The position numbers and the translations under genes were made by a program. Under the pieces are notes generated by a model, which saw only the letters and a list, made by a program, of their open reading frames with translations, did not search any database and was not told where the DNA came from. Source: Tsukamurella pulmonis (GTDB lineage: Bacteria; Actinomycetota; Actinomycetes; Mycobacteriales; Mycobacteriaceae). Taken from it: DNA of 64,000 bases. This document shows, piece after piece, positions 1 through 64,000 of this stretch (position 1 is the first letter of the stretch; each line of letters opens with the position of its first letter). The stretch lies in the NCBI RefSeq assembly GCF_900103175.1, contig NZ_FNLF01000002.1, positions 3,796,136 through 3,860,135 on the forward strand, in the 5' to 3' direction.

Positions 1-560
1 ACCGCGGGGGTACTCAGGCCCTCGCGCGCGAGGGCCAGGGTCCAGTGGAACTCGCCACGCGCCAGGGCGGGGATCAGCCGCTCGCCGCGGCCGGTGCCGA
101 GCGCGGTGTGCCCGTGCAGCGAGAAGGGGACGTCGGAGCCGAGCGTCGCGGCCACCTCGTCGAGCTCGTCGCGGCCGATGTCGAGGCCCCACAGGGTGGC
201 GGCGCCGAGCAGCGCCGCGGCGGCGTCCGCGGAGCCGCCCGCCATGCCGCCCGCGACGGGGATGCCCTTGACGATGTCGATGCGCATGTTCGGGTCGCGC
301 CCGTACCGCTCGGCGAGGGCGACGACGGCGCGTGCGGCGAGGTTGGTGGGGTCCGTCGGCACGTCGCGCACGCCGTCGCCGGTCACGTGCAGGCTCAGCT
401 CGTCGGCCGGGGTGAGGGTCACGTCGTCGTGCAGCGACAGCGCCTGGAAGACGGTGACCAGCTCGTGGAAGCCGTCGGGCCGCACGTCGCCCACCCCGAG
501 GTGGAGGTTCACCTTGGCGGGCGCCCGCACGGTCAGGGGTGTCGGTACCACGGAAAGCAC
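1..560 (-). CDS. ispE: 4-diphosphocytidyl-2-C-methyl-D-erythritol kinase, 3' end outside the window
   Basis: GHMP-family kinase of the non-mevalonate (MEP) isoprenoid pathway, which phosphorylates CDP-methylerythritol with ATP in the cytoplasm. Reading down from a GTG at 560, the translation shows the N-terminal substrate segment [12 protein letters not shown] followed by [13 protein letters not shown]. The glycine-rich ATP loop [13 protein letters not shown] is near positions 235-265. About 186 codons are visible and the C-terminal part lies left of base 1. It starts 11 bases after the rsmA stop, so it is the last visible gene of the tatD-rpfB-rsmA-ispE series. Another in-frame GTG lies nine bases further in. 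The identity is firm; the exact start is not. Confidence 0.93.
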
Positions 561-570
561 GCGGTCCAGA

Positions 571-1461
571 CTACGGGGCCGCGGCGGCGGGCCGGACGGA
601 AGCGAGCGCGGCGAACTGCTCGACGGAGAGCTTCTCGCCCCGCTCCCGAGGGTCGATACCGGCGGCGACCAGCAGTTCCTCCGCGGCTGCGGGCGATCCC
701 GCCCAGCCCGCCAGGGCGGCGCGCAGGGTCTTGCGGCGCTGCGCGAAGGCCGCGTCGACCGCCGCCCACAGCCGGGCGCGGTCCACGTCGGGACGCTCGC
801 CCGGTCCGTGCAGGTCGATCCGGACCAGCCCGGATTCGACGTTGGGCTCGGGCCAGAAGACGGCGCGCCCGACGGTGCCGGCCTTGCGCACACGCCCGTA
901 ATAGGCCGCCTTGACCGACGGGACGCCGTACACGCGCGAGCCGGGGGCGGCGGCGAGCCGGTCCGCCACCTCGAGCTGCACCATGACCAGGACCGTGCGC
1001 AGGGTGGGGACCTCGGCGAGCAGGTGCAGCAGCACCGGCACCGAGACGTTGTAGGGCAGGTTCGCGACGAGCACCGTCGGCGACGGGGTGCGGAGCTGCT
1101 CCCCCGAGACCTTGAGCGCGTCCTCGCCGATCACGGTGAGGTTCCCCGCCAGCTCGGGCGCCCGCTCTGCCACCGTCATCGGAAGCTGTTGTGCGAGCAC
1201 GGGATCGATCTCGACAGCGGTGACGGACGCGGCTGCGTCGAGCAGCGCGAGGGTGAGCGAGCCCAGCCCCGGGCCGACCTCGAGCGCAACGTCGTCGGGC
1301 CGCACGTCCGCGGCGGCGACGATCTTGCGGACCGTGTTCGGATCGTGCACGAAGTTCTGTCCCAGCGTCTTCGTGGGACGAACGGACAACTGCCCGGCCA
1401 GCGCGCGGATCTCCGCGGGGCCGAGCAGTCGTGCCTGATTCTTGAATTCGGCGCCGGTCAC
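571..1461 (-). CDS. rsmA: 16S rRNA (adenine1518/1519-N6)-dimethyltransferase
   Basis: KsgA/RsmA, 296 residues, the usual length. It dimethylates two adjacent adenosines in the terminal helix of 16S rRNA during 30S maturation. Visible motifs are TLGQNFVHD near the N-terminus, the SAM-binding [10 protein letters not shown], the acidic VEIDP at the end of beta-2, and the catalytic NLPYN. It lies 15 bases downstream of rpfB and 11 bases upstream of ispE, in the same order as remembered for mycobacteria, so it is probably co-transcribed. Nothing is odd about it. Confidence 0.96.
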
Positions 1462-1476
1462 AGCGCTCGAGTCTAC

Positions 1477-3039
<1,563 letters not shown>

Positions 3040-3083
3040 TCACAGTACGGTAACGGAGAAGTGGGGGTCGTGCCAGCTTCTGT

Positions 3084-3941
3084 TCATTTCGCGCGTGCGA
3101 AGCCCTCCCCGAACACGCGCTCCGCGGTCGCCGTGGTGGCCGCCGCGATCTGCTCGGGCGCGACTCCGCGCAGGTCAGCGAGGTAGCGAGCGGTGTAGGG
3201 GATGCAATACGACTCGTTGGGCGTACCCCGGTAGGGGTGGGGTGTGAGATATGGCGCATCGGTCTCGACGAGCAGCTGATCGTCGGGCACCAGGCGCGCC
3301 GCCTCCTGCAGCTCGGTGGCGTTGGTGAACGTGACGGTGCCCGAGAAGCTGAGCACGTAGCCGCGATCGACGCACTCGCGCGCCATCGCCGCGTCGCCGG
3401 AGAAGCAGTGGAAGATCACCGTCTCGGGGGCGCCGAACCGCTCGAGGTCCGCCAGGATGTCGGCGTCGGCCTCGCGGTTGTGGATCATCAACGGCTTTCC
3501 CAGCCGCTTCGCCAGGTCGATGTGCCACTCGAAGGCCGCGTGCTGCTGCGCCGGGGTCGCCACGTCCTCGCGCTTGCCGAGCCAGTACCAGTCCAGGCCG
3601 GTCTCCCCGATCGCCACGCACCGCGGGTCCGAGGCCAGGCGCTCGAGTTCCTCCGGCGCACCGTCGAGCTCGAGTTGGTGCGCGTCCGTGGGGTGCAGGG
3701 CCACCGCCGCGAAGACGCGCTCGTCCCAGCGGCTCGCGTCGATGACGTAGCGCGCCTGCTCGAGGTCGCAGGCGACGGTGACGACGCGGTCGACGCCGAC
3801 CGACGCCGACCGGTCGACCAGCTCCCGCACCGCCTCGGGCGTGCGGGCGCGGCAGCCGTCGAGGTGCGTGTGCGCATCGACGAGGCCGGGCAGCGGCGCG
3901 GGCAGCGGAGGCGGCGGCTTCTTCTTACCCATGCCGTCCAT
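3084..3941 (-). CDS. TatD family metal-dependent hydrolase
   Basis: A 285-residue TatD-family protein with a TIM-barrel amidohydrolase fold. The metal-binding DAHTHLD follows a proline-rich N-terminal segment. GETGLDWY carries the conserved glutamate and HCFSG the conserved histidine, and ETDAPYLTP is the C-terminal metal motif. Family members act as 3'-5' DNA exonucleases or other hydrolases. It precedes rpfB by 80 bases in the same direction. The start could be Met1 or Met4, which lie close together. Confidence 0.92.
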   Translation of the reverse strand: MDGMGKKKPPPPLPAPLPGLVDAHTHLDGCRARTPEAVRELVDRSASVGVDRVVTVACDLEQARYVIDASRWDERVFAAVALHPTDAHQLELDGAPEELERLASDPRCVAIGETGLDWYWLGKREDVATPAQQHAAFEWHIDLAKRLGKPLMIHNREADADILADLERFGAPETVIFHCFSGDAAMARECVDRGYVLSFSGTVTFTNATELQEAARLVPDDQLLVETDAPYLTPHPYRGTPNESYCIPYTARYLADLRGVAPEQIAAATTATAERVFGEGFARAK

Positions 3942-4051
3942 TGTTCCGGTCGTCCTCGCACCGGGTTCGTTCGGACCATGTTTAATCGCCCGTTAAGCGC
4001 CCGCGAAGGCGCGCCTGCTGTGCTCGTCGCAGCACACCCGAGGAGAAACGC

Positions 4052-5221
4052 ATGAAGAAGTCCGTCCTGTCCGTCGCCCTCGTCGGCGGCGCCGCCCTGC
4101 TCGCCGCCTGCGGGACCACGGGCGGCGACCCGGTGGCCGCCCCGTCGTCGGCCCCGTCGTCCGCGACGTCCAGCGCCCCCGCGAACCCGACCGTCCCGGT
4201 CCCCGCCGGCCTCGACGTCGGCGGCTACCCGACGAAGGCCCGCACCATCACCGTCTCGGCGCAGCGGTCGTGGGTCGCCGAGGGCAATCGGATGGGCGAC
4301 GAGGCACTGATCCAGGCCGACGAGGTCGATCCGCGGCTGACCATGGGCGGCGCCGCGCTGCGCTCGTACCCCATCGTCGAGACCGCCGGGCTGAACACCC
4401 GCGTCCCCGACGCCACCGCCGCCGCGTTCGGCGCCAACGACTTCCGCGTCGGCATGACCACCACGCGCGGTGACGCGCTCAAGGACCCGAACGTCGCCGT
4501 ACGGATCGGCCTCTACCGGTTCGACACCGACGAGGCGGCGAAGAAGGCGGCGGACGCCGTGCGCACCGCGACCGCCGGCGCGCGTCCCGTGAAGGTCACC
4601 GTCGACGGGGCGCCCGAGGTGATCGCCTCCGAGTTCAAGCCCGGCACCGTCGACGCGTACGTCGTACAGGGCCCGTTCGTCGTGAACGTCAGCGGCACCG
4701 GCCCCTCCACCGACCAGGGCGCGCAGTTCGTGACCAAGGCCCTCGGCCTGGAACTGCCGAAGCTCAAGGGCTTCACGCCCACCCCCGTCGGCAAGATCCA
4801 GACGCTCGACATCGACAAGGACGGCATCCTCTCCCGCACACTGCCGCAGTCGAACCAGGCCGAGGCGGCACTGTTCGAGAACTGGTACGACCTCGCCGGG
4901 TACAAGCATCGCGTGGCCGACATCAGCAACCTGGGCACCATCACCGCCGCCGGCGTCGACCTCGTCGGGCAGGCCGGCAGCGTGGTCTACCGCACGCGCG
5001 ACGCGGCCGCGGCGACCACGATGGTGCAGACGGCGGCGAGCAAGAACCCCGCCGTCGCGGGCATCCCGCAACTGCCGGCGGTGAAGTGCATGAGCGGCGG
5101 CGACCGCACCTACTGCTGGATGCCCGTCGGACGGTACGTCGCCTCGGTCGACGACACGAACGCCGCCGTCGCCCGGCAGAAGGCCGCCGCGCAGTTCTCG
5201 ATCCTCGCGACCACGCCGTAG
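4052..5221 (+). CDS. secreted lipoprotein, DUF7373-like
   Basis: A 389-residue exported lipoprotein. The signal peptide MKKSVLSVALVGGAALLAAC ends in a lipobox with the lipidated Cys at residue 20, followed by a Ser/Ala/Pro-rich linker. The body looks like two related halves, each beginning near a YPTKA- or KIQTLDI-like strand. Several Cys near the C-terminus (KCMSGG, TYCWMP) may form disulfides. The family resembles a lipoprotein group (DUF7373) common in Nocardia, Gordonia and Tsukamurella; I give that name from memory. A strong Shine-Dalgarno (GAGGAG) lies six bases before the ATG. It is transcribed opposite to its neighbours tatD and metG and interrupts an otherwise conserved order. Confidence 0.85.
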   Translation: MKKSVLSVALVGGAALLAACGTTGGDPVAAPSSAPSSATSSAPANPTVPVPAGLDVGGYPTKARTITVSAQRSWVAEGNRMGDEALIQADEVDPRLTMGGAALRSYPIVETAGLNTRVPDATAAAFGANDFRVGMTTTRGDALKDPNVAVRIGLYRFDTDEAAKKAADAVRTATAGARPVKVTVDGAPEVIASEFKPGTVDAYVVQGPFVVNVSGTGPSTDQGAQFVTKALGLELPKLKGFTPTPVGKIQTLDIDKDGILSRTLPQSNQAEAALFENWYDLAGYKHRVADISNLGTITAAGVDLVGQAGSVVYRTRDAAAATTMVQTAASKNPAVAGIPQLPAVKCMSGGDRTYCWMPVGRYVASVDDTNAAVARQKAAAQFSILATTP

Positions 5222-5229
5222 CCGCCGGG

Positions 5230-5253
5230 CCGGGCGCGGACGACCGCGCCCGG
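5230..5253. terminator. GC-rich hairpin between convergent genes
   Basis: A perfect 10-bp inverted repeat (CCGGGCGCGG / CCGCGCCCGG) around a four-base loop sits between the convergent lipoprotein and metG stops. There is no T-tract, which is common for actinobacterial terminators, so this is a probable bidirectional terminator. Confidence 0.6.
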
Positions 5254-5258
5254 TGCGG

Positions 5259-6809
5259 CTACTCGGCCTCGGGCTCGACGTAGCGCGGGAAGACGCCCTG
5301 CGGCTTGGGCAGCGCGGTGCCGGGCACGAGGCGGGTGCCGACGGCCTCGAAGGTGCGCGCGTCCTTCGGCTGCTCGAGCAGGGTGAGCAGTTCCTCCGCC
5401 GACTCCGGCATCACCGGCTGCAGCAGCAGCGCGACCTGGCGGACGACCTCGGCGGTCGTGTACAGCACCGTGCCCATGCGCGCGGGGTCGCTGGCCTTGA
5501 GCTTCCACGGCTCCTGCGCCGAGAAGTAGCGGTTGGTCTCGGCGAGGACCTCCCAGATCGCCTCCAGGTACAGGTTCAGCGCCTGGTTGCCGACGTGCCG
5601 GCGCGAGGTCTCCAGCAGCCCGTCGGCCCGGGCGAGCAGCGCCTCGTCCTCGGGCGCGAACGCGCCGGGGTCGGGGACCGTGCCGGAGCAGTTCTTGTTG
5701 ATCATCGACAGCGAGCGCTGGGCGAGGTTGCCCAGTTCGTTGGCGAGGTCGGCGTTGATGCGGCCGACGATGGCCTCGTGGCTGTAGCTGCCGTCCTGGC
5801 CGAAGCTGACCTCACGGAGCAGGAAGAAGCGCAGCGCGTCGAGGCCGTACTCGGCGATCAACGCGTGCGGGTCGACGACGTTGCCGACCGACTTGCTCAT
5901 CTTCTCGCCCTTGTTGAACAGGAAGCCGTGGGCGAAGACCCGCTCGGGCAGCTCGATGCCGGCGCTCATGAGGAACGCGGGCCAGTAGACGGCGTGGAAC
6001 CGGATGATGTCCTTGCCGATGATCTGCAGCTTCGGCGGCCAGTACGTGCGGAACTGCTCCGACTCGGTGTCCGGGTAGCCGGCGCCGGTCAGGTAGTTGG
6101 TCAGCGCGTCCACCCACACGTACATGACGTGGTCGGGGTCGTTCGGGACGGGCACGCCCCAGTCGAAGGTGTCGCGGCTGATCGACAGGTCCTTGAGGCC
6201 GCCCTTGATGAAGCTGACGATCTCGTTGCGGCGGGTGGCCGGCTCGAGGTAGCCGCCCTCGCGGTCGAGGAGCTCGAGGAGCCGGTCCTGGTAGGCGGAC
6301 AGCTTGAAGAAGTACGACGCCTCCTCGGTCCACTCGACCTCGGTGCCGGTGTCGGTGGAGACGCGGGTGCCGTCCTCGGTGACGGTGGTCTCGTCCTCGG
6401 CGTAGTACGCCTCGTCGCGCACGGAGTACCAGCCCGAGTACTTGCCCAGGTAGATGTCGCCCGCGTCGACCATCTTCTGCCAGATGGCCTTCGACGCCTC
6501 GTAGTGATCGGCGTCGGTGGTGCGGATGAACCGGTCGAAGGTCGATCCCACGGCGCGCTGCAGCGCCTCGAAGGCGGCGGCGTTGCGGTCGGCCAGCGCC
6601 TTGGTCTCGATGCCCTCCTTGGCGGCGGTCTGCTGCATCTTCAGACCGTGCTCGTCCGTGCCCGTCAGGAAGAAGACGTCGAAGCCGTCGAGTCGCTGGA
6701 AGCGCGCGATCACGTCGGTGGCGATGTACTCGTAGGCGTGCCCGATGTGGGGCACGCCGTTCGGGTAGGCGATCGCCGTGGTGATGTAGAAAGCCTTGTC
6801 TGCAGCCAT
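5259..6809 (-). CDS. metG: methionyl-tRNA synthetase
   Basis: Class I aminoacyl-tRNA synthetase of 516 residues, charging tRNA-Met with methionine in the cytoplasm. It shows the HIGH signature ([11 protein letters not shown], about residues 19-29) and KMSKS at 303-307. [11 protein letters not shown] and the C-terminal anticodon-binding helices follow. It lacks the C-terminal EMAP-type RNA-binding domain found in longer MetG proteins, as in mycobacteria. The start ATG is 145 bases from the divergent DUF559 gene. Confidence 0.97.
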
Positions 6810-6954
6810 GGTGCGCCCAGCTTATCGGCATCGCGCAAGCACGATTCGGTGAGCCGGTCAACCCCTCGCGGCGCGCCTGTGGACGAGCTGGATCCCTCCA
6901 CAGGCGCCGCCGTCCGCGGGGGTCGGCGGCCGTCGCGGGGCCCACGATGCGGGC

Positions 6955-7782
6955 ATGGGGGAATACGGAGTCATCTCACGGGCGGAACTCGAGTCCGCAG
7001 GGCACACGCCGCGGGCGATCCGCGCCGCAGTGCACAGCGAACGGATGATGCGCCTGCGGCCCGGCTGGTTCGCCGAGCCCGGCGCCGATCCGGATGTCGT
7101 GCGGGCGGTGACCATCGGCGGCGGCGTCAGCTGCATGTCCGCGCTGGCACGCCACCGGGTGTGGGTGCCGGAATCCGCTCGCGGCCTGCACGTGCGGCTG
7201 CCGGAACGCGCCCGACGGCGCCACCACCCCAAGGGCGTCACGGTGTGCGGAGCCTCGATCGGCGGGCCCATCGCGCTGGTCGATAACGTGCCCACCGCCC
7301 TCCTCGCCGCCGCCGACTGTGTGCACGGCGGCGAGCTGACCGCGGTCTTCGACTCGGTACTCCATCGCAGGCTCCTGCAGCCGGGCGAACTGACCGGCTT
7401 GTTCAGGAGCGGCCCCCGACGAGTACATCGCGCGCTGCTGGCCGTGGACGGCGCAGCGGAATCCGGCACGGAGACCCGGGTGCGTCTGCACGTCAGGCGC
7501 GAGCGACTGGATCACCGCACACAGGTCTTCATCCCCGGTGTGGGACGCGTGGACCTGCTCGTGGGAAAGAGCCTGGTGATCGAATGCGACAGCGAGGAAC
7601 ATCACGGCGGCGAGGCGATCGAGACCGATCGCGAGCGCGACCTCACCCTGGCCACACTGGGGTTCGCGGTGCTGCGCGTGTCGTACGACCAGGTCTTCCA
7701 CCAGTTCCCGAAGGTCGCCGCGGGTCTGGCGCGCAAGATCGCGGACGGCGACCACCTGCGGACCACCGACTACGTGCCCTGA
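6955..7782 (+). CDS. AbiEi-type N-terminal domain with C-terminal DUF559 (Vsr-like nuclease fold)
   Basis: 275 residues. The first half (GVISRAELESAGHTPRAIRAAV ... LRPGWF) resembles the winged-helix AbiEi_4-type domain found in type IV antitoxins and in many free-standing actinobacterial proteins. The C-terminal half (PGVGRVDLLVGKSLVIECDSEEHH ... RERDLTLATLGFAVLRVSY) carries the D-x(n)-ECD and downstream acidic residues of the DUF559/Vsr-like endonuclease fold. No AbiEii-type toxin lies next door, so a canonical toxin-antitoxin pair is not supported. Its role is unknown; DNA binding or cleavage is an inference from the folds. Confidence 0.75.
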   Translation: MGEYGVISRAELESAGHTPRAIRAAVHSERMMRLRPGWFAEPGADPDVVRAVTIGGGVSCMSALARHRVWVPESARGLHVRLPERARRRHHPKGVTVCGASIGGPIALVDNVPTALLAAADCVHGGELTAVFDSVLHRRLLQPGELTGLFRSGPRRVHRALLAVDGAAESGTETRVRLHVRRERLDHRTQVFIPGVGRVDLLVGKSLVIECDSEEHHGGEAIETDRERDLTLATLGFAVLRVSYDQVFHQFPKVAAGLARKIADGDHLRTTDYVP

Positions 7783-7799
7783 CGGCTACTGGAGATAAG

Positions 7800-7884
7800 C
7801 GCACAAACGTCGTCCCCAGCGGCGCTCGGATTCCACGAGCAGGGGAAACGCCGGGGTCGCGCCGCCGGGGACGACGTTTGTGCG
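7800..7884. repeat. long imperfect inverted repeat
   Basis: Two 26-base arms, 7800-7825 and 7859-7884, pair at 25 of 26 positions, with 18 perfect outer pairs (CGCACAAACGTCGTCCCC and its complement). The loop is about 33 bases. It lies between the convergent DUF559 gene and a small hypothetical gene. It could be a transcription terminator, but the long outer arms without a T-tract look more like a palindromic mobile element or REP-like unit. Confidence 0.7.
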
Positions 7885-7940
7885 GGGCGTTCGGATAGCT
7901 CGCGATCGCGTGGGGGATCGTCGCGGGGTCGCGGTGCTCG

Positions 7941-8213
7941 TCAGCCGGCGAGAACGGCGGACGGTACCGCGTCCAGCGCGATGACCGCGCCGGTCCCGTC
8001 GAGCTGGAAGCGGGCGATGTCGCGCCCGTAGCGCACGTAGACCACGTCGTAGTCCACGCCGATGACCTCGGTGTCGACGGTCGGCGCCTCGGTCGCGGTA
8101 CCGGCGAACTCGCCCTCCGCGTAGAAGCGAACCTGGCTGCGCTCGCCGTGGGCGACGTGCACCCAGGCCAGGCGCCCACCGAGATCCGTGCCGCCGTCGA
8201 TCACCGAGTTCAT
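7941..8213 (-). CDS. conserved-looking hypothetical protein, 90 residues
   Basis: Small soluble protein starting MNSVIDGGTDLG, preceded by a strong GAGGAGGA Shine-Dalgarno five bases upstream. That favours this ATG over the longer open frame. The sequence is rich in beta-strand patterns (VYVRYGRDIARFQLDG) with no motif I recognise. It is convergent with the DUF559 gene and divergent from pabB. Confidence 0.65.
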   Translation of the reverse strand: MNSVIDGGTDLGGRLAWVHVAHGERSQVRFYAEGEFAGTATEAPTVDTEVIGVDYDVVYVRYGRDIARFQLDGTGAVIALDAVPSAVLAG

Positions 8214-8380
8214 CGCTCCTCCTCGTGGTATGGGTGGCGGGCGGATCAGGTGAGTGGGAGAGATCCGCCGGCCACGCCCTACTCTTCCGTTCCGCGCGGC
8301 CCGGCACATCCGGCTAATTACCCATTTCTCCCCGAGATCCGTCCCACTTTCGTCGGATGCGGGCATGACAGGATGGCGCG

Positions 8381-9502
8381 GTGCATCCGGTCGACATGCT
8401 GCGGGCGCTGCGGGAGCGCGGCCACCGGCCCGCGGCTCTGCTGGGCGCGTGGGGCGGCTACCGGGCCGTCATCGCGCCGGCGCCACGCCTGACTCCCGGG
8501 ACCGCCCCCGACGGCGCTCCGTGGCTCGGGATCGTCGGCTACCCGGACGCCACCGACGAAGCCCGGTTGCTGCCCCAGACGATCGGCGGCGATCCCGGTC
8601 CGCTGCTGCTCCAGCACGGCGACGGTCGCTGGACCTGCACCGATCTCGGTTTCGCGGTCCCCGACACCGCCCCCGCCGCACGGCCGTGGTCGGCCACCTG
8701 GACCCCGCCGGACCGCGCCGATCACCGCGCCGCGGTCCTCGCCTGCCAGGAGGCGATCCGGGCGGGCGACGTCTACCAGGTCAATGTGTGCACCCGGTTC
8801 GACGGCGCGCTCACCGGCGATCCGCTCGAGATGTTCGCCGACATCGCCGCCGCGACCCGGCCCGCGAAGGCCGCCTACCTCGAGGGCGACTGGGGCGCGG
8901 TCGCCTCCTTCTCCCCCGAGACATTCCTCACCGAGCGCGACGGCCTGCTCACCGAGCGCCCGATCAAAGGGACGCTGCCGCTGATCCGCCCGCCCGAGGA
9001 ACTGCGGGCGAGCGTCAAGGACGTCGCCGAGAACGTGATGATCGTCGACCTGGTGCGCAACGACCTGAGCCGCGTCGCGCGCACCGGCTCCGTGCGGACC
9101 CCGGAACTGCTGCGGGTCGAGCCCGCGCCCGGCGTCTGGCACCTGGTCTCGACGGTGACCGCCCGGCAGCGACCCGGCACCACCCGCGCCGACCTCCTGG
9201 AGGCGACATTCCCGCCCGCCTCTGTCACCGGCACCCCGAAACTCTCCGCCCGCGGCCGGATCCGGCAGTGGGAGAAGCACACCCGCGGCACCTACTGCGG
9301 CGCGATCGGCATCGACCACCCGCTGACCGGGCTCGACCTCAACGTGGCGATCCGCACCGTCGAGGCGCGCGACGGCGCCCTGCGGCTCGGCGTGGGCGGC
9401 GGCATCACCATCGACTCCGAGCCCGACGCGGAGTGGCGCGAGTGCCTGGACAAGGCCGCGACGATCGTCGGGTACCGCCCCGGATCTCACCCGCGCGGGT
9501 GA
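8381..9502 (+). CDS. pabB: aminodeoxychorismate synthase component I
   Basis: 373 residues of the chorismate-utilising enzyme family. It aminates chorismate to 4-amino-4-deoxychorismate for p-aminobenzoate and folate synthesis, normally with a PabA glutaminase partner. Visible signatures are PIKGT, ENVMIVDLVRNDLSRV, the PPASVTGTPK catalytic loop, YCGAIG and GGGITIDSEP. The isochorismate and anthranilate synthase relatives share these, but the PIKGT lysine and short length favour PabB. The start is GTG at 8381; an in-frame ATG lies 15 bases later. Confidence 0.88.
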   Translation: MHPVDMLRALRERGHRPAALLGAWGGYRAVIAPAPRLTPGTAPDGAPWLGIVGYPDATDEARLLPQTIGGDPGPLLLQHGDGRWTCTDLGFAVPDTAPAARPWSATWTPPDRADHRAAVLACQEAIRAGDVYQVNVCTRFDGALTGDPLEMFADIAAATRPAKAAYLEGDWGAVASFSPETFLTERDGLLTERPIKGTLPLIRPPEELRASVKDVAENVMIVDLVRNDLSRVARTGSVRTPELLRVEPAPGVWHLVSTVTARQRPGTTRADLLEATFPPASVTGTPKLSARGRIRQWEKHTRGTYCGAIGIDHPLTGLDLNVAIRTVEARDGALRLGVGGGITIDSEPDAEWRECLDKAATIVGYRPGSHPRG

Positions 9503-9537
9503 GGACGGCGGGCGCCCTCCGGCGCGACGCTGGGGGC

Positions 9538-10035
9538 ATGGTCGACTTCCGCGTTCCCGCCCTCCGCCGGTTCCTGCAGCTACTGGCCGTGGCCTTCGCC
9601 GCCGGTGTGGTGTTCGGCGGCTACCTCTTCACCCGGCGCGATCCGGAGGTCGCGGGCTTCGTCGGGTGGACCGCCGCCTGGCCGCAGCACGCGGTGGTGG
9701 CCGTGGTCGGCGCGGTGCTCGTCCTCGGGATCCGGGCCCGACGGTGGCCGCCCCGCACGCCCGCCCTCACCCCGGCGCGGCTGGCGCTCGCGGCGCCGCT
9801 GCTGGGCCTGCTCGTCTTCGCCGCGTTCCGGGCCGGGGTGCAGGTGCTCGCCGGGTTGGACCCGAACTTCACCGTGAACGCGTGGGGCGGCCCCACCTAC
9901 CTCGGCGCGATGGCGTGCCACTACCTCGACCTCGCCGTGGGCGGCCTCCTCGTGGTGGGTGCGCTGCGGCTGATCCTGAGCCGCCCAGCGTCCGGGACGA
10001 GCGGGGTTCAGCGCGCGGCCAGCGCCGCCTCGTAG
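9538..10035 (+). CDS. integral membrane protein of unknown function
   Basis: 165 residues with four predicted membrane segments (starting near residues 11, 45, 85 and 140) and a short loop containing WGGPTYLGAMACHYLDL before the last segment. It starts at an ATG 35 bases after pabB and probably shares its transcript. Its 3' end overlaps the convergent rsmI gene by 28 bases. I do not recognise the family. Confidence 0.7.
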   Translation: MVDFRVPALRRFLQLLAVAFAAGVVFGGYLFTRRDPEVAGFVGWTAAWPQHAVVAVVGAVLVLGIRARRWPPRTPALTPARLALAAPLLGLLVFAAFRAGVQVLAGLDPNFTVNAWGGPTYLGAMACHYLDLAVGGLLVVGALRLILSRPASGTSGVQRAASAAS

Positions 10036-10850
10036 AGCTCGCGCTTGGAGGCGCCGGTCTCCGCGGCGACGGCGGCGCAGGCGTCCTTGAGCCGCTCCCC
10101 CGCGTCCACGAGGCGCAGGACCGCGGCGACATGGTCCTCGGGGTTCGCGGAGACGGCCGCGGCGCCCTCGACGACGACGGTGATCTCGCCGCGCACACCC
10201 TCGGCGGCCCACGCGGCGAGCTCACCCAGCGAACCGCGGCGGACCTCCTCGTAGGTCTTGGTGAGCTCGCGACACACCGCGGCGCGACGCTCGTTTCCGA
10301 GGACCTCCGCGGCATCGGCGAGGGTCTCGGCGAGGCGGTGCGGCGACTCGAAGAAGACCGCCGCGCGACGTTCCGTCACCAGCTCGGTGAGCCAGGACCG
10401 GCGGGCGCCGGACTTACGCGGGGCGAAACCGTCGAACAGGAACCGCTCGACGGGCAGCCCGGACAGGGCCAGGGCGGTGGTGACGGCCGACGGTCCGGGC
10501 AGGCAGGTGACCCGGTGCCCCGCCTCGACGACGGCTGCGACCAGGCGGTATCCGGGGTCGGAGACCGACGGCATCCCGGCGTCGGTGATGAGCAGAACGG
10601 TCTCGCCGGCATCGAGGGCGGCGAGCAGCTGCGGGATGCGGCCCTGCTCGTTGTGGTCGTAGAAGCTGAGGATCCTGCCCCGGGTCTCGACGTTCAGGGA
10701 CGCGGCCAGCGACCGGGCCCGCCGGGTGTCCTCGGCGGCGATCACGTCGGCCTCCCCGAGCGCGGCGATCAACCGCGCGGTGGCGTCGCCCGGGTTGCCC
10801 ATCGGCACCCCGGCGACGATCAGCACTGCGCTCGCGTCCTCGGCTCCCAC
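10008..10850 (-). CDS. rsmI: 16S rRNA (cytidine1402-2'-O)-methyltransferase
   Basis: 280-residue tetrapyrrole-methylase-fold enzyme that 2'-O-methylates C1402 in the ribosomal P site using SAM. It shows VPMGNPGDATARL, AAEDTRRARSL, LITDAGMPSVSDPGYRLV, LPGPSAVTTALALSGLP, FDGFAPRK and the C-terminal SKRELYEAAL, all typical of RsmI. The open frame continues far upstream through the opposite-strand mannosyltransferase gene, which is coincidental. I place the start at the GTG at 10850, 15 bases from the divergent pmt start. A GTG at 10859 is also possible. Confidence 0.93.
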   Translation of the reverse strand: MGAEDASAVLIVAGVPMGNPGDATARLIAALGEADVIAAEDTRRARSLAASLNVETRGRILSFYDHNEQGRIPQLLAALDAGETVLLITDAGMPSVSDPGYRLVAAVVEAGHRVTCLPGPSAVTTALALSGLPVERFLFDGFAPRKSGARRSWLTELVTERRAAVFFESPHRLAETLADAAEVLGNERRAAVCRELTKTYEEVRRGSLGELAAWAAEGVRGEITVVVEGAAAVSANPEDHVAAVLRLVDAGERLKDACAAVAAETGASKRELYEAALAAR

Positions 10851-10865
10851 GGCACACACCCTACG

Positions 10866-12464
10866 ATGGGTCGGGTGACCGCCGTGGCATCCCCGCAAGC
10901 CGACGCCGAACGCGACGTCGTCAGTCCGGGCCCGACGCTGCCGCCTGCCGTGTTCGGCGCCACCGACCGCGCCTTCGGGTGGACCGTGACGCTGGTGCTG
11001 ACGGCCGTCGCCGCAGCCACCCGGTTCTTCAACCTCGGCTACCCGAGCAACGCGGGATTCCTCGGCAGCACACCGGTGCAGACGCCCGTCTTCGACGAGA
11101 AGCACTACGCGCCGCAGGGCTGGCAGGTGCTCACGGGCGGCCAGTGGATCGAGGACAATCCCGGCTTCGGGCTGATCGTGCATCCGCCGGTGGGCAAGTG
11201 GATGATCGCGATCGGCGAGTGGATGTTCGGCTACACCCCGATGGGGTGGCGGTTCATGTCCGCGGTCTGCGGGACGCTGCTGGTGTTCCTGGTGATCCGC
11301 GCGGCACGACGGCTCTCGCGGTCCACGCTGATCGGCGGCCTGGCCGGCCTGTTCCTCATCTGCGACGGCCTGACGATGGTCTCCTCGCGCGTCGCTCTGC
11401 TGGACATCTTCCTCGTCTTCTTCGGCTTCGCCGCGTTCTCGATGATCCTGGTGGACCGCGATCAGATGCGCGAGCGCCTGCACCGCGCCGCGATCGAGGG
11501 CCGCATCACCGACACGCTCTACGGGCCGCGGCTGGGCTTTCGCTGGTGGCGCTTCTCCGCCGCGATCATGGTGGGCCTCGCGTGCGGCGTGAAGTGGTCG
11601 GGCCTCTACTTCCTCATCGGCATCCTGGTGCTCTCGCTCGGCTTCGACGTGGCGAACCGCCGGCAGTACGGCGTGATCCGCCCGTGGCGCGGGGTGCTGC
11701 TGCGCGACCTGGTCCCGTCGGGCATGTCGCTGGCGGTGCTGCCCGTGCTCGTCTACCTCGGCACCTTCTGGGCCTGGTTCTCCTCCGAGACCGCGGTCTT
11801 CCGGTACGCGGTGGGCAACCAGGTCGGCGAGGGCGGGCCGTTCGGCTGGGTGCCCGACGCACTGCGCTCCCTCTTCTACTACGAGACCACGATCCTGGAC
11901 TTCCACGACGGGCTGACCAACTCGGCCGGCAACCATCACCCGTGGGAGTCGAAGCCGTGGACCTGGCCCATGGGCCTGCGGCCGATGCTCTACCACTACA
12001 CGGCCGACCAGTCGGGCGGCATGTGCGGCGACGGTCCGTGCGTGCGCGCGGAGATGGCCGTCGGCACGCCGGCGCTGACGTGGATCGCGGTCCCCGTGCT
12101 GCTGTGGGCCTTGTGGAAGATGTTCGTCAAGCGGGACTGGGCGTACACCGCGCCCGTGACGATGTACTTCGCGACCTACCTGCCGTGGTTCGTCAACCTC
12201 GACCGGCAGATGTACTACTTCTACGCGCTGACGCTGATGCCCTTCCTGTGCATCATGATCGCGCTGATCTGCCGCGAAGTGCTGGGCCTGGACGGCCGCG
12301 CCCGGTACTTCGGGTTCGAGAGACTCCAACTGGGCCGGTGGCTCGTGGTCATCTACACGACCCTCGTGGTGCTGAACTTCGCCTGGCTGTGGCCGATCCT
12401 CACCGCCACCCCCATCCCGATGTGGTGGTGGCGCCTGGAGCTCTGGCTGCCCAGCTGGCAGTAG
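10866..12464 (+). CDS. pmt: dolichyl-phosphate-mannose--protein mannosyltransferase
   Basis: 532-residue GT39-family polytopic membrane enzyme (about 10 membrane segments) that O-mannosylates secreted proteins from polyprenyl-phosphomannose. The acidic catalytic motif FDEKHYAPQ is in the first extracytoplasmic loop, followed by HPPVGKW, LLDIFLVFF, GVKWSGLYF and the late NLDRQMYYFYALTLMPF. The ATG at 10866 is used; a GTG nine bases later is an alternative. It is divergent from rsmI, as remembered in mycobacteria. It acts during Sec-linked export, so the lipoproteins in this window are possible clients (inference). Confidence 0.95.
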   Translation: MGRVTAVASPQADAERDVVSPGPTLPPAVFGATDRAFGWTVTLVLTAVAAATRFFNLGYPSNAGFLGSTPVQTPVFDEKHYAPQGWQVLTGGQWIEDNPGFGLIVHPPVGKWMIAIGEWMFGYTPMGWRFMSAVCGTLLVFLVIRAARRLSRSTLIGGLAGLFLICDGLTMVSSRVALLDIFLVFFGFAAFSMILVDRDQMRERLHRAAIEGRITDTLYGPRLGFRWWRFSAAIMVGLACGVKWSGLYFLIGILVLSLGFDVANRRQYGVIRPWRGVLLRDLVPSGMSLAVLPVLVYLGTFWAWFSSETAVFRYAVGNQVGEGGPFGWVPDALRSLFYYETTILDFHDGLTNSAGNHHPWESKPWTWPMGLRPMLYHYTADQSGGMCGDGPCVRAEMAVGTPALTWIAVPVLLWALWKMFVKRDWAYTAPVTMYFATYLPWFVNLDRQMYYFYALTLMPFLCIMIALICREVLGLDGRARYFGFERLQLGRWLVVIYTTLVVLNFAWLWPILTATPIPMWWWRLELWLPSWQ

Positions 12465-12531
12465 CCCGCTCGGCACCGAGTACCCCCGCGAAACGCCGGC
12501 TCCTGGCGGGGCGGTGCAGACGGAGCGGTGC

Positions 12532-13731
12532 TCAGACCGTCGCGGGGACGCGGGTCTCGCGGGCCATCATCCAGGCGATCGCGGCGACGACGCAGAGGGC
12601 GCCGGTAACGGCGAAGGCCCAGAAGAAGCCGAGGTACTGGGCGATCGCGCCGGCGAGCAGCGGGCCGGTGATGGTGCCTGCGTCCTGCGCCATCTGATAC
12701 GCCGAGAGCGCGCCGCCGCTGCGCCCCTTGCCCTGCACGACGTCGGCGAGGGTGGCCTGCAGCGTCGGCGCGACGAGGCCGGTGCCGATGCCCGCGACGA
12801 CGGTCACGAGGAAGGCGATCAGCACCGAATCGGTGAGCCCCAGCGCGACGGTCCCCACCGCGATGACCAACAATCCCGTGACGATGAACGGGCGGCGTCC
12901 GTAGCGGTCGGAGGCGCGGCCCGCGGGGAACATGGCGAGCACGTCGCCGGCCGCGTAGGCGGCCAGGGCGTAGCCGGCGATCGCGGCGGGCTGGTCGAGC
13001 ACCGCGGCGAAGAACAGCGGCAGCAGCGAAACCCGCATCGAGTACACCCAGCCGAAGACGACGGCCGTGAACAGGGCGGCCCGGTAGGCGGAATCGGCGA
13101 GGGCCTCGCGCACCGTCGTGCCCGGCTCACCGGACTCCTCCACCCGGCCCGCGAGGGAACTGCCGCGCAGCGCGATCCCGACCACGAGGGTGGCGATCAC
13201 CAGGGCCGCCGAGTAGACGATGAACGGCACCTTGAGACCGAAGCCGACGAGCGCGCCGCCCAGCAGCGGCCCGCAGATGCCGCCGAGCACGAAGCTCGAC
13301 GAGTACACGCCGCTCACGCGGCCGCGGATGTCGGGCGGCGCGATGCGGATCATCAGCCCCATGGCCGAAACGGTGAACATGACCGAACCCACGCCGCCGA
13401 GCCCGCGGAGCACGATGAGCTGCCAGTAGGTCTGCGCGAACGCCACCGCCAATGTCGACGCGGCCACGATCAGCAGACCCGCCATGTAGATCCACCGCTC
13501 GCCGAACGCCTTCACCAAGGGGCCGGTCGCCGGCGCGAAGGCGAGCCGCATGATCGCGAAGGCGCTCACCACCGCGGAGGCCGCGGTGACACCCACGTTG
13601 AAGGTCAGGGCGAAGGCCGGAAGGGCGGGCGCGACCACGCCGTAACCGAGGGCGATCACGAAGCTGGCGGCCACGAGTACCCAGACCTCGGCGGGTACCC
13701 GCGCGGGCGTCGAGGGAGCAGCTGAGGTCAC
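12532..13731 (-). CDS. MFS transporter
   Basis: 399-residue major facilitator protein with about 12 membrane segments. The loop 2-3 region reads ATGPLVKAFGERWIYMAG and the second-half loop FPAGRASDRYGRRPFIV carries the classic D-R-Y-G-R-R signature. This resembles drug/H+ antiporters of the 12-TM class. The open frame extends 73 codons further upstream without membrane or coding character, so I choose the GTG at 13731. The substrate cannot be told from sequence. It faces the kdp operon across about 90 bases. Confidence 0.85.
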   Translation of the reverse strand: MTSAAPSTPARVPAEVWVLVAASFVIALGYGVVAPALPAFALTFNVGVTAASAVVSAFAIMRLAFAPATGPLVKAFGERWIYMAGLLIVAASTLAVAFAQTYWQLIVLRGLGGVGSVMFTVSAMGLMIRIAPPDIRGRVSGVYSSSFVLGGICGPLLGGALVGFGLKVPFIVYSAALVIATLVVGIALRGSSLAGRVEESGEPGTTVREALADSAYRAALFTAVVFGWVYSMRVSLLPLFFAAVLDQPAAIAGYALAAYAAGDVLAMFPAGRASDRYGRRPFIVTGLLVIAVGTVALGLTDSVLIAFLVTVVAGIGTGLVAPTLQATLADVVQGKGRSGGALSAYQMAQDAGTITGPLLAGAIAQYLGFFWAFAVTGALCVVAAIAWMMARETRVPATV

Positions 13732-13823
13732 CGAATCATCATCCGCTAAGAACGCGTCAAGACCCGCATCGGGGGCGTTAAGGCGCCGTGAAAACGGGCG
13801 TTTCCGGTGGTCTGGTGGAGCCC

Positions 13824-13913
13824 ATGGACATCTCCAACGCGCTGGCCCTGGCCGCGACGATCGCCACCCTGGCGTACCTGCTGTACGCCCTGCTGCGCCC
13901 GGAGCGCTTCTGA
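13824..13913 (+). CDS. kdpF: potassium-transporting ATPase small subunit KdpF
   Basis: 29-residue single-span membrane peptide ([20 protein letters not shown] then YALLRPERF), the usual KdpF size and ending. It stabilises the KdpABC complex. Its TGA overlaps the kdpA ATG (TGATG), so translation is coupled. Confidence 0.92.
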
Positions 13914-15571
13914 TGAGCGGCACCGCATCCGGCCTGCTGACGATCGGCACCCTGGTCGCGGCACTGGCGATCGCCTACCGCCCGCTCGGCGACTACCTGG
14001 CGCACGTCGTCACGACGCCCAAGCACTGGCGCGTCGAGCGCCTGGTCTACCGCGTCGTGGGCGCGGACCCCGAGGCCGAGCAGGGCTACCGCGTCTACGC
14101 GGTTGCCGCGCTCGCGTTCAGCGCCGTCAGCATCGTCGCGCTCACGATCCTGCTGCTCGTCCAGGGGTGGCTGCCGGGCACCTCACCGAAGCAGTGGCGC
14201 CTCGACGAGGCGCTCAACACCGCGATCTCCTTCGTCACCAACACCAACTGGCAGTGGTACTCCGGCGAGAGCGCCATGAACCTCATCGCGCAGGCGATCG
14301 GCCTCGCGGTGCAGAACTTCGTCTCCGCGGCCGTCGGCATCGCGGTGGCGGTCGCGCTGATCCGCGGCTTCGTCCGCTCCCGCACCGACCGGCTGGGCAA
14401 CTTCTGGGTGGACCTGACCCGCATCACCCTGCGCGTGCTGCTGCCGATCGCCGTCATCGGCGCCGTCATCCTCATGGCGCAGGGCGTGGTGCAGACGCTG
14501 TGGCAGCGCCACGAGATCGTCGGTCTCGACGGGCAGAAGCAGATTCTCACCGGCGGGCTCGTCGCGAGCCAGGAAGTGATCAAGCTGCTCGGCACCAACG
14601 GCGGCGGCTACTTCAACGCCAACTCCGCCCACGCCTTCGAGAACCCGACGGCCGCGACCAACCTGTTCGAGATCTTCCTCATCCTGCTCATCCCCGTCGC
14701 GATGCCGCGGATGCTGGGCAACCTCGTCGGCAACCACCGGCAGGGCTACGCGATCCTCGGCTCGATGACGGTGATCTTCGCCGTCTCCACCGCGATCTCC
14801 ATCGGCGCGCAGCTGGGCAACCAGGGCGCGGCCGGGCGCGCCGCGGGCGCCGCGCTCGAGGGGCAGGAGGTGCGCTTCGGCAACTGGAGCACCGCCCTGT
14901 TCGCCACCTCGACGACCAGCACGTCGACGGGGGCCGTCAACGCCTCGCACGACAGCCTGACCCCCGGCTCGGGCGGCGCCGCGCTGGTGAACATGCTGCT
15001 CGGCGAGATCAGCCCCGGCGGTGTGGGTTCCGGCCTCTACGGCATGCTCGTCATCGCCGTCCTGACGGTGTTCCTCTGCGGGCTCATGGTGGGCCGCACG
15101 CCGGAGTACCTGGGCAAGAAGATCGGTCGCCCCGAGATCACCCTCGCCGCGCTCTACATCCTGGTCATGCCCGCGCTGGTGCTGGTCGGGACCGCCGCCA
15201 CCGTGGTGCAGGAGCAGGGCACGGCCGCGATGACCAACGACGGGGCGCACGGCCTGTCCGAGGTGCTCTACGCCTACGCCTCCGCGTCCAACAACAACGG
15301 CAGCGCGTTCGCCGGCCTCGCCGTCGACACCCCGTGGTTCAACTACACGCTGGGCGCGGCGATGCTGCTGGGCCGCTTCGCGCCGATGGTCGCGATCCTC
15401 GTCCTGGCCGGGACGCTCGCGAAGCAGCACCCCGTGCCCGCGACCGCGGGCACCATCCCCACTCACCGCCCGCTGTTCGTGGGCCTCACCGTGGGCGTCG
15501 TGGTCCTGGTGGCCGGATTGACCTTCGTCCCCGCCCTCGCGCTCGCACCGATCTCGGAGGTCACCCAGTGA
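13913..15571 (+). CDS. kdpA: potassium-transporting ATPase, K+-binding subunit A
   Basis: 552 residues, the channel-like subunit that selects K+ in the high-affinity KdpFABC pump. Four selectivity-filter-like repeats are visible, for example [54 protein letters not shown] (split by a loop) and [13 protein letters not shown]. It has ten or so membrane segments. It overlaps kdpF by one base and kdpB by four (GTGA). Confidence 0.97.
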
Positions 15572-17715
15572 CGAACACACTGACCGACACCCCCACCCCG
15601 TCGGACCCCAAGGCCGTCACCCCGGCACCGAAGAAGCGTTCGGCCTTCTCGCTCGCCGAGCTGCGCGCGGCGCTGCCCCGCGCCGCCGCGAAGCTGGCCC
15701 CGCGCACGCAGATCCGGCAGCCCGTCGTCTTCGTGGTGTGGATCGCCTCGGTGTACACCACCGCACTGGCGATCGTGCAGCCCTCCGTGTTCGCCTGGTC
15801 CGTGGCCCTCTTCCTCTGGGCGACGGTGCTTTTCGCCAACCTCGCGGAGGCGGTCGCGGAGGGACGCGGACGCGCCCAGGCCGAGTCGCTGCGCAAGGCG
15901 AAGACGGAGACCATCGCCCGCGTGCGCACCGCTTCCGGCGAGACGCAGGTCGCCGGTTCGGAACTGAAGGTCGGTGACCTGGTGATCGTCGATGCCGGCG
16001 AGGTCATCCCCGGCGACGGCGACGTGATCGAGGGCATGGCCACCGTCGACGAGTCCGCGATCACCGGCGAATCCGCGCCCGTGGTCAGGGAATCCGGCGG
16101 TGACCGGTGCGCCGTCACCGGCGGCACCCGCGTGCTGAGCGACCGCATCGTGGTCGAGATCAAGACCGAGCCGGGCAAGAGCTTCATCGACCGGATGATC
16201 GGCCTCGTGGAGGGCGCGAACCGGCAGAAGACGCCGAACGAGATCGCACTGAACATCCTGCTCACGGTGCTCACCATCATCTTCCTGCTGGCCGTCGCGA
16301 CGCTGCAGCCGATGGCGATCTACTCGGGCGGCGCGGTCGACGTGGTGGTGCTCGTGGCGCTGCTCGTGTGCCTGATCCCCACCACGATCGGCGCCCTGCT
16401 CTCCGCGATCGGCATCGCCGGCATGGACCGGCTGGTGCAGCGCAACGTGATCGCCAAGTCCGGTCGCGCCGTGGAGGCCGCGGGCGACGTCTCGACGCTG
16501 CTGCTCGACAAGACCGGCACCATCACCTACGGCAACCGCCGCGCCACGTCCTTCCACCCCGTCGAGGGGGTCGACGAGCACACCTTCGCCGGGCGCGCTC
16601 TGCTCGCCTCCCTCGCCGACGAGACGCCCGAGGGGCGGTCCATCGTCGACCTGGCGACCGAGCACGGTCATACCGCGGCGAGCCGCGAATCCGATGCCGG
16701 CCCGACGGCGCTCGGTTCGTTCGTGCCGTTCACCGCGCAGACGCGCATGTCCGGCGTGGACCTGCCCGACGGCACCCGCATCCGCAAGGGCGCCTCGGCG
16801 GCCGTGCTCGCGTGGGCCGCGGCCGAGCACCACGGCGATACCGGCGCCGAATCCCTCGGCGAGGCGGTCAGCGAGGCGCTGGGCGCCGTCGACGTGCGGC
16901 TCGCGGTGGACGAGATCTCCGCCTCCGGCGGCACGCCGCTCGTGGTCGCGTACGCCGAACCCGGTGCCGCACCGACGCTGCAGGGTGTCGTGCACCTCAA
17001 GGACGTGGTCAAGGCCGGTATGCGGGAGCGCTTCGCGCAGCTGCGCGAGATGGGCATCCGCACCGTCATGATCACCGGCGACAACCCGCTGACGGCCAAG
17101 GCCATCGCCGAGGAGGCCGGCGTCGACGACTACCTCGCCGAGGCCACCCCCGAGGACAAGCTGGCGCTGATCAAGCAGCAGCAGGAGGGCGGGCGCCTGG
17201 TCGCGATGACCGGCGACGGCACCAACGACGCGCCCGCGCTCGCGCAGGCCGACGTGGGCGTCGCGATGAACACGGGCACCTCCGCCGCGAAGGAGGCCGG
17301 GAACATGATCGACCTGGACTCCGACCCGACGAAGCTCATCGACATCGTGGAGATCGGCAAGCAGCTGCTCATCACCCGCGGCGCGCTGACCACCTTCTCC
17401 ATCGCCAACGACATCGCGAAGTACTTCGCGATCATCCCCGCGATGTTCGTACCCCTGGCCCCGGGCCTCGACGTGCTCAACGTGATGCGGCTGCACAGCC
17501 CGCAGTCGGCGATCCTCTCGGCGGTGATCTTCAACGCGCTCATCATCGTCGCGCTGATCCCGCTGGCGATGCGCGGCGTCAAGTACACCGCCAAGTCGGC
17601 CGACAAGCTGCTGGCGCGCAACCTCACCATCTACGGCCTCGGCGGCATCGTCGTCCCCTTCCTCGGGATCAAGCTGATCGACCTCGTCGTACAGCTGATC
17701 CCCGGGCTCTCCTGA
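15568..17715 (+). CDS. kdpB: potassium-transporting P-type ATPase, subunit B
   Basis: 715-residue P-type ATPase that energises K+ uptake. It has the actuator motif ITGES, the phosphorylation motif [15 protein letters not shown] in the nucleotide domain, and [10 protein letters not shown] and [12 protein letters not shown] in the P domain. The KdpB-specific membrane segment [18 protein letters not shown] is also present. The GTG start overlaps the kdpA stop. An N-terminal extension of about 40 Pro/Lys-rich residues precedes the first membrane helix. Confidence 0.97.
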
Positions 17716-17727
17716 AAGGCACGTCCC

Positions 17728-18303
17728 ATGCTCAGTTCCACACCGCGCCAGCTGCTCGCCGGCCTGCGCATGCTGCTCGTGATGACCGTCGTCGTCGGCG
17801 GCGTTTTCCCCCTGGTGATCTGGGGCGTCGGGCAGGTCGCGTTCAGCGCGCAGGCGAACGGCTCGCAGATCGAGCAGGGCGGGAGGGTCGTCGGGTCCGA
17901 GCTCCTCGCGCAGCGCTTCGACGGTGCGCAGTGGTTCCACCCGCGCCCGTCCGCGGGCGAGTACGACACCCTCGCCTCCGGCGGCAGCAATCTCGGCCCG
18001 AACAGCGAGGAACTCGTCGCGCTGGTGGCCGAGCGGCGCGCGAAGGTCGCCGCGGAGGACGGCGTGGACCCGGCCGCGGTCCCCGCCGACGCGGTCACGG
18101 CGAGCTTCTCCGGTCTCGACCCGCACATCTCCCCCGCGTACGCGCGGCAACAGGTCGAGCGCGTCGCGCGGGCCCGCGGGCTGGCGCCGGAGCGGGTGCG
18201 CGCGCTGGTCGGCGCGCACACCGAGGGCCGGCAACTCGGCTACCTGGGCGAGGAGCGGGTTAACGTGGTGAAGCTGAACGTCGCGCTCACCGAGGCGAAG
18301 TAA
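17728..18303 (+). CDS. kdpC: potassium-transporting ATPase, subunit C
   Basis: 191 residues with a single N-terminal membrane helix (about 13-35) and an extracytoplasmic domain. Diagnostic stretches are GSELLAQRFDGAQWFHPRPSA, SNLGPNSEEL, GLDPHISPAYARQQVERVA and LGYLGEERVNVVKLN. It is the assembly subunit of the Kdp pump. It lies 12 bases after kdpB, with a Shine-Dalgarno in the gap. Confidence 0.96.
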   Translation: MLSSTPRQLLAGLRMLLVMTVVVGGVFPLVIWGVGQVAFSAQANGSQIEQGGRVVGSELLAQRFDGAQWFHPRPSAGEYDTLASGGSNLGPNSEELVALVAERRAKVAAEDGVDPAAVPADAVTASFSGLDPHISPAYARQQVERVARARGLAPERVRALVGAHTEGRQLGYLGEERVNVVKLNVALTEAK

Positions 18304-18326
18304 CTCGGGCCTTCAGGAGGAGACAC

Positions 18327-20873
18327 ATGCCGAAGGGGCTTCTTCGCGTCTACCTGGGCGCCGCACCCGGCGTGGGCAAGACCTACGCCATGCTCACCGA
18401 GGGCGCGCGGCGCGCCTCCCGCGGGACGTCGGTCGTGGTCGGCTACGTGGAGACGCACGGCCGCCCGCAGACCGAGGCGCAGGTACAGGGCCTGCAGGTG
18501 ATCCCCCGCCGCCGCGCCGAGTACCGCGGCGCCGTGCTCGAGGAGATGGACGTCGACGCGGTGATCGCCGCGCACCCGACGGTGGCGCTGGTCGACGAGC
18601 TCGCCCACACCAACGCGCCGGACTCGCGCAACGAGAAGCGCTGGCAGGACATCGCCGAGCTGCTCGACGCCGGGATCACGGTGATCACCACGGTCAACAT
18701 CCAGCACCTGGAGTCCCTCGGCGACGTCGTCGAGTCGATCACCGGCGTCCGGCAGCGCGAGACGATCCCCGACACCGTGGTGCGGCGCGCCGAGCAGGTG
18801 CAGCTCGTGGACATGACGCCGGAGGCGCTGCGCCGGCGCATGGCGCACGGCAACATCTACGCCCCCGACAAGGTCGACGCCGCGCTCTCGCACTTCTTCC
18901 GGATCGGGAACCTCACGGCGCTGCGGGAACTCGCGCTGCTCTGGCTCGCCGACCGGGTCGACGAGAAACTCGAGCAGTACCGCTCCGAGCAGGGCATCTC
19001 GGCGGCCTGGCCGACGCGCGACCGCACCGTCGTGGCCCTGACCGGCGGGCCCGAGGGCGGCACGCTGCTGCGCCGCGGCGCCCGGATCGCGGCGAAGGGC
19101 GCGGGCGGCGAACTGCGCGCGGTGTACGTCGCGCGCAGCGACGGCCTCTCCGGTGCCTCGCCCGCCTCGCTGGCGCAGCTGCGCCAGCTCACGGAATCGC
19201 TGGGCGGCACCTTCCAGATCGTCACCGGCGACGACGTGGCCGCCGCGATCCTGCAGTACGCCACCTCCGTCAACGCCTCCCGGATCGTGCTCGGCAAGTC
19301 CCGGCACCGCGCGCTGTCCACCGTGGTGCGCCGCCCCGTCTCGGACGCCGTCGTCGAGGGGTCCGGCGACATCGACGTGCAGGTGGTCACGCACGAGCGG
19401 GCCGCCGGATCGCGTCGGCGACGGGGCCTGCCCCGCGTGGACGGCACCGACTCGGCGCTGCTGGGGCAGCGGCGCACCATCGCGGGCTGGGTGCTCGCCG
19501 TGGCGGGGCCGGTCCTGCTCACGGCCGCGTTGGCGCACACCCGGCAGTGGCACTCGATGCCGACGGAGCTGATGCTCTACCTGGTTCTCACCGTGGTCGT
19601 GGCGCTGGTGGGAGGTTTGCGCCCGGCGGTCCCCGCCGCGCTGCTGGGCTCGGTGCTGCTGAACTACTACTTCACCCCGCCGATGTTCACGTTCACCATC
19701 GCCTCGGGCGAGAACGCCTTCGCGGTGGCGATGTTCGTGTTGACGGCCATCGCCGTGAGCGCCGTGGTCTCGATCGCGGCGCGGCAGACGGCGCGGGCGG
19801 CCCGCGCCCGCGCGGAGGCGGATGTGCTCTCGTCGCTCGCGGACACGCTCCTCACGGCGGAGGACGAGCTGCCGGCGCTGCTGGAGCAGGCCGTCGCCAC
19901 CTTCGGCCTGCGCGGCGCATCGCTGCTGCGCCGGGACACCCCCGATGACCCGTGGTCCGTGGTGGCGGGCCGGGGCGAGTCGCCGCTCACGCCCGAGGAC
20001 GGCACCGATACCGCGCCGGTGGGCGACAACGTGGCCCTCGTCGTCAACGGCGACCGCCTCAGCGCCTCCGAGCACGGCCTGCTCGTCGCCTTCGCGGCGC
20101 ACGCGGCGGCCCGGCTGGACCGGGAGGCGCTCAGTGCCGAGGCGAAACAGGCCCGGGCCCTCGCCGAGGGCAACCGCGCGCGCACCGCGCTGCTCAGCGC
20201 CGTCTCGCACGACCTGCGGACCCCGCTCGCGGGCATCAAGGCGGCCGTCTCCTCGCTGCGCAGCGACGACGTCGAGTGGTCCGACGAGGACGAGGCCGAG
20301 CTGCTCGCGACCATCGAGGAGAGCGCCGACCGGCTCGACTCGCTCGTCGGGAACCTGCTGGACATGTCGCGGCTGCAGTCCGATTCGCTGACCCTACTGA
20401 CCCGCGAGGTGGGGATCGAGGAGGTGCTGCCGGCGATCTGGACCGCGCTGCCCGACGCCGATCTCGCCTTCGACTTCGCCGAGGACGCGCCGACCGCGCT
20501 CGCCGACCCCGGCCTGCTGGAGCGGGTGCTGGCGAACCTCGTCGAGAACGCGGTGCGGCACTCGCGCGGCGGGCCCGTCACCGTCGGCGTCTCCGGCGTG
20601 CACACGCCCGACGGGGACCGCCTGCAGGTGCACGTGCGCGATCACGGGCTCGGTGTGCCGCAGGAGCAGCGCGAGGCGATGTTCAAGCCCTTCCAGCGGA
20701 TGGGCGACGCGCCCGCCGGGAACGGCGTGGGGCTGGGGCTGGCGGTGGCCCGCGGCCTGACCGAGGCGATGGGCGGCACGCTCACCGCGGAGGACACCCC
20801 GGGCGGCGGCCTGACGATGATCGTGGACCTGCCCGCGGCGCACCCGGTGTCCAGTGGTGAGGTGGTCTCGTGA
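18327..20873 (+). CDS. kdpD: osmosensitive K+ channel histidine kinase KdpD
   Basis: 848 residues. The N-terminal KdpD domain has a P-loop (GAAPGVGKTYAML, about 11-23) and DELAHTNAPDSRNEKRWQD. A USP-like domain follows (about 225-360), then four membrane segments (about 385-490), a GAF-like region, HisKA with His628 in SHDLRTPLAG, and a HATPase with N, G1 and G2 boxes. It senses low K+ or turgor and phosphorylates KdpE. AGGAGGA lies upstream of the ATG, 23 bases after kdpC, so pump and sensor appear to share a transcript. Confidence 0.96.
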   Translation: MPKGLLRVYLGAAPGVGKTYAMLTEGARRASRGTSVVVGYVETHGRPQTEAQVQGLQVIPRRRAEYRGAVLEEMDVDAVIAAHPTVALVDELAHTNAPDSRNEKRWQDIAELLDAGITVITTVNIQHLESLGDVVESITGVRQRETIPDTVVRRAEQVQLVDMTPEALRRRMAHGNIYAPDKVDAALSHFFRIGNLTALRELALLWLADRVDEKLEQYRSEQGISAAWPTRDRTVVALTGGPEGGTLLRRGARIAAKGAGGELRAVYVARSDGLSGASPASLAQLRQLTESLGGTFQIVTGDDVAAAILQYATSVNASRIVLGKSRHRALSTVVRRPVSDAVVEGSGDIDVQVVTHERAAGSRRRRGLPRVDGTDSALLGQRRTIAGWVLAVAGPVLLTAALAHTRQWHSMPTELMLYLVLTVVVALVGGLRPAVPAALLGSVLLNYYFTPPMFTFTIASGENAFAVAMFVLTAIAVSAVVSIAARQTARAARARAEADVLSSLADTLLTAEDELPALLEQAVATFGLRGASLLRRDTPDDPWSVVAGRGESPLTPEDGTDTAPVGDNVALVVNGDRLSASEHGLLVAFAAHAAARLDREALSAEAKQARALAEGNRARTALLSAVSHDLRTPLAGIKAAVSSLRSDDVEWSDEDEAELLATIEESADRLDSLVGNLLDMSRLQSDSLTLLTREVGIEEVLPAIWTALPDADLAFDFAEDAPTALADPGLLERVLANLVENAVRHSRGGPVTVGVSGVHTPDGDRLQVHVRDHGLGVPQEQREAMFKPFQRMGDAPAGNGVGLGLAVARGLTEAMGGTLTAEDTPGGGLTMIVDLPAAHPVSSGEVVS

Positions 20874-21544
20874 CGTTCGTTCTGGTGGTCGACGATGAGC
20901 CCGCGATCCTGCGGACCCTGCGGATCAACCTCAAGGCCCGCGGGTACGAGGTGGAGACGGCGGCCGACGGGCGCTCCGCGCTGCAGATCGCGCGCGAGCG
21001 CACCCCCGACGTGGTGGTCCTCGACCTCGGACTGCCCGATCTCGACGGCACCGCGGTGCTGGCGAAGCTGCGCCAGTTCTGCACCTCGCCGGTGATCGTG
21101 CTCTCCGCGCGGCACGGCAGCGACGACAAGGTCGAATCGCTGGACATCGGCGCGGACGACTACGTGACCAAGCCGTTCGCGATGGACGAGTTCCTCGCCC
21201 GGGTCCGGGCGCAGGTGCGGCGGACGGGCCTCGTCGACGCCCCGGCGCCTGCGAAGACCGAGGCGTTCGAGGTGAACTTCGAGGCGCGGACCGTCACCCG
21301 CGACGGCACGACGGTGCGCCTGACCCCCACCGAGTGGAAGATCGTGGACGTGCTGGTCCGCAACGCCGACCGCCTCGTCTCCCAGCAGACGCTGCTGCAC
21401 GAGGTGTGGGGCCCGTCGTACTCGCGCGAGACCAACTACCTGCGCGTCTACATGGCGCAGCTGCGCCGCAAACTCGAGCCGGACCCGTCGAACCCGCGCT
21501 ACTTCGTCACCGAGCCGGGGATGGGCTACCGCTTCATCCCGTAG
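20870..21544 (+). CDS. kdpE: response regulator KdpE
   Basis: 224-residue OmpR/PhoB-type regulator. The receiver domain has DDE near residue 8, phospho-acceptor Asp52 in VVVLDLGLPD, and the Lys of YVTKPFAM. The winged-helix effector includes LTPTEWKIVDVLVRN and a typical YIRVYMAQLRRK-like recognition end. It activates kdp transcription in the family. The GTG overlaps the kdpD stop by four bases. Confidence 0.96.
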   Translation: MTFVLVVDDEPAILRTLRINLKARGYEVETAADGRSALQIARERTPDVVVLDLGLPDLDGTAVLAKLRQFCTSPVIVLSARHGSDDKVESLDIGADDYVTKPFAMDEFLARVRAQVRRTGLVDAPAPAKTEAFEVNFEARTVTRDGTTVRLTPTEWKIVDVLVRNADRLVSQQTLLHEVWGPSYSRETNYLRVYMAQLRRKLEPDPSNPRYFVTEPGMGYRFIP

Positions 21545-21575
21545 CGCCCGCGCCGTCCTCCGCCCGCGGGCGGGC

Positions 21576-22538
21576 TCAGTGCAGCTCGGCCGGCAGGCCC
21601 GCGAGCGCGAACAACTCCGCCGGGTCGAGGAAGGCGCAGACGTGGGTGAGAGCGCCGTCGGTGAAGGTCAGCACGTCCAGCTGGAACGGCGACCAGACAT
21701 CGCCGCCGGTGGTGTCGCGCAGGTACATCGCGGCGGCGGGCAGGCCGTTGCAGACCGTCGGGATCATCCGCAGGTCCCCGGCGACCTGCGCGGGGCACTG
21801 GGTCCGGGACAACTCGCCGATGGCCTGCGCCCCGCGGTACCAGCCCGGGATCGGCGGCATCTCCCAGGTGGCGTCGGCGGCGAGGATGCGCACCACCCCG
21901 TCGATGTCGTGCCGCTCGAAGGCGGCGCAGAACTCGCCCCACACCTGCTTCTCGTGCTCGGACAGCTCGGCGGCCTTCCGGCCGTCGCGGGCGGCACCGT
22001 CGCCGATGGAGGCCCGCGCCCGCTGCAGGGCGCTGTTCGCCGACGCGACGGAGGTCTCGAGCGCGGCGGCGGTCTCGGCGGCCGAGAACTGCAGCACGTC
22101 CCGGAGGATCAGGGCTGCCCGCTGCTTCGGCGGGAGGAGTTGCAGCGCCGCGACCATCGCCAGCCCGATGCCCTCCCGCGCGACCGCGGCCTCCCCCGGG
22201 TCGCCGAGCGCGCGATCCGGGAGGGGCTGCAGCCACAGCACCTCGGCCGACGGTGCGACCGGCTCCAGCGGGTTCGACGGCTCGCCGCCGAGCCCGACGG
22301 GCAGCACCCGCCGGGCCGTGGCCGCGGTGAGGCAGACGTTGGTGGCGATGGAGTACATCCACGTCCGCACCGACGACCGGCCCTCGAAGCGGTGGAAGGC
22401 CTTCCACGCCCGCAGGTACGTCTCCTGCACGAGATCCTCCGCGTCGGACGCGGAGCCCGACATGCGGTAGCAGTGCGCGAGCAACTCCCTGCGCAGCGGG
22501 GCGGTGATCTCGTCGAAACCGGCGTCGGCGACGGTCAT
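21576..22538 (-). CDS. ECF sigma factor with C-terminal SnoaL-like domain (SigG-type)
   Basis: 320 residues. Region 2 reads RRELLAHCYRMSGSASDAEDLVQETYLRAWKAF (interrupted here only by the quotation); region 4 is LPPKQRAALILRDVLQFSAAETAAAL. The last roughly 120 residues (WGEFCAAFERHDIDGVVRILAADATWEMPP...) form an NTF2/SnoaL-like domain. Such C-terminal domains replace a classical anti-sigma factor and modulate activity in SigG/SigJ/ECF41-type families. It starts one base after the stop of the VOC gene, so the two are translationally coupled. The SigG link is from remembered resemblance. Confidence 0.9.
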   Translation of the reverse strand: MTVADAGFDEITAPLRRELLAHCYRMSGSASDAEDLVQETYLRAWKAFHRFEGRSSVRTWMYSIATNVCLTAATARRVLPVGLGGEPSNPLEPVAPSAEVLWLQPLPDRALGDPGEAAVAREGIGLAMVAALQLLPPKQRAALILRDVLQFSAAETAAALETSVASANSALQRARASIGDGAARDGRKAAELSEHEKQVWGEFCAAFERHDIDGVVRILAADATWEMPPIPGWYRGAQAIGELSRTQCPAQVAGDLRMIPTVCNGLPAAAMYLRDTTGGDVWSPFQLDVLTFTDGALTHVCAFLDPAELFALAGLPAELH

Positions 22539-22539
22539 G

Positions 22540-22959
22540 TCAGCCCTGCGCGCCCTCGGGCCCGCCGGCGGCCGCCGCCGGATCCATCCACATGATCTCC
22601 CAGCAGTGGCCGTCCGGGTCGTCGAAGGAGCGGCCGTACATGAACCCGTGGTCCTCGGAGCGGCCCTCCTTGCCGCCGGCGGCGACAGCCCGGTTCACGA
22701 TCTCGTCGACCTCCTCGCGGCTCTCGGCGCTGAGCGCGATGAGGGTCTCCTTGACGCCGGGGGCGGCGGTGGTGGCCTCGTGGAAGGTGCCGAAGAAGTC
22801 GGTCGTGAGCAGCATCGCGGCGATGTTCTCGCCCAGTTCCACCGCGATGGCGTTCTCGTCGCTGAACTGCTCGTTGATGGTGTAGCCCACGGCGGTGAAG
22901 AAGTCGCGCGAACGCTGGACATCGGCGATGGGCAGGTTCACGAAGATCATCTTGTGCAT
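22540..22959 (-). CDS. VOC family (glyoxalase/bleomycin resistance fold) protein
   Basis: 139 residues: MIFVNLPIADVQRSRDFFTAVGYT is the first beta-alpha-beta unit and SFDDPDGHCWEIMWMDP the C-terminal metal-side motif with its conserved Glu. Members bind a divalent metal and act on small molecules or toxins, or act as sensors. It sits upstream of, and is coupled to, the ECF sigma gene, with GGAG eight bases before the ATG. The substrate is unknown. A Met3 codons in is an alternative start. Confidence 0.88.
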   Translation of the reverse strand: MHKMIFVNLPIADVQRSRDFFTAVGYTINEQFSDENAIAVELGENIAAMLLTTDFFGTFHEATTAAPGVKETLIALSAESREEVDEIVNRAVAAGGKEGRSEDHGFMYGRSFDDPDGHCWEIMWMDPAAAAGGPEGAQG

Positions 22960-23073
22960 GGCGTCGCTCCTTGGTCCGCGGCATCCGTCTCTCGAATACC
23001 GTCACATGGTGAGACGGCCCGCGTCGCCGGAACTCATCGGTTCCGCCGGAACTTTTTTCCGGCCACCTCGGAG

Positions 23074-25296
<2,223 letters not shown>

Positions 25297-25300
<4 letters not shown>

Positions 25301-25746
25301 TTGACCACCTTCATCGTCATGCGCGAGTCCACGCGGACGATCGCGGGATCACCCATGAGGTTGGTGGTGAGCCACTTCTCGAAGGCCTCGGTATCGGCCA
25401 CGCGCACCCGGATCAGGTAATCGGGCAGGCCGAACATGCGGCGCACCTCGATCACCTCGTCCATCGCGGCGACGCGGGCCTCGAAGGCCTCCACCGACGC
25501 CCGGTCGTTGGCCGTGAGATCGGCGTTGATGAGCACCTCGAAGCCCTTGCCGAGCGCCGCGGGGTCGAGGACGGCGGTGTAGCCGGTGATCACGCCGTCG
25601 GCCTCCAGTCGGCGCACGCGACGCAGGCACGGCGCCGGTGTCAGTCCGACGCGGTGCGCGAGTTCCTGGTTGGTCAGGCGCCCGTCCTTGACCAACTCGT
25701 CCAGAATTGCCCTATCCAACGCATCCACCGCACTATTATTGCGCAC
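25297..25746 (-). CDS. Lrp/AsnC family transcriptional regulator
   Basis: 149 residues: an N-terminal AsnC-type HTH (LDRAILDELVKDGRLTNQELAHRVGLTPAPCLRRVRRLEADGVITGY) and a C-terminal RAM ligand-binding domain (EVLINADLT ... YLIRVRVADTEAFEKW). It heads an operon with the phosphotransferase and decarboxylase genes and is divergent from azlCD. The longest start is GTG at 25746; a GTG at 25728 (VDALDRAIL) matches family starts better. It probably autoregulates and controls azlCD in response to an amino acid. Confidence 0.92.
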
Positions 25747-25760
25747 AGGCCGCCCATCGA

Positions 25761-25772
25761 GCCAATATTGGC
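25761..25772. promoter_or_regulatory. palindrome in the lrp/azlC divergent promoter
   Basis: A perfect 12-base palindrome, GCCAATATTGGC, stands out in an AT-richer pocket midway between the divergent starts. Copies of ATTGCGC flank it on both sides. It is a good candidate Lrp-type operator; the link to this regulator is inference. Confidence 0.5.
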
Positions 25773-25809
25773 AACCCTATTGCGCGGACTTCGAAATAGG
25801 ATTGTGGGC

Positions 25810-26505
25810 GTGAAGGTTCCCTCCCGCATCGCCGTCGTCTGGTTCGGATTGTTCGTCCTCGGACTCGGTTTCGGCGTCGTCGTCATCAGCCACGGTCTCC
25901 CCTGGTGGATGGCGATCATCACCTCGGCGTTCGTGCTGGCCGGTTCCGTCGAGTTCCTGCTCATCGGGATGCTCACCGCGGCAACGCCGCTCGCGGCCAT
26001 CGCCGCGACGACCTTCCTGGTGAACTCGCGCCACCTGTTCTACGGCCTCACCTTTCCGCTGCACGCGGTGCAGGGCCGGCTCGCGAAGACCTACAGCGTG
26101 TTCGCCCTGGTCGACGAGGCCTACGTGCTGGTGACCACGGCACCGTCGGGGACGATGACGGGACGGCGGATCCTGATGACCCAGGCCGGATTACACGCCT
26201 CGTGGGTGTCCGGCTCGCTGTGCGGCGCGCTCGTCGGGGGCGCCTTCCTCGGCGACGTCCCCGGGATCGACTTCGTGTTGACCGCCCTGTTCGTGGTGCT
26301 CGTGATGGACGCCTACAGCGCCGATCGAGACCGCCTCACCGCCGCCCTGGCGGCGGGCGCCGCGGCGGTGGGTGTGATCGTCTCGCCGAGCGCGATGCTG
26401 CTGGTCGCCATGACGACCTTCGCCGGGCTGCTGGTGGTGCGGCACTACGCGGGCCGCCGCCGCGACCCCGCCCCGATCCCGGAGACGGAGACCGTCGATG
26501 CCTGA
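25810..26505 (+). CDS. azlC: AzlC family branched-chain amino acid exporter, large subunit
   Basis: 231 residues and about five to seven membrane segments. The AzlC-type core includes GLPWWMAIITSAFVLAGSVEFL, LVNSRHLFYGLT and FALVDEAYVL. With AzlD it forms a two-subunit exporter for branched-chain or similar amino acids. The GTG at 25810 is used because AGGA lies eight bases upstream; GTG 25804 is also in frame. Its 3' end overlaps azlD by eight bases. Confidence 0.88.
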   Translation: MKVPSRIAVVWFGLFVLGLGFGVVVISHGLPWWMAIITSAFVLAGSVEFLLIGMLTAATPLAAIAATTFLVNSRHLFYGLTFPLHAVQGRLAKTYSVFALVDEAYVLVTTAPSGTMTGRRILMTQAGLHASWVSGSLCGALVGGAFLGDVPGIDFVLTALFVVLVMDAYSADRDRLTAALAAGAAAVGVIVSPSAMLLVAMTTFAGLLVVRHYAGRRRDPAPIPETETVDA

Positions 26506-26824
26506 GACCTCGTACCTGCTCGCCGGCGTGGCCGTCACCGCCGCGGTCACCTTCGGCCTGCGCGTGGCGCCGTTCGGCCTGGCGAGCGTCCTGCGCGGCT
26601 CGCCCCTGCTCGCCGACTTCGGGCGCTGGATGCCCGCCGGGGCCGCGATCGTGCTGGCGGTGTACTGCGTGGCCTCCGTCGATTACGCCGCTCCCGCCCA
26701 CGGCGTTCCGCAGTTGGCGGGCGTCGCCGCCACGGTGCTCGCGCACCTGTGGCGCCGCAACGCCGTGCTCAGCATCATCGCGGGCACCGCCGTGTGCGTC
26801 GCGCTCAGCTCCGCACTGGGCTAG
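26498..26824 (+). CDS. azlD: AzlD family branched-chain amino acid exporter, small subunit
   Basis: 108 residues with four membrane segments: YLLAGVAVTAAVTFGLRVAPF, then GRWMPAGAAIVLAVYCV, and WRRNAVLSIIAGTAVCVAL near the end. It is the partner subunit of AzlC, overlapping it and therefore coupled. Confidence 0.87.
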   Translation: MPETSYLLAGVAVTAAVTFGLRVAPFGLASVLRGSPLLADFGRWMPAGAAIVLAVYCVASVDYAAPAHGVPQLAGVAATVLAHLWRRNAVLSIIAGTAVCVALSSALG

Positions 26825-26839
26825 TGGCACCATGAGCTG

Positions 26840-27583
26840 ATGCGCGAGGAGACCATCACCGCCGGCGGGGTGCGCCTGCGGGTGCAGCACCGCCGCGTTC
26901 CGCAGCCGTCGGGCCCGCCGGTGCTGCTCATCCACGGCATGGCCGCCGATCACCGGACCTGGCGGCGCACCGTCCGGGCGCTGGCCGCCGCCGGGCGCGA
27001 CACCGTGACCTACGACCAGCGCGGGCACGGGCGCAGCGACCACAGCCCCGAGTACCTCCTCGACGAACTCGCCGAGGACGCCGAACAGGTGGCGCGGCAT
27101 GCGGGCCTGGACCGGTTCGACGTCGTCGGGCATTCCCTGGGCGGCCAGGCCGCGCTACGCCTCGCGTGGCGCCTGCCCGACGGTGTCCGTCGCCTCGTCC
27201 TGGAGGAGATGCCGCCGGTCGCGCAGGATTCCGCGCAGGTCGAGGAGACGATGGACCTGCCGCTCACGCCCCGGCGGGTGTGGCTGGGGATCAAGCAGCT
27301 GGTGCAGACGCCGGGCGCGCTCTCGCGGTTCGACGGCACGATGATGGACTCCGTCTCGCCCCAGTTCCAGCCCGACCCGGCATGGTGGGAGCGGCTGGCG
27401 AGCACCCCGCAGGAGACGTTGGTGATCTCCGGCGGCCCGCGCGACTTCCTGCGGCCCGAGTACCTGAGGCTGGTCGCGGACGCCCTACCCCACGGCGAGT
27501 ACGCCGAGCTGCGCGGCGGACACACCGTTCACCGCGAGGCGTCGGCCGAGTTCGCGCGCGCCGTGCTGGGCTTCCTCCCCTAG
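26840..27583 (+). CDS. alpha/beta hydrolase
   Basis: 247 residues of alpha/beta-hydrolase fold. It has the oxyanion region LLIHGMAADHRTW, strand-turn YDQRGHGRSD, the nucleophile elbow VGHSLGGQAAL (Ser), and a C-terminal His in LRGGHTVHREA. The substrate is not predictable. It follows azlD by 15 bases and may be co-transcribed. Confidence 0.9.
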   Translation: MREETITAGGVRLRVQHRRVPQPSGPPVLLIHGMAADHRTWRRTVRALAAAGRDTVTYDQRGHGRSDHSPEYLLDELAEDAEQVARHAGLDRFDVVGHSLGGQAALRLAWRLPDGVRRLVLEEMPPVAQDSAQVEETMDLPLTPRRVWLGIKQLVQTPGALSRFDGTMMDSVSPQFQPDPAWWERLASTPQETLVISGGPRDFLRPEYLRLVADALPHGEYAELRGGHTVHREASAEFARAVLGFLP

Positions 27584-27664
27584 CCGGCGCGGGTGCCGGG
27601 GTGCGACTCCCCTTCCGCCGACGGGCACGATCTCCGACCTTCGAGAACCCGGCCGGCAGAACGA

Positions 27665-27699
27665 CGAAGCCCGCCCCACCGGCGGCGGGACGGGCTTCG
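27665..27699. terminator. hairpin between convergent genes
   Basis: Nine-base arms (CGAAGCCCG / CGGGCTTCG) with further GC pairing inside lie between the hydrolase and the convergent membrane-protein gene. It is probably a bidirectional terminator, without a T-tract. Confidence 0.6.
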
Positions 27700-27714
27700 C
27701 GCTGCCACGAGGTA

Positions 27715-28704
27715 CTACGGGGTGAGCGGAGCCACCTCGCCGCCCGAGAGGCGACGCCAGGTGTACACGATGACCAGCAGCGCGATCGGCAGCGTGATGA
27801 TGGCGCAGATGCCCATGATCAGCGACGTGAGGATCCACACCAGCAGCGAGTTGCCCACGTTGTTCTTCGCGGTCTCGAAGCTGGCACGCAGCGCATCTCC
27901 GAGGCCGAGGCCGCGGTCGACGGTGGCCACGAGGGTGAACATCAGCAGCCACGCGGCCACCAGGCCGGGGAGGATGCAGAGGAACGTGCCGACGGTCACG
28001 GCGAGGGTGACCACCAGCGCGGCGAGCAGCGCGGAGCCCGTGTTGCGCGGCTTGAAGAACGAGCCGAGCGTGACCTGCTTGCCGTCGGCCAGATCGATCA
28101 GGCCCGAGAGCAGCGCCGTGTGGATCAGGTACTGCACGATGCCGACGAGGAGACCGAAGAGCAGGGAGACGCCCAGGGTCGCGGCGAACGAGACGTCGCC
28201 TTCGTACTGCTGCGTGTCCGCGTTGTAGGTGAGGTCGCCGGAGGCGAGCACCCCGCCGAGGAGCAGGCCGTAGGCGAGGCCGATCACGACGTAGAGGATC
28301 ACGCCGTAGATGAGGCCCGCGACCAGCACCGATCCGACGTTCTTGCTGAACTTGTTCCACGCCCACGAGAACGCGTCGCCGATGTTGAACGGCGCCGGTC
28401 CGCCGAACTGCGGTGCGCCGTAGCCGCCGCCGGGAGGCGGCGGGAAACCACCCTGCGGCGGGGGCGGGAAGCCCTGGCCGTAGCCGCCCTGCGGCGGCGG
28501 GAAACCACCGGCGGGCGGGGGCGGGTAGCCACCCTGCCCGTACCCCGGCTGCTGCGGCGGCTGCTGCGGGTAACCGCCCTGCCCGTATCCCGGCTGCGGC
28601 GACTGCTGCGGGTAGCCGCCCTGCTGGTACCCGCCGTGCTGCGGATCCTGCTGGGGCGGAATGCCGCCCGGGTAGTCCCCGGGATTGATGGGCGGCTGCG
28701 TCAT
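27715..28704 (-). CDS. Pro/Gly/Tyr-rich N-terminus with polytopic membrane domain (paralog 1)
   Basis: 329 residues. About 110 N-terminal residues are repeats of the type QGGYPQQ / GYGQGGYPPPP, a low-complexity cytoplasmic tail. Six membrane segments follow from FNIGDAFSWAWNKFSKNVGSVL onward. GGPAPFNIGDAFSWAW and LIDLADGKQVTLGSFFKPRN are also found, in slightly changed form, in the next gene upstream, so the two are tandem duplicates. Function is unknown. A GGAGGAG Shine-Dalgarno precedes the ATG. Confidence 0.85.
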   Translation of the reverse strand: MTQPPINPGDYPGGIPPQQDPQHGGYQQGGYPQQSPQPGYGQGGYPQQPPQQPGYGQGGYPPPPAGGFPPPQGGYGQGFPPPPQGGFPPPPGGGYGAPQFGGPAPFNIGDAFSWAWNKFSKNVGSVLVAGLIYGVILYVVIGLAYGLLLGGVLASGDLTYNADTQQYEGDVSFAATLGVSLLFGLLVGIVQYLIHTALLSGLIDLADGKQVTLGSFFKPRNTGSALLAALVVTLAVTVGTFLCILPGLVAAWLLMFTLVATVDRGLGLGDALRASFETAKNNVGNSLLVWILTSLIMGICAIITLPIALLVIVYTWRRLSGGEVAPLTP

Positions 28705-28787
28705 TCTTCTCCTCCAGTGGTGTGACGATTCACTGCCGGAAACCTATCAACTGGGCAGCCGCGCCACCAGATTCCCCACCGACGAGA

Positions 28788-28820
28788 ACGGCCCGCCCCA
28801 CATGATGTGAGGCGGGCCGT
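28788..28820 (-). terminator. hairpin downstream of paralog 2
   Basis: Ten-base arms ACGGCCCGCC / GGCGGGCCGT enclose a second small inverted repeat (CACAT/ATGTG), giving a long stem just after the stop of the 28831-29817 gene. It likely terminates that gene before paralog 1. Confidence 0.65.
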
Positions 28821-28830
28821 CGGTTCGGAC

Positions 28831-29817
28831 CTACGGTGTCGGCGGGACGACCGTGCCGCCCGAGATCAGGCGGTACGCGTTCACCAGGAGCAGACCCGCG
28901 ACCGGCGCCGCGACCAACAGGCCCACGCCGCACAGGATTCCGCCCGCGATCATCATCAGCCCGGCGATCACGTACGCCAGGATCAGGTTGCCCGGGTCCT
29001 TCTGCACCAAGCCGAAAGCGCCCTTGAAGCCGTCGATCGCGGACACGCCACGGTCGACGACGCCGAGCAGCGCGAAGACGGCGATGAAACTGACGACGAT
29101 CCCCAGGATGCCGCCGACGTAGGGGATGAAGCTCAGGAGCGCGATCACGGCGGCGGTGATCACCGCCACCACCGCGACCTGACCCACGTTGCGGGGCTTG
29201 AAGAACGAGCCGAAGCCCACCGGCTTGCCGTCGGCGATGTCGAGCAGCCCGGAGAAGTAGGCGGCGTACGCGATGTAGCCGACGATCCCCAGGACGAGCG
29301 TGAACAAGGCACCGCCGACAGTGCCCGTGGAGACGTACACCGAGTAGCTGCCGTCGTCGTCCGATGTGCCGAACAGCGCTCCGTAGACGAGGAACAGCAC
29401 GGTGGAGATCACGCCCAGCAGAAGCGCGAGGGCGAGCAGGGAGAAGATCAGGCTCGCCGCGTTCTTCGTGTACTTGTTCCAGGCCCACGAGACGGCGTCG
29501 CCGAGGTTGAACCGCTGCGGTACGCCGTACTGCGGAATGCCGTAGCCGGCCGGACCCTGCGGGTACTCACCGGGCGGTGGGAAGCCCTGCCCGGGCTGCG
29601 GCTGGTAGCCCTGGCCGGGCTGCGGCTGGTAGCCCGGGCCGGGCTGCGGGGGCGGGAAACCACCGGGAGGCGGAGGCGGGTAGCCGCCCTGCCCGTACCC
29701 GGGCTGCTGCGGCTGCTCCGGGTGGCCGCCCTGCTGGTATCCGCCCTGCTGCGGATCCTGGGGGTTCTGCGGATAGCCGCCCTGGTCGTCGCCAGGGTAG
29801 TTCGGCGGCTGCGTCAT
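28831..29817 (-). CDS. Pro/Gly/Tyr-rich N-terminus with polytopic membrane domain (paralog 2)
   Basis: 328 residues with the same architecture as the neighbour: QQGGYQQGG / GYQPQPGQ repeats for about 105 residues, then six membrane segments beginning FNLGDAVSWAWNKYTKNAASL. GLLDIADGKPVGFGSFFKPRNVGQ matches the paralog. The ATG at 29817 (MTQPPNYPG) has GGAGGAG six bases upstream and mirrors the paralog start, so I use it rather than the slightly longer frame. Such tails often mediate self-association; here that is speculation. Confidence 0.85.
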   Translation of the reverse strand: MTQPPNYPGDDQGGYPQNPQDPQQGGYQQGGHPEQPQQPGYGQGGYPPPPPGGFPPPQPGPGYQPQPGQGYQPQPGQGFPPPGEYPQGPAGYGIPQYGVPQRFNLGDAVSWAWNKYTKNAASLIFSLLALALLLGVISTVLFLVYGALFGTSDDDGSYSVYVSTGTVGGALFTLVLGIVGYIAYAAYFSGLLDIADGKPVGFGSFFKPRNVGQVAVVAVITAAVIALLSFIPYVGGILGIVVSFIAVFALLGVVDRGVSAIDGFKGAFGLVQKDPGNLILAYVIAGLMMIAGGILCGVGLLVAAPVAGLLLVNAYRLISGGTVVPPTP

Positions 29818-29889
29818 GGTCTCCTCCATCACTCATGAACGATCCCGGCAAACCTACCAACCGCAGGTGATGTGCACCACAGGAGTCAC

Positions 29890-30678
29890 TCAGGCTTCGT
29901 CGGAGCGGCGCTTGGCCGCCTGTTTCGCCTCGCGTTTGGCCTTCCGGAGGGCGAATTCCTCCTGCTCGAGCCGCAGCGCCTCGTCGGGCGGTGGAGCGCC
30001 GCCGCCGAGCCGGGCCGGAACCCAATCCTCTCCCGCGGGAGCGGGGAAACCGCGCTGCGCGCTCTTGAGGGCCTCCCCCATCGCGGTCCGCAGGCGGGCG
30101 GTCAGGGCCGCGGGGTCGTCACCGTCGGGCCGGATCGCCGGACCCGCCTGCACGACGACGGGGAAGCGGTGGCGGCCGGCGCGCCGCTGCGTGCCCTTGG
30201 ACCAGATGCGCTGCGTCCCCCACACGATGAGCGGAACGATGGGCACGTCCGCCTCGATGGACATCCGCGCGGCTCCGGACTTGAACTCCTTCAGCTCGAA
30301 GCTGCGGCTGATGGTGGCCTCGGGGTAGACGATCACGGCCTCGCCTGCCTCGAGCGCGGTCACCGCCTCGTGATAGCTCTCGGCGCCGTGCTCGCGGTCG
30401 ACGCCGATGGCGCCGCAGTGCTTGATGAGGAAGGCCATGACGCGGATCTTCTTGAGTTCGGCCTTGAGCATGTAGCGGGGCCAGCGCCCCGCGCGGCGGG
30501 CGGCGAGGCCCGCCTCGAGGAAGTCGACGTAGCTGGTGTGGTTCACCGCGAGCAGGACGCCGCCCTCGGCCGGGATGTTCTCCAGCCCGCGGTAGTCCAC
30601 GCGCACGCCCTGCGCGCCGAGGATTCCCTTCGCCAGGACCTGGACCACTTCGTAGACGGGTTCGCGCCGCGCCATCAC
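29890..30678 (-). CDS. 1-acyl-sn-glycerol-3-phosphate acyltransferase family protein
   Basis: 262 residues of the PlsC superfamily: the catalytic NHTSYVD (HX4D) near residue 66, substrate motif YPEATISRSFELKEFKSGAARM in place of the usual EGTRS, and VPIVPLIVWG. It acylates lysophosphatidate or a related glycolipid at the inner membrane. The C-terminal roughly 40 residues form a highly charged Lys/Arg/Glu helix. There is no close operon partner. Confidence 0.88.
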   Translation of the reverse strand: MMARREPVYEVVQVLAKGILGAQGVRVDYRGLENIPAEGGVLLAVNHTSYVDFLEAGLAARRAGRWPRYMLKAELKKIRVMAFLIKHCGAIGVDREHGAESYHEAVTALEAGEAVIVYPEATISRSFELKEFKSGAARMSIEADVPIVPLIVWGTQRIWSKGTQRRAGRHRFPVVVQAGPAIRPDGDDPAALTARLRTAMGEALKSAQRGFPAPAGEDWVPARLGGGAPPPDEALRLEQEEFALRKAKREAKQAAKRRSDEA

Positions 30679-30733
30679 ACCCCCTGTGCTCGATTCGTGA
30701 GCCGAGGATACGACGACGCGGCGCGGGCCGGGA

Positions 30734-31375
30734 TCAGTACGCGACCGAGAACCGCTCCCGCTCGTGCGCAGGGGTGAGGATCTCGTCGACGAACGCGGTG
30801 GCGTAGTCGGCGCCGGAGATCTCCGAGTTCCCGTCGGCGTCGGTGAGCAGCAGATCGCCGCTCGTGCGGAAGGTGCCGCGCTTCTCGCCGGGGTTGAAGG
30901 AGCCGTAGCTCGCGGCGGGGCTCAGGTAGAACCAGTCGACGTCCTCGACGGTGCGCAGGTAGTCCAGCGCGCGGTCGTGCTCCTGGGCGATGGGCTTGAC
31001 CGCGTCGGGGAACGAGGGGGTGTCGACCAGCTTGGGGCCGCCCTCGGCGACCAGGAGGCTACCGGCGCCGCCGACGACGCCGAGGCGGGCGCCGGTGGCA
31101 CGGGCCGCGGCGACCAGCGCCTCGACGGCGGTGCGCAGCTCGGTGCCCTCGCCCGACGGTGCCGCGGTCGGCAGGGCGGAGACGATGACGGCAGCGCCCT
31201 CGACGGCGCGGGCGACGAAGGCCGCGTCGGTCACGTCGCCGGCCTCGGCGGTCGCGCCGGCGGGAACCTTCGCGACGTCGCGGGCGACGCCCACGACCTC
31301 GATGCCGCGGTTCAGCGCCTCCGTGGTGATGTGGCCGCCCGAGTAGCCGGACGCGCCGAAGACGGTGATCCTCAC
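30734..31375 (-). CDS. NAD(P)H-binding SDR-like protein
   Basis: 213 residues with an N-terminal Rossmann motif MRITVFGASGYSGGHIT (GxxGxxG) and the extended/atypical SDR pattern of NAD(P)H-binding family members (VVGVARDVAKV, DVDWFYLSPAASYG). It overlaps the DoxX gene by four bases and follows it. The redox substrate is unknown. This gene pair under an HxlR regulator resembles quinone or aldehyde stress modules. Confidence 0.87.
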   Translation of the reverse strand: MRITVFGASGYSGGHITTEALNRGIEVVGVARDVAKVPAGATAEAGDVTDAAFVARAVEGAAVIVSALPTAAPSGEGTELRTAVEALVAAARATGARLGVVGGAGSLLVAEGGPKLVDTPSFPDAVKPIAQEHDRALDYLRTVEDVDWFYLSPAASYGSFNPGEKRGTFRTSGDLLLTDADGNSEISGADYATAFVDEILTPAHERERFSVAY

Positions 31376-31803
31376 TTGGCCGCCTCCGCCCGCTTCTTGA
31401 GCACCAGCGCGTCGACGCCGAGCGAGGTCTGCGGGACCGCGGCCACGGCGAGCAGGCCGGCGATCAGCACCAGCGGCAGCTCGATGCCGCCGTCCATGGC
31501 GAAGAAGCCCTTGTCGAGGTGCACGGTGAAGATGGCGCCGAGCATGTCGATGATCAGCACGATCGCAACGAGCGGCACGGCGAAGCCGACGATGAGCAGC
31601 GCGCCGCCGAGCAGCTCGGCGAGGCCGGCGAACCAGGCGGACAGGGTCGGAGCCGGGACGCCCATCCCCTCGAAGCCGGTGGCGGTGGCGCTCAGGCCGT
31701 TGGTGACGACCTTCTGCCAGCCGTGGGCGAAGAAGACCACGCCGAGGATGACCCGCGCGAGCGTGAGAAGGGTGAACTGGGTGGTGACCAGTCTCTTGAC
31801 CAT
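31372..31803 (-). CDS. DoxX family membrane protein
   Basis: 143 residues with four membrane segments and the DoxX pattern LARVILGVVFFAHGWQKV, FAGLAELLGGALLIVGF and LAVAAVPQ. Members are linked to redox or thiol stress. It starts just downstream of the divergent region shared with the HxlR gene and is translationally coupled to the NAD(P)-binding gene. Confidence 0.87.
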   Translation of the reverse strand: MVKRLVTTQFTLLTLARVILGVVFFAHGWQKVVTNGLSATATGFEGMGVPAPTLSAWFAGLAELLGGALLIVGFAVPLVAIVLIIDMLGAIFTVHLDKGFFAMDGGIELPLVLIAGLLAVAAVPQTSLGVDALVLKKRAEAAK

Positions 31804-31820
31804 GAGAACTCCTAAGATGG

Positions 31821-31832
31821 TTGAAGCTTCAA
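31821..31832. promoter_or_regulatory. palindromic operator candidate upstream of doxX
   Basis: A perfect 12-base palindrome TTGAAGCTTCAA lies about 18 bases upstream of the DoxX start, in the 99-base divergent gap facing the HxlR gene. HxlR regulators bind dyad sites in such gaps, so this is the likeliest binding site; no binding data are available. Confidence 0.5.
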
Positions 31833-31902
31833 GCTTTGGCGGTTACCATAGAAGCACAGACGATTCGTAAGCGCAATACTTCCGTACGTGTAAGGTTTCG
31901 AC

Positions 31903-32241
31903 ATGGCCGATTTCGACGTCTTCGCGAAGGACTGCCCCTCGCGCGATGTCTTCGCACACGTCACCGGGCGCTGGGGCGCCCTCGTGCTCGGGCGATTGAA
32001 CACAGAGCCGCAGCGCTTCGGAGAGATCCGGCGCCAGGTGGAGGGCATCAGCGACCGCATGCTCACCCAGACGCTGCGCACCCTCGTCGACGACGGGCTG
32101 GTCGCCCGCTACTCCGCAGGCACCAATCCCCCGCACACCGAGTACCGGCTCACCCCCACGGGCGTCGGCATCGCCGAGGCGGTCCTGCGCCTGGCCGACG
32201 CGGTGCAGGCCGCGATGCCAACGGTCGCCGCCGGCGCCTGA
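31903..32241 (+). CDS. HxlR family winged-helix transcriptional regulator
   Basis: 112 residues: CPSRDVFAHVTGRWGALVLGRL, RFGEIRRQVEGISDRMLTQTLRTLVDDGLV and YRLTPTGVGIAEAV define the MarR-like HxlR fold. The single Cys (Cys11) near the N-terminus sits where redox-sensing HxlR proteins such as YodB and HypR carry theirs. It is divergent from the doxX operon, which it probably represses. Confidence 0.92.
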   Translation: MADFDVFAKDCPSRDVFAHVTGRWGALVLGRLNTEPQRFGEIRRQVEGISDRMLTQTLRTLVDDGLVARYSAGTNPPHTEYRLTPTGVGIAEAVLRLADAVQAAMPTVAAGA

Positions 32242-32267
32242 CGACGCCGGCGGGGCAGCCCACGGCG

Positions 32268-32450
32268 TCAGTCCCGGGCGTCGAGGTGCGCCAGGAATGC
32301 GGGGTCGGCGGATTCGATCCGGTCGGCGATCTCGCCACCGTCGCATCGCATCAGCGCGACGACGGCCCCCTCCCCCGACCTGCGCAGCACGGCCCACGTG
32401 CCGCCGGAGTCCTCCCAGCGCTGCAGCTGTTCGACGGGGTTCGTCGTCAC
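32268..32450 (-). CDS. small hypothetical protein, 60 residues
   Basis: Starts at a GTG (VTTNPVEQLQRWEDSGGTW) and ends LAHLDARD. The pattern WEDSGGTWAVL...ALMRCDGGEIADR recurs, as I recall, in short actinobacterial proteins of unknown function. It overlaps no neighbour and follows the DUF1801 gene by 16 bases. I choose the short form because the longer frame reads through the neighbouring gene. Confidence 0.6.
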   Translation of the reverse strand: MTTNPVEQLQRWEDSGGTWAVLRRSGEGAVVALMRCDGGEIADRIESADPAFLAHLDARD

Positions 32451-32466
32451 GACGGCCCCACCGCGA

Positions 32467-32805
32467 TCAGGCGACGGCCTTCGCGACCAGCGCCGCGATC
32501 CGCGCCTCGGTCTCGGCGTCCAACGCGGTGATGTTCCAGACGATCGGATGCATGGTCGCGCCCTCCTCGAAGGCGGGATTGACGTTCTCCCCGAAGCCGA
32601 AGGCGACATAGGTCTCGCCCGGCTTGATATAGCAGACGTCCTCGCCGCCACCGACGTAGAACGGAAGGCCCCACCGGACCACGGGCTCCAGGCCCGGCGC
32701 GTTCTCACGGATGATCGCGTGCACACGCTCCCCGATCTCCGCGTACGGCGCGGGCATCGCACGGAGTTTCGCGAGCACTGCGGCATCGCCCTTCTTACCA
32801 AACAT
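32467..32805 (-). CDS. DUF1801 domain protein
   Basis: 112 residues. The family core PVVRWGLPFYVGGGEDVCYIKPGETYVAFGF and the N-terminal helical part are characteristic of DUF1801 (YdhG/YjbR-like). Function is unknown. The frame is open upstream for another roughly 108 codons of low-quality sequence overlapping the next gene. I start at the ATG of MFGKKG; ATG 32838 is the alternative. Confidence 0.75.
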   Translation of the reverse strand: MFGKKGDAAVLAKLRAMPAPYAEIGERVHAIIRENAPGLEPVVRWGLPFYVGGGEDVCYIKPGETYVAFGFGENVNPAFEEGATMHPIVWNITALDAETEARIAALVAKAVA

Positions 32806-33013
32806 GACAGCGCGGACTCCCTCCGAGCGGATCGACATCGTCACGCTACCGCGCCGACACGGCGGCCACCGCTCGATCGCCGTCGTCGAGGCGCCGGCGA
32901 CAGCGGAGGCTTCCTCGTCGCGGAATCGCGCCTCCGGCTCGGCGGACGCCGACGGCGTGCCACGGACACGCTCACCCGGCAACCGGTAGTCCTCACCACT
33001 ACAGTCGATATTC

Positions 33014-33544
33014 ATGAGGGCACAATTCGGCGGAATCGCGGCAATCCTCGCACTCGCGCCGGCCACGGCCGGCTGCTCGCTTCTCGGCGGCACGGTCCTG
33101 GACACCGGCACGGCGGAATCGGAGATCACCGACTACCTCAACAACCGGTACGCCTCGGCGGGGATCACGGTCGATTCGGTCTCCTGCGATCCCGGCACGA
33201 ACAGACCCGCGCCCGGTGCCACGTTCACCTGCGACTCCCGGGTCCGCGGCACGACGGTCCCCGTCGAGGTCACCGTGATGGACGACGACATGCGCATCCG
33301 GTTCGCCCCGACCAAGAAGCTCTACGACCTCGCCGCGCTGGGCCCGAACATCGTCGCGGGCGTCGAGAAGCAGATCGGCCGGCCGGTCACCGTGGACTGC
33401 GGCACCGGCTTCGCGGCGGCCGCCCCCGGCGAGAGCTTCCCGTGCACCGTCGCGAGCGAGGCCGACCCCACCGACCGGCTGAAGATCGACTACAAGGTCG
33501 GGCCGATGACCGGCGAGGACCGCTGGGAATCCCGCGACGCGTAA
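33014..33544 (+). CDS. DUF4333-type lipoprotein
   Basis: 176 residues. The signal peptide ends ATAGC, a lipobox with lipidated Cys near residue 21. Two copies of a short domain follow, each with a conserved Cys pair region: VDSVSCDPGTNRPAPGATFTCDSR and VTVDCGTGFAAAAPGESFPCTV. These match the DUF4333 pattern of actinobacterial exported proteins. It is the last core gene before the terminator and the tRNA boundary. Confidence 0.85.
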   Translation: MRAQFGGIAAILALAPATAGCSLLGGTVLDTGTAESEITDYLNNRYASAGITVDSVSCDPGTNRPAPGATFTCDSRVRGTTVPVEVTVMDDDMRIRFAPTKKLYDLAALGPNIVAGVEKQIGRPVTVDCGTGFAAAAPGESFPCTVASEADPTDRLKIDYKVGPMTGEDRWESRDA

Positions 33545-33555
33545 CGCTGACGAAG

Positions 33556-33595
33556 AAACCCCCTCCGTCCGGCTGGTGCCGGGCGGAGGGGGTTT
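33556..33595. terminator. strong hairpin terminator after the DUF4333 gene
   Basis: Eighteen-base arms starting AAACCCCCTCCG and ending CGGAGGGGGTTT, with one G-T pair and a four-base loop, are followed by TCTGTCT. It lies between the lipoprotein stop and the tRNA 3' end and could serve both strands. Confidence 0.85.
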
Positions 33596-33602
33596 CTGTC
33601 TG

Positions 33603-33645
33603 TGGAGCTAAGGGGAATCGAACCCCTGACCTCCTCGATGCGAAC
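33603..33645 (-). tRNA. 3' fragment of tRNA-Ala(CGC), attachment-site remnant
   Basis: Read on the minus strand it shows an anticodon loop TTCGCAT (anticodon CGC) closed by CTCG/CGAG, then a variable region, a T arm with CAGGGGTTCGATTCCCCT, and the acceptor end TAGCTCC plus A. Upstream sequence (33646-33680) has no D arm or 5' acceptor strand, so the gene is cut at about position 26. This is the displaced 3' end left when an element integrates into a tRNA gene. The intact copy should lie at the other end of the element. Confidence 0.8.
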
Positions 33646-33670
33646 GAGAGTTGGAAGGTGCGAGCTGGGA

Positions 33671-33889
33671 CTATTCTATCTGCACATTCTCATGCCTTTT
33701 TGAAATCGGTCCAGCTAGCAAGGCGGTTCTGAGGTGCTCAAACATCTCGTTGGTCTCAACATTGCCTGGACGCCCACGTACCCAGCACGTACCGGCACGT
33801 ACCGAGCCAGGTTCGTATCCAAGCGAACTGGCGGCATACCGATTGGCCTCGAACCGAAACTTGAGGAGCTTCCTCCAGCGCCTGATCAT
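33671..33889 (-). CDS. possible small protein next to the attachment site, 72 residues
   Basis: ATG start overlapping the stop of another short frame by ATGA, sequence beginning MIRRWRKLLKFRFEA and ending ISKRHENVQIE. It shows no recognised domain. It spans three direct CACGTACC repeats, so the region may instead be an attachment-site arm. Coding status is uncertain. Confidence 0.3.
   Translation of the reverse strand: MIRRWRKLLKFRFEANRYAASSLGYEPGSVRAGTCWVRGRPGNVETNEMFEHLRTALLAGPISKRHENVQIE
33775..33803. repeat. three direct CACGTACC repeats near the attachment site
   Basis: CACGTACC occurs at 33775, 33786 and 33796, at 10-11 base spacing, about 130-200 bases inside the element end. Direct repeats at helical spacing next to a tRNA end resemble integrase or excisionase arm sites; this is inference. 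Confidence 0.5.
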
Positions 33890-34023
33890 GGGCCATCTCC
33901 GACGACGCCCAGGAACTCCTCCAAGCGTGTGTCCGTCTCAAACGGAACCCCTGCCTTTTTCGGAGCCCGACGATCATGGAGTTGCGGTTCAGGCTTCGCC
34001 AGGAACACCGCGCGACGACGCAC
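33886..34023 (-). CDS. possible short protein or remnant, 45 residues
   Basis: Starts GTG and reads VRRRAVFLAKPEPQLHDRR with a good codon pattern, ending GVVGDGP. The frame stays open about 14 codons further upstream (ERDPLRAKSAAA) before a stop. It overlaps the next minus-strand frame by ATGA. It may be the C-terminal remnant of a decayed gene. No family is recognised. Confidence 0.3.
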   Translation of the reverse strand: MRRRAVFLAKPEPQLHDRRAPKKAGVPFETDTRLEEFLGVVGDGP

Positions 34024-34191
34024 AGCTGCGGCCGACTTGGCACGCAGTGGATCACGTTCTCACTACTCCACCGCGAGAGCACCAAGGGCAACAGCGCCTT
34101 GCATGCGCGGAACCACAGCGGGTGACTCTGGCATGCGCTGGATTTGACTGAAGCACACGTGATTGCACACTATGTGGCACCATCTGCACCT

Positions 34192-34728
34192 ATGCGTGAT
34201 CACTGGGACGTCGTCGCCAACAGGATAGATGACCTCCGTCAGGAGCTGGCCGTCGTCGACATCAAACTCGGCGAAGCAGATGCCGACGTGGACTCCGGCC
34301 CCGAGCCGAACCGGGTTCAAGAGGTGCTGCGCGCGCAGCAGGCAAGGGTACGCAACACCGCATCGTCGTTGACCGCGTGGGCAAGGTTCAGCGAGGCCCT
34401 GAACCAAGCGCGCGCCGCGCAACGGGTGCAATTCCGAGCCAAGGTGTCGATCGCCCTTTCCCTGGCGGTTCTCGGTGCCCTGCTAGTCGGCGCAGTTCAA
34501 GCACTCAGCGGCGGGGGTCTGCACAACGTTGCACAGGTCGCCGTGGTCCTATTCGGGGGTGCCACCTTCGTCTTCGCGATGGCCGGATGCCTCCTCACCC
34601 TTTGGGCGGATGCTGTTCAGCAGGGCGCGACAAGGCGGCTGCTAGGACACCGCCTGAGCGAGCTGGTCGACACCGCTCGTGCCGAACTCAACGATTCCCG
34701 CGACCTCCTGAACGTGGTGACCGAATGA
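34192..34728 (+). CDS. coiled-coil and two-span membrane protein
   Basis: 178 residues from ATG (MRDHWDVVANRIDDLRQEL). The first roughly 95 residues are charged, heptad-like helix. Two membrane segments follow (AKVSIALSLAVLGALLVGAVQAL and VAVVLFGGATFVFAMAGCLLTL), then a C-terminal helix. A TTG at 34144 would add 16 residues. It overlaps the next gene by four bases. Function is unknown. Confidence 0.6.
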   Translation: MRDHWDVVANRIDDLRQELAVVDIKLGEADADVDSGPEPNRVQEVLRAQQARVRNTASSLTAWARFSEALNQARAAQRVQFRAKVSIALSLAVLGALLVGAVQALSGGGLHNVAQVAVVLFGGATFVFAMAGCLLTLWADAVQQGATRRLLGHRLSELVDTARAELNDSRDLLNVVTE

Positions 34729-35186
34729 GCGATCCGCGCCGGACATACACCGCCGAGCAGGTTCGCGCGATTCTGGACTGGTCGAGCGCGAACGCGCCGT
34801 CGAATCCGGCGGCGATTCAACCTTCCCCGGCGCAGCCCCCTGCCCCCTTGCCGCCGGATGAACCACCAACGCAGGCTACGAGCTGGGTCGAGAAATTTGG
34901 CGGCGCTGCGATTGTGGCGGCAGTCATCACAGGGCTCTGCGGTATCACGGGTGTCACTATCGCGGGCGGCTTCGGGATGCTTACCGACAAGGGCGGCGGG
35001 TCACCACCTGTGGCCGTCGTTATTACCGACTGCCCGCAGAAGCAGCAAGACGCGATCGACACCGCGCGGCGCAACCCCGGTCGGAAGTTGATCTTCTCAG
35101 GGCCGGTGCAGGAGCAGTGCCATCTCAACGAGGCGGTCCAGACAGTCCCAGCCCCGTCGGACGGGTCAAGCAGCGGCGGCTGGTGA
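34725..35186 (+). CDS. single-span membrane protein with Pro-rich linker
   Basis: 153 residues: MSDPRRTYTAEQVRAILDW, a Pro/Ala/Gln linker, then a membrane span (GGAAIVAAVITGLCGITGVTIAG, about 64-86) and a C-terminal domain with a possible Cys-Cys pair (ITDCPQKQQ...QEQCHLNEA). Its ATG overlaps the upstream stop, so the two form a unit. Confidence 0.6.
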   Translation: MSDPRRTYTAEQVRAILDWSSANAPSNPAAIQPSPAQPPAPLPPDEPPTQATSWVEKFGGAAIVAAVITGLCGITGVTIAGGFGMLTDKGGGSPPVAVVITDCPQKQQDAIDTARRNPGRKLIFSGPVQEQCHLNEAVQTVPAPSDGSSSGGW

Positions 35187-35324
35187 CACCTACAGCGGGT
35201 GCAGGTCCTCGGGCCGGGTGGCCCGGGGACCGACTCGCCGTCCCTTGCTCCGGATCCACCTGTCCCCTAATCTCCCCAGGTCAGACCCGAAAACTTGTCA
35301 CACCCTGCCGCTAGATTCGAGGTC

Positions 35325-36047
35325 ATGGAAGCCCAGGTCCTCAAAGCCGCCGACCGCCTCAGCCTGTCCCCGTCGGTGTCGTCGGGCGCGATCCAGCGGG
35401 TGCTCGACGCGGATCCGTCGGACGCCGTCGCCGCGTACTTGGCACTGGCGGAGGTCCACGTGGGCCGGGTGGGCTCGACGCGGAACGCGCACGAGGATCC
35501 GGAGGCCCTGGCGCTTCACGAGGCCGTGACGAAGATGGGGCTGTTCTCCACCGCTCAGGCCAATGTGCTCCCCCGCTGGTGCGCGGCGACGATACCCGCC
35601 CGGCTGCCGGTCGAGCTGTTGATGCCCGAAGACATCATCACCACGACTTGCGAGTTCATCGCGCTCCTCGCGTACTTGGTGGAGACGGGCATGTTCCCGC
35701 GGCCCCGCCGGGACGCGGACCTGGGCGCGATTCAGATGGGCGCGGTACTGGGCCCGATCTCGCCCGCCGCGCGGGAGCTGTACTTCGATGGTCCAGATCC
35801 ACGCCTGATCAAGGCCCACAAGGAGCTGGTTGAAGCGGTGGCTGCGGATCCAAAGCTCCTGTACCAGCGTCGCAACCATCCCGTGAAGGATCGGATGCTC
35901 CTCCGGCTGCGGGAAGTGGGCTTCGGGTTCGACACCGCGCGCAAGATTCTGGTGTGCGAGCAGGTCGATTTGGAGCAGGGCAAGGGTGGTCAGCGGCCAA
36001 CGGAGAGATTCGTGGCGGAGCTGGTGCTCCTCCTGGACCGCCGGTAA
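35325..36047 (+). CDS. hypothetical protein, 240 residues
   Basis: Soluble, mostly helical, beginning MEAQVLKAADRLSLSPSV. No motif recognised. The C-terminal half (HKELVEAVAADPKLLYQRRNHPVKDRMLLRLREVG) is rich in Arg and Leu. One GGGGACCGAC word lies 91 bases upstream of the start. A start ten codons earlier (MSHPAARFEV) is also open. Confidence 0.6.
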   Translation: MEAQVLKAADRLSLSPSVSSGAIQRVLDADPSDAVAAYLALAEVHVGRVGSTRNAHEDPEALALHEAVTKMGLFSTAQANVLPRWCAATIPARLPVELLMPEDIITTTCEFIALLAYLVETGMFPRPRRDADLGAIQMGAVLGPISPAARELYFDGPDPRLIKAHKELVEAVAADPKLLYQRRNHPVKDRMLLRLREVGFGFDTARKILVCEQVDLEQGKGGQRPTERFVAELVLLLDRR

Positions 36048-36159
36048 CCCGGCTCCGCCGTGGCCGAGGGGACCGACTCGCGACCGTGCACCGTTTCTGT
36101 CAGCCCAGGTCGCTAGCGTGCGCTCCGACAGCGTTATCCGGCTCACCAGGAGGAACACC

Positions 36160-36471
36160 ATGGCTCTCCCCACTCTCACCCCCGAACAGCGCGCCAACGC
36201 CCTCGCGAAGGCCGCCGAGGTCCGCGCAGCACGCGCCGTGATCAAGGCCGATCTGAAGGCTGGCACCACCACCTTGGCCGAGGTGCTCGACCGCGCAGAC
36301 GAACCCGCCGTCGGCAAGCTGAAGGTCCTCGCGCTGCTGCAGGCCCTGCCGAAGGTCGGCAAGGTCAAGGCCACCGAGATCATGACGGAGCTGGAGATCG
36401 CCGACACCCGTCGTGTCGCTGGCCTCGGGGAGCGTCAGCGGGCCCATCTGCTGGAGAGGTTCGCCGCGTAG
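36160..36471 (+). CDS. mihF: integration host factor, actinobacterial type (mIHF)
   Basis: 103 residues. It closely follows the remembered mycobacterial mIHF: MALPTLTPEQRANALAKAAE at the start, LQALPKVGKVKATEIMTELEIA (HhH-like) and GLGERQRAHLLERF at the end. mIHF is a nucleoid protein that bends DNA and is required for L5 phage integration. The chromosomal gene normally sits between pyrF and gmk; this copy lies inside the element, so it is probably an extra one. AGGAGG lies six bases before the ATG, and a strong terminator follows. Confidence 0.9.
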   Translation: MALPTLTPEQRANALAKAAEVRAARAVIKADLKAGTTTLAEVLDRADEPAVGKLKVLALLQALPKVGKVKATEIMTELEIADTRRVAGLGERQRAHLLERFAA

Positions 36472-36485
36472 CAACCCCGCAGGTA

Positions 36486-36526
36486 CAGAAGCCCGCCGCC
36501 TCAGCGTTCGAGGCGGCGGGCTTCTG
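36486..36526 (+). terminator. strong hairpin terminator after mihF
   Basis: Seventeen-base perfect arms (CAGAAGCCCGCCGCCTC / GAGGCGGCGGGCTTCTG) around a seven-base loop, 15 bases after the mihF stop, isolate this gene as a monocistronic unit. Confidence 0.85.
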
Positions 36527-36650
36527 CGTCGGATGGTCCTCCGTCTAAGGGGGGCGGACTGACTCATACCGTCGCGGACACGCCAACGGCCGACATGGTC
36601 GCTCGTCGTGGAGTTGGTGCGCCTACTGGTCCGCCGGTGACACTGGAGCC

Positions 36651-36818
36651 ATGAACGACCAGCAGCAGGCGGACCTCGATCTCGTTCTCACCTGCGCAGC
36701 CGAGGTCTGGGCACCAGTCGTGGTCCAGGACTGGCTCACTGGCTCACTCCGGTCGGGCACACACTTCCCGACGTGGCGGGGTACCGCCGCGAGGTGGTCC
36801 CTGACCCCTCGCCCGTAG
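36651..36818 (+). CDS. possible small protein, 55 residues
   Basis: Starts ATG (MNDQQQADLDLVLTCAAEVW) and keeps good codon character for about 38 codons, then turns into WRGTAARWSLTPRP and stops. The change suggests a frameshifted remnant of a longer gene. The rest of 36472-37018 contains only the mihF terminator and one copy of a 35-base repeat. Confidence 0.35.
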   Translation: MNDQQQADLDLVLTCAAEVWAPVVVQDWLTGSLRSGTHFPTWRGTAARWSLTPRP

Positions 36819-36871
36819 AGCGGGACACTGCGCCCGCTCGTGATCCATCCCGGTGCGTCGCGGAGCTGCGC

Positions 36872-36906
36872 GGGGCGACACGCCGGGAGATTCCCGTGGG
36901 GTCAGG
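36872..36906 (+). repeat. 35-base imperfect repeat, copy 1
   Basis: Begins GGGGCGACACGCCGG and ends TCAGG. It matches 38369-38403 at 30 of 35 positions. Both copies lie outside clear genes, near promoters or gene remnants of the element. Confidence 0.6.
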
Positions 36907-37018
36907 CGTCACCGTCGTGCCCCTTCGCGTCGGGAACACCTGCCCGTCAACGGGCACCCCGGAACACCCCGCGCGCTTTGTTATTACCAGTTCTGCTCTC
37001 GTCGCCGATCGTGCACGT

Positions 37019-37669
37019 TCACTCGGCTTTTGCGTGTCGCCCGGCGGAGCGCGAGATGAAAACGCTCGGCGCGCGATCGTCCGACAGGTAGACGAGAACC
37101 ACGAGAACGAAGACGAAGATCCCTGACGGCATGGAGGTCAGGTCCGCCCCCATGGCGACCCATGCCCCGAGCGTGGCGACAAAGCCGATGAGGAACAGGC
37201 CGCGGCCGAGCCACGAGGGGGTACGCGCGGCCCACAGTCGCCGGATCGACTTCTTCGTCGGCGCGTTGGTCCCGATCCTCAGCGCCATCCACCGCCGGAC
37301 CGGACCGATCCCCGCGGCCGCGGCGATCGGGCGCCAGCGCCGCACTGCGCGCCGTCGGTGCGCGCACCAGTACAACCTCCGCACCGACGCCATGAGAGCG
37401 AAGCCGTAGACAGTGGCCAACGCGAGCAGTTGCCCGACCGCCAGCGCGGCCGTCATCCACCACATTCCGGCGGTGAACCAGCCCGGCCAGGTCCGCCCGA
37501 ACCACGTCGCCCCGGGTTCGCGGATCCGGCCCGCCGCGCGATGCAGATCCGGAGCCCACGCGAGCGCGAGGACCGCTACCACCAGCAGCAGCAGACCGAA
37601 CAGAAGGGCCACCACCCAGCGCCATCCGCCTGCGCCGCCGGCGTCGGCCTCCTCGCTCGCATCATCCAT
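37019..37669 (-). CDS. integral membrane protein, 216 residues
   Basis: Four membrane segments: WVVALLFGLLLLVVAVLALAW, WMTAALAVGQLLALATVYGF, GRGLFLIGFVATLGAWVAMG and IFVFVLVVLVYL. There is a basic cytoplasmic loop (RRLYWCAHRRRAVRRWRP) between the second and third. No family is recognised. It is likely part of the conjugative-type backbone cargo. Confidence 0.65.
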   Translation of the reverse strand: MDDASEEADAGGAGGWRWVVALLFGLLLLVVAVLALAWAPDLHRAAGRIREPGATWFGRTWPGWFTAGMWWMTAALAVGQLLALATVYGFALMASVRRLYWCAHRRRAVRRWRPIAAAAGIGPVRRWMALRIGTNAPTKKSIRRLWAARTPSWLGRGLFLIGFVATLGAWVAMGADLTSMPSGIFVFVLVVLVYLSDDRAPSVFISRSAGRHAKAE

Positions 37670-37837
37670 CAGGCAATCGTATCCACAATCGCGAACATGC
37701 AGTGCGTTCGCTTGATCAGCCCTCGTCGAGCACGTTCGTGGTGCCCGCGGACTTGGTGTCCGGCACCCCGTTGGCGGGCGGCGCGCTTGTCCGCCATGGA
37801 GAGCAGCCGCCCGATCCAGCCAGCGCTCCGCCCTTGG

Positions 37838-38335
37838 TCATAGGCAGGTCGGCGAGCTGCGTCGCGGGGGACCGACAGTCACTTCGATGCCGGGCCTGGG
37901 TGGCGGCATCTTCCGGCGTGCCAGGCCCGGTACGTGCATCGTCTGGTCGGCGCGCTTCGAGTGGGCGTAGAGCACCCGCTTCTTTGTCAGGCCCACGACA
38001 GCAGCGATGTCCCACAAGGACCATCCGGCAGCCTGGCACACGTCAACGGCTGCGCCGAACAAGGGGAGCCCTTGCGTCTGGTAGATGCTGGTCAGAGCCT
38101 CGACAGCCTTCTCTGGCAGCACATCGCGGGTGAGCCTCCGCCCCTCGGCATCGGTCACGTCGAGCAGGGAGGCCACCGTGGTCGCGGGGAACACGGTGCG
38201 GATACATCGGATGGTCCGTGCCAACTCCCGACGAGCCTCGCGGACCGCGGGACGGGCGAGCGGCCCTGCTGGTACAGCGGCGTGTGCGGCGCGAAGTTGG
38301 GCGACGGTCGGACGTGTGAACTGCTGTTTTGTCAT
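37838..38335 (-). CDS. possible HTH DNA-binding protein, 165 residues
   Basis: Begins MTKQQFTRPTVAQLRAAHAAV. Residues about 105-130 (AGWSLWDIAAVVGLTKKRVLYAHSK) fit a helix-turn-helix with recognition helix TKKRVLYAHS. The C-terminus is basic and proline-rich, and one GGGGACCGAC word overlaps it. It may regulate element genes; the HTH call is by pattern only. Confidence 0.55.
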   Translation of the reverse strand: MTKQQFTRPTVAQLRAAHAAVPAGPLARPAVREARRELARTIRCIRTVFPATTVASLLDVTDAEGRRLTRDVLPEKAVEALTSIYQTQGLPLFGAAVDVCQAAGWSLWDIAAVVGLTKKRVLYAHSKRADQTMHVPGLARRKMPPPRPGIEVTVGPPRRSSPTCL

Positions 38336-38368
38336 GGTTCACGACGCTATGGGCACGGCGAGCCCCGT

Positions 38369-38403
38369 GGGGCGACACGCCGGTAGATTCCCACAGGATC
38401 AGG
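38369..38403 (+). repeat. 35-base imperfect repeat, copy 2
   Basis: Second copy of the GGGGCGACACGCCGG...TCAGG repeat, 34 bases upstream of the 37838-38335 gene start and ten bases before a GGGGACCGAC word. The position suggests a regulatory role for the HTH gene. Confidence 0.6.
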
Positions 38404-38478
38404 ATGCGCGGAGGGGACCGACATTCGCCGGCACTACACCACCACTCGGAAACGAGAAACATTCCGGCAGTTAGTTCC

Positions 38479-39123
38479 TCAGGACCACAGGTACCGCATG
38501 ATCCCGACGAAGTCCCGGCGAGCCTCGTCGATCCGCTGCTCCCACTCGGCCTCGCGGATCCGCCACGCCTCGTGCGCCGCCTGCTCCGCCGGGGTTAACG
38601 GGCGCATCGTGACTCGCTCGCCCACCTCAGCCTCTGGGAACAGGTCCCCAGCGGCGACGAACGCGGCCTGCTCCTCCTCGGTGTACTTCGGCATGGGCTC
38701 GGACAGGCGCGCGATGAGCTGCTGGAACTCGGCGCGGCGCTCGTCACCGATGTCGCAGATGGACCAGTCGCGGTGGTACCTCAGGCTCGCGATGGCCAGC
38801 GCGTTGAAGCTGGAGTCGAACTCATCGATCACCCAATCCAGCGCCGGATCCCGCAGGTACGACGGTGCACCGACCGCCTCCCCATAGGTCAGGTGCCGCC
38901 GGTCGAGTTCCAGCGCGAGGGGGCCGACACAGCCCGTGTAGCCGGTGAACATACCGCCCTGCTCGTGGCTCCGTCCGAACCACTTCGGGTCCCAGTCCGC
39001 GCGCAGTCGGAACTCGAGATGCAGTCGGTCCCCCAAGTCCAGCGCGAAACCCCGCGCCATCCACGAGGTCACCGCGGGGTCATGGCGGATGCCGACACCG
39101 AACTTGAGCTTGAACGTGATCAC
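38479..39123 (-). CDS. hypothetical protein, 214 residues
   Basis: GTG start (VITFKLKFGVGIRHDPAV) chosen because AGGAGG lies seven bases upstream; the open frame extends 78 further codons without coding character. It is soluble, with aromatic- and Arg-rich stretches (LHLEFRLRADWDPKWFGRS) and a Glu-rich C-terminus. No family is recognised. Confidence 0.6.
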   Translation of the reverse strand: MITFKLKFGVGIRHDPAVTSWMARGFALDLGDRLHLEFRLRADWDPKWFGRSHEQGGMFTGYTGCVGPLALELDRRHLTYGEAVGAPSYLRDPALDWVIDEFDSSFNALAIASLRYHRDWSICDIGDERRAEFQQLIARLSEPMPKYTEEEQAAFVAAGDLFPEAEVGERVTMRPLTPAEQAAHEAWRIREAEWEQRIDEARRDFVGIMRYLWS

Positions 39124-39429
39124 GGCGGGCCTCCTGGAGCTGACGGGAGCAAAGCCGACCAGCCTATCGCCACGGGGACCGACACCGCGAACGAGTTTCA
39201 GTGAGCCGAGACCGTGCCATGCCTCAGTTAGATGGGTCATCCTCGATTCGCGCAATGCTCCGCCTCTCCGCGTCCAAGTGACCGCCGCGAAGGTGCTGCA
39301 GAGCTTCAACTGTCGACAGCTCTGTGAGCCCTTCAGGCAGATCATCGAGATCGGCACGGGACTCGGCTGCCGACGACGACCAGATGGGTGGGGCCAGCTT
39401 CGGCCGTCATCACCTTCCTCACGCTGGTC

Positions 39430-39608
39430 GGCGTGAGCAACGAGTTGTCAGCCTCACCCAGCGACGCCTCGCCGATCCGGCCGCGGTGATCGCCGGCCTT
39501 CCACCCGACCGTCGGCCGCTGCCGACGGTGACCGCCTACGACCGGCTCCTTCGCCGGCGCACCGCCTCAGATGCTCCACCACCAGCAACCCCGGAAAGGC
39601 ACCCATGA
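39430..39608 (+). pseudogene. 5'-truncated istA transposase remnant (IS21 family)
   Basis: The frame ending at 39608 reads VVSLTQRRLADPAAVIAGLP then PDRRPLPTVTAYDRLLRR, which looks like the tail of an IS21-type IstA. It overlaps the istB ATG by four bases, the normal IstA-IstB junction. Upstream of about 39430 the frame is not transposase-like, so most of istA is gone and the element cannot move alone. The left limit is approximate. Confidence 0.55.
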
Positions 39609-40426
39609 GCACCACCACCTCGAAATCGCAGGCCACCAAGCTGGCGCCCTCGCTGCGGCGCCGCGGAGGTCTCACCGAAGAAGCCGCCCTCGCCGCCGTT
39701 GACCAAGCCTGCCGGCGCCTGCGGCTACCGACGGTGCGGTCGATGATCGACCAGCACCTCACCGCCGCCGCGAAGCAGCAGCTGTCCTATCAGGGCTTCC
39801 TCGCCGAACTGCTCCTGGCGGAGGTCGACGACCGGGACCGGCGTTCGACCGTTCGACGCGTCAACGCCGCGGGGTTTCCTCGGGATAAGTGGTTGGCGGA
39901 CTTCGACTTCGACGCCAACCCCGACATCGAAGCCGCCACTATCCACCAGCTCGCCACCGGCGACTGGATCCGCCACGGCCTACCGCTCTGCCTCATCGGC
40001 GACTCCGGGACAGGCAAGTCTCATCTGTTGATCGGCTTGGGCACCGCCGCTGCGGAGCAGGGCCTTAGGGTCCGCTACACCCTCGCCACGAAGTTGGTGA
40101 ACGAGCTGGTCGAGGCCGCTGACGAGAAGCAGCTCGCGAAGACCATCAACCGCTACGGCCGCGTCGATCTGCTCATCATCGACGAGCTCGGCTACATGGA
40201 ACTCGACCGCCGCGGCGCCGAACTGCTCTTCCAAGTCCTCACCGAACGCGAGGAGAAGAACAGCGTCGCGATCGCCTCCAACCAGTCTTTCTCCGGCTGG
40301 ACCGACACCTTCACCGACCCCCGCCTCTGCGCAGCCATCGTCGACCGCCTCACATACCGCGGCACCATCATCGAAACCGGCACCCACAGCTACCGACTCG
40401 CACACACGCAGGCTGCGGACGTGTGA
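39605..40426 (+). CDS. istB: IS21 family transposition helper ATPase IstB
   Basis: 273-residue AAA+ protein of the IstB/DnaC family. Walker A GDSGTGKS is at 132-139, Walker B LLIIDELGYMELDRRGAELLF, sensor region SVAIASNQSFSGWTDTF, and IVDRLTYRGTII near the end. It normally assists IstA in target selection. Intact itself, but its istA partner is truncated. It lies at the left edge of the GGGGACCGAC-free segment. Confidence 0.9.
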   Translation: MSTTTSKSQATKLAPSLRRRGGLTEEAALAAVDQACRRLRLPTVRSMIDQHLTAAAKQQLSYQGFLAELLLAEVDDRDRRSTVRRVNAAGFPRDKWLADFDFDANPDIEAATIHQLATGDWIRHGLPLCLIGDSGTGKSHLLIGLGTAAAEQGLRVRYTLATKLVNELVEAADEKQLAKTINRYGRVDLLIIDELGYMELDRRGAELLFQVLTEREEKNSVAIASNQSFSGWTDTFTDPRLCAAIVDRLTYRGTIIETGTHSYRLAHTQAADV

Positions 40427-40437
40427 TTGGGCGGGGC

Positions 40438-40671
40438 CTAGGCTTTGCGTCCCGCGGTGCCGTTCGTGCTGCCCGTCCACGGTTCACCGTTGGTGTCGTG
40501 CCCGATGATGGGCATGAACCCGACACCATCACTGCCTCCGTGGGTGGGTGTGATCTTGTTGCACTGAGGACAGTGAACCGTCCCGCTTCCCGTGCTCCAC
40601 ACCGTCGCGCCGCTACCTAGGCACACCTGTCGCGTAGTGATCGCTTCTACACCATCGGCTAGCTCAATCAT
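40438..40671 (-). CDS. small CxxC-containing hypothetical protein, 77 residues
   Basis: MIELADGVEAITTRQVCLG...VHCPQCNKITPTHGG: one C-x2-C pair plus an upstream Cys, suggesting a partial zinc ribbon. A good AAGGAG Shine-Dalgarno seven bases before the ATG supports translation. Function is unknown. It is convergent with istB. Confidence 0.6.
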   Translation of the reverse strand: MIELADGVEAITTRQVCLGSGATVWSTGSGTVHCPQCNKITPTHGGSDGVGFMPIIGHDTNGEPWTGSTNGTAGRKA

Positions 40672-40799
40672 GTTGCTCTCCTTTAGATCGGGATTCTGTG
40701 AGGATTTGATCTCGGTTGGATGTGCAGTCTCCGGGGGCTACGCACTCCCGTGCTGCCACCCTGACAAACCGGACTACGTGCGTTGGGCGAGCGAAAGCG

Positions 40800-40842
40800 C
40801 CGAAGCCCCGCCTGACCCTTTGATGGTCAGGCGGGGCTTCGG
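40800..40842. terminator. perfect hairpin terminator
   Basis: Eighteen-base perfect arms (CCGAAGCCCCGCCTGACC and its complement) around a seven-base loop, just downstream of the minus-strand 44-residue gene. It separates that gene and the cold-shock gene from the CxxC gene. Confidence 0.85.
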
Positions 40843-40863
40843 ACAGGTCGCTGCGGTGCGGAG

Positions 40864-40998
40864 TTACGGATAGAGCTTCGTTCCGTAGTCTTCGCGACTA
40901 TTGACTTCAGCGAGTTTGGCGCGCAGCCGGGTCCACCAGCTGGCGTCCTCCTGCTCAGGTGTGTCGGGTAGGGAACTGTTGTCGCGTGCGTGCGTCAT
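40864..40998 (-). CDS. small acidic protein, 44 residues
   Basis: Starts MTHARDNSSLPDTPEQED, continues ASWWTRLRAKLAEVNSRED and ends YGTKLYP. It has a clean start, stop and codon pattern and is followed by a strong terminator. The gene lies 51 bases downstream of the cold-shock gene on the same strand and may be read with it. I know of no family. Confidence 0.55.
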   Translation of the reverse strand: MTHARDNSSLPDTPEQEDASWWTRLRAKLAEVNSREDYGTKLYP

Positions 40999-41049
40999 GC
41001 TGATGCCCTATCCGTTGATTCCAGTGCAGGAGCGGTGATTCGCTGCGCC

Positions 41050-41262
41050 TTATGCCAGTGCTTGCACAGCGACGGCCTGGGGGCCGCGGTCGCCGGCCTC
41101 CTCCTCGAAGCTGACGCGGTCATTCTCGTCGAGGCTGCGGAAGCCACCATTGGCGACGATGCCGGAGAAGTGAACGAAGAGGTCCTTGCTACCGGAGTCC
41201 GGGGTGATGAACCCGAAGCCCTTGTCGGCGTTGAACCACTTGACGGTGCCCTGCTGAGCCAT
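41050..41262 (-). CDS. cold-shock domain protein
   Basis: 70 residues, [20 protein letters not shown] with RNP1 (KGFGFI) and RNP2 (LFVHFSGI) of the CspA OB fold, which binds single-stranded nucleic acid. An AGGAG site lies upstream of the ATG. It is accessory-borne, near the IS21 remnant, so it is probably an extra copy. The long upstream minus-strand leader (about 160 bases, open reading) is typical of csp genes. Confidence 0.93.
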
Positions 41263-41490
41263 GCGATTACTCTCCTGAGTATCAAAAGTGTTGCAAGACC
41301 GAATGTTTCGATCTTGGGTATTGCGGAGGTACGCGAAAACAAAGCTACCGGGACTACTCACGGAGTTTGGGATGTGTCCGCCGCGGAAAATCTTCGCGAA
41401 ACGAGCCACCAAGAAAATCAACCAACTTCACCGTAGCAGACATCCCGATCAGCGGCTAGGTCTAGCACCTCCCGACTTCGATCGAGCGAC

Positions 41491-41595
41491 TCAGCTCATG
41501 CTCCACGCGAGCAACGCGGCGACCGCCGCTCCTAGGATCCACGGCCACTTGCGACGCCCCCGCGCGGGACCACTTTGCTCTAGATCTTCAGTCAA
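41491..41595 (-). CDS. possible single-span membrane peptide, 34 residues
   Basis: TTG start preceded by AGGAG six bases upstream. The sequence is LTEDLEQSGPARGRRKWPW followed by ILGAAVAALLAWSMS: an acidic head, a basic patch and one membrane helix, the usual pattern of a small membrane peptide. Support is from the Shine-Dalgarno and the pattern only. Confidence 0.4.
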   Translation of the reverse strand: MTEDLEQSGPARGRRKWPWILGAAVAALLAWSMS

Positions 41596-42068
41596 CTTCC
41601 ACTCCTACCCTCTAGAACGACGCCACGACTCAATGAGCGTCACTTCCACAGTGCCATAACGATCACCCGCCGCCAGGTGTGGTGTCACCCCAGACCTCGT
41701 CCACAGCCACCGGGGCCAAATCAACCCGCCCTCGTGGGGCCACTCCTAGTTGACATAGCCACCCGACCCTCGCCGACCGAATCCAGCCGGCGGACGATGC
41801 GCGTCGGAACCTCAGATTGATCACCTCTCAGGATGCAGTTGCATCTGAATCTCAGGCATTTGCCCCAGCAGGTACCCGCTTGCCCGCATCCAGGACGGCC
41901 ACCCTTCGAGCACTATCTAATGGCTAATCCATTAGCCATGTCGATGCAGGTGGGGGGTCTATTTCGCTGCTCGACTGACGCTCTTGCGCTGCCACAAGCA
42001 CGGAGCAGCTCCTACCTTTCGGGGTGCCGAGAGACGGCCAGGATCGATCCCGAAGGAGGGTGTCCCAA
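41596..42068. other. gene-free stretch upstream of the cupin operon
   Basis: No convincing gene. It holds the ATGGCTAA-N4-TTAGCCAT palindrome and presumably the promoter of the cupin-FAD-ligase operon, with a leader of about 130 bases ending in AAGGAGG before the cupin GTG. Base composition is less GC-rich than in the core. Confidence 0.5.
41920..41939. promoter_or_regulatory. CGNR-regulon operator candidate, copy 1
   Basis: Perfect dyad ATGGCTAA-TCCA-TTAGCCAT with matching flanks (CTA before, G after). The same sequence, differing only in the spacer, lies between the HPP and CGNR genes at 46442-46461. It is 130 bases upstream of the cupin start, a suitable place for a repressor or activator site. 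Confidence 0.7.
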
Positions 42069-42482
42069 GTGGCGGACATTGAGGTCATCAACAACGTTTT
42101 TCGCTCCGGCTTCGAGATGACGGAGCTGGATTGGGGGAAGTGGCAGGAACCGGGGCGTGTGGGGGTCGATCGCTACCCGCTGTGGGTCCCAAGCGCGCAG
42201 GAGACTTCGGTTGGCATGCTGGTGCGGTATCCGGCCGGTGCGCACGGCGACTACCACGAACACCTCGGGTACGAGCTGATGCTCGTCCTTGAAGGGACTC
42301 TCGAGCACAGCAACGGGCAGACCTTCGTGGCCGGCGACCTCATCGTTGAGGAACCCGGCACCTTCCATCGGATGGCAACCGTCGAAGGCGCAACCATCCT
42401 TGCCATCCGCACTAAGCCCGCGGACCCGAGGCCGGAAGATGCCCCTGAAGTGCCGACCGAGATCCTGGAGGCACAGCGTTGA
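42069..42482 (+). CDS. ChrR-like cupin domain protein
   Basis: 137 residues from GTG with AAGGAGG upstream. The cupin barrel is visible: GMLVRYPAGAHGDYHEHLGYELMLVLEGTL with metal-ligand His residues, then GDLIVEEPGTFHRM. It resembles ChrR/dihydroxyacetophenone-dioxygenase-type single cupins. It may be a small dioxygenase or isomerase, or a sensor. First gene of a three-gene operon; its stop overlaps the next TTG by four bases. Confidence 0.75.
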   Translation: MADIEVINNVFRSGFEMTELDWGKWQEPGRVGVDRYPLWVPSAQETSVGMLVRYPAGAHGDYHEHLGYELMLVLEGTLEHSNGQTFVAGDLIVEEPGTFHRMATVEGATILAIRTKPADPRPEDAPEVPTEILEAQR

Positions 42483-44341
42483 CTGCATGCACTCACGATG
42501 CGCTGCGTGGACGCGAGGGACCAGCGCCGGTCCGGATCGCCGTTGTCGGCGGCGGACCACGTGGCCTATCGGTAGTTGAGCAACTGATTCTCGCTTGCAA
42601 CTCGCCGATCACGATCGACGTCTTTGATTCCCGTTTCGTAGGCGGCGGGCGGATCTGGCATCCCGCGCAGAGTCCTCACCTGCTGATGAACACCCACGCG
42701 GCCGAGGTCACGATCTTCTCCGGTCCGATGGACGACGGCCCTGTACGGGCTGGCGCAGGCCCGTCGTTGGAGCAGTGGCTTGCCCCGGACGACGGGGTCT
42801 ACAGCGGCTACGCGGCCCGAGCCGATTACGGAAAGTACCTGCGGTTCGCCTTCGAGGCGGTGGTCGCCAATGCTCCGGACGGAGTGACCGTGAACGAACG
42901 AACAGACACGGTGACGTCCATACGTCGAAACCGCGAAACGAAAGAGTTCGTCGTACAAACCACATCAGGACAGTCTCAGGTCTATCGCGCGGTTGTCTTG
43001 GCCACCGGTCATCCTCAGCCGCTCGATGGCGGCGTGGTGGCAACCCACAGACCAGGGAGCGCGCGGGTCATAGCTGGTGACTCCGCTGCGGATCTGCCCT
43101 TGGATGAAGTACTCCCGGGCCAGAACGTGGCGGCGCTGGGGATGGGACTCGCGTTCCACGATCTGGTCGCGCTCCTCACGCAGGGACGTGGGGGAACATT
43201 TGACCGGGATGACCTCGGCCGACTGGACTACCGCCCGAGTGGACAAGAGCCGTCGATTGTCGGAATTTCTCGCTCCGGCCTGCCCATACCGAGTCGTGGG
43301 CGAAATCAGAAGCCGGCCAACTTCACCTTCACCCCAAGACTGTGCACTGTTGATCGGATGGCGGAGCTTCGCCGAGACCGACAGGTCGACTTCGAGCGCG
43401 AAGTCGCTCCTTGGGTGCTGGCCGAGGCGGCCGCGTCCTTCTGCTTGACCAAGATCGCCAACGGCAGCTCTCCGGCTCTGGCAGAGGAGTTCGCCTCGCA
43501 GCTCATCACGATTCAGGGGCCAGACCCGGTCAGCGCCGTATATGAGCTGGCGAACACGTTCGGCGTCGAGGAGCGGCTGCCGACCTTGGAATCACTGGGC
43601 CGTCCCTTCGATGGCGTCGATTTCAGCTCGAGGGGCAGCTGGCACGAAGCAGTTGTCACCTATCTGGAAACCGACCTGCGTCATGCTCGGGAGGGAAATG
43701 TAACCAACCCTCTAAAGGCAGCCCTCGACACACTGCGCGACTTGCGTCCGTCGTTGCGAGCGGCCGTTGAGTTCGGGGGCATCACGCCAAGGTCACACGA
43801 GGACGCGTTCCTCGGTCGGTTCGTTCCCATGTACTCACTGCTCGTCGCGGGCCCACCCCCGCGGCGAATCGAGGAGCTACTGGCACTGATTCGCGCCGGC
43901 ATTGTCACGATCGCAGGCCCAGGCGCCCGCATCGTAGACGATGGTCGGACCTTGGCCGTACGGTCACCCGCCGTGCCCGGAGCTATAGCGGTTGAGCGGG
44001 TTATTGACGCGCGCATCCCCAAATACGAAGTGGGACGCTGCCAATCCGTCCTATACCCGCAGCTCCTGGCCGACGGCCTGGTTCGCCGTTTTCGCCATGT
44101 TGGGGCGACAGCATCGGTTGAGACAGGTGCATGCGACGTCGACCCTGAGACTGGGTACGCCATCGGCGCGAACGGTGAAGTCGTTCCCGGGCTGGTGCTC
44201 TTGGGGATCCCAACAGAGCGCCTGCGCTGGTTCACGCAGATCGGCAATGGCCGCCCTTCCGTACGTAGCGGATTCACCGTCGATGCCGAGAAGGCCGCGC
44301 GGTCTGCTCTCATCGTTGCAAGGGAAGTGCACACGGTATGA
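42479..44341 (+). CDS. FAD/NAD(P)-binding protein (NAD_binding_9 type)
   Basis: 620 residues. The N-terminal dinucleotide motif RIAVVGGGPRGLSVVEQL is followed by NTHAAEVTIFSG and the ATGHPQP motif typical of PF13454 flavoproteins. These look like large relatives of N-hydroxylating or Baeyer-Villiger-type monooxygenases, but no reaction is assigned. The C-terminus has VLLGIPTERLRWFTQIGNGRPS. It starts TTG, coupled to the cupin, and overlaps the ligase start by four bases. An oxidative step in a small-molecule pathway is the best guess. Confidence 0.75.
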   Translation: MTACTHDALRGREGPAPVRIAVVGGGPRGLSVVEQLILACNSPITIDVFDSRFVGGGRIWHPAQSPHLLMNTHAAEVTIFSGPMDDGPVRAGAGPSLEQWLAPDDGVYSGYAARADYGKYLRFAFEAVVANAPDGVTVNERTDTVTSIRRNRETKEFVVQTTSGQSQVYRAVVLATGHPQPLDGGVVATHRPGSARVIAGDSAADLPLDEVLPGQNVAALGMGLAFHDLVALLTQGRGGTFDRDDLGRLDYRPSGQEPSIVGISRSGLPIPSRGRNQKPANFTFTPRLCTVDRMAELRRDRQVDFEREVAPWVLAEAAASFCLTKIANGSSPALAEEFASQLITIQGPDPVSAVYELANTFGVEERLPTLESLGRPFDGVDFSSRGSWHEAVVTYLETDLRHAREGNVTNPLKAALDTLRDLRPSLRAAVEFGGITPRSHEDAFLGRFVPMYSLLVAGPPPRRIEELLALIRAGIVTIAGPGARIVDDGRTLAVRSPAVPGAIAVERVIDARIPKYEVGRCQSVLYPQLLADGLVRRFRHVGATASVETGACDVDPETGYAIGANGEVVPGLVLLGIPTERLRWFTQIGNGRPSVRSGFTVDAEKAARSALIVAREVHTV

Positions 44342-45882
44342 CTGAACTCGAAGCTGGAGATTTGTTCGCGCTTGCACGCCGGCACCTGATCGACTCCTAT
44401 GACTTGCCTGAGGCGGTGGAGGACTTCACCTTCCCTGCCGTCCAGAGCTTCAACTGGGCTCACGACTGGTTCGACAGATACAGCCGGGGACGAAGCGACG
44501 TCGCCCTCTCCGGACCATCAGCGGGTGGAGAGTGGCTGGAAGTCAGCTACGCCCAGCTTTCAGCAGCATCCGACGGCGTGGCCATGAAGCTCATCGAAGA
44601 GGGTGCTGCGACTGGGGACCGCACTGTCATCGACATGCCCGCTTCAGTCGAACTGTATGCAGTCATCCTGGGGGTGCTGAAGACCGGCGGCGTTGCAATA
44701 CCAGTTCACCACGGACTGCACCCGGAAGCATTGGCTGACCGCCTCGAAGTCGCCTCGCCGCACCGGATACTGACAGACGCAGCTATCGATGACCGGCGAA
44801 CACTACCTGCAGCTGCACTGGTGGACTGGAACTGCAGCAACCAGGATCTTCACATGGCAAGCATCAGCGCGGATGCGCCGGCATTCGGCTGCTTCACATC
44901 AGGCACGACAGGACGGCCGAAACTCGCGCTTCACAGCAACAGGACCCACGGCATTGCCCATCTGTCCAGCCTCTACTGGAATCGCCTCGAAGCCGGCCAA
45001 CGCCACCTGAACGTGAGCAGTCCTGGCTGGGCAAAGTTCTTCTGGAGCTCGTTCCTCGTCCCTCTCACCGCAGGTGCGACTGTCGTCGTCCGTCCGGAGG
45101 ATCTGGGCCCCGATTCGTTCCAGGAGTTCGTCGAGACGCACTCCGTCGAGTCGGTCTGCGCGCCCGTAGCATTCCTCCGCGGATGTAGACTCACGCACTC
45201 TCCGAGAGTCCGAGTCCGCGACGTCACTTCAGTCGGAGAGGCCGTTCCCCCCACACTCAGGGAGCTCATGAAATCCACCTGGGGTGTGGGATTACGCGAA
45301 GGGTACGGGCAGACTGAGGCGACGGCGATCCTCGGGGAGCTCGCTACAAGGCCCGGCGCGCTATCCGTGCTACCTGGGTACAAGGTTGATCTGGCGCGTC
45401 ATCCGGGCGAACCGGCGGCCCGACTCACCTTCTCGGCGCTTCCCGGGGGGTCCTTTCTCGGCTACCTGCGCGACGACGGATCGATCTCCCCACCACAACT
45501 GACCGACGGTTGCCAGTGGACCGGAGACTTCGCCACCGGCAATCCTGCGAACGGGAGCCTCCGCATCCTCGGCCGAGGGGATGATGTGTTCCGGAGCAAC
45601 GGTCACCTCATAGCCCCGACAGAACTCGAGATTCTCCTCGAGCGGCACCACGATGTCTCGGCCGCCGCTGTTACCGCACACCGATCCGCCGACGGCGACC
45701 TGAGTCCTGTGGCGTTCGTAGTGCTCCGCCACAAGAGCACTCCGGAAGACGTCCGCGCGTGGGCCAACGCGAGACTGCCGCTTGAGGTCGACCTGGCATC
45801 CGTCACAGTGGTCGATCAACTACCCCGTTCAATCAACGGGAAGGTGCAGCGATCGCTCCTTGCAAGGACTCACCAAACGTAG
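44338..45882 (+). CDS. AMP-forming acyl-CoA synthetase / ligase
   Basis: 514 residues of the ANL superfamily. P-loop TSGTTGRPK is at 187-195, and a medium-chain-type segment reads NVSSPGWAKFFWSSFLVPLTAG. A5 motif GYGQTEA is near 320, the hinge is GRGDDVFRSNGHLIAPTELE, and the C-terminal catalytic lysine is in SINGKVQRSLL. It adenylates a carboxylic acid and probably loads CoA. Third gene of the cupin-FAD operon; its 3' end overlaps the convergent HPP gene by 13 bases. The substrate is unknown. Confidence 0.85.
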   Translation: MTELEAGDLFALARRHLIDSYDLPEAVEDFTFPAVQSFNWAHDWFDRYSRGRSDVALSGPSAGGEWLEVSYAQLSAASDGVAMKLIEEGAATGDRTVIDMPASVELYAVILGVLKTGGVAIPVHHGLHPEALADRLEVASPHRILTDAAIDDRRTLPAAALVDWNCSNQDLHMASISADAPAFGCFTSGTTGRPKLALHSNRTHGIAHLSSLYWNRLEAGQRHLNVSSPGWAKFFWSSFLVPLTAGATVVVRPEDLGPDSFQEFVETHSVESVCAPVAFLRGCRLTHSPRVRVRDVTSVGEAVPPTLRELMKSTWGVGLREGYGQTEATAILGELATRPGALSVLPGYKVDLARHPGEPAARLTFSALPGGSFLGYLRDDGSISPPQLTDGCQWTGDFATGNPANGSLRILGRGDDVFRSNGHLIAPTELEILLERHHDVSAAAVTAHRSADGDLSPVAFVVLRHKSTPEDVRAWANARLPLEVDLASVTVVDQLPRSINGKVQRSLLARTHQT

Positions 45883-46427
45883 ATCGGGTAGTCACGAGCG
45901 CCGTTGTAACGGTTCCCGACCACGCCGATCAGAACAAGCACCACGGCAGCGGCACCAGCAAGGAGAACAAACTCCCAACCTGGCACCGCTGCCGTGGTCG
46001 CACCAATGACTGCCGTCGCCGCTGCCGGCGAGTGGGGGACGCGGGTGGCCATCATGGCCGCCAATGCAAGCGCCCCGGCCAGAGCGCCCAACCAAAGCGA
46101 GTGTCCAGCAAGTCCGACCAGTGCGCCCACCAGCGCGGAGATCATCTGCCCACCGACGACGTTTCGCGGCTGGGAGAGTGGCAACTTTGGAGCTCCGACG
46201 ATGAGCGCCATGCTTGCCGCCAGCGGCGGTATCAACCACGGCAGGTCGGTGAGATGCGTCAGGGCGGCCAAGGCCATGAGCCCGGCGGCCGCAGCGACCA
46301 ATGCAACCACGATGGTCCGTACCGGCGGCCTCGGAGGCGCCGAGGACTCCCACCACGGCTTTCGCGGCTCCGCCGGGGCTCCGGTGGACTGTGCGGACGG
46401 CACGTTGATCGAGCTTGAGGCTGACAT
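45870..46427 (-). CDS. HPP family integral membrane protein
   Basis: 185 residues with about five membrane segments. The family signatures PLSQPRNVVGGQMISALVG and ATRVPHSPAAATAVIGA are clear. HPP proteins include nitrite/nitrate transporters in plants and cyanobacteria; the substrate here is open. It is divergent from the first CGNR gene, with the shared operator in between, and convergent with the ligase. Confidence 0.8.
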   Translation of the reverse strand: MSASSSINVPSAQSTGAPAEPRKPWWESSAPPRPPVRTIVVALVAAAAGLMALAALTHLTDLPWLIPPLAASMALIVGAPKLPLSQPRNVVGGQMISALVGALVGLAGHSLWLGALAGALALAAMMATRVPHSPAAATAVIGATTAAVPGWEFVLLAGAAAVVLVLIGVVGNRYNGARDYPIYVW

Positions 46428-46441
46428 ACGACTCCTAACTA

Positions 46442-46461
46442 ATGGCTAAGGCATTAGCCAT
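46442..46461. promoter_or_regulatory. CGNR-regulon operator candidate, copy 2
   Basis: ATGGCTAA-GGCA-TTAGCCAT, the same dyad as at 41920-41939, lies 14 bases from the HPP start and about 67 bases from the CGNR start in their 101-base divergent gap. Autoregulation by the CGNR protein is the likeliest reading. Confidence 0.7.
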
Positions 46462-46528
46462 GAGCCTAGGGGTATCATGAGGGCAGTGCAACCGCAGTGA
46501 CACAGAGGACAGCAAGGCAGGTCGGGAA

Positions 46529-47110
46529 GTGCGCACCCAATACATCACCGAAGGGGTCCTAGTCCGCCCCCTGGAAGCTCCCGCCACCAACTTCTTGAGT
46601 ACTCGGTTCTACGACGGTCGAGGCATCGTCGACCTCCTCGAGAGCTCCAGCGAAGCGCACCGATGGATGTCAACACTCGGAATCGAAATCCTTTTCCCCC
46701 GAACCTCTTTCGCTCCGAATGACGACGAGATGGCTGCTCTGCGCCAGCTCCGCGACACCGTCGAGTCTCTCTACCGGGCCACCGTCGACCAGGACGCCGC
46801 CCAGGCCGCGGAGCACCTCAACTCGGTGTTGGCCAGTGCCAGCATCCAGCTTGGAGCGCTCGCTACAGCCAATGACGAGGCCGCCGTGGCGACTTGGTCT
46901 ACGGAGCCTACGAACCCGTTCGTCGAACTCACCGCTCAGATCGCAGTCACTGCGGCGCTGGCCACCACTGGACGTGCTGCGAAACACCTGCGAAAGTGCG
47001 AGGCGCCGAGGTGCGTCCTCTACTTCACCCAACACAACTCGCGGCAGCACTGGTGCAGCGACGTGTGCGGCAATCGAGTGCGGGTCTCCCGCGCAAGCAA
47101 GACGAAGTAG
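46529..47110 (+). CDS. CGNR zinc-finger transcriptional regulator (ABATE domain), copy 1
   Basis: 193 residues. A helical N-terminal ABATE-type domain (NFLSTRFYDGRGIVDLLES) is followed by a C-terminal treble-clef-like finger CEAPRCVLYFTQHNSRQHWCSDVCGNRVRV. The final CGNR motif names the family, which is thought to be stress-related DNA-binding regulators. GTG start. It is divergent from the HPP gene across the palindrome, so it is the prime candidate to bind both operator copies. Confidence 0.88.
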   Translation: MRTQYITEGVLVRPLEAPATNFLSTRFYDGRGIVDLLESSSEAHRWMSTLGIEILFPRTSFAPNDDEMAALRQLRDTVESLYRATVDQDAAQAAEHLNSVLASASIQLGALATANDEAAVATWSTEPTNPFVELTAQIAVTAALATTGRAAKHLRKCEAPRCVLYFTQHNSRQHWCSDVCGNRVRVSRASKTK

Positions 47111-47140
47111 GCATCGGGAGCGTAACTCTCATTTGCACCG

Positions 47141-47683
47141 TCAAGCGCGGCCTTCGTACCTCGCAACCCTGGCTCGATTGCCACAAGCCGAGCTGCACCA
47201 CTTCTGCCGAGTTACGTATGGAACGAAGTAGTGGAGACATTCAGCATGAGCGCAGTGGCGCAGCGCCAACTGAGGTGGCGCCGCCAGCGTAGCAGCGGCC
47301 GAGTCGATCACCGACTGCCTGAAGGCTTCGAAAGCGTCTCCCGCGCCGAATGCCGTCGACACCCCCGTATCGCTCACTAGAAACCTTGCAGCCAGACGAT
47401 TTCGGTTGAGATAGGCGACCGCACTCCGAGTCTCGTCCGACGGGCTGGCATGCCCTGTCTGGACGGACGCAAGATGAGTAATCGCAAACCGCGTGGCTCG
47501 CAAGAGCAGGAGACGCCGTTTGTCGACCACCCAGGAGCAGTGGGGCTGCCTGCAATGTGTTGCCAGCGCCCATAGCCAGTCCTTGGCCGCGTCAAGATCC
47601 GACAACTGATCCACCAGAGCTCCGCGAAAGTTCGTTCGCGTATTGATGAGATTGACAGCCACCGGCTGTTCCGCCACAGGCAT
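47141..47683 (-). CDS. CGNR zinc-finger transcriptional regulator, copy 2
   Basis: 180 residues from MPVAEQPVAVNLINTRTNFRG, the typical family start, to CAHAECLHYFVPYVTRQKWCSSACGNRARVARY. It diverges from copy 1 in sequence but has the same layout, and the two are convergent, 30 bases apart. The frame is open for about 130 codons upstream without family similarity, so I use this ATG. No palindrome copy precedes it, so its targets may differ. Confidence 0.85.
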   Translation of the reverse strand: MPVAEQPVAVNLINTRTNFRGALVDQLSDLDAAKDWLWALATHCRQPHCSWVVDKRRLLLLRATRFAITHLASVQTGHASPSDETRSAVAYLNRNRLAARFLVSDTGVSTAFGAGDAFEAFRQSVIDSAAATLAAPPQLALRHCAHAECLHYFVPYVTRQKWCSSACGNRARVARYEGRA

Positions 47684-48167
47684 GCCAATACTCTTAGCTG
47701 ACCATGGATTTGAAGTAGCCCTGGACACTATGAGCCTCCAGGAACGCCGACAGTACGCTGGCGACCAACGGACGAAATTCCGATGCGATAGCTCTGCAGC
47801 CACGACGAGGCGCCGACAGGTACGAACACGCACACGGATGTCCGCGAGGTCGTGTTGGGTAGTTCTGATTCTTGGTCCATCCGGTGTCACCCCATGCTTG
47901 ACGTCACCTGAGCGCCACGCTGGCGCACAGTGGTAGCGCAGCGACTGATGCCACAAGATGGCTAGTCGCTGCGTTGCCGCATGGGTCGAGCACCCGGAGG
48001 GGATGCCGACGATGAGCAGTCTTCGAAGAAGACCTGCTGCGGGCTTCACGAGCACGGGCGGATCAGCGAGTCGGGCCGAAACCACAGTTGTCTGCTTGCG
48101 AAGTCAATAGTGACGGTAGCCAAGCCCAACTCGCGATGCAACCGAGTAGGGCGTGACACCGACCGCG
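47684..48167. other. gene-free stretch between the second CGNR gene and the PAS-like gene
   Basis: No convincing coding sequence, tRNA or hairpin seen. Part is open as an N-terminal extension of the second CGNR gene, but its composition is not protein-like. It probably holds that gene's promoter and some decayed sequence. Confidence 0.4.
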
Positions 48168-49211
48168 CTAGACGGCTGGCCCTGACCCGCAGTCGATGCT
48201 CACCGCGACGATTCCAGGCGCTGTTCTGTGGTCGACGAACCAGGCTTTCGCAATGACCTCCATCCAGCCTCCGGTCAGAGCGCGCACTCGAGCTGAGACT
48301 GGAACTGGCGACGTAGGAGGGCGGGTCGCAGCCTCGACGATGGCCGATGTCACGGCGTCGCGATCGTCTGGATGGATGCCGTTGTTCTGACCAGTACTGA
48401 AGCCGTGCCCGATCCCCTCGGGCGGCCCGCCCAGCCAGCGAAGGACGTAAGGAGCGGCGGGGAATCTCAAATCCATGATCGCGATGTGTACATGCGCCGC
48501 GCGTGCGTTGCTGTCGGCGCAGATTGCATCCGCCAGGTTGCTGGGATAGGCAAGTTCAGGTCGGGCCCACCCCATGCCCAGGACGTCGCCGGAGGGCAGT
48601 CGTGCCTCGATTGCCTCCACAGTGGCGCGCCCCCCATCGTCCCCTACGACCCCTAGATCAGCCACTCTCGTGACACGGTCGGTCCGATCTGAACCTGCGC
48701 TCCTACCGACGGCAAGTTGGCGTTCTTGGTCCGCCGCGGTCAGCCAGTCGAGATGGCGCACAGCGTCGCCGAGAGCGGGAACGCGTGTGAAAAAATCCGC
48801 AGGACCGTGCACTACGCGATCGCGATGGTCCTCTGCCACCCCAAGCAAATCCATCGCCGAGGTTGACAGGTGGAGGCGCGGAGGTCCGCCGCCAACGGGA
48901 TTTGACCACACCCACAAGGCGAGCCGCGAGGCGTACTCTCGTAGCGCCTCTGGTGTTGCCCTGTCACCAGACGCGACTACCGCTGCCAGAGCGGTGCCGA
49001 CCGTCGGATGCAACACCGGATACCCCGTTCCCGCGTCCCCCGACACAGGCGTGGACCTGTCGAGTACCGCGCGTGCTGTGCTGTCGATTGATCGAAATAC
49101 AGCCCCTCGGACCGCGTTTACCAAGCGCCTACCTGTCGAGCGAGTCCCATCGACCGCCAGCAGTCGAAGCTCACCGTCGCCGCCCAGGGTGACAACCCTC
49201 ATCGATTCCAT
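48168..49211 (-). CDS. PAS-like domain protein
   Basis: 347 residues from ATG (MESMRVVTLGGDGELRLL), chosen for GGAGG nine bases upstream. The N-terminal roughly 200 residues look like a GAF/PAS-type sensor (DSTARAVLDRST...). The C-terminal part IHPDDRDAVTSAIVEA ... ALTGGWMEVIAKAWFVDHR follows the PAS_3 pattern. It has no obvious kinase, HTH or cyclase output. Possibly a sensor partner for a regulator nearby. The domain calls are by pattern only. Confidence 0.55.
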   Translation of the reverse strand: MESMRVVTLGGDGELRLLAVDGTRSTGRRLVNAVRGAVFRSIDSTARAVLDRSTPVSGDAGTGYPVLHPTVGTALAAVVASGDRATPEALREYASRLALWVWSNPVGGGPPRLHLSTSAMDLLGVAEDHRDRVVHGPADFFTRVPALGDAVRHLDWLTAADQERQLAVGRSAGSDRTDRVTRVADLGVVGDDGGRATVEAIEARLPSGDVLGMGWARPELAYPSNLADAICADSNARAAHVHIAIMDLRFPAAPYVLRWLGGPPEGIGHGFSTGQNNGIHPDDRDAVTSAIVEAATRPPTSPVPVSARVRALTGGWMEVIAKAWFVDHRTAPGIVAVSIDCGSGPAV

Positions 49212-49281
49212 CTGCTCAGCCTCCACTTTCGGTCAGTAGCCGGCGCAAGACCAACTCTGCGGCCCGGTCGAGTTCTTACGC

Positions 49282-50334
49282 ATGGGTTACATTCTTCCAG
49301 TGGTAGCTAGTACAGCGCGCCTCCGGCAGGCGGCGGACGATCTCTCCAAGAATCTGCTCCGGCCTGCCGCCGGGGAGATAGACACTCTCGACCAACTGCC
49401 GACCGACCACTTGGCGGCGCTCAGAGACTCGGGTCTGTTCAGCGTGCTCGCGGCAGATGCACCCATACCGCTGGTCTTCGACATCGGCGAGAGTCTCGTA
49501 GCGGCATGCCTGGCGACCGGATTCGTGTGGGCGCAACATCAAGGAGCGGTACTCCGATTGCTTTCGGCGCCAGGCCCAAGCCGGGACAAGTGGCTACCGC
49601 CGCTTCTCGCAGGCACCACGATCGCGGGCGTGACCTACAGCGGGCTTCCGAGCCACGGCGCTAGCCTCAGGTGCCACCGCCAAGCTAACGGCGAAATGAT
49701 CCTCGCAGGCCAAGCACGGTTCGTGACCTCGTGGCCCTGGATCGGACTACTAATCGCCTGGGCCTACAACGAGGAAACCGACCGCGTGTACGCCTTCGCT
49801 GTTCCTTCGCCTCAGGAGCAACCCGAGACCCGGTCGACAACTCTCACCCTGCTAGCAGCAAATGCGTCCGCCACAGTTGCGCTGAGCGTAGGAAGTCCGT
49901 CCGGCACCCTCGCCGACGGTGGGTGGAGAGTCTCTCCCGATCAGATCCTGACCTCGATTCCCGGCCCATCTGGGACCAAGACTCCCCCAGCCTCGGCCCG
50001 TGCGAACGCCACTCTCGGACTCGGCTTGCTCGCAGGAATAGCGACGGACCTCCAGCATGTCGACCCGCGATCCGCCGAAATCGCACGAGCAGCCCGCACC
50101 AACCTGCGCAACCGCCTTGATGTGGCGACTGGAGACGCATCAAAGGCAGAAGAGATTCCAGCTGCGCGAGGCGAGCTGCTGCGCTCAACTATGGACGCAG
50201 CTCTAGCGCTGTACCGCTCCACGGGTTCCACTGCGACACTCGCAACGAGTCTGGCCGCTCGTCGCGTTCGTGAAGCTGCGTTCGCCCAGACGACAGCCAC
50301 GACGTTGGAAGAGAGAAGGATCGCGCAAGGTTGA
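49282..50334 (+). CDS. acyl-CoA dehydrogenase-like flavoprotein
   Basis: 350 residues. The order resembles acyl-CoA dehydrogenase/FMN-dependent hydroxylase proteins: ALRDSGLFSVLAADA, CLATGFVWAQHQGAVLRLL, DKWLPPLLAGTTIAGVTYSG, then helical C-terminal parts with LATSLAARRVREAAF. It is divergent from the PAS-like gene. A CoA ligase and an oxidoreductase nearby fit a CoA-ester oxidation route. The family is likely; the reaction is unknown. Confidence 0.65.
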   Translation: MGYILPVVASTARLRQAADDLSKNLLRPAAGEIDTLDQLPTDHLAALRDSGLFSVLAADAPIPLVFDIGESLVAACLATGFVWAQHQGAVLRLLSAPGPSRDKWLPPLLAGTTIAGVTYSGLPSHGASLRCHRQANGEMILAGQARFVTSWPWIGLLIAWAYNEETDRVYAFAVPSPQEQPETRSTTLTLLAANASATVALSVGSPSGTLADGGWRVSPDQILTSIPGPSGTKTPPASARANATLGLGLLAGIATDLQHVDPRSAEIARAARTNLRNRLDVATGDASKAEEIPAARGELLRSTMDAALALYRSTGSTATLATSLAARRVREAAFAQTTATTLEERRIAQG

Positions 50335-50426
50335 GTAAGCCCAATACGCTGCCGGTCAAGTTCTCCGACGCTAGCGTTGAATACCCAGCGAGCCGATCGA
50401 TGCCGGTGGACACGTCCAAGCCTGAT

Positions 50427-51026
50427 TCACTTGCCCGCCATCGTCTTACATTGCTCTACTAGCTCCTGAGCCAGCTTCTTGAGGTGTGGCTTGAGCGCGT
50501 CAGTGCGTGTGAACCCCTCGCTGCTCAGTGCCGCGAGGTCGCTCCGCAGCGACTCGGCCCAGTCCCCCAGACCATCCGCGTAGTCCCGGGCCGCGCTGCT
50601 CACGGTGTTGGGGGCATCGCTGCGCCGGATCGTATCGAGCAGCGTGGTCGATTCCGAATCGAGCTCCGTAGCCGCAGCGGAGGCGTGCGGCTTCACCGAG
50701 GGCCATGTCCAACCGCCAGTGCAGCGCAGGTGGTCGTATAGCGCATCGGTAACCGGGATCCGACGGTCGTCAGCGGCGTCGATCGCGTCGCACAGCTCCT
50801 TGGTCTCCGCCCGCCCCGCTGCGGTGCTCGATGCCGCTGAGCTGGTCGACGTGGTCGTGATTGTGCTGGTCGCGGTCGTCGGCATGGCGCTGGAGGTCCT
50901 GGCCGGCATCGTGGTGGGGACCGACACCGCCGCACGTGGTGCAGGCGCGGGATCATCTCGGAACAGCGCGATTCCGCCGACCAACAGGACTACGACGACC
51001 GCGCCGATGACTACGTTCTTGTTCAC
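50427..51026 (-). CDS. membrane-anchored Thr/Ser-rich protein, 199 residues
   Basis: N-terminal anchor NVVIGAVVVVLLVGGIALF, a long Thr/Ser/Ala linker (about 30-72), then an extracytoplasmic domain with a Cys pair (ELCDAIDAADDRR, HLRCTGGW) and EQCKTM at the end. The GTG overlaps the upstream stop within a GGGGACCGACAGTGA word. The Thr-rich linker could be O-mannosylated (inference). Confidence 0.65.
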   Translation of the reverse strand: MNKNVVIGAVVVVLLVGGIALFRDDPAPAPRAAVSVPTTMPARTSSAMPTTATSTITTTSTSSAASSTAAGRAETKELCDAIDAADDRRIPVTDALYDHLRCTGGWTWPSVKPHASAAATELDSESTTLLDTIRRSDAPNTVSSAARDYADGLGDWAESLRSDLAALSSEGFTRTDALKPHLKKLAQELVEQCKTMAGK

Positions 51027-51352
51027 TGTCGGTCCCCACTCTCAAGCTTCTTGACGTAGCGATTGGCCCCGAACACCCAGCTGTGGGCGTCGGCCAGCGC
51101 CTGCTCCACAAGCTCCACGTTGTGGCGTACCGATGCCAGCAGTTCGGGGACCGACATCGACGAAGCTGTGGTCAACCCGCGTCCGTCGCCGCCGAGGTGA
51201 TGGAGGACGATACGCGCCTTGCGGTGAGCCTCCTCGACTGCCGCACCGAGCACCGCCACGGCGGCGTTCAGATCGAGCGGATCGATCACCGCGGCCGGAA
51301 CCTCCGCGGAGGTCGGGCGCACGGGTTCCGCAGGCTCGGCGTGAGCAGCCAC
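51023..51352 (-). CDS. C-terminal part of a frameshifted helical protein
   Basis: Reads AAHAEPAEPVRPTSAEVPAAV to the C-terminus YVKKLESGDRQ. The core SSMSVPELLASVRHNVELVEQALADAHSW resembles PAVSVPEALAAVHQGLISVDETLRTV of the neighbouring gene at 51710-52141. The frame continues cleanly upstream to the seven-G run (plus strand) at 51437-51443 and meets the 51042-51695 frame there, so both probably form one gene, 51023-51695, broken by one base. Confidence 0.6.
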   Translation of the reverse strand: MAAHAEPAEPVRPTSAEVPAAVIDPLDLNAAVAVLGAAVEEAHRKARIVLHHLGGDGRGLTTASSMSVPELLASVRHNVELVEQALADAHSWVFGANRYVKKLESGDRQ

Positions 51353-51695
51353 GTGCGCCCACGCTGCGGCGACGGCGACCTCCGGCCCGCCCGGTACCGC
51401 GATGTGCCGCGGAGGGTCCGGCGGCGGGGAGCCTGCGGGGGGGCAGGTGGATCACGCGCGCCCCCATGCATGCGACCTCGGTCGCCTGATCGATCCCCGA
51501 GATCGCGAAGGAATCTCCGAGGTCGATCATGTCGCCACCGATCCTCATGCATATGCGGATGAGGTTCACCAGCGCATCCTCGGCGGCTGCCGCAGCGTCG
51601 TCGGGATCGGTGAAGTATCCAGCACCTCTGTAGACCTCCCACTCTCCATGCGCGTCGATCGTGGGCCCCTCGATGATCCAGATGTCTTGGTTCAT
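51042..51695 (-). CDS. N-terminal part of a frameshifted protein
   Basis: ATG with AAAGGA upstream; real-looking sequence MNQDIWIIEGPTIDAHGEW ... GAGYFTDPDDAAAAAEDAL ... ARVIHLPP stops being protein-like at the homopolymer 51437-51443. After that point the frame reads RRLPAAGPSAAHRG and continues out of frame to 51042. GYFTDPDDAAAAAED matches GYFLDPHEAAAEARR of the 52138-52641 gene. Either a true frameshift or a sequencing error in a seven-base run. Confidence 0.55.
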   Translation of the reverse strand: MNQDIWIIEGPTIDAHGEWEVYRGAGYFTDPDDAAAAAEDALVNLIRICMRIGGDMIDLGDSFAISGIDQATEVACMGARVIHLPPRRLPAAGPSAAHRGTGRAGGRRRRSVGARGCSRRACGTRAPDLRGGSGRGDRSARSERRRGGARCGSRGGSPQGAYRPPSPRRRRTRVDHSFVDVGPRTAGIGTPQRGACGAGAGRRPQLGVRGQSLRQEA

Positions 51696-51709
51696 AAGGC
51701 GTCCTTTCT

Positions 51710-52141
51710 TCAGGCGTTCAGGCGACCTTCGGCGACCGCGAGTACCCACGGCTCCGGTTCCTCGCCCTCTTGTCGGGCGAGCTTGACGAGGATTCGGGCG
51801 CTGATGCGGCGAGCCTCAGGGGTGTCGCCGGTCAGCTCGAAGTCCGCGTTCGCACGCTGGTCCTCCAGGTCCCGGCCCTTGAGCCGCGACGTGAGCCGCA
51901 TCGCGTCGTACGTGGCTTCAGTGACGGTCCGGAGCGTTTCATCGACGCTGATCAGCCCCTGGTGCACCGCCGCCAGGGCCTCAGGGACCGACACTGCTGG
52001 CCCCAGGTCGTCGACATCGAGGTGGTCGTCGGTGAGAGCGAGGTACTGGTGCCGCAGGGCAGCCAGGTGTCGTCGCACATCGGTCACGCCGTCGAGGATC
52101 TGCACGACGCCGTCGTGCAGATCAGCGGGATCACTGGTCAC
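51710..52141 (-). CDS. hypothetical helical protein, 143 residues
   Basis: GTG start (VTSDPADLHDG) overlapping the upstream gene's stop within a GGGGACCGACAGTGA word. Mostly helical, with SVPEALAAVHQGLISVDETL shared with the 51023-51352 protein. Paired with the next gene upstream, it forms the two-gene version of the module fused next door. Function is unknown. Confidence 0.65.
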   Translation of the reverse strand: MTSDPADLHDGVVQILDGVTDVRRHLAALRHQYLALTDDHLDVDDLGPAVSVPEALAAVHQGLISVDETLRTVTEATYDAMRLTSRLKGRDLEDQRANADFELTGDTPEARRISARILVKLARQEGEEPEPWVLAVAEGRLNA

Positions 52142-52641
52142 TGTCGGTCCCCCTTCCGGGCGAGTCGGACCGACCAAGGCTTCAGCGGCAACCCCGGCTC
52201 GTATCCGTTGGGACTCACCGGGATCACCGCCGCGCCCGACACCGCGAAATTGTGCCGGTGCTCCACCGACGCGTGCTCCACCTGGAACTCCAACCGCCGC
52301 CGGGCCTCCGCCGCTGCCTCGTGCGGGTCGAGGAAGTAGCCGAGGTCAGGCTGGATCTGCACGTCGTAGCCCGGGGCGAGGTGGACCGGAAGTGCCACCA
52401 AGTAGACGGTCGGCGGGTCACCGTAGAAGCTGTCGGAGCGCTCGAAGTCGACCGCCACGTCCGTGGGCACTATCCAATGGATGTCGGTGTCGGTCCCCGT
52501 CGGGTCCCGGTACGGCTCTCGATCAGGTCGTGTGTACTGCCCGGGATCCTGGCGCGGAATCACGCTCTGGGGCTCTGCCTCCGACAGGTCCTCGACGGGC
52601 ACCTCACCCGCGAGGGCCCTCCGGATCTGCTCCTCGTTCAC
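52138..52641 (-). CDS. hypothetical protein, 167 residues
   Basis: GTG start (MNEEQIRRALAGEVPVEDL). The central region DLGYFLDPHEAAAEARRRLEFQ and HNFAVSGAAVIPV resembles the 51353-51695 protein. It overlaps the following gene by four bases, ending GDRQ inside a GGGGACCGAC word. No known family. Probably part of a repeatedly duplicated element module. Confidence 0.65.
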   Translation of the reverse strand: MNEEQIRRALAGEVPVEDLSEAEPQSVIPRQDPGQYTRPDREPYRDPTGTDTDIHWIVPTDVAVDFERSDSFYGDPPTVYLVALPVHLAPGYDVQIQPDLGYFLDPHEAAAEARRRLEFQVEHASVEHRHNFAVSGAAVIPVSPNGYEPGLPLKPWSVRLARKGDRQ

Positions 52642-52653
52642 TTCATCTCCGCC

Positions 52654-52965
52654 TCACTCATCGCGTTCACTTCGCCACAAGGTCCACAGGTCACCGGAGG
52701 ATCCGTACGACTCCCCGAGGAGCCGCTCAACGAGCAGTACAGACTCCCAGTCCTCAAGCTCACCGAGGCCCGCCACGGCGATCTGCTCGACACGCTTCGC
52801 GCCATAGAAGACCTCGGACCAGCTGCGCATCTCCGCAATTGGTTCCAGCGCCGCGTACAACGCAGCCGAATCCCTGGCTTCATCGGCTGCGCGGCGGAGC
52901 CGCGCAGCCTCTGCGTCGAGCTTCTCCGCGCGCACGATCAGTTCGTCCGGCCATCCGTCGCTCAT
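52654..52965 (-). CDS. hypothetical helical protein, 103 residues
   Basis: Begins MSDGWPDELIVRAEKLDAEA and is predominantly coiled helix. The ATG overlaps the stop of the upstream gene by four bases, which favours this start over an earlier Met. No family is recognised. Third gene of the minus-strand series running from the recombinase. Confidence 0.6.
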   Translation of the reverse strand: MSDGWPDELIVRAEKLDAEAARLRRAADEARDSAALYAALEPIAEMRSWSEVFYGAKRVEQIAVAGLGELEDWESVLLVERLLGESYGSSGDLWTLWRSERDE

Positions 52966-53195
52966 CGATGGCTCTTCTCGCCGCGGGGACCGACAGTCCG
53001 CCAGTAGAAGACGGCCAACTCCCGCTCCCACCGATCCACCATGTCGTCGAGACCGACCGCGCGAGCCTCCTCGGGTGCCACAGCGGCGAGGTGGTGCGCC
53101 GCGTTCACGGCCTCACCGAGCTTCATCATGAGGTTGTGCTCGGCATCGTGGGCGGCTCCGGTCGGCGGAGGTGCCGCGGGCATCGGGCGAGTCAC
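52962..53195 (-). CDS. small hypothetical protein, 77 residues
   Basis: Proline/alanine-rich start, then helix LMMKLGEAVNAAHHLAAVAPEEARAV and WERELAVFYWRTV. Overlaps the DUF2637 gene upstream by four bases and the next gene downstream by four. Function unknown. Confidence 0.6.
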   Translation of the reverse strand: MTRPMPAAPPPTGAAHDAEHNLMMKLGEAVNAAHHLAAVAPEEARAVGLDDMVDRWERELAVFYWRTVGPRGEKSHR

Positions 53196-54043
53196 GCGAC
53201 CACCCTGATCGCCGGTCCATCGGTAGCCGGAAGGGCGTCACGGATCTTGGTCACGGTGCCGCGCGCAGCAATATCCGCGGCGGCGATGGACCTCACCGAC
53301 TCACGTGCGTTGAGCCGGCGGATGACCTCTTCCACGACCGCCTGATCCACCTGGACCACCTCACGGGCCACGAGGTCCGCGGCCTGAGCCACCACCGGAT
53401 CAGTCGGCCCGCTAACTGGCCCATCGCCGTCATCTGCGCTGTTCACGGGGTGGTCCACCGTGGACCAAGCGTGGGCCGGTACCGGTTTATCGGCGGCGAC
53501 AGGCACCGTGTCGCCCAAGTCGATGTCACGCGTGCCCGGCGCGGTGTGGGCCACCGCGTGCTCCGGTTCGTGGGCCCGTTGGACCACCGATGTGGGCCGC
53601 GCGGCCGCGTCGTCCACGCGGTCCATCTCCTGGTCCACACCCGTCGCGGTCTCCGCCTCGAATCGGCTCAGGACCACCAGCGCCAGCGCCGTGACCGCCA
53701 GACCGCCGTCAAGCATCAACGGGAACAGTGCAGCGTCGAGCGGACCGTAGCCGTAGGCCAGGGCGAGGTCGCGCACTGCCGCGAAGCTGACCCGCGCGGC
53801 ACCGGCGGCGATCAGTGCCACCGTCACGAGGATCGCCCAGTACGTCACGCCACTCGCGCGGATCCGGCCCCAGAGACCGACCAGGTGGGTGAAGGCCAGG
53901 AGAGCGATCGGCGCGGCGACGGCCATGATGCGCGGGCCGATCCCCGGGTGCGCATGGGCCACGTTCGCCGCGACCGACCCGACTGTGCCCGCGATCAGGA
54001 GTACCCATAGGAACCGACGGACCGGCTTGATCAGTTCGATCAT
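53192..54043 (-). CDS. DUF2637-type membrane protein
   Basis: 283 residues. Four N-terminal membrane segments (LIKPVRRFLWVLLIAGTVGSV, IMAVAAPIALLAFTHLVGL, YWAILVTVALIAAGAARVSF, AALFPLMLDGGLAVTALALVVL) match the DUF2637 pattern. It is common on actinomycete plasmids and conjugative elements, often near traB. A long acidic cytoplasmic tail ends in IRRLNARESVRSIAAADIAARGTVTKIRDAL, an HTH-like helix pair. The ATG overlaps the recombinase stop (TGATG). Confidence 0.75.
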   Translation of the reverse strand: MIELIKPVRRFLWVLLIAGTVGSVAANVAHAHPGIGPRIMAVAAPIALLAFTHLVGLWGRIRASGVTYWAILVTVALIAAGAARVSFAAVRDLALAYGYGPLDAALFPLMLDGGLAVTALALVVLSRFEAETATGVDQEMDRVDDAAARPTSVVQRAHEPEHAVAHTAPGTRDIDLGDTVPVAADKPVPAHAWSTVDHPVNSADDGDGPVSGPTDPVVAQAADLVAREVVQVDQAVVEEVIRRLNARESVRSIAAADIAARGTVTKIRDALPATDGPAIRVVA

Positions 54044-54597
54044 CACGCCGCCGCTCCTTCGATCACCCGGTAGACAGTGCTCCGCGCGACACCGAGCACC
54101 CGAGCGATCTCGGTGCGCGGGCGGCCGGCGGCTGCGAGATCGAGGATGCTCCTCTTCTGGTCCTCGGTAATCGACGGGCGACCGCCGATCCGGCCTGCCG
54201 CACGCGCTGCCGCGAGTCCCGCATTGGTCCGCTCGCGGATCAGGTCCCGCTCGAACGCGGCGACGGCACCGAGGGTGTGGAACACGAGGCGTCCACTCGG
54301 TGTGGTGGTGTCGATGGCCTCCGTGATGGAACGGAGCTGCACCCCCTCCTTCTCCAGCCGCTCGGCGGTCGCAAGAAGATGCGCGAGGGACCGACCGAGG
54401 CGGTCGAGCTTCCACACGGTGATCACATCGCCCTCGCGCGCGTACGACAGGAGCGCTTCGAGTTCGGGCCGGGCGGCCTTCGCGCCCGAGGCTCGGTCGA
54501 CCCAGGTGCGCTGGCACCCGGCCTTCTCCAGGGCGTCGAGCTGGAGCTGCGGGTCCTGGTCGTGCGTGCTCACTCGCGCGTATCCGAGGGTCGCCAT
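54043..54597 (-). CDS. serine recombinase (resolvase/invertase family)
   Basis: 184 residues from MATLGYARVSTHDQD. The catalytic Ser is in YARVS, followed by the LDRLGRS and AAFERDLIRERT motifs and a C-terminal HTH (GRPRTEIARVLGVARSTVYRVI). It resembles Tn3-type resolvases and invertases. GGAGGTGAT just upstream supports this ATG over the one six codons earlier. It may resolve element multimers or invert DNA; no res site was proven. Divergent from the TM-protein/FtsK operon. Confidence 0.93.
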   Translation of the reverse strand: MATLGYARVSTHDQDPQLQLDALEKAGCQRTWVDRASGAKAARPELEALLSYAREGDVITVWKLDRLGRSLAHLLATAERLEKEGVQLRSITEAIDTTTPSGRLVFHTLGAVAAFERDLIRERTNAGLAAARAAGRIGGRPSITEDQKRSILDLAAAGRPRTEIARVLGVARSTVYRVIEGAAA

Positions 54598-54830
54598 CGA
54601 CTCGATCACCTCCATTCTGTGTCATTAACGGGGCGCTGATCAATGAATCATTCGGACACGATTGTGGCACAGATTCCGGGCCGAAAACAGGCGACTTTCC
54701 GACCTGTACGTTAAACGTTCGTTTTTGACACACACCCCGCCTGAACTGCACCGCTACACCACATGAATATAAATAGGAACAATGGCAACCCTTGCTAGAA
54801 ACAGCCCCCTCAGAGGGCTACTTTGGAATC

Positions 54831-55439
54831 ATGTGGAGGATCATGATCGGAGTCGTCGCGGGAGGGTTCGGCGCGTCCGTCGCCGGGATATGGGGATTCT
54901 TCATTCCCATCGGCGGGAGCATTCTCTGGTACATCACCGCAGGCAAGGACACCTCCGGCGTGGTCCCCACCGGCGCGGCAACGACCCTCACCGACCGACG
55001 CGGATCCCTCGGCCCGGCCCAGGCCAGCTGGAACCGCGCCGCCCAAGGGGCGAACTGGGGCGTCTGGCACCAGCGCCCAGGACTGTTCGACCGCATCACC
55101 GTCGGCGGCATGAAGTTCAGCGCGGTCACGAAACACCGCGAGTGGCAGATCGCCCCAGGTAAGACGGTGTTCGTCCCCCACTTCTGCATCGTCGGAGGCC
55201 AGTTCCGCGAGGACGGGGACATGACGCTCGTCCTAGAACCCACGCACGACGGCCTCCACGAAGCTCCGCTCCAAGGCTTCGCCCCTATCGGGCTCGCGGA
55301 GTTCGGCGCGATGCGGATCGAGGGCGAGGTCCACCGGCATCACGATGTGGGACAGCGGTATTCGATCCATGTCACCAACACGCATCGACCACTCGACGAC
55401 GGCCCGATCCTCAAGGGAGACCACGATGAGTGGCTCTGA
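54831..55439 (+). CDS. membrane-anchored protein upstream of the translocase, 202 residues
   Basis: Starts MWRIMIGVVAGGFGASVAG; one to two membrane segments in the first 38 residues, then a soluble domain with GGMKFSAVTKHREW and FVPHFCIVGGQFREDGD. Its end overlaps the translocase start by 14 bases, so they are coupled. Start choice is uncertain (a TTG 13 codons earlier). The 54598-54830 gap before it is AT-rich with imperfect dyads and probably carries the divergent promoters. Confidence 0.6.
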   Translation: MWRIMIGVVAGGFGASVAGIWGFFIPIGGSILWYITAGKDTSGVVPTGAATTLTDRRGSLGPAQASWNRAAQGANWGVWHQRPGLFDRITVGGMKFSAVTKHREWQIAPGKTVFVPHFCIVGGQFREDGDMTLVLEPTHDGLHEAPLQGFAPIGLAEFGAMRIEGEVHRHHDVGQRYSIHVTNTHRPLDDGPILKGDHDEWL

Positions 55440-57747
55440 CTTCGACGACTTCCTCAACTGGGACAAGCCGAAGCAGACGGAACCCGCTCCGGCGCATGAG
55501 AACCCGTTCGTGACCTCCGCGCCCAAGAACAAGCCGGACCTATCAGAAACCGATAGGCCGGCGAGCCCGGCTCCCGAGGAACCCGAGCGAACCAAGCCGG
55601 AACCGACCTTCGACAAGATCGCCTCTGAACAGGGGGAACAGGTCGGCGGCAGCGGGAAGGTGATCCAGTCGGAGGGCTACGACGCCGACGAGGCCCCGAA
55701 GCCGAAGGGACGCGGCAAGACCAAGAAGCTAGCACCCGAGCCCGACGCGGCCAGCGACGCCGAACTTCTCAAGAAGATGCGTGCACGGTCCGCGCAGATC
55801 CTCCGCGACATGCCGAAGACCCAGGTGCACAAGCGGACGCGTGTCGGTGAGAGCCTGCGGCGCGACCTGCCGCCGGAGCAGGAAGCCCAGCTCACGCGGC
55901 AGTTTCTACGCAACACCTACGTGGGCAACCAAGCGCGGTGGCGCGAGCGCACCGCCGCTTTGAGCCTGTTCGCGCAGGTGCACCTCGCCGGATCCACGCG
56001 TGATGCTCTCCCCCATCTGGTCGACGTGCTGCTCACCCCGACCTTGGATGCGGTGGTGTTCCGCTGCACCTTCCCCGGGGCCGTGATCCAAATGTCGAAC
56101 CCGTGGGGGACCGACATGACGGCCAGTCAGTCCACCATCGAGACTCCGGATCCCCGCGACGGGGGCGGGGAAACCTGGAATATCAAGGTCAAGCTGGGGG
56201 CCGCGATGAAGATCTGGGACCTCGACTTCCACACCCCACCGCCGGAGCCGCCCGACCCGATGGACGTGATCGCGGCGGAGGCGCCCGTGCTCGCCGCGGC
56301 GTTGGCGGACCGCGACACTCCCGGCTTCAACCGGTGGCGCAAGGTCGCAAAGTACGGAGAAATCACGAGGTCGGAGACCCGCCAGAAGGTGGTGGGCGGC
56401 AAGGCCGTCGCCTACGAATCCCATGCCGCTCCCCGCTTCGTCGATGCTGGCGTCGGCCTGCGCGGCCCGTGGATCGACATCGAGCCTGTGCACGCCCGCG
56501 GCCAGACCGTGGGAGACATCCAGTCCCGGGGTTCCCGGCTGGCGTCGGTCCTGCGCTGCCCGGACCTCCGGGTCGACGTGAGCGGCGGGGGGCAAACGGC
56601 GCGTTTGAACCTCAACACCAAGCCGCTCCAGTTCCCCGCCTTCGTCTCGGCGGAGCCCGAGGACTTCACCCGCCCGATCAGAGGAAACTCGGAAGCCAGC
56701 GTGGTGAAGGCGTACCGCGATCTCGTCTGGCCGCTGGGCGTCACCGCGGAGGGGCGGCGCCTGGAGAACCACCTCGCGACCGTGCCGCACACCCTGGTCT
56801 GCGGCACCACCGGCTGCGGCAAGACCCGGACGATGATGAGCGGCGTCACCGCCCTCTGTGTCCAGGGTGCGCAGATCATCGTCTGCGCCGCCAAGGCCGA
56901 CACGTGGATGAAGCTCATGGCCCCGGGGCAGTCGCCCGGGGTCCTCCACGTCGCCACCTCGCGCGGCGGCATGCTGCGAGCGGTGGCGTACGTCCTGCAC
57001 GAGACGCAGCGCCGGAACAACCTGGTCGAACGGGGCGTGAACCCCGAGTCGTTCACGCCGCTCGTGCTCCTCTTTGAAGAGCAGGCCTACTTCACGAAGG
57101 CCATGGCGACCGACCCCGCACTCAGGTCATACCTCCGTGCGCTGGAGAAGATCACCCTGGTCGGTCGGTCGCTCGGCGTGCACTTCATCGGCGCGTCGCA
57201 GCGGGTGGAGGACAAGAGCTTCTCCAACGCCTTGTTGGCGCAGGTCAGCAGCCGTATCGCTCTCGGAGAGAAGGAGGACATGGCGCTTTCGAAGCTGTTC
57301 GACGGATCCGAGGCCGCCGCCGAAGCGATGGCCAGCATCGCGAAGTCGATGAAGGGTCGCGGGGTCGTCCTCGACACCGACACCGGCGAGGTCGAGCTGA
57401 TCCAGATGCCCTACATCTACTCCCCCGGCGCGAAGCCCGGTGAGTACGACAAGGCGACCCCCGAGATGCTGGCCAACTGGGAACGGTGGAAGACCGCGTT
57501 GGAGTCCACGCCGCGGATCCAGTCGCGCATCGGATGGGCCTTCGAGACCGGCGTCGCCGGAGCAGCGAATCCCTGGCAGGAAATGGATTGGGAAGACCTC
57601 GAAATGATCCGACCGATCAACCTCGACCGACAGGACGAGAACGGGGATTGGATCCCCGTTCCGGAACGGGCGATCTACGACCCGACCAGCTCCGAGTACC
57701 TGGGAGGCATTAGTAAGTCCTCCGGCAACCACGCCTCTATCGAATAA
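55426..57747 (+). CDS. FtsK/SpoIIIE-type DNA translocase (TraB-like)
   Basis: 773 residues. A Pro/Glu/Lys-rich N-terminus (about 1-120) precedes a middle domain and a P-loop ATPase with Walker A GTTGCGKT at 460-467 and Walker B LVLLFEEQ at 546-553. Further motifs are SLGVHFIGASQRVEDKSF and IALGEKEDMALSKLF. It lacks an obvious N-terminal membrane span, so the upstream membrane protein may anchor it. In actinomycetes such proteins move double-stranded DNA between cells by a single-protein mechanism guided by short repeated words. One GGGGACCGAC lies inside it. Confidence 0.85.
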   Translation: MSGSDFDDFLNWDKPKQTEPAPAHENPFVTSAPKNKPDLSETDRPASPAPEEPERTKPEPTFDKIASEQGEQVGGSGKVIQSEGYDADEAPKPKGRGKTKKLAPEPDAASDAELLKKMRARSAQILRDMPKTQVHKRTRVGESLRRDLPPEQEAQLTRQFLRNTYVGNQARWRERTAALSLFAQVHLAGSTRDALPHLVDVLLTPTLDAVVFRCTFPGAVIQMSNPWGTDMTASQSTIETPDPRDGGGETWNIKVKLGAAMKIWDLDFHTPPPEPPDPMDVIAAEAPVLAAALADRDTPGFNRWRKVAKYGEITRSETRQKVVGGKAVAYESHAAPRFVDAGVGLRGPWIDIEPVHARGQTVGDIQSRGSRLASVLRCPDLRVDVSGGGQTARLNLNTKPLQFPAFVSAEPEDFTRPIRGNSEASVVKAYRDLVWPLGVTAEGRRLENHLATVPHTLVCGTTGCGKTRTMMSGVTALCVQGAQIIVCAAKADTWMKLMAPGQSPGVLHVATSRGGMLRAVAYVLHETQRRNNLVERGVNPESFTPLVLLFEEQAYFTKAMATDPALRSYLRALEKITLVGRSLGVHFIGASQRVEDKSFSNALLAQVSSRIALGEKEDMALSKLFDGSEAAAEAMASIAKSMKGRGVVLDTDTGEVELIQMPYIYSPGAKPGEYDKATPEMLANWERWKTALESTPRIQSRIGWAFETGVAGAANPWQEMDWEDLEMIRPINLDRQDENGDWIPVPERAIYDPTSSEYLGGISKSSGNHASIE

Positions 57748-57762
57748 GGAGATACCAGAAAC

Positions 57763-58263
57763 ATGCCTCGTAAGGATCCCCACGCGAACCGCGCCGCGCG
57801 CGACTTCATGCAGCACCTGGTCCCCGCGTACACGGAGGAGCTGACCAGCGCAGTGAAGCCTCTGATCGAGCTGGCCAAGAAGTGCCGGGCCGACGATCAC
57901 AAGCCCACCATCAACGAGGTTCACCAGGTCCTCCACGAGCTTCATCTGGCGCTGAAAGCAAGCGAAGAGATGAAATGGGAACTGCTTGCTGCAACCCGCC
58001 CCGCCGGGTCCAGCGTGGAGTACATTGCGCGCGCTTCACACACGGCGTACTCGAAGACGAAGGCTCGGCTCAGTATGCATCCGATCAGTCGGGCGAAGGG
58101 TGTCAACTTCGTCCGTGTAGATACCCATATGAGGGGTACGGGGGGTGCGGATTCTGATTTTTCAGATTTTCGATTTGTTGTTCAAAAAATTTCTCCCCAG
58201 GTTGTCGGTTGGGAACTGTGGTTTCCGGATTCTGTTGATCCTGACGGTGAGGTATCCACCTGA
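57763..58263 (+). CDS. hypothetical protein downstream of the translocase, 166 residues
   Basis: AAGGAG before ATG, sequence MPRKDPHANRAARDFMQHLV, helical to about residue 125, then RGTGGADSDFSDFRFVVQKI. The last roughly 120 bases are distinctly AT-rich, unlike the rest of the element. It lies 15 bases after the translocase stop and may be a transfer accessory protein (inference from position). Confidence 0.6.
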   Translation: MPRKDPHANRAARDFMQHLVPAYTEELTSAVKPLIELAKKCRADDHKPTINEVHQVLHELHLALKASEEMKWELLAATRPAGSSVEYIARASHTAYSKTKARLSMHPISRAKGVNFVRVDTHMRGTGGADSDFSDFRFVVQKISPQVVGWELWFPDSVDPDGEVST

Positions 58264-58736
58264 TGCGTGTGCGTGCGGGCGGGTGCGCACGTGACGTGCG
58301 TGGGTGCGCGCAGGTGCCCGCCCGCTCAGGTGGATCAAGGATCCTCGGGATGTTTCTGGGGGTCGGTCCCCGGCGGGCCGGTCGGTGTGCGCATCTGCAC
58401 CGTGGGGGTCTGGTAGGTGGGTTTTCGACGGTTGGGGCTCCCTCCGAGGGGGCCAATACGGCTGACATGGCCCCCTCGGTCGATCTGGGATCTGGGCCTG
58501 TTCGGGCCCGCCGCGGCACCCGGCCCGACCACACAGACGCTCTGTGTCGAGCAGTCCTGGGTTGCACCCCTCGGCCCGGTCTGAGAAATGGCTCTGCCAG
58601 CACGAGTATCCCTGCCAGTGGCCGACGAAACTATTAGGAACTGATAGGTCGCCGGCCAGGACCTCAGGGCTCAGAAACTCGTCGGCACAGGCCCCTCCGG
58701 ATCACTAAAATCAGGGACGGACAAGAAAGGAGATCC
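58264..58736. other. gene-free structured stretch
   Basis: Two open frames on opposite strands have no coding character. The first 60 bases are dense in GTGCG repeats, and a 12-base perfect inverted repeat (CCGAGGGGGCCA / TGGCCCCCTCGG) at 58444-58479 lies in the middle. One GGGGACCGAC word is on the minus strand at 58362. Position after the translocase operon makes a transfer locus or origin plausible, but unproven. Confidence 0.45.
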
Positions 58737-59261
58737 GTGAACCAGAAGAAGCTCGCATCCACCGTTGTCACCGTCGGCGTCCTCGCCTCATCGGTGGCGG
58801 GGTGCAGCGAGAAGAGTCGCCCACTCAACGAACGGGTATTCACCGACGTGATCTGCATGAAGGTGTACACCTCGGGCGGCTCTGGTAGCAATTGCGGCAC
58901 CGTGCTCAGCGCCAGCTCCGCGGACTTGGAGAAGTGCATCCCGCAGAACCCCGCGAGCCCGATCAGCAGCCTCCAAGAACTCGCACGGTACTGCCCTTCC
59001 GTGGCATCTCGGATCACCGCGAACAACAATTCTTCCGGCGAATCCACTCCGTCGCCGGGGACCGACACCACCAATGCGGCCGAGGTGGCCTCTGTCCCCG
59101 AACGCATGTCGGACCTCGGAGATACCGTGAAGGCGGTGGGACTCGGGATTATCGGACTGGTCGCGGTCACCATCTTGGGGTTCTGGATAAGGGCCCGCCG
59201 GGACCGACAGAATCGGACCGCCCAGCGGGCACATGCCGCCGAACATGGCTGGCACAGCTGA
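58737..59261 (+). CDS. lipoprotein-like membrane protein, 174 residues
   Basis: GTG start; signal peptide VVTVGVLASSVAGC with a lipobox-like Cys, an exposed domain with CMKV, SNCGTV, EKCIPQ and RYCPSV cysteines, and a second membrane span near the C-terminus (VKAVGLGIIGLVAVTILGFWI) with a basic tail. AGGAG six bases before the GTG. It heads a tight plus-strand series of small proteins. Exposed disulfide-rich surface proteins are common in such elements. Confidence 0.65.
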   Translation: MNQKKLASTVVTVGVLASSVAGCSEKSRPLNERVFTDVICMKVYTSGGSGSNCGTVLSASSADLEKCIPQNPASPISSLQELARYCPSVASRITANNNSSGESTPSPGTDTTNAAEVASVPERMSDLGDTVKAVGLGIIGLVAVTILGFWIRARRDRQNRTAQRAHAAEHGWHS

Positions 59262-59294
59262 AACACAAACTGTCAAAATGAAATGGAGAAATAC

Positions 59295-59774
59295 ATGACA
59301 CACATCCGAGACTGGGCCATCGCGGAGCTGGAGTACTTGACCGCGCACCCCACCACACCCGGGCATGCTCAGCGGCACAACGACGCCGTCCGTGCCCTCG
59401 CCGCCACCCCCGCAACCTCCACAGGCGACCGGGCCGTCGACGGCCCCGCCTCGGCATGGGACGACCTCTGGATGGCCGTCGCAGACCTGCTCAACGCCCG
59501 CGCGCACCAGGCCGCGAGTGTGTACGCGACGAACCTCAGCTTCTTCGACGGCGATGTCGCTGGGCATCGCGCGCACGAGCTGATCGAGCATCGCCGCCCG
59601 GCCCTCATGGATGCGGTCAAGGCCGCTGCGTTCGCCCCAGCGGGCAAGGAGAGCCATGTCGCCATCGAGCAGGTGTGGGCCGCGACGGACAGCAGTTTCG
59701 TCTCCCAGGTGGCCACCGAGATCGCGATGGTCGAGCTGGCGCGCTGGTACAGCACCTGGCGGGAGGCGGCGTGA
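59295..59774 (+). CDS. hypothetical helical protein, 159 residues
   Basis: Starts MTHIRDWAIAELEYLTAHP with GGAGAAATAC upstream; the Met four codons earlier is less likely. Entirely helical, containing HRAHELIEHRRPALMDAV. Its stop overlaps the next ATG (TGATG), so the genes 59295-60540 are coupled. No family recognised. Confidence 0.6.
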   Translation: MTHIRDWAIAELEYLTAHPTTPGHAQRHNDAVRALAATPATSTGDRAVDGPASAWDDLWMAVADLLNARAHQAASVYATNLSFFDGDVAGHRAHELIEHRRPALMDAVKAAAFAPAGKESHVAIEQVWAATDSSFVSQVATEIAMVELARWYSTWREAA

Positions 59775-60202
59775 TGGAGGACATCGGCATCGCCATCCTC
59801 GTCGTCGTGCTGGTCGGCCTGTTCGTGTGGGGCGGGATCCGGGGGCAGAAGGAGTCGAAGCGACGCGCGGCCCTCCGTCCACCGGTCCCGACGATGGAAG
59901 AGCGCATCGTCGAGCGGTCGCGCGCAATCACCTACGAGGTCTTCATGCCCGCGGTGTGGCCCAGGGTCGAGGAGATCCACGCGCGCCCGGATGTGGCGAG
60001 CATGAGCGACTCGCAGCGCACCAGGATCACGGATGGCCTGATGGACTACTACACGGCGCTCATGGATGAAACAGTCACGTATCGCAATTGGCTCTGGGAC
60101 GCAGGCCGTCGCGACGAGGCCACCGCACCCGCACCTCCTGCTCCCCCGCCACCGCCCGAGATCCTCGCCGCCGCCATCTCCGCTGGAAGGAGCGCCGCAT
60201 GA
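59774..60202 (+). CDS. single-span membrane protein, 142 residues
   Basis: Membrane anchor EDIGIAILVVVLVGLFVWGGI at the N-terminus, then a charged helical cytoplasmic or external domain and a C-terminal APAPPAPPPPPE proline run. Coupled by TGATG to the gene before and overlapping the next by four bases. Confidence 0.6.
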   Translation: MEDIGIAILVVVLVGLFVWGGIRGQKESKRRAALRPPVPTMEERIVERSRAITYEVFMPAVWPRVEEIHARPDVASMSDSQRTRITDGLMDYYTALMDETVTYRNWLWDAGRRDEATAPAPPAPPPPPEILAAAISAGRSAA

Positions 60203-60540
60203 GCGTCGTCGATGTGTTGAAGTGGGTGCCGCTCGGCATCATCGTGGCCGTCGTGTTGCTGTACCTGGTGGTCCAGTGGGATGCCAAGCACCAGGACGAT
60301 CCCGGGCCTCCGCCGCCGATGCCGCGCCCGTACGGCGACTTCGGTCCGATCGGCACCACGCAGCCTGGGCCGACGGCTCCGTCTGCGCCCACTGCACCGT
60401 CGGCACCCTCCGCGCCTAAGGGGACCGACACCAGCCAGGGCCAGTTCGACCCGAAGGACCGCTCACCCAATGAGGACCAGTTCGCAGCGAAGCCCTTCGC
60501 CCCGAAGGATCTCACGCCCGACGCCGACGGGTTCATCTGA
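60199..60540 (+). CDS. single-span membrane protein with Pro/Ala linker, 113 residues
   Basis: Anchor VDVLKWVPLGIIVAVVLLYLVVQW, then a PPPPMPRPYG and TAPSAPTAPSAPSAP linker and an acidic end. AAGGAG upstream of the ATG. A GGGGACCGAC word encodes GTD in it. The next start overlaps its stop by one base. Function unknown. Confidence 0.6.
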   Translation: MSVVDVLKWVPLGIIVAVVLLYLVVQWDAKHQDDPGPPPPMPRPYGDFGPIGTTQPGPTAPSAPTAPSAPSAPKGTDTSQGQFDPKDRSPNEDQFAAKPFAPKDLTPDADGFI

Positions 60541-60929
60541 TGAGCGGGGGCCTCATCGACGACTTGCAGGCCGCGGCGGCACGGATGGGCCTGCCGCCGC
60601 TGGAGTTCCATACGCACCTGGCCCAGCGGATCCAGGCGGGTGACGTGCAGGATCTGGTGACGGGCTACATGGACTTGCTCGCGGAGTATCAGGCAACCCG
60701 GGTCTGGTTCCTCGACGTGCTTGATGCCGCGTTCGAGGCCGGGTGGACTCGCCGCCCGGGGATCCATCACGGCCTCCCACTCGACCCGCCGGCGGGGACC
60801 GACACCCCGTGGATCAAGCTCGCGGCCATCGATCCTGGGAACCTCACGTCGGTGAAGCGGTTCGCCGGGAAGCTCTGTCGCGCCGGGGTCACCGTGCCCG
60901 AGCCGCCAACGGCGCAGGCTGCGGCGTGA
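60540..60929 (+). CDS. hypothetical protein with HicA-like C-terminal domain, 129 residues
   Basis: The N-terminal half is helical (SGGLIDDLQAAAARMGLP). The C-terminal half, EAGWTRRPGIHH ... PPAGTDTPWIKLAA ... KRFAGKLCRAGVTVPEPP, resembles the double-stranded-RNA-binding-type fold of HicA-like proteins and repeats in the next gene. It is not called a toxin: no HicB partner is visible and the catalytic-type His does not align well. A GGGGACCGAC word encodes part of the domain. Confidence 0.55.
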   Translation: MSGGLIDDLQAAAARMGLPPLEFHTHLAQRIQAGDVQDLVTGYMDLLAEYQATRVWFLDVLDAAFEAGWTRRPGIHHGLPLDPPAGTDTPWIKLAAIDPGNLTSVKRFAGKLCRAGVTVPEPPTAQAAA

Positions 60930-61294
60930 GGACCAACGAGATCATCTTCTTCGGGTACATGGCCTTCGTGATCCTGCTGATCTGGCTCCTCCCCGCTGGC
61001 CCTGGCTCCGTCGGGTCCTCGCCGGCACGCGGACCAGCCGGGGGCCGGCGAGTCGGTCCCCTGAGACCGAGGGGCGCTGACGTGGACCGCGCCAGGATGA
61101 TCGCTGCTGCCCAGGCCGCCGGGTGGACGCTCGTGAAGGGCCGCAAGCACTACAAGCTCATGCCGCCCGAGGGGACCGACGCCCGCTGGATCAACCTAGC
61201 CGCGACGCCGTCGGACCGCCGCGCCGCCGCGAACACCGCAAGCCGACTGCGCCGTGCCGGTGTCCCGGTGCCTCACAGGAGCGGGCACCGGTGA
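60926..61294 (+). CDS. membrane-anchored protein with HicA-like domain, 122 residues
   Basis: GTG start overlapping the previous stop. The first part is a membrane span (IIFFGYMAFVILLIWLLPAG) and a linker. The C-terminal roughly 70 residues, MIAAAQAAGWTLVKGRKHYKLMPPEGTDARWINLA ... RLRRAGVPVP (shown interrupted), match the pattern in the preceding gene. A GTG at 61082 could begin a separate shorter protein. Two GGGGACCGAC words lie in it, one per strand. Confidence 0.55.
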   Translation: MRTNEIIFFGYMAFVILLIWLLPAGPGSVGSSPARGPAGGRRVGPLRPRGADVDRARMIAAAQAAGWTLVKGRKHYKLMPPEGTDARWINLAATPSDRRAAANTASRLRRAGVPVPHRSGHR

Positions 61295-61488
61295 GCACGG
61301 TTTGGAACGCCGAGTGCAGGGCCCTTGATGATTCAATATCAGGTCGCGCCCAGCGGTATAGACCAGACCACACGTGACGCCGCGCGTTCCATCGGCAACA
61401 ACACCGGCCTGGTCATCACCGCGCCGAGCAGGCCGCGTTCGACTGCGGCACCCCCGCCGCTCCCGGCAGGCGGCGTAGGATCGCCGCT

Positions 61489-62268
61489 ATGGGGACGTTC
61501 GACGTCAATTGCGCGATCACCAGTGTGTGCCTCGGGTATTCGGAGGCGGTGTGGGTACCGCTACGGTGGTTGGGACCGCAAGGCTGTCGACCGCTGGGGC
61601 TTGCAATGAAGGGCCGCTACGACGGGTACGGCGGCATCAACAGCATGGTGGACTCGGCGAACACGGCTCCGTTAGTGGCGTTTTTCAATGGGCTCGATAG
61701 CGAGCGGCTGTCCCTGGAGGATCAGTTTTACCGGTATCGGCAAGATACGATTGCGGAGGTCTGCGCCCCGATCGCGGAGAACACCGCCCTCTGGTTCGCG
61801 TGGCGAGCCGAGAATGGCGATAGTGACGACAGTGGGTCGATGGCTTCACTTGATGGTGTGCCGTTGGTGCACGCTCTGATCGCGCGAGACATCTGGGACG
61901 CGATAGTTGCTGCAGACGTCGACGGGGTCTCGTCGATCCCGGCTGCGACGTTGCTAGCCGAGCTCGCAGACCCTGTGCTTGATGAAATCTATTCTGTGCA
62001 CGTATCTGACGTTGAGCAGGACCTGCGCGAGCTCGTGGCAGTTGACCGCTTCTTACGCGGACGCGGCCTTCCATGGAAGACGCACACCGAAGGAGACGTT
62101 GACTATGCAAATCAGCAGTCGGCGTCAGATTTGGAGCACTGGCTAAACTGGGCTTACCAGCGCTACGGCGACGATCCGGTACTGCGGTCTGGTATCGATG
62201 CGCATGCGGTCGATGTGCGGCGGGTGCGTGACGAGGAAGGCGATATGCTCGCAAAGTGGGGGCTGTAA
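61489..62268 (+). CDS. hypothetical protein, 259 residues
   Basis: ATG start, MGTFDVNCAITSVCLGYSEA. Looks soluble, with acidic stretches (LLAELADPVLDEIYSVHVSDVEQDL) and lower GC than its neighbours. Possibly recent cargo. No family recognised. The gap 61295-61488 holds only a weak open frame from 61325. Confidence 0.65.
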   Translation: MGTFDVNCAITSVCLGYSEAVWVPLRWLGPQGCRPLGLAMKGRYDGYGGINSMVDSANTAPLVAFFNGLDSERLSLEDQFYRYRQDTIAEVCAPIAENTALWFAWRAENGDSDDSGSMASLDGVPLVHALIARDIWDAIVAADVDGVSSIPAATLLAELADPVLDEIYSVHVSDVEQDLRELVAVDRFLRGRGLPWKTHTEGDVDYANQQSASDLEHWLNWAYQRYGDDPVLRSGIDAHAVDVRRVRDEEGDMLAKWGL

Positions 62269-62401
62269 CCCGGCACTGTCAACGTGTCGACCCCGCTATC
62301 GGCGGCCGGTCCAGGCGCAGGTCGAAGGGCAGAACTCGGTAGCACCGCGCACTGGCCTCAACGTCCTGCAGATCATCATGATCAGCGCCGCACCGAGGAG
62401 G

Positions 62402-62605
62402 TCACCGGTGACGGCGCGGTGGTCGGGGTTGCAGGCCCTCACGGGGGACCGACAGTCCCCGCTCGACGATCTCTTGCACCTCTGGCGGCAGATCGCGGTG
62501 TTGGTACGTGCGCCGGACCGTCGGCTCCTCGGCGGCGCGGCGGAGGGTCTCGCGCAGCTCGGGGCTCTCGTCGTACTCCCGCTGGGCGTCGTGGTCGCTC
62601 GTCAT
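62402..62605 (-). CDS. small basic protein, 67 residues
   Basis: Starts MTSDHDAQREYDESPELRETL with AGGAAC upstream; C-terminal half is basic (QPRPPRRHR). The long frame begins 13 codons earlier without an equal start. A GGGGACCGACAGTCCCC word overlaps the coding part. Function unknown. Confidence 0.5.
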   Translation of the reverse strand: MTSDHDAQREYDESPELRETLRRAAEEPTVRRTYQHRDLPPEVQEIVERGLSVPREGLQPRPPRRHR

Positions 62606-62700
62606 GAGGTTCCTATTTCTTGAGACATGGTGTAGCGCTGGCACATTCGCGCCTCGTCAACTACAGTTGACACCAGTCGATACCTGATCTCGGAGGCCCC

Positions 62701-63051
62701 ATGAAGCTTCTCACCCGCCTGGCCTGCGGCGCAGCCCTGTTCAGCGTCGTCGCGGTCACCAGTTGCTCGCTGCCGCCCGAGCGCCCCGCCGCAGCAGGGG
62801 GACCGACCAGCAGCACAAGCACTCGAACGATCTACTGCCCCTCGCCGGGCGAGGGGAACCCGTCTGACCTGTGCCAGGCCCACGCCGCCGGGGTCGGCCT
62901 GGATACTCCACACCAGCGGGTGCACGTTGTCACGTGCCCGCCCTCGGGAAGCGGGAGCGCCCCTGCTGGGTGCCTGTCGCACGAATCCGCGGTACCGATC
63001 CCGGCCGGGGCGGGGACCTACGGGACTCCGGTCCCGGCGGGACCGCGCTAG
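62701..63051 (+). CDS. small lipoprotein, 116 residues
   Basis: Signal peptide TRLACGAALFSVVAVTSC with a lipobox-like TSC, then a Pro/Ser/Thr linker and a domain with four more cysteines (IYCPSPGEGNPSDLC, VTCPPSG, GCLSH). Followed by two hairpins. It resembles cargo lipoproteins seen elsewhere in the element (58737). Confidence 0.65.
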   Translation: MKLLTRLACGAALFSVVAVTSCSLPPERPAAAGGPTSSTSTRTIYCPSPGEGNPSDLCQAHAAGVGLDTPHQRVHVVTCPPSGSGSAPAGCLSHESAVPIPAGAGTYGTPVPAGPR

Positions 63052-63063
63052 GACACATGCGAA

Positions 63064-63095
63064 AGAGGCCGTCAGCTTCGATGCTGACGGCCTCT
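63064..63095. terminator. hairpin terminator, first of a tandem pair
   Basis: Thirteen-base arms AGAGGCCGTCAGC / GCTGACGGCCTCT, 12 bases after the lipoprotein stop. Confidence 0.8.
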
Positions 63096-63124
63096 TCTGA
63101 CGCCAACCGACCTGGTCGGAAACA

Positions 63125-63157
63125 CAACAGCCCGGGGCACACACCCCCGGGCTGTTG
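63125..63157. terminator. hairpin terminator, second of a tandem pair
   Basis: Thirteen-base arms CAACAGCCCGGGG / CCCCGGGCTGTTG. Together with the hairpin just before, it forms a double terminator that would also serve the convergent right-end gene. Confidence 0.75.
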
Positions 63158-63338
63158 CCGCACTGGTACCGAATGAGTGGGTCCCTAACCTCGCTCGGGA
63201 TCCACAGTACCATCGCGACCCGACTGACGTGAGCGTGTCATATTGTGGCCCAATAACTTTGACTACACCAAGCGAATCAGAATAGGAACATGTCGGTCCC
63301 CGCTGCAACCACTTGTCCTCCGCGGCCCGATCCTGCTT

Positions 63339-64000
63339 CTAGGCGGGCTGCGCCGAGTACCACCCGTTCTCGCACGCGAGCCGGCCTTGGTCGACCAGCT
63401 CTGCCAGTATCAGAGCAAGATGGGGCAGCAGATCAGCCGGGAGCACCTTCGCCGCAGTCGCGAGTGTCCAAGGTTCCTGACGACGGGCAGCCCAGCGAAG
63501 AACGGACGCTTTGCGTTCTCGCCAGGCATCGATACCAGTCATGTTCAGCATCTCGTCGGGGATGAACCGCGGAGGACGCCTGTATGGCTCAGGATTGGGA
63601 TCATCTATGTCGGGGACACGCTGAATGTCTCCAAGATCGCATGCGTAGGGAGCTACACCCAGCAGTAACGCAGCCTCCGCTCCAACAAGCCTGCTCCGCA
63701 TGCCGGCCAGTAGGTGATCGCGGATATCGCCTTCAACGGCATGGGCAGCGTGGGGCAGCCCCATCGTTACAGCGTGGACGACATCCTCCACGGCGGGCAC
63801 ACCTACTTGGCTGCCGGTATCCGCAGCCTCCTCGAAGCCTCGCAGAACCTCCACGAAGTAGTCCGCGAAGTAGCCGACCAGGCTAGCGCGCTCTTCCTTC
63901 CACAGGTGCCAGAAGATCGATCCGGCCGGATCTCCAGCCCCAAGGACGTTTCCCACCTCGACGAGCCACTTCGCCTCATGCAACAGCGCCCTGAGGGCAT
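63339..64000 (-). CDS. hypothetical protein, 5' end outside the window
   Basis: Frame open to the window edge (ALRALLHEAKWLVEVGNVLG), so the true start may be upstream; a TTG at 63983 would give 214 residues. Alpha-helical, with IPDEMLNMTGIDAWRERKASVLRWA and ATAAKVLPADLLPHLALILAELVDQGRL, winged-helix-like at the end. No family recognised. No other right-end gene is visible. Confidence 0.55.
   Translation of the reverse strand, partial: ALRALLHEAKWLVEVGNVLGAGDPAGSIFWHLWKEERASLVGYFADYFVEVLRGFEEAADTGSQVGVPAVEDVVHAVTMGLPHAAHAVEGDIRDHLLAGMRSRLVGAEAALLLGVAPYACDLGDIQRVPDIDDPNPEPYRRPPRFIPDEMLNMTGIDAWRERKASVLRWAARRQEPWTLATAAKVLPADLLPHLALILAELVDQGRLACENGWYSAQPA

What the first reader, a model, noticed from the sequence alone, without database searches (positions are those of the whole stretch)
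35225..63301. A short asymmetric word, GGGGACCGAC, saturates the mobile element and is absent from the core
By eye there are 21 exact copies (15 plus, 6 minus) in about 28 kb and none in the 33.6 kb core. A 10-mer of this composition would be expected well under once by chance in 30 kb. Copies read as GTD, GDRQ, SVP, VGP or GGP, on both strands and between genes, so this is DNA selection, not a protein repeat. The element carries an FtsK/TraB-type translocase; such enzymes use short asymmetric guide words (KOPS, SRS, TraB TRS). Other readings are phage-style stoperators, a protein-binding site of the element's IHF, or a modification mark.
Basis: partly seen in the sequence, partly recalled or inferred. 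Interest (0 to 1): 0.88.

Follow-up and report, generated by a model that had tools for sequence, protein, structure and literature searches.

The report
Mobile-element DNA marked by exact word
A mobile DNA element in the bacterium Tsukamurella carries one exact ten-letter word scattered over most of itself and kept by natural selection, related elements carry the same word or a one-letter variant, and the likeliest reader is a membrane protein that the element itself encodes.

Summary
Confirmed, with small corrections: 22 exact GGGGACCGAC in the window (15+, 7-), all at 35225-63301; 29 in the complete 47.2-kb tRNA-Ala-integrated element; 27 in the other 4.74 Mb, about the Markov expectation. 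A codon-aware null does not explain it (14 in CDS, mean 1.2 expected; 15 elsewhere, 0.07 expected). In two related Tsukamurella elements aligned copies are kept in 18 of 19 and 13 of 18 cases, against 29% and 24% of all aligned 10-mers. Two further elements use GGGGACCGTC; one shares a genome with a GGGGACCGAC element.

The translocase-guide reading is not supported: no polarity (p=0.60), and one GGGGACCGTC element has no homologue of this translocase. IHF (2 of 5 elements), stoperators (no strand bias) and start-associated sequences also fail. Best candidate reader: a DUF2637 membrane protein with an HTH-like C-terminus (window 53192-54043 -), present in all five elements; two putative recognition-helix residues separate GAC from GTC elements, while its N-terminal type does not track the word. 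Best reading: a self-mark read by this protein, tethering element DNA to the membrane for transfer or segregation. Reader and function are inferred from five proteins and one change of word.

The parts
33602..33648 (+). attL: 47-bp copy of the tRNA-Ala(CGC) 3' end, left boundary of the 47.2-kb element (right copy lies outside the window, at the tRNA gene)
35225..35234 (+). word copy
   Evidence: aligned copy kept in G113
36068..36077 (+). word copy
   Evidence: kept in G113
37867..37876 (+). word copy
   Evidence: kept in G158
38413..38422 (+). word copy
   Evidence: kept in G158 and G113
39024..39033 (-). word copy
   Evidence: kept in G113
39174..39183 (+). word copy
   Evidence: kept in G113
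50916..50925 (+). word copy
   Evidence: kept in G158, 9/10 in G113
51028..51037 (-). word copy, 1 bp before the start codon of the called gene 50427-51026
   Evidence: kept in G158
51146..51155 (+). word copy
   Evidence: kept in G158
52143..52152 (-). word copy, 1 bp before the start codon of the called gene 51710-52141
   Evidence: kept in G158 and G113
52489..52498 (-). word copy; kept in G158, not kept at the aligned site of the GGGGACCGTC-type element G086
52985..52994 (+). word copy
   Evidence: kept in G158, 9/10 in G113
56106..56115 (+). word copy inside the translocase gene
   Evidence: kept in G158, 9/10 in G113
58362..58371 (-). word copy
   Evidence: kept in G113
59057..59066 (+). 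word copy
   Evidence: kept in G158 and G113
60420..60429 (+). word copy
   Evidence: kept in G158, 9/10 in G113
60794..60803 (+). word copy
   Evidence: kept in G158
61052..61061 (-). word copy
   Evidence: kept in G158 and G113
61171..61180 (+). word copy
   Evidence: kept in G113
62444..62453 (+). word copy
   Evidence: kept in G158 and G113
62798..62807 (+). word copy; 9/10 in G158
63292..63301 (-). word copy; last in the window, 7 more lie downstream outside the window
   Evidence: kept in G158
53192..54043 (-). proposed reader: 283-aa DUF2637 protein, four TM-like stretches and a C-terminal region that looks like an HTH
   Evidence: Pfam PF10935 32.5 bits, cut-off 22.8; hydropathy; present in all five word-bearing elements; no Pfam or PDB match confirms the HTH on its own
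54843..55439 (+). 198-aa protein with an apparent N-terminal membrane segment (by eye), overlaps the translocase gene
   Evidence: found in the three GGGGACCGAC elements only
55426..57747 (+). FtsK/TraB-type translocase motor, 773 aa, no recognisable C-terminal winged helix
   Evidence: Pfam PF01580, alignment
57763..58263 (+). 166-aa protein with an HTH-like stretch (by eye), directly after the translocase gene
   Evidence: the stretch differs between E000 and G158 although their word is the same
36160..36471 (+). H2TH (IHF-like) protein, rejected as reader
   Evidence: PF22525; homologue in G113 only among the four other elements
39365..50364 (.). cargo segment that begins near an IS21 IstB gene, no word copy
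   Evidence: (0 of 29 copies)

Best explanation
GGGGACCGAC is an element-specific self-mark. SHOWN: an exact, non-palindromic 10-bp word (soft preference for A at position 11), on both strands, without detectable polarity, inside and between genes, kept by purifying selection in three related Tsukamurella integrative elements; two further elements carry the sister word GGGGACCGTC instead. MORE WEAKLY INFERRED: this ties the excised or replicating element DNA to the membrane beside the transfer apparatus, for transfer and/or segregation of that element and not of a co-resident element with the other word.
For: Enrichment. Selection: E000->G158 18 of 19 aligned copies kept (background 0.290), E000->G113 13 of 18 (0.235), G113->G158 10 of 10 (0.233) (binomial tails). 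Genus: the three genomes with this element type total 56, 46 and 37 copies, the other 13 Tsukamurella genomes 15-29. Cut at their att repeats, the five elements hold GAC/GTC words 29/0 (E000), 22/0 (G158), 21/0 (G113), 0/7 (G086), 4/11 (G158b); GTC totals in the whole genomes are 44 (G086) and 50 (G158). GAC sites in segments shared with GTC elements: two sites in G086, neither kept; in G158b 1 of 2 aligned kept. Integrases of the three GAC elements are 28-43% alike and use three att sites, yet the word is the same. Families found in all five: IS21, tyrosine integrase, serine resolvase, DUF2637, g21/g23-like small proteins. In DUF2637 the putative recognition helix goes with the word: GAC elements T/K-K-I-R/E-D, GTC elements R-T-I-E-K; two positions separate them strictly. 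The N-terminal type does not track the word: G158 and G086 95% alike, different words; E000 and G158b 85% alike, different words. G158 against G086: 5 of 40 differences fall in the 11-residue helix of a 274-aa protein (Fisher p=0.012, helix chosen after seeing the alignment).
Against: Five proteins and essentially one change of word: the covariation is suggestive, not statistical proof. The two GTC elements are not independent in all parts: their integrases are 95% identical and they share an att sequence, so common descent can explain part of their likeness. The four other DUF2637 loci in 16 Tsukamurella genomes hold no GAC word and at most one GTC word in 40-64 kb, and show no own word other than host-wide or tRNA words. 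Twenty DUF2637 loci from other genera show no comparable dispersed word (best corrected log10 -2.5), so scattered words are not a general property of DUF2637 elements. A 10-bp asymmetric site is long for a single HTH, so a dimer or partner would be needed (recalled). G158b also carries 4 GAC copies.
Confidence: 0.47

Rival explanations
1. Guide or loading word of the element's FtsK/TraB-type translocase (KOPS/SRS/TRS-like), read by the motor or by the 166-aa protein encoded directly after it.
For: Element of FtsK type; membrane, motor and HTH-like genes lie side by side in the order of FtsK's domains. Motor about 80% identical in the three GAC elements, 28% in the GTC element G086.
Against: No polarity (p=0.60). 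Motor lacks a recognisable C-terminal winged helix. G158b has 11 sister words but no homologue of the motor (tblastn 1e-4 over 70 kb) and no FtsK Pfam match in the 10 proteins scanned. The HTH-like stretch of the 166-aa protein differs between E000 and G158 although their word is the same.
Confidence: 0.16
2. Stoperator-like silencing sites: a repressor on scattered asymmetric sites blocks transcription of the integrated element.
For: Cluster A mycobacteriophages carry as many as 30 asymmetric 13-bp sites, with related but not identical motifs in related phages (PMC6550527, passages). The proposed reader itself could act this way.
Against: Stoperators predominantly have one orientation relative to transcription; here 15 same, 9 opposite, 5 ambiguous. 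Few one-mismatch copies. Cargo lacks sites.
Confidence: 0.12
3. Site of a partition, compaction or membrane-tethering protein that is not the DUF2637 protein (for example the g21/g23-like small proteins).
For: Scattered, exact, strand-neutral sites suit anchoring of a whole replicon; co-resident elements with different words resemble compatibility groups. g21/g23-like proteins are in all five elements, divergent in G158b.
Against: The g23-like protein is 82% identical between E000 and the GTC element G086, as much as among the GAC elements (80-83%). No DNA-binding domain is known for these proteins; g21 and g22 gave no PHROG match, g23 was not scanned.
Confidence: 0.13
4. Recognition or protection mark for an element-borne nuclease or modification enzyme.
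For: Exactness resembles restriction-type recognition; the element carries an HNH protein and a NucC-like gene.
Against: No methyltransferase among the proteins scanned (not all proteins were scanned); HNH homologues were found in two of the five elements; a 10-bp site is unusually long (recalled).
Confidence: 0.05

Closest known systems
Streptomyces TraB / clt system (8-bp TRS repeats)
   Same: Actinobacterial conjugative element with FtsK-type translocase and element-specific short repeats; chromosomes also hold clt-like sequences (PMC4170104, PMC3583192, passages only).
   Different: clt is a local region with repeats, read by the C-terminal winged helix (passages); here single copies are spread over the backbone, the motor lacks a recognisable winged helix, and one element lacks a homologous motor.
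FtsK KOPS / SpoIIIE SRS (recalled)
   Same: Short asymmetric words in many copies.
   Different: Those are polar (recalled); here no polarity, and the word is at background level in the host chromosome.
Stoperators of Cluster A mycobacteriophages
   Same: Tens of asymmetric element-specific sites; related genomes with slightly different motifs that correlate with repressor distance (PMC6550527, passages).
   Different: Stoperators are mostly one orientation to transcription; here not. Stoperator motifs are also looser (recalled).
Start-Associated Sequences of Cluster K mycobacteriophages
   Same: GC-rich asymmetric repeat scattered over an element; no exact copy in M. smegmatis (PMC3203893, passages).
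   Different: SAS lie typically 3-7 bp before start codons; here 3 of 29 lie 1-6 bp before a called start.
pIJ101 SpdA2 / sps and pSVH1 SpdB2
   Same: Spread-region proteins that bind plasmid DNA; SpdB2 is a membrane protein that binds DNA and contacts TraB; SpdA2/sps affects segregational stability (PMC4170104, passages).
   Different: sps is a palindrome in 2-3 copies; SpdB2 binding is described as non-specific. Whether DUF2637 is SpdB2's family was not tested.

Membership tests
KOPS/SRS-type FtsK guide words | Polarity along the replicon | tested here: not met
   Orientation permutation around the circle, 29 words, p=0.60
KOPS/SRS-type FtsK guide words | Cognate translocase with C-terminal gamma winged helix | tested here: inconclusive
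   Only FtsK_SpoIIIE found by Pfam; C-terminal tail without winged-helix-like sequence by eye; structure prediction unavailable
KOPS/SRS-type FtsK guide words | Translocase present in every replicon with the word | tested here: not met
   G158b: no homologue of ten FtsK-type query proteins by tblastn; no FtsK Pfam match in the 10 of 45 called proteins scanned. A motor of another FtsK family in the unscanned proteins is not excluded
TraB clt/TRS | Clustered repeats next to the tra gene | tested here: not met
   Single dispersed copies; tandem-repeat scan of window 33500-64000 finds two weak unrelated arrays
Cluster A stoperators | Predominantly one orientation relative to transcription | tested here: not met
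   15 same, 9 opposite, 5 ambiguous (own gene calls)
Cluster A stoperators | Asymmetric element-specific site in tens of copies | tested here: met
   29, 22 and 21 copies in three elements
Start-Associated Sequences | 3-7 bp upstream of start codons | tested here: not met
   3 of 29 within 1-6 bp of a called start; 2 of 22 at 1 bp by PGAP genes in L042, plus one at 17 bp
DUF2637 (window 53192-54043) | PF10935 match above its cut-off | tested here: met
   32.5 bits, cut-off 22.8
DUF2637 protein as reader | Present in every word-bearing element | tested here: met
   5 of 5
DUF2637 protein as reader | Specificity residues change with the word | tested here: inconclusive
   Two helix positions separate GAC from GTC elements, but n=5, one change of word, and the two GTC elements share an integrase
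DUF2637 protein as reader | Binds the word in vitro | not testable with these tools
   needs gel shift
Actinobacterial IHF site | IHF-like protein in each word-bearing element | tested here: not met
   2 of 5 elements; a chromosomal IHF was not looked for
Host Chi/KOPS/uptake word | Enriched in the host chromosome | tested here: not met
   27 copies outside the element against 20.9-33.5 expected

The most novel reading that the evidence does not exclude
A self-recognition code for mobile DNA: a membrane-anchored HTH-like protein reads tens of exact words written through the element's own genes, so that only that element's DNA is held at the membrane; two codes one base apart run side by side in one cell, and segments moved between elements lose the old code.
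Probability: 0.28. Interest if true: 0.87.

Novelty: new variant of a known kind. Interest (0 to 1): 0.72.

Why it matters
Exact, strand-neutral words spread over an element backbone and held by strong purifying selection fit none of the known scattered-site systems tested here. If the membrane DUF2637 protein reads them, that would give a function to a family found in 137 of 397 genomes searched in the same order, for which one full-text search (term DUF2637) found a single paper, on a genome assembly (search listing only). It would also offer a natural specificity pair (GAC/GTC) for testing how mobile elements tell their own DNA from others in the same cell.

Tried and rejected
Start-associated sequence idea (two copies look like RBS plus start): rejected, 3 of 29. 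KOPS-like polarity: p=0.60. TraB as reader: favoured until G158b was found. HTH_17 protein g48: no homologue found in G158, which has 22 words. Replication proteins: no homologue of E000's g52/g53 found in G158. Integrase: the three GAC elements have integrases only 28-43% alike; but the two GTC elements share one (95%), so by itself the GTC pair does not exclude an integrase. Serine resolvase: G158 and G086 94% alike with the same helix although their words differ. g21/g23 proteins: 70-82% between E000 and G086, which has the other word. A protein of G086 (G086_13) matched pieces in all four others, but different pieces, so it is not one shared family. IHF.

Generality: 20 DUF2637 loci outside Tsukamurella (20 of more than 150 listed, whose list was cut; chosen by contig position, 15 of 20 from the same family; in five the contig left only 21-28 kb) gave no comparable word. 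Distant TraB elements G008, G137, G007, G037 and G053: no own dispersed word other than the host-wide word, apart from a long repeat in G053 (TTACACCGAAA, 6 copies) that I did not follow. Two Rhodococcus plasmids: their top word looks like a CRISPR repeat beside type I-E genes. prophiGD51-2: its top word AACAGCCCAA is one local cluster at 11457-11746. Chromosomal controls: the strongest control word is the host word GACGGTGCC (corrected log10 -5.2), so G086's -4.6 is not remarkable by that measure alone and rests on clustering in the genome. Genome totals of GGGGACCGTC alone do not single out the two hosts: G198 has 42 and G168 39 against 44 and 50; no cluster is seen in G168, and G198 lies in about 890 contigs where a cluster could be hidden. 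Viral contigs gave no relative of the translocase.
Full report
OBSERVATION. The exact word occurs 22 times in the window (15 plus, 7 minus), all at 35225-63301, with 0.67 expected from dinucleotide shuffles. In window 34001-64000 it is the most over-represented 10-mer against an order-2 model (22 against 0.19). The window lies in a 4.78-Mb two-contig genome of genus Tsukamurella (inferred from same-genus relatives that are named: Tsukamurella sp. TY48 = G113). The element is bounded by a 47-bp direct repeat of a tRNA-Ala 3' end, window 33602-33648 and 47,208 bp further on, beside a tyrosine integrase. It holds 29 copies; the remaining 4.74 Mb hold 27, close to the 20.9-33.5 expected from the core. 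The host chromosome is therefore neutral for the word.

NULL MODELS. Shuffling synonymous codons within genes gives on average 1.2 copies in called CDS (maximum 6 in 300) against 14 observed; drawing codons from element-wide usage gives 0.57 (maximum 4); outside called CDS 0.07 are expected and 15 found. Genes were called with my own codon model, so boundaries are approximate; in the PGAP-annotated relative L042, 14 of 22 copies lie inside CDS. Two cargo segments next to IS21 genes hold 0 and 1 copy in 11 and 8 kb.

SELECTION. Two relatives with a translocase about 80% identical carry 22 copies (G158, 28.3-kb element; 99.9% identical to T. tyrosinosolvens NCTC13231 over 42.3 kb) and 21 copies (G113, 47.0 kb, the TY48 element); boundaries. 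Where alignments below 98% identity cover a copy, E000->G158 keeps 18 of 19 (all aligned 10-mers 0.290), E000->G113 13 of 18 (0.235), G158->E000 17 of 18 (0.282), G158->G113 9 of 13 (0.236), G113->E000 13 of 15 (0.225), G113->G158 10 of 10 (0.233) (tails). These comparisons share ancestry and are not independent; two E000 copies map to one G158 copy, and so do two G113 copies. Copies without a full alignment were left out: 10 of 29, 11 of 29, 4 of 22, 9 of 22, 6 of 21 and 11 of 21. Five losses in G113 and one in G158 are single-base. Over all 30 one-mismatch variants the elements hold 7 (E000), 6 (G158) and 17 (G113) copies; the word itself is expected 0.30 times in E000, so 30 variants would give roughly 9 by chance (my arithmetic). 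Position 11 prefers A: 19 of 29, 15 of 22, 11 of 21.

NOT POLAR, NOT TRANSCRIPTIONAL. Orientation around the circle is no more ordered than shuffles (p=0.60). Relative to transcription 15 copies point along, 9 against, 5 ambiguous. Three of 29 sit 1-6 bp before a called start.

SISTER WORD. Across 16 Tsukamurella genomes the word totals 56, 46 and 37 in the three genomes with this element type and 15-29 in the other 13. GGGGACCGTC totals 44 in G086, 7 of them in one 31.0-kb element, and 50 in G158, 11 of them in a second, 41.5-kb element, G158b. The totals alone do not stand out (G198 42, G168 39); the clustering does. So G158 holds one element with each word. Cut at their att repeats the five elements hold GAC/GTC words 29/0, 22/0, 21/0, 0/7 and 4/11 (E000, G158, G113, G086, G158b). 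Both aligned GTC copies between G086 and G158b are kept (2 of 2, tail 0.07). The aligned E000 site in G086 reads GGGTACCGAC and a second site lacks the word; in G158b one of two aligned E000 sites is kept and the other is one base off.

WHO READS IT. Five families occur in all five elements: the IS21 pair, the integrase, a serine resolvase, a DUF2637 protein, and g21/g23-like small proteins (own gene calls, small genes may be missed). G158b has no homologue of the window's translocase or of nine other FtsK-type queries (tblastn 1e-4 over 70 kb) and no FtsK domain in the 10 of its 45 called proteins that I scanned. IS21 is 91-100% identical in all five, so it does not track the word. The three GAC integrases are 28-43% alike and use three different att sites; the two GTC elements share one integrase (95%) and att sequence, so for the GTC pair the integrase also tracks the word, and the pair is not fully independent. 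The resolvase is 94% identical in G158 and G086, with the same helix, although their words differ. The g23-like protein is as similar between E000 and G086 as among the GAC elements. The DUF2637 proteins are mosaics: N-terminal 130 residues 85-93% alike in E000, G113 and G158b, 95% alike in G158 and G086, about 34% between the two groups; C-terminal 45 residues 91% alike in E000/G113 and 80-91% alike in G158, G086 and G158b. The word follows neither grouping as a whole, but it follows the putative recognition helix: E000/G113 ARGTVTKIRDAL and G158 SQGTAKKIEDL carry GAC; G086 and G158b AQGTVRTIEKL carry GTC. Positions 26 (K/T) and 29 (D/K) of the aligned stretch separate the words strictly. Hydropathy gives three or four TM-like stretches. 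That the C-terminus is an HTH rests on its look, on the depositor's label of the prophiGD51-2 homologue and the PGAP label of another homologue; Pfam and PDB sequence searches with it alone found nothing convincing.

MECHANISM. Shown: an exact word under selection, two variants, one predominating per element type. Inferred: read by the DUF2637 protein. More weakly inferred: tethering element DNA at many points to the membrane, beside the FtsK-type apparatus where there is one. In G008, G137 and prophiGD51-2 a DUF2637 gene also lies near an FtsK-type gene. A precedent for spread-region DNA-binding proteins in segregation and membrane work is described for pIJ101 and pSVH1 (PMC4170104, passages).

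LIMITS. One change of word among five proteins. Twenty DUF2637 loci elsewhere and four others in Tsukamurella show no own word beyond host-wide or tRNA words, so the scattered words are a local invention or the words elsewhere are too few or too loose to see. I found no paper on such a word in nine searches of the held library, which lacks most subscription journals; the primary TraB/TRS paper was not held, so TRS facts come from passages in other papers.

Noticed in passing
window 1-33600 and other Tsukamurella DNA: A second, chromosome-wide word GGCACCGTCG: 7 copies in the 33.6-kb core, 7 in the 29-kb right flank, 1 in the 47.3-kb element, 23 in the T. paurometabola plasmid (99.8 kb), 19 in G137 C11 (40 kb). 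Over-represented; could be a host KOPS-like or architecture word.
   Followed up: partly
window 54843-58263: Gene order membrane protein / FtsK motor / HTH-like protein mirrors the domain order of FtsK, as if split into three genes (domain reading by eye).
   Followed up: partly
L002:15029-15952 (beyond window end): bSEFIR/TIR defence-like gene at 86-88% amino-acid identity in the other two GAC elements.
   Followed up: no
L002:17585-18502 (beyond window end): NucC-like nuclease gene in the second cargo segment.
   Followed up: no
window 42069-45882: Cargo of cupin, FAD-NAD(P)-binding and AMP-binding enzyme genes in the word-free segment.
   Followed up: no
C2:3864485-3867550 (L002/L003) and G158, G086: IS21 copy 100% identical over 3.07 kb to copies inside both G158 elements, and 99.7% between G158b and G086: recent spread; all five word-bearing elements carry this IS.
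   Followed up: no
L050:14270-14316 and about 10.3 kb on: G158b is followed by a phage-like stretch that shares its att repeat (tandem integration); capsid, portal and terminase genes are annotated there in NCTC13231.
   Followed up: no
MW584195.1 11457-11746 (in L043): Mycobacterium prophage prophiGD51-2 has 7 copies of AACAGCCCAA in 0.3 kb, an operator- or iteron-like cluster.
   Followed up: no
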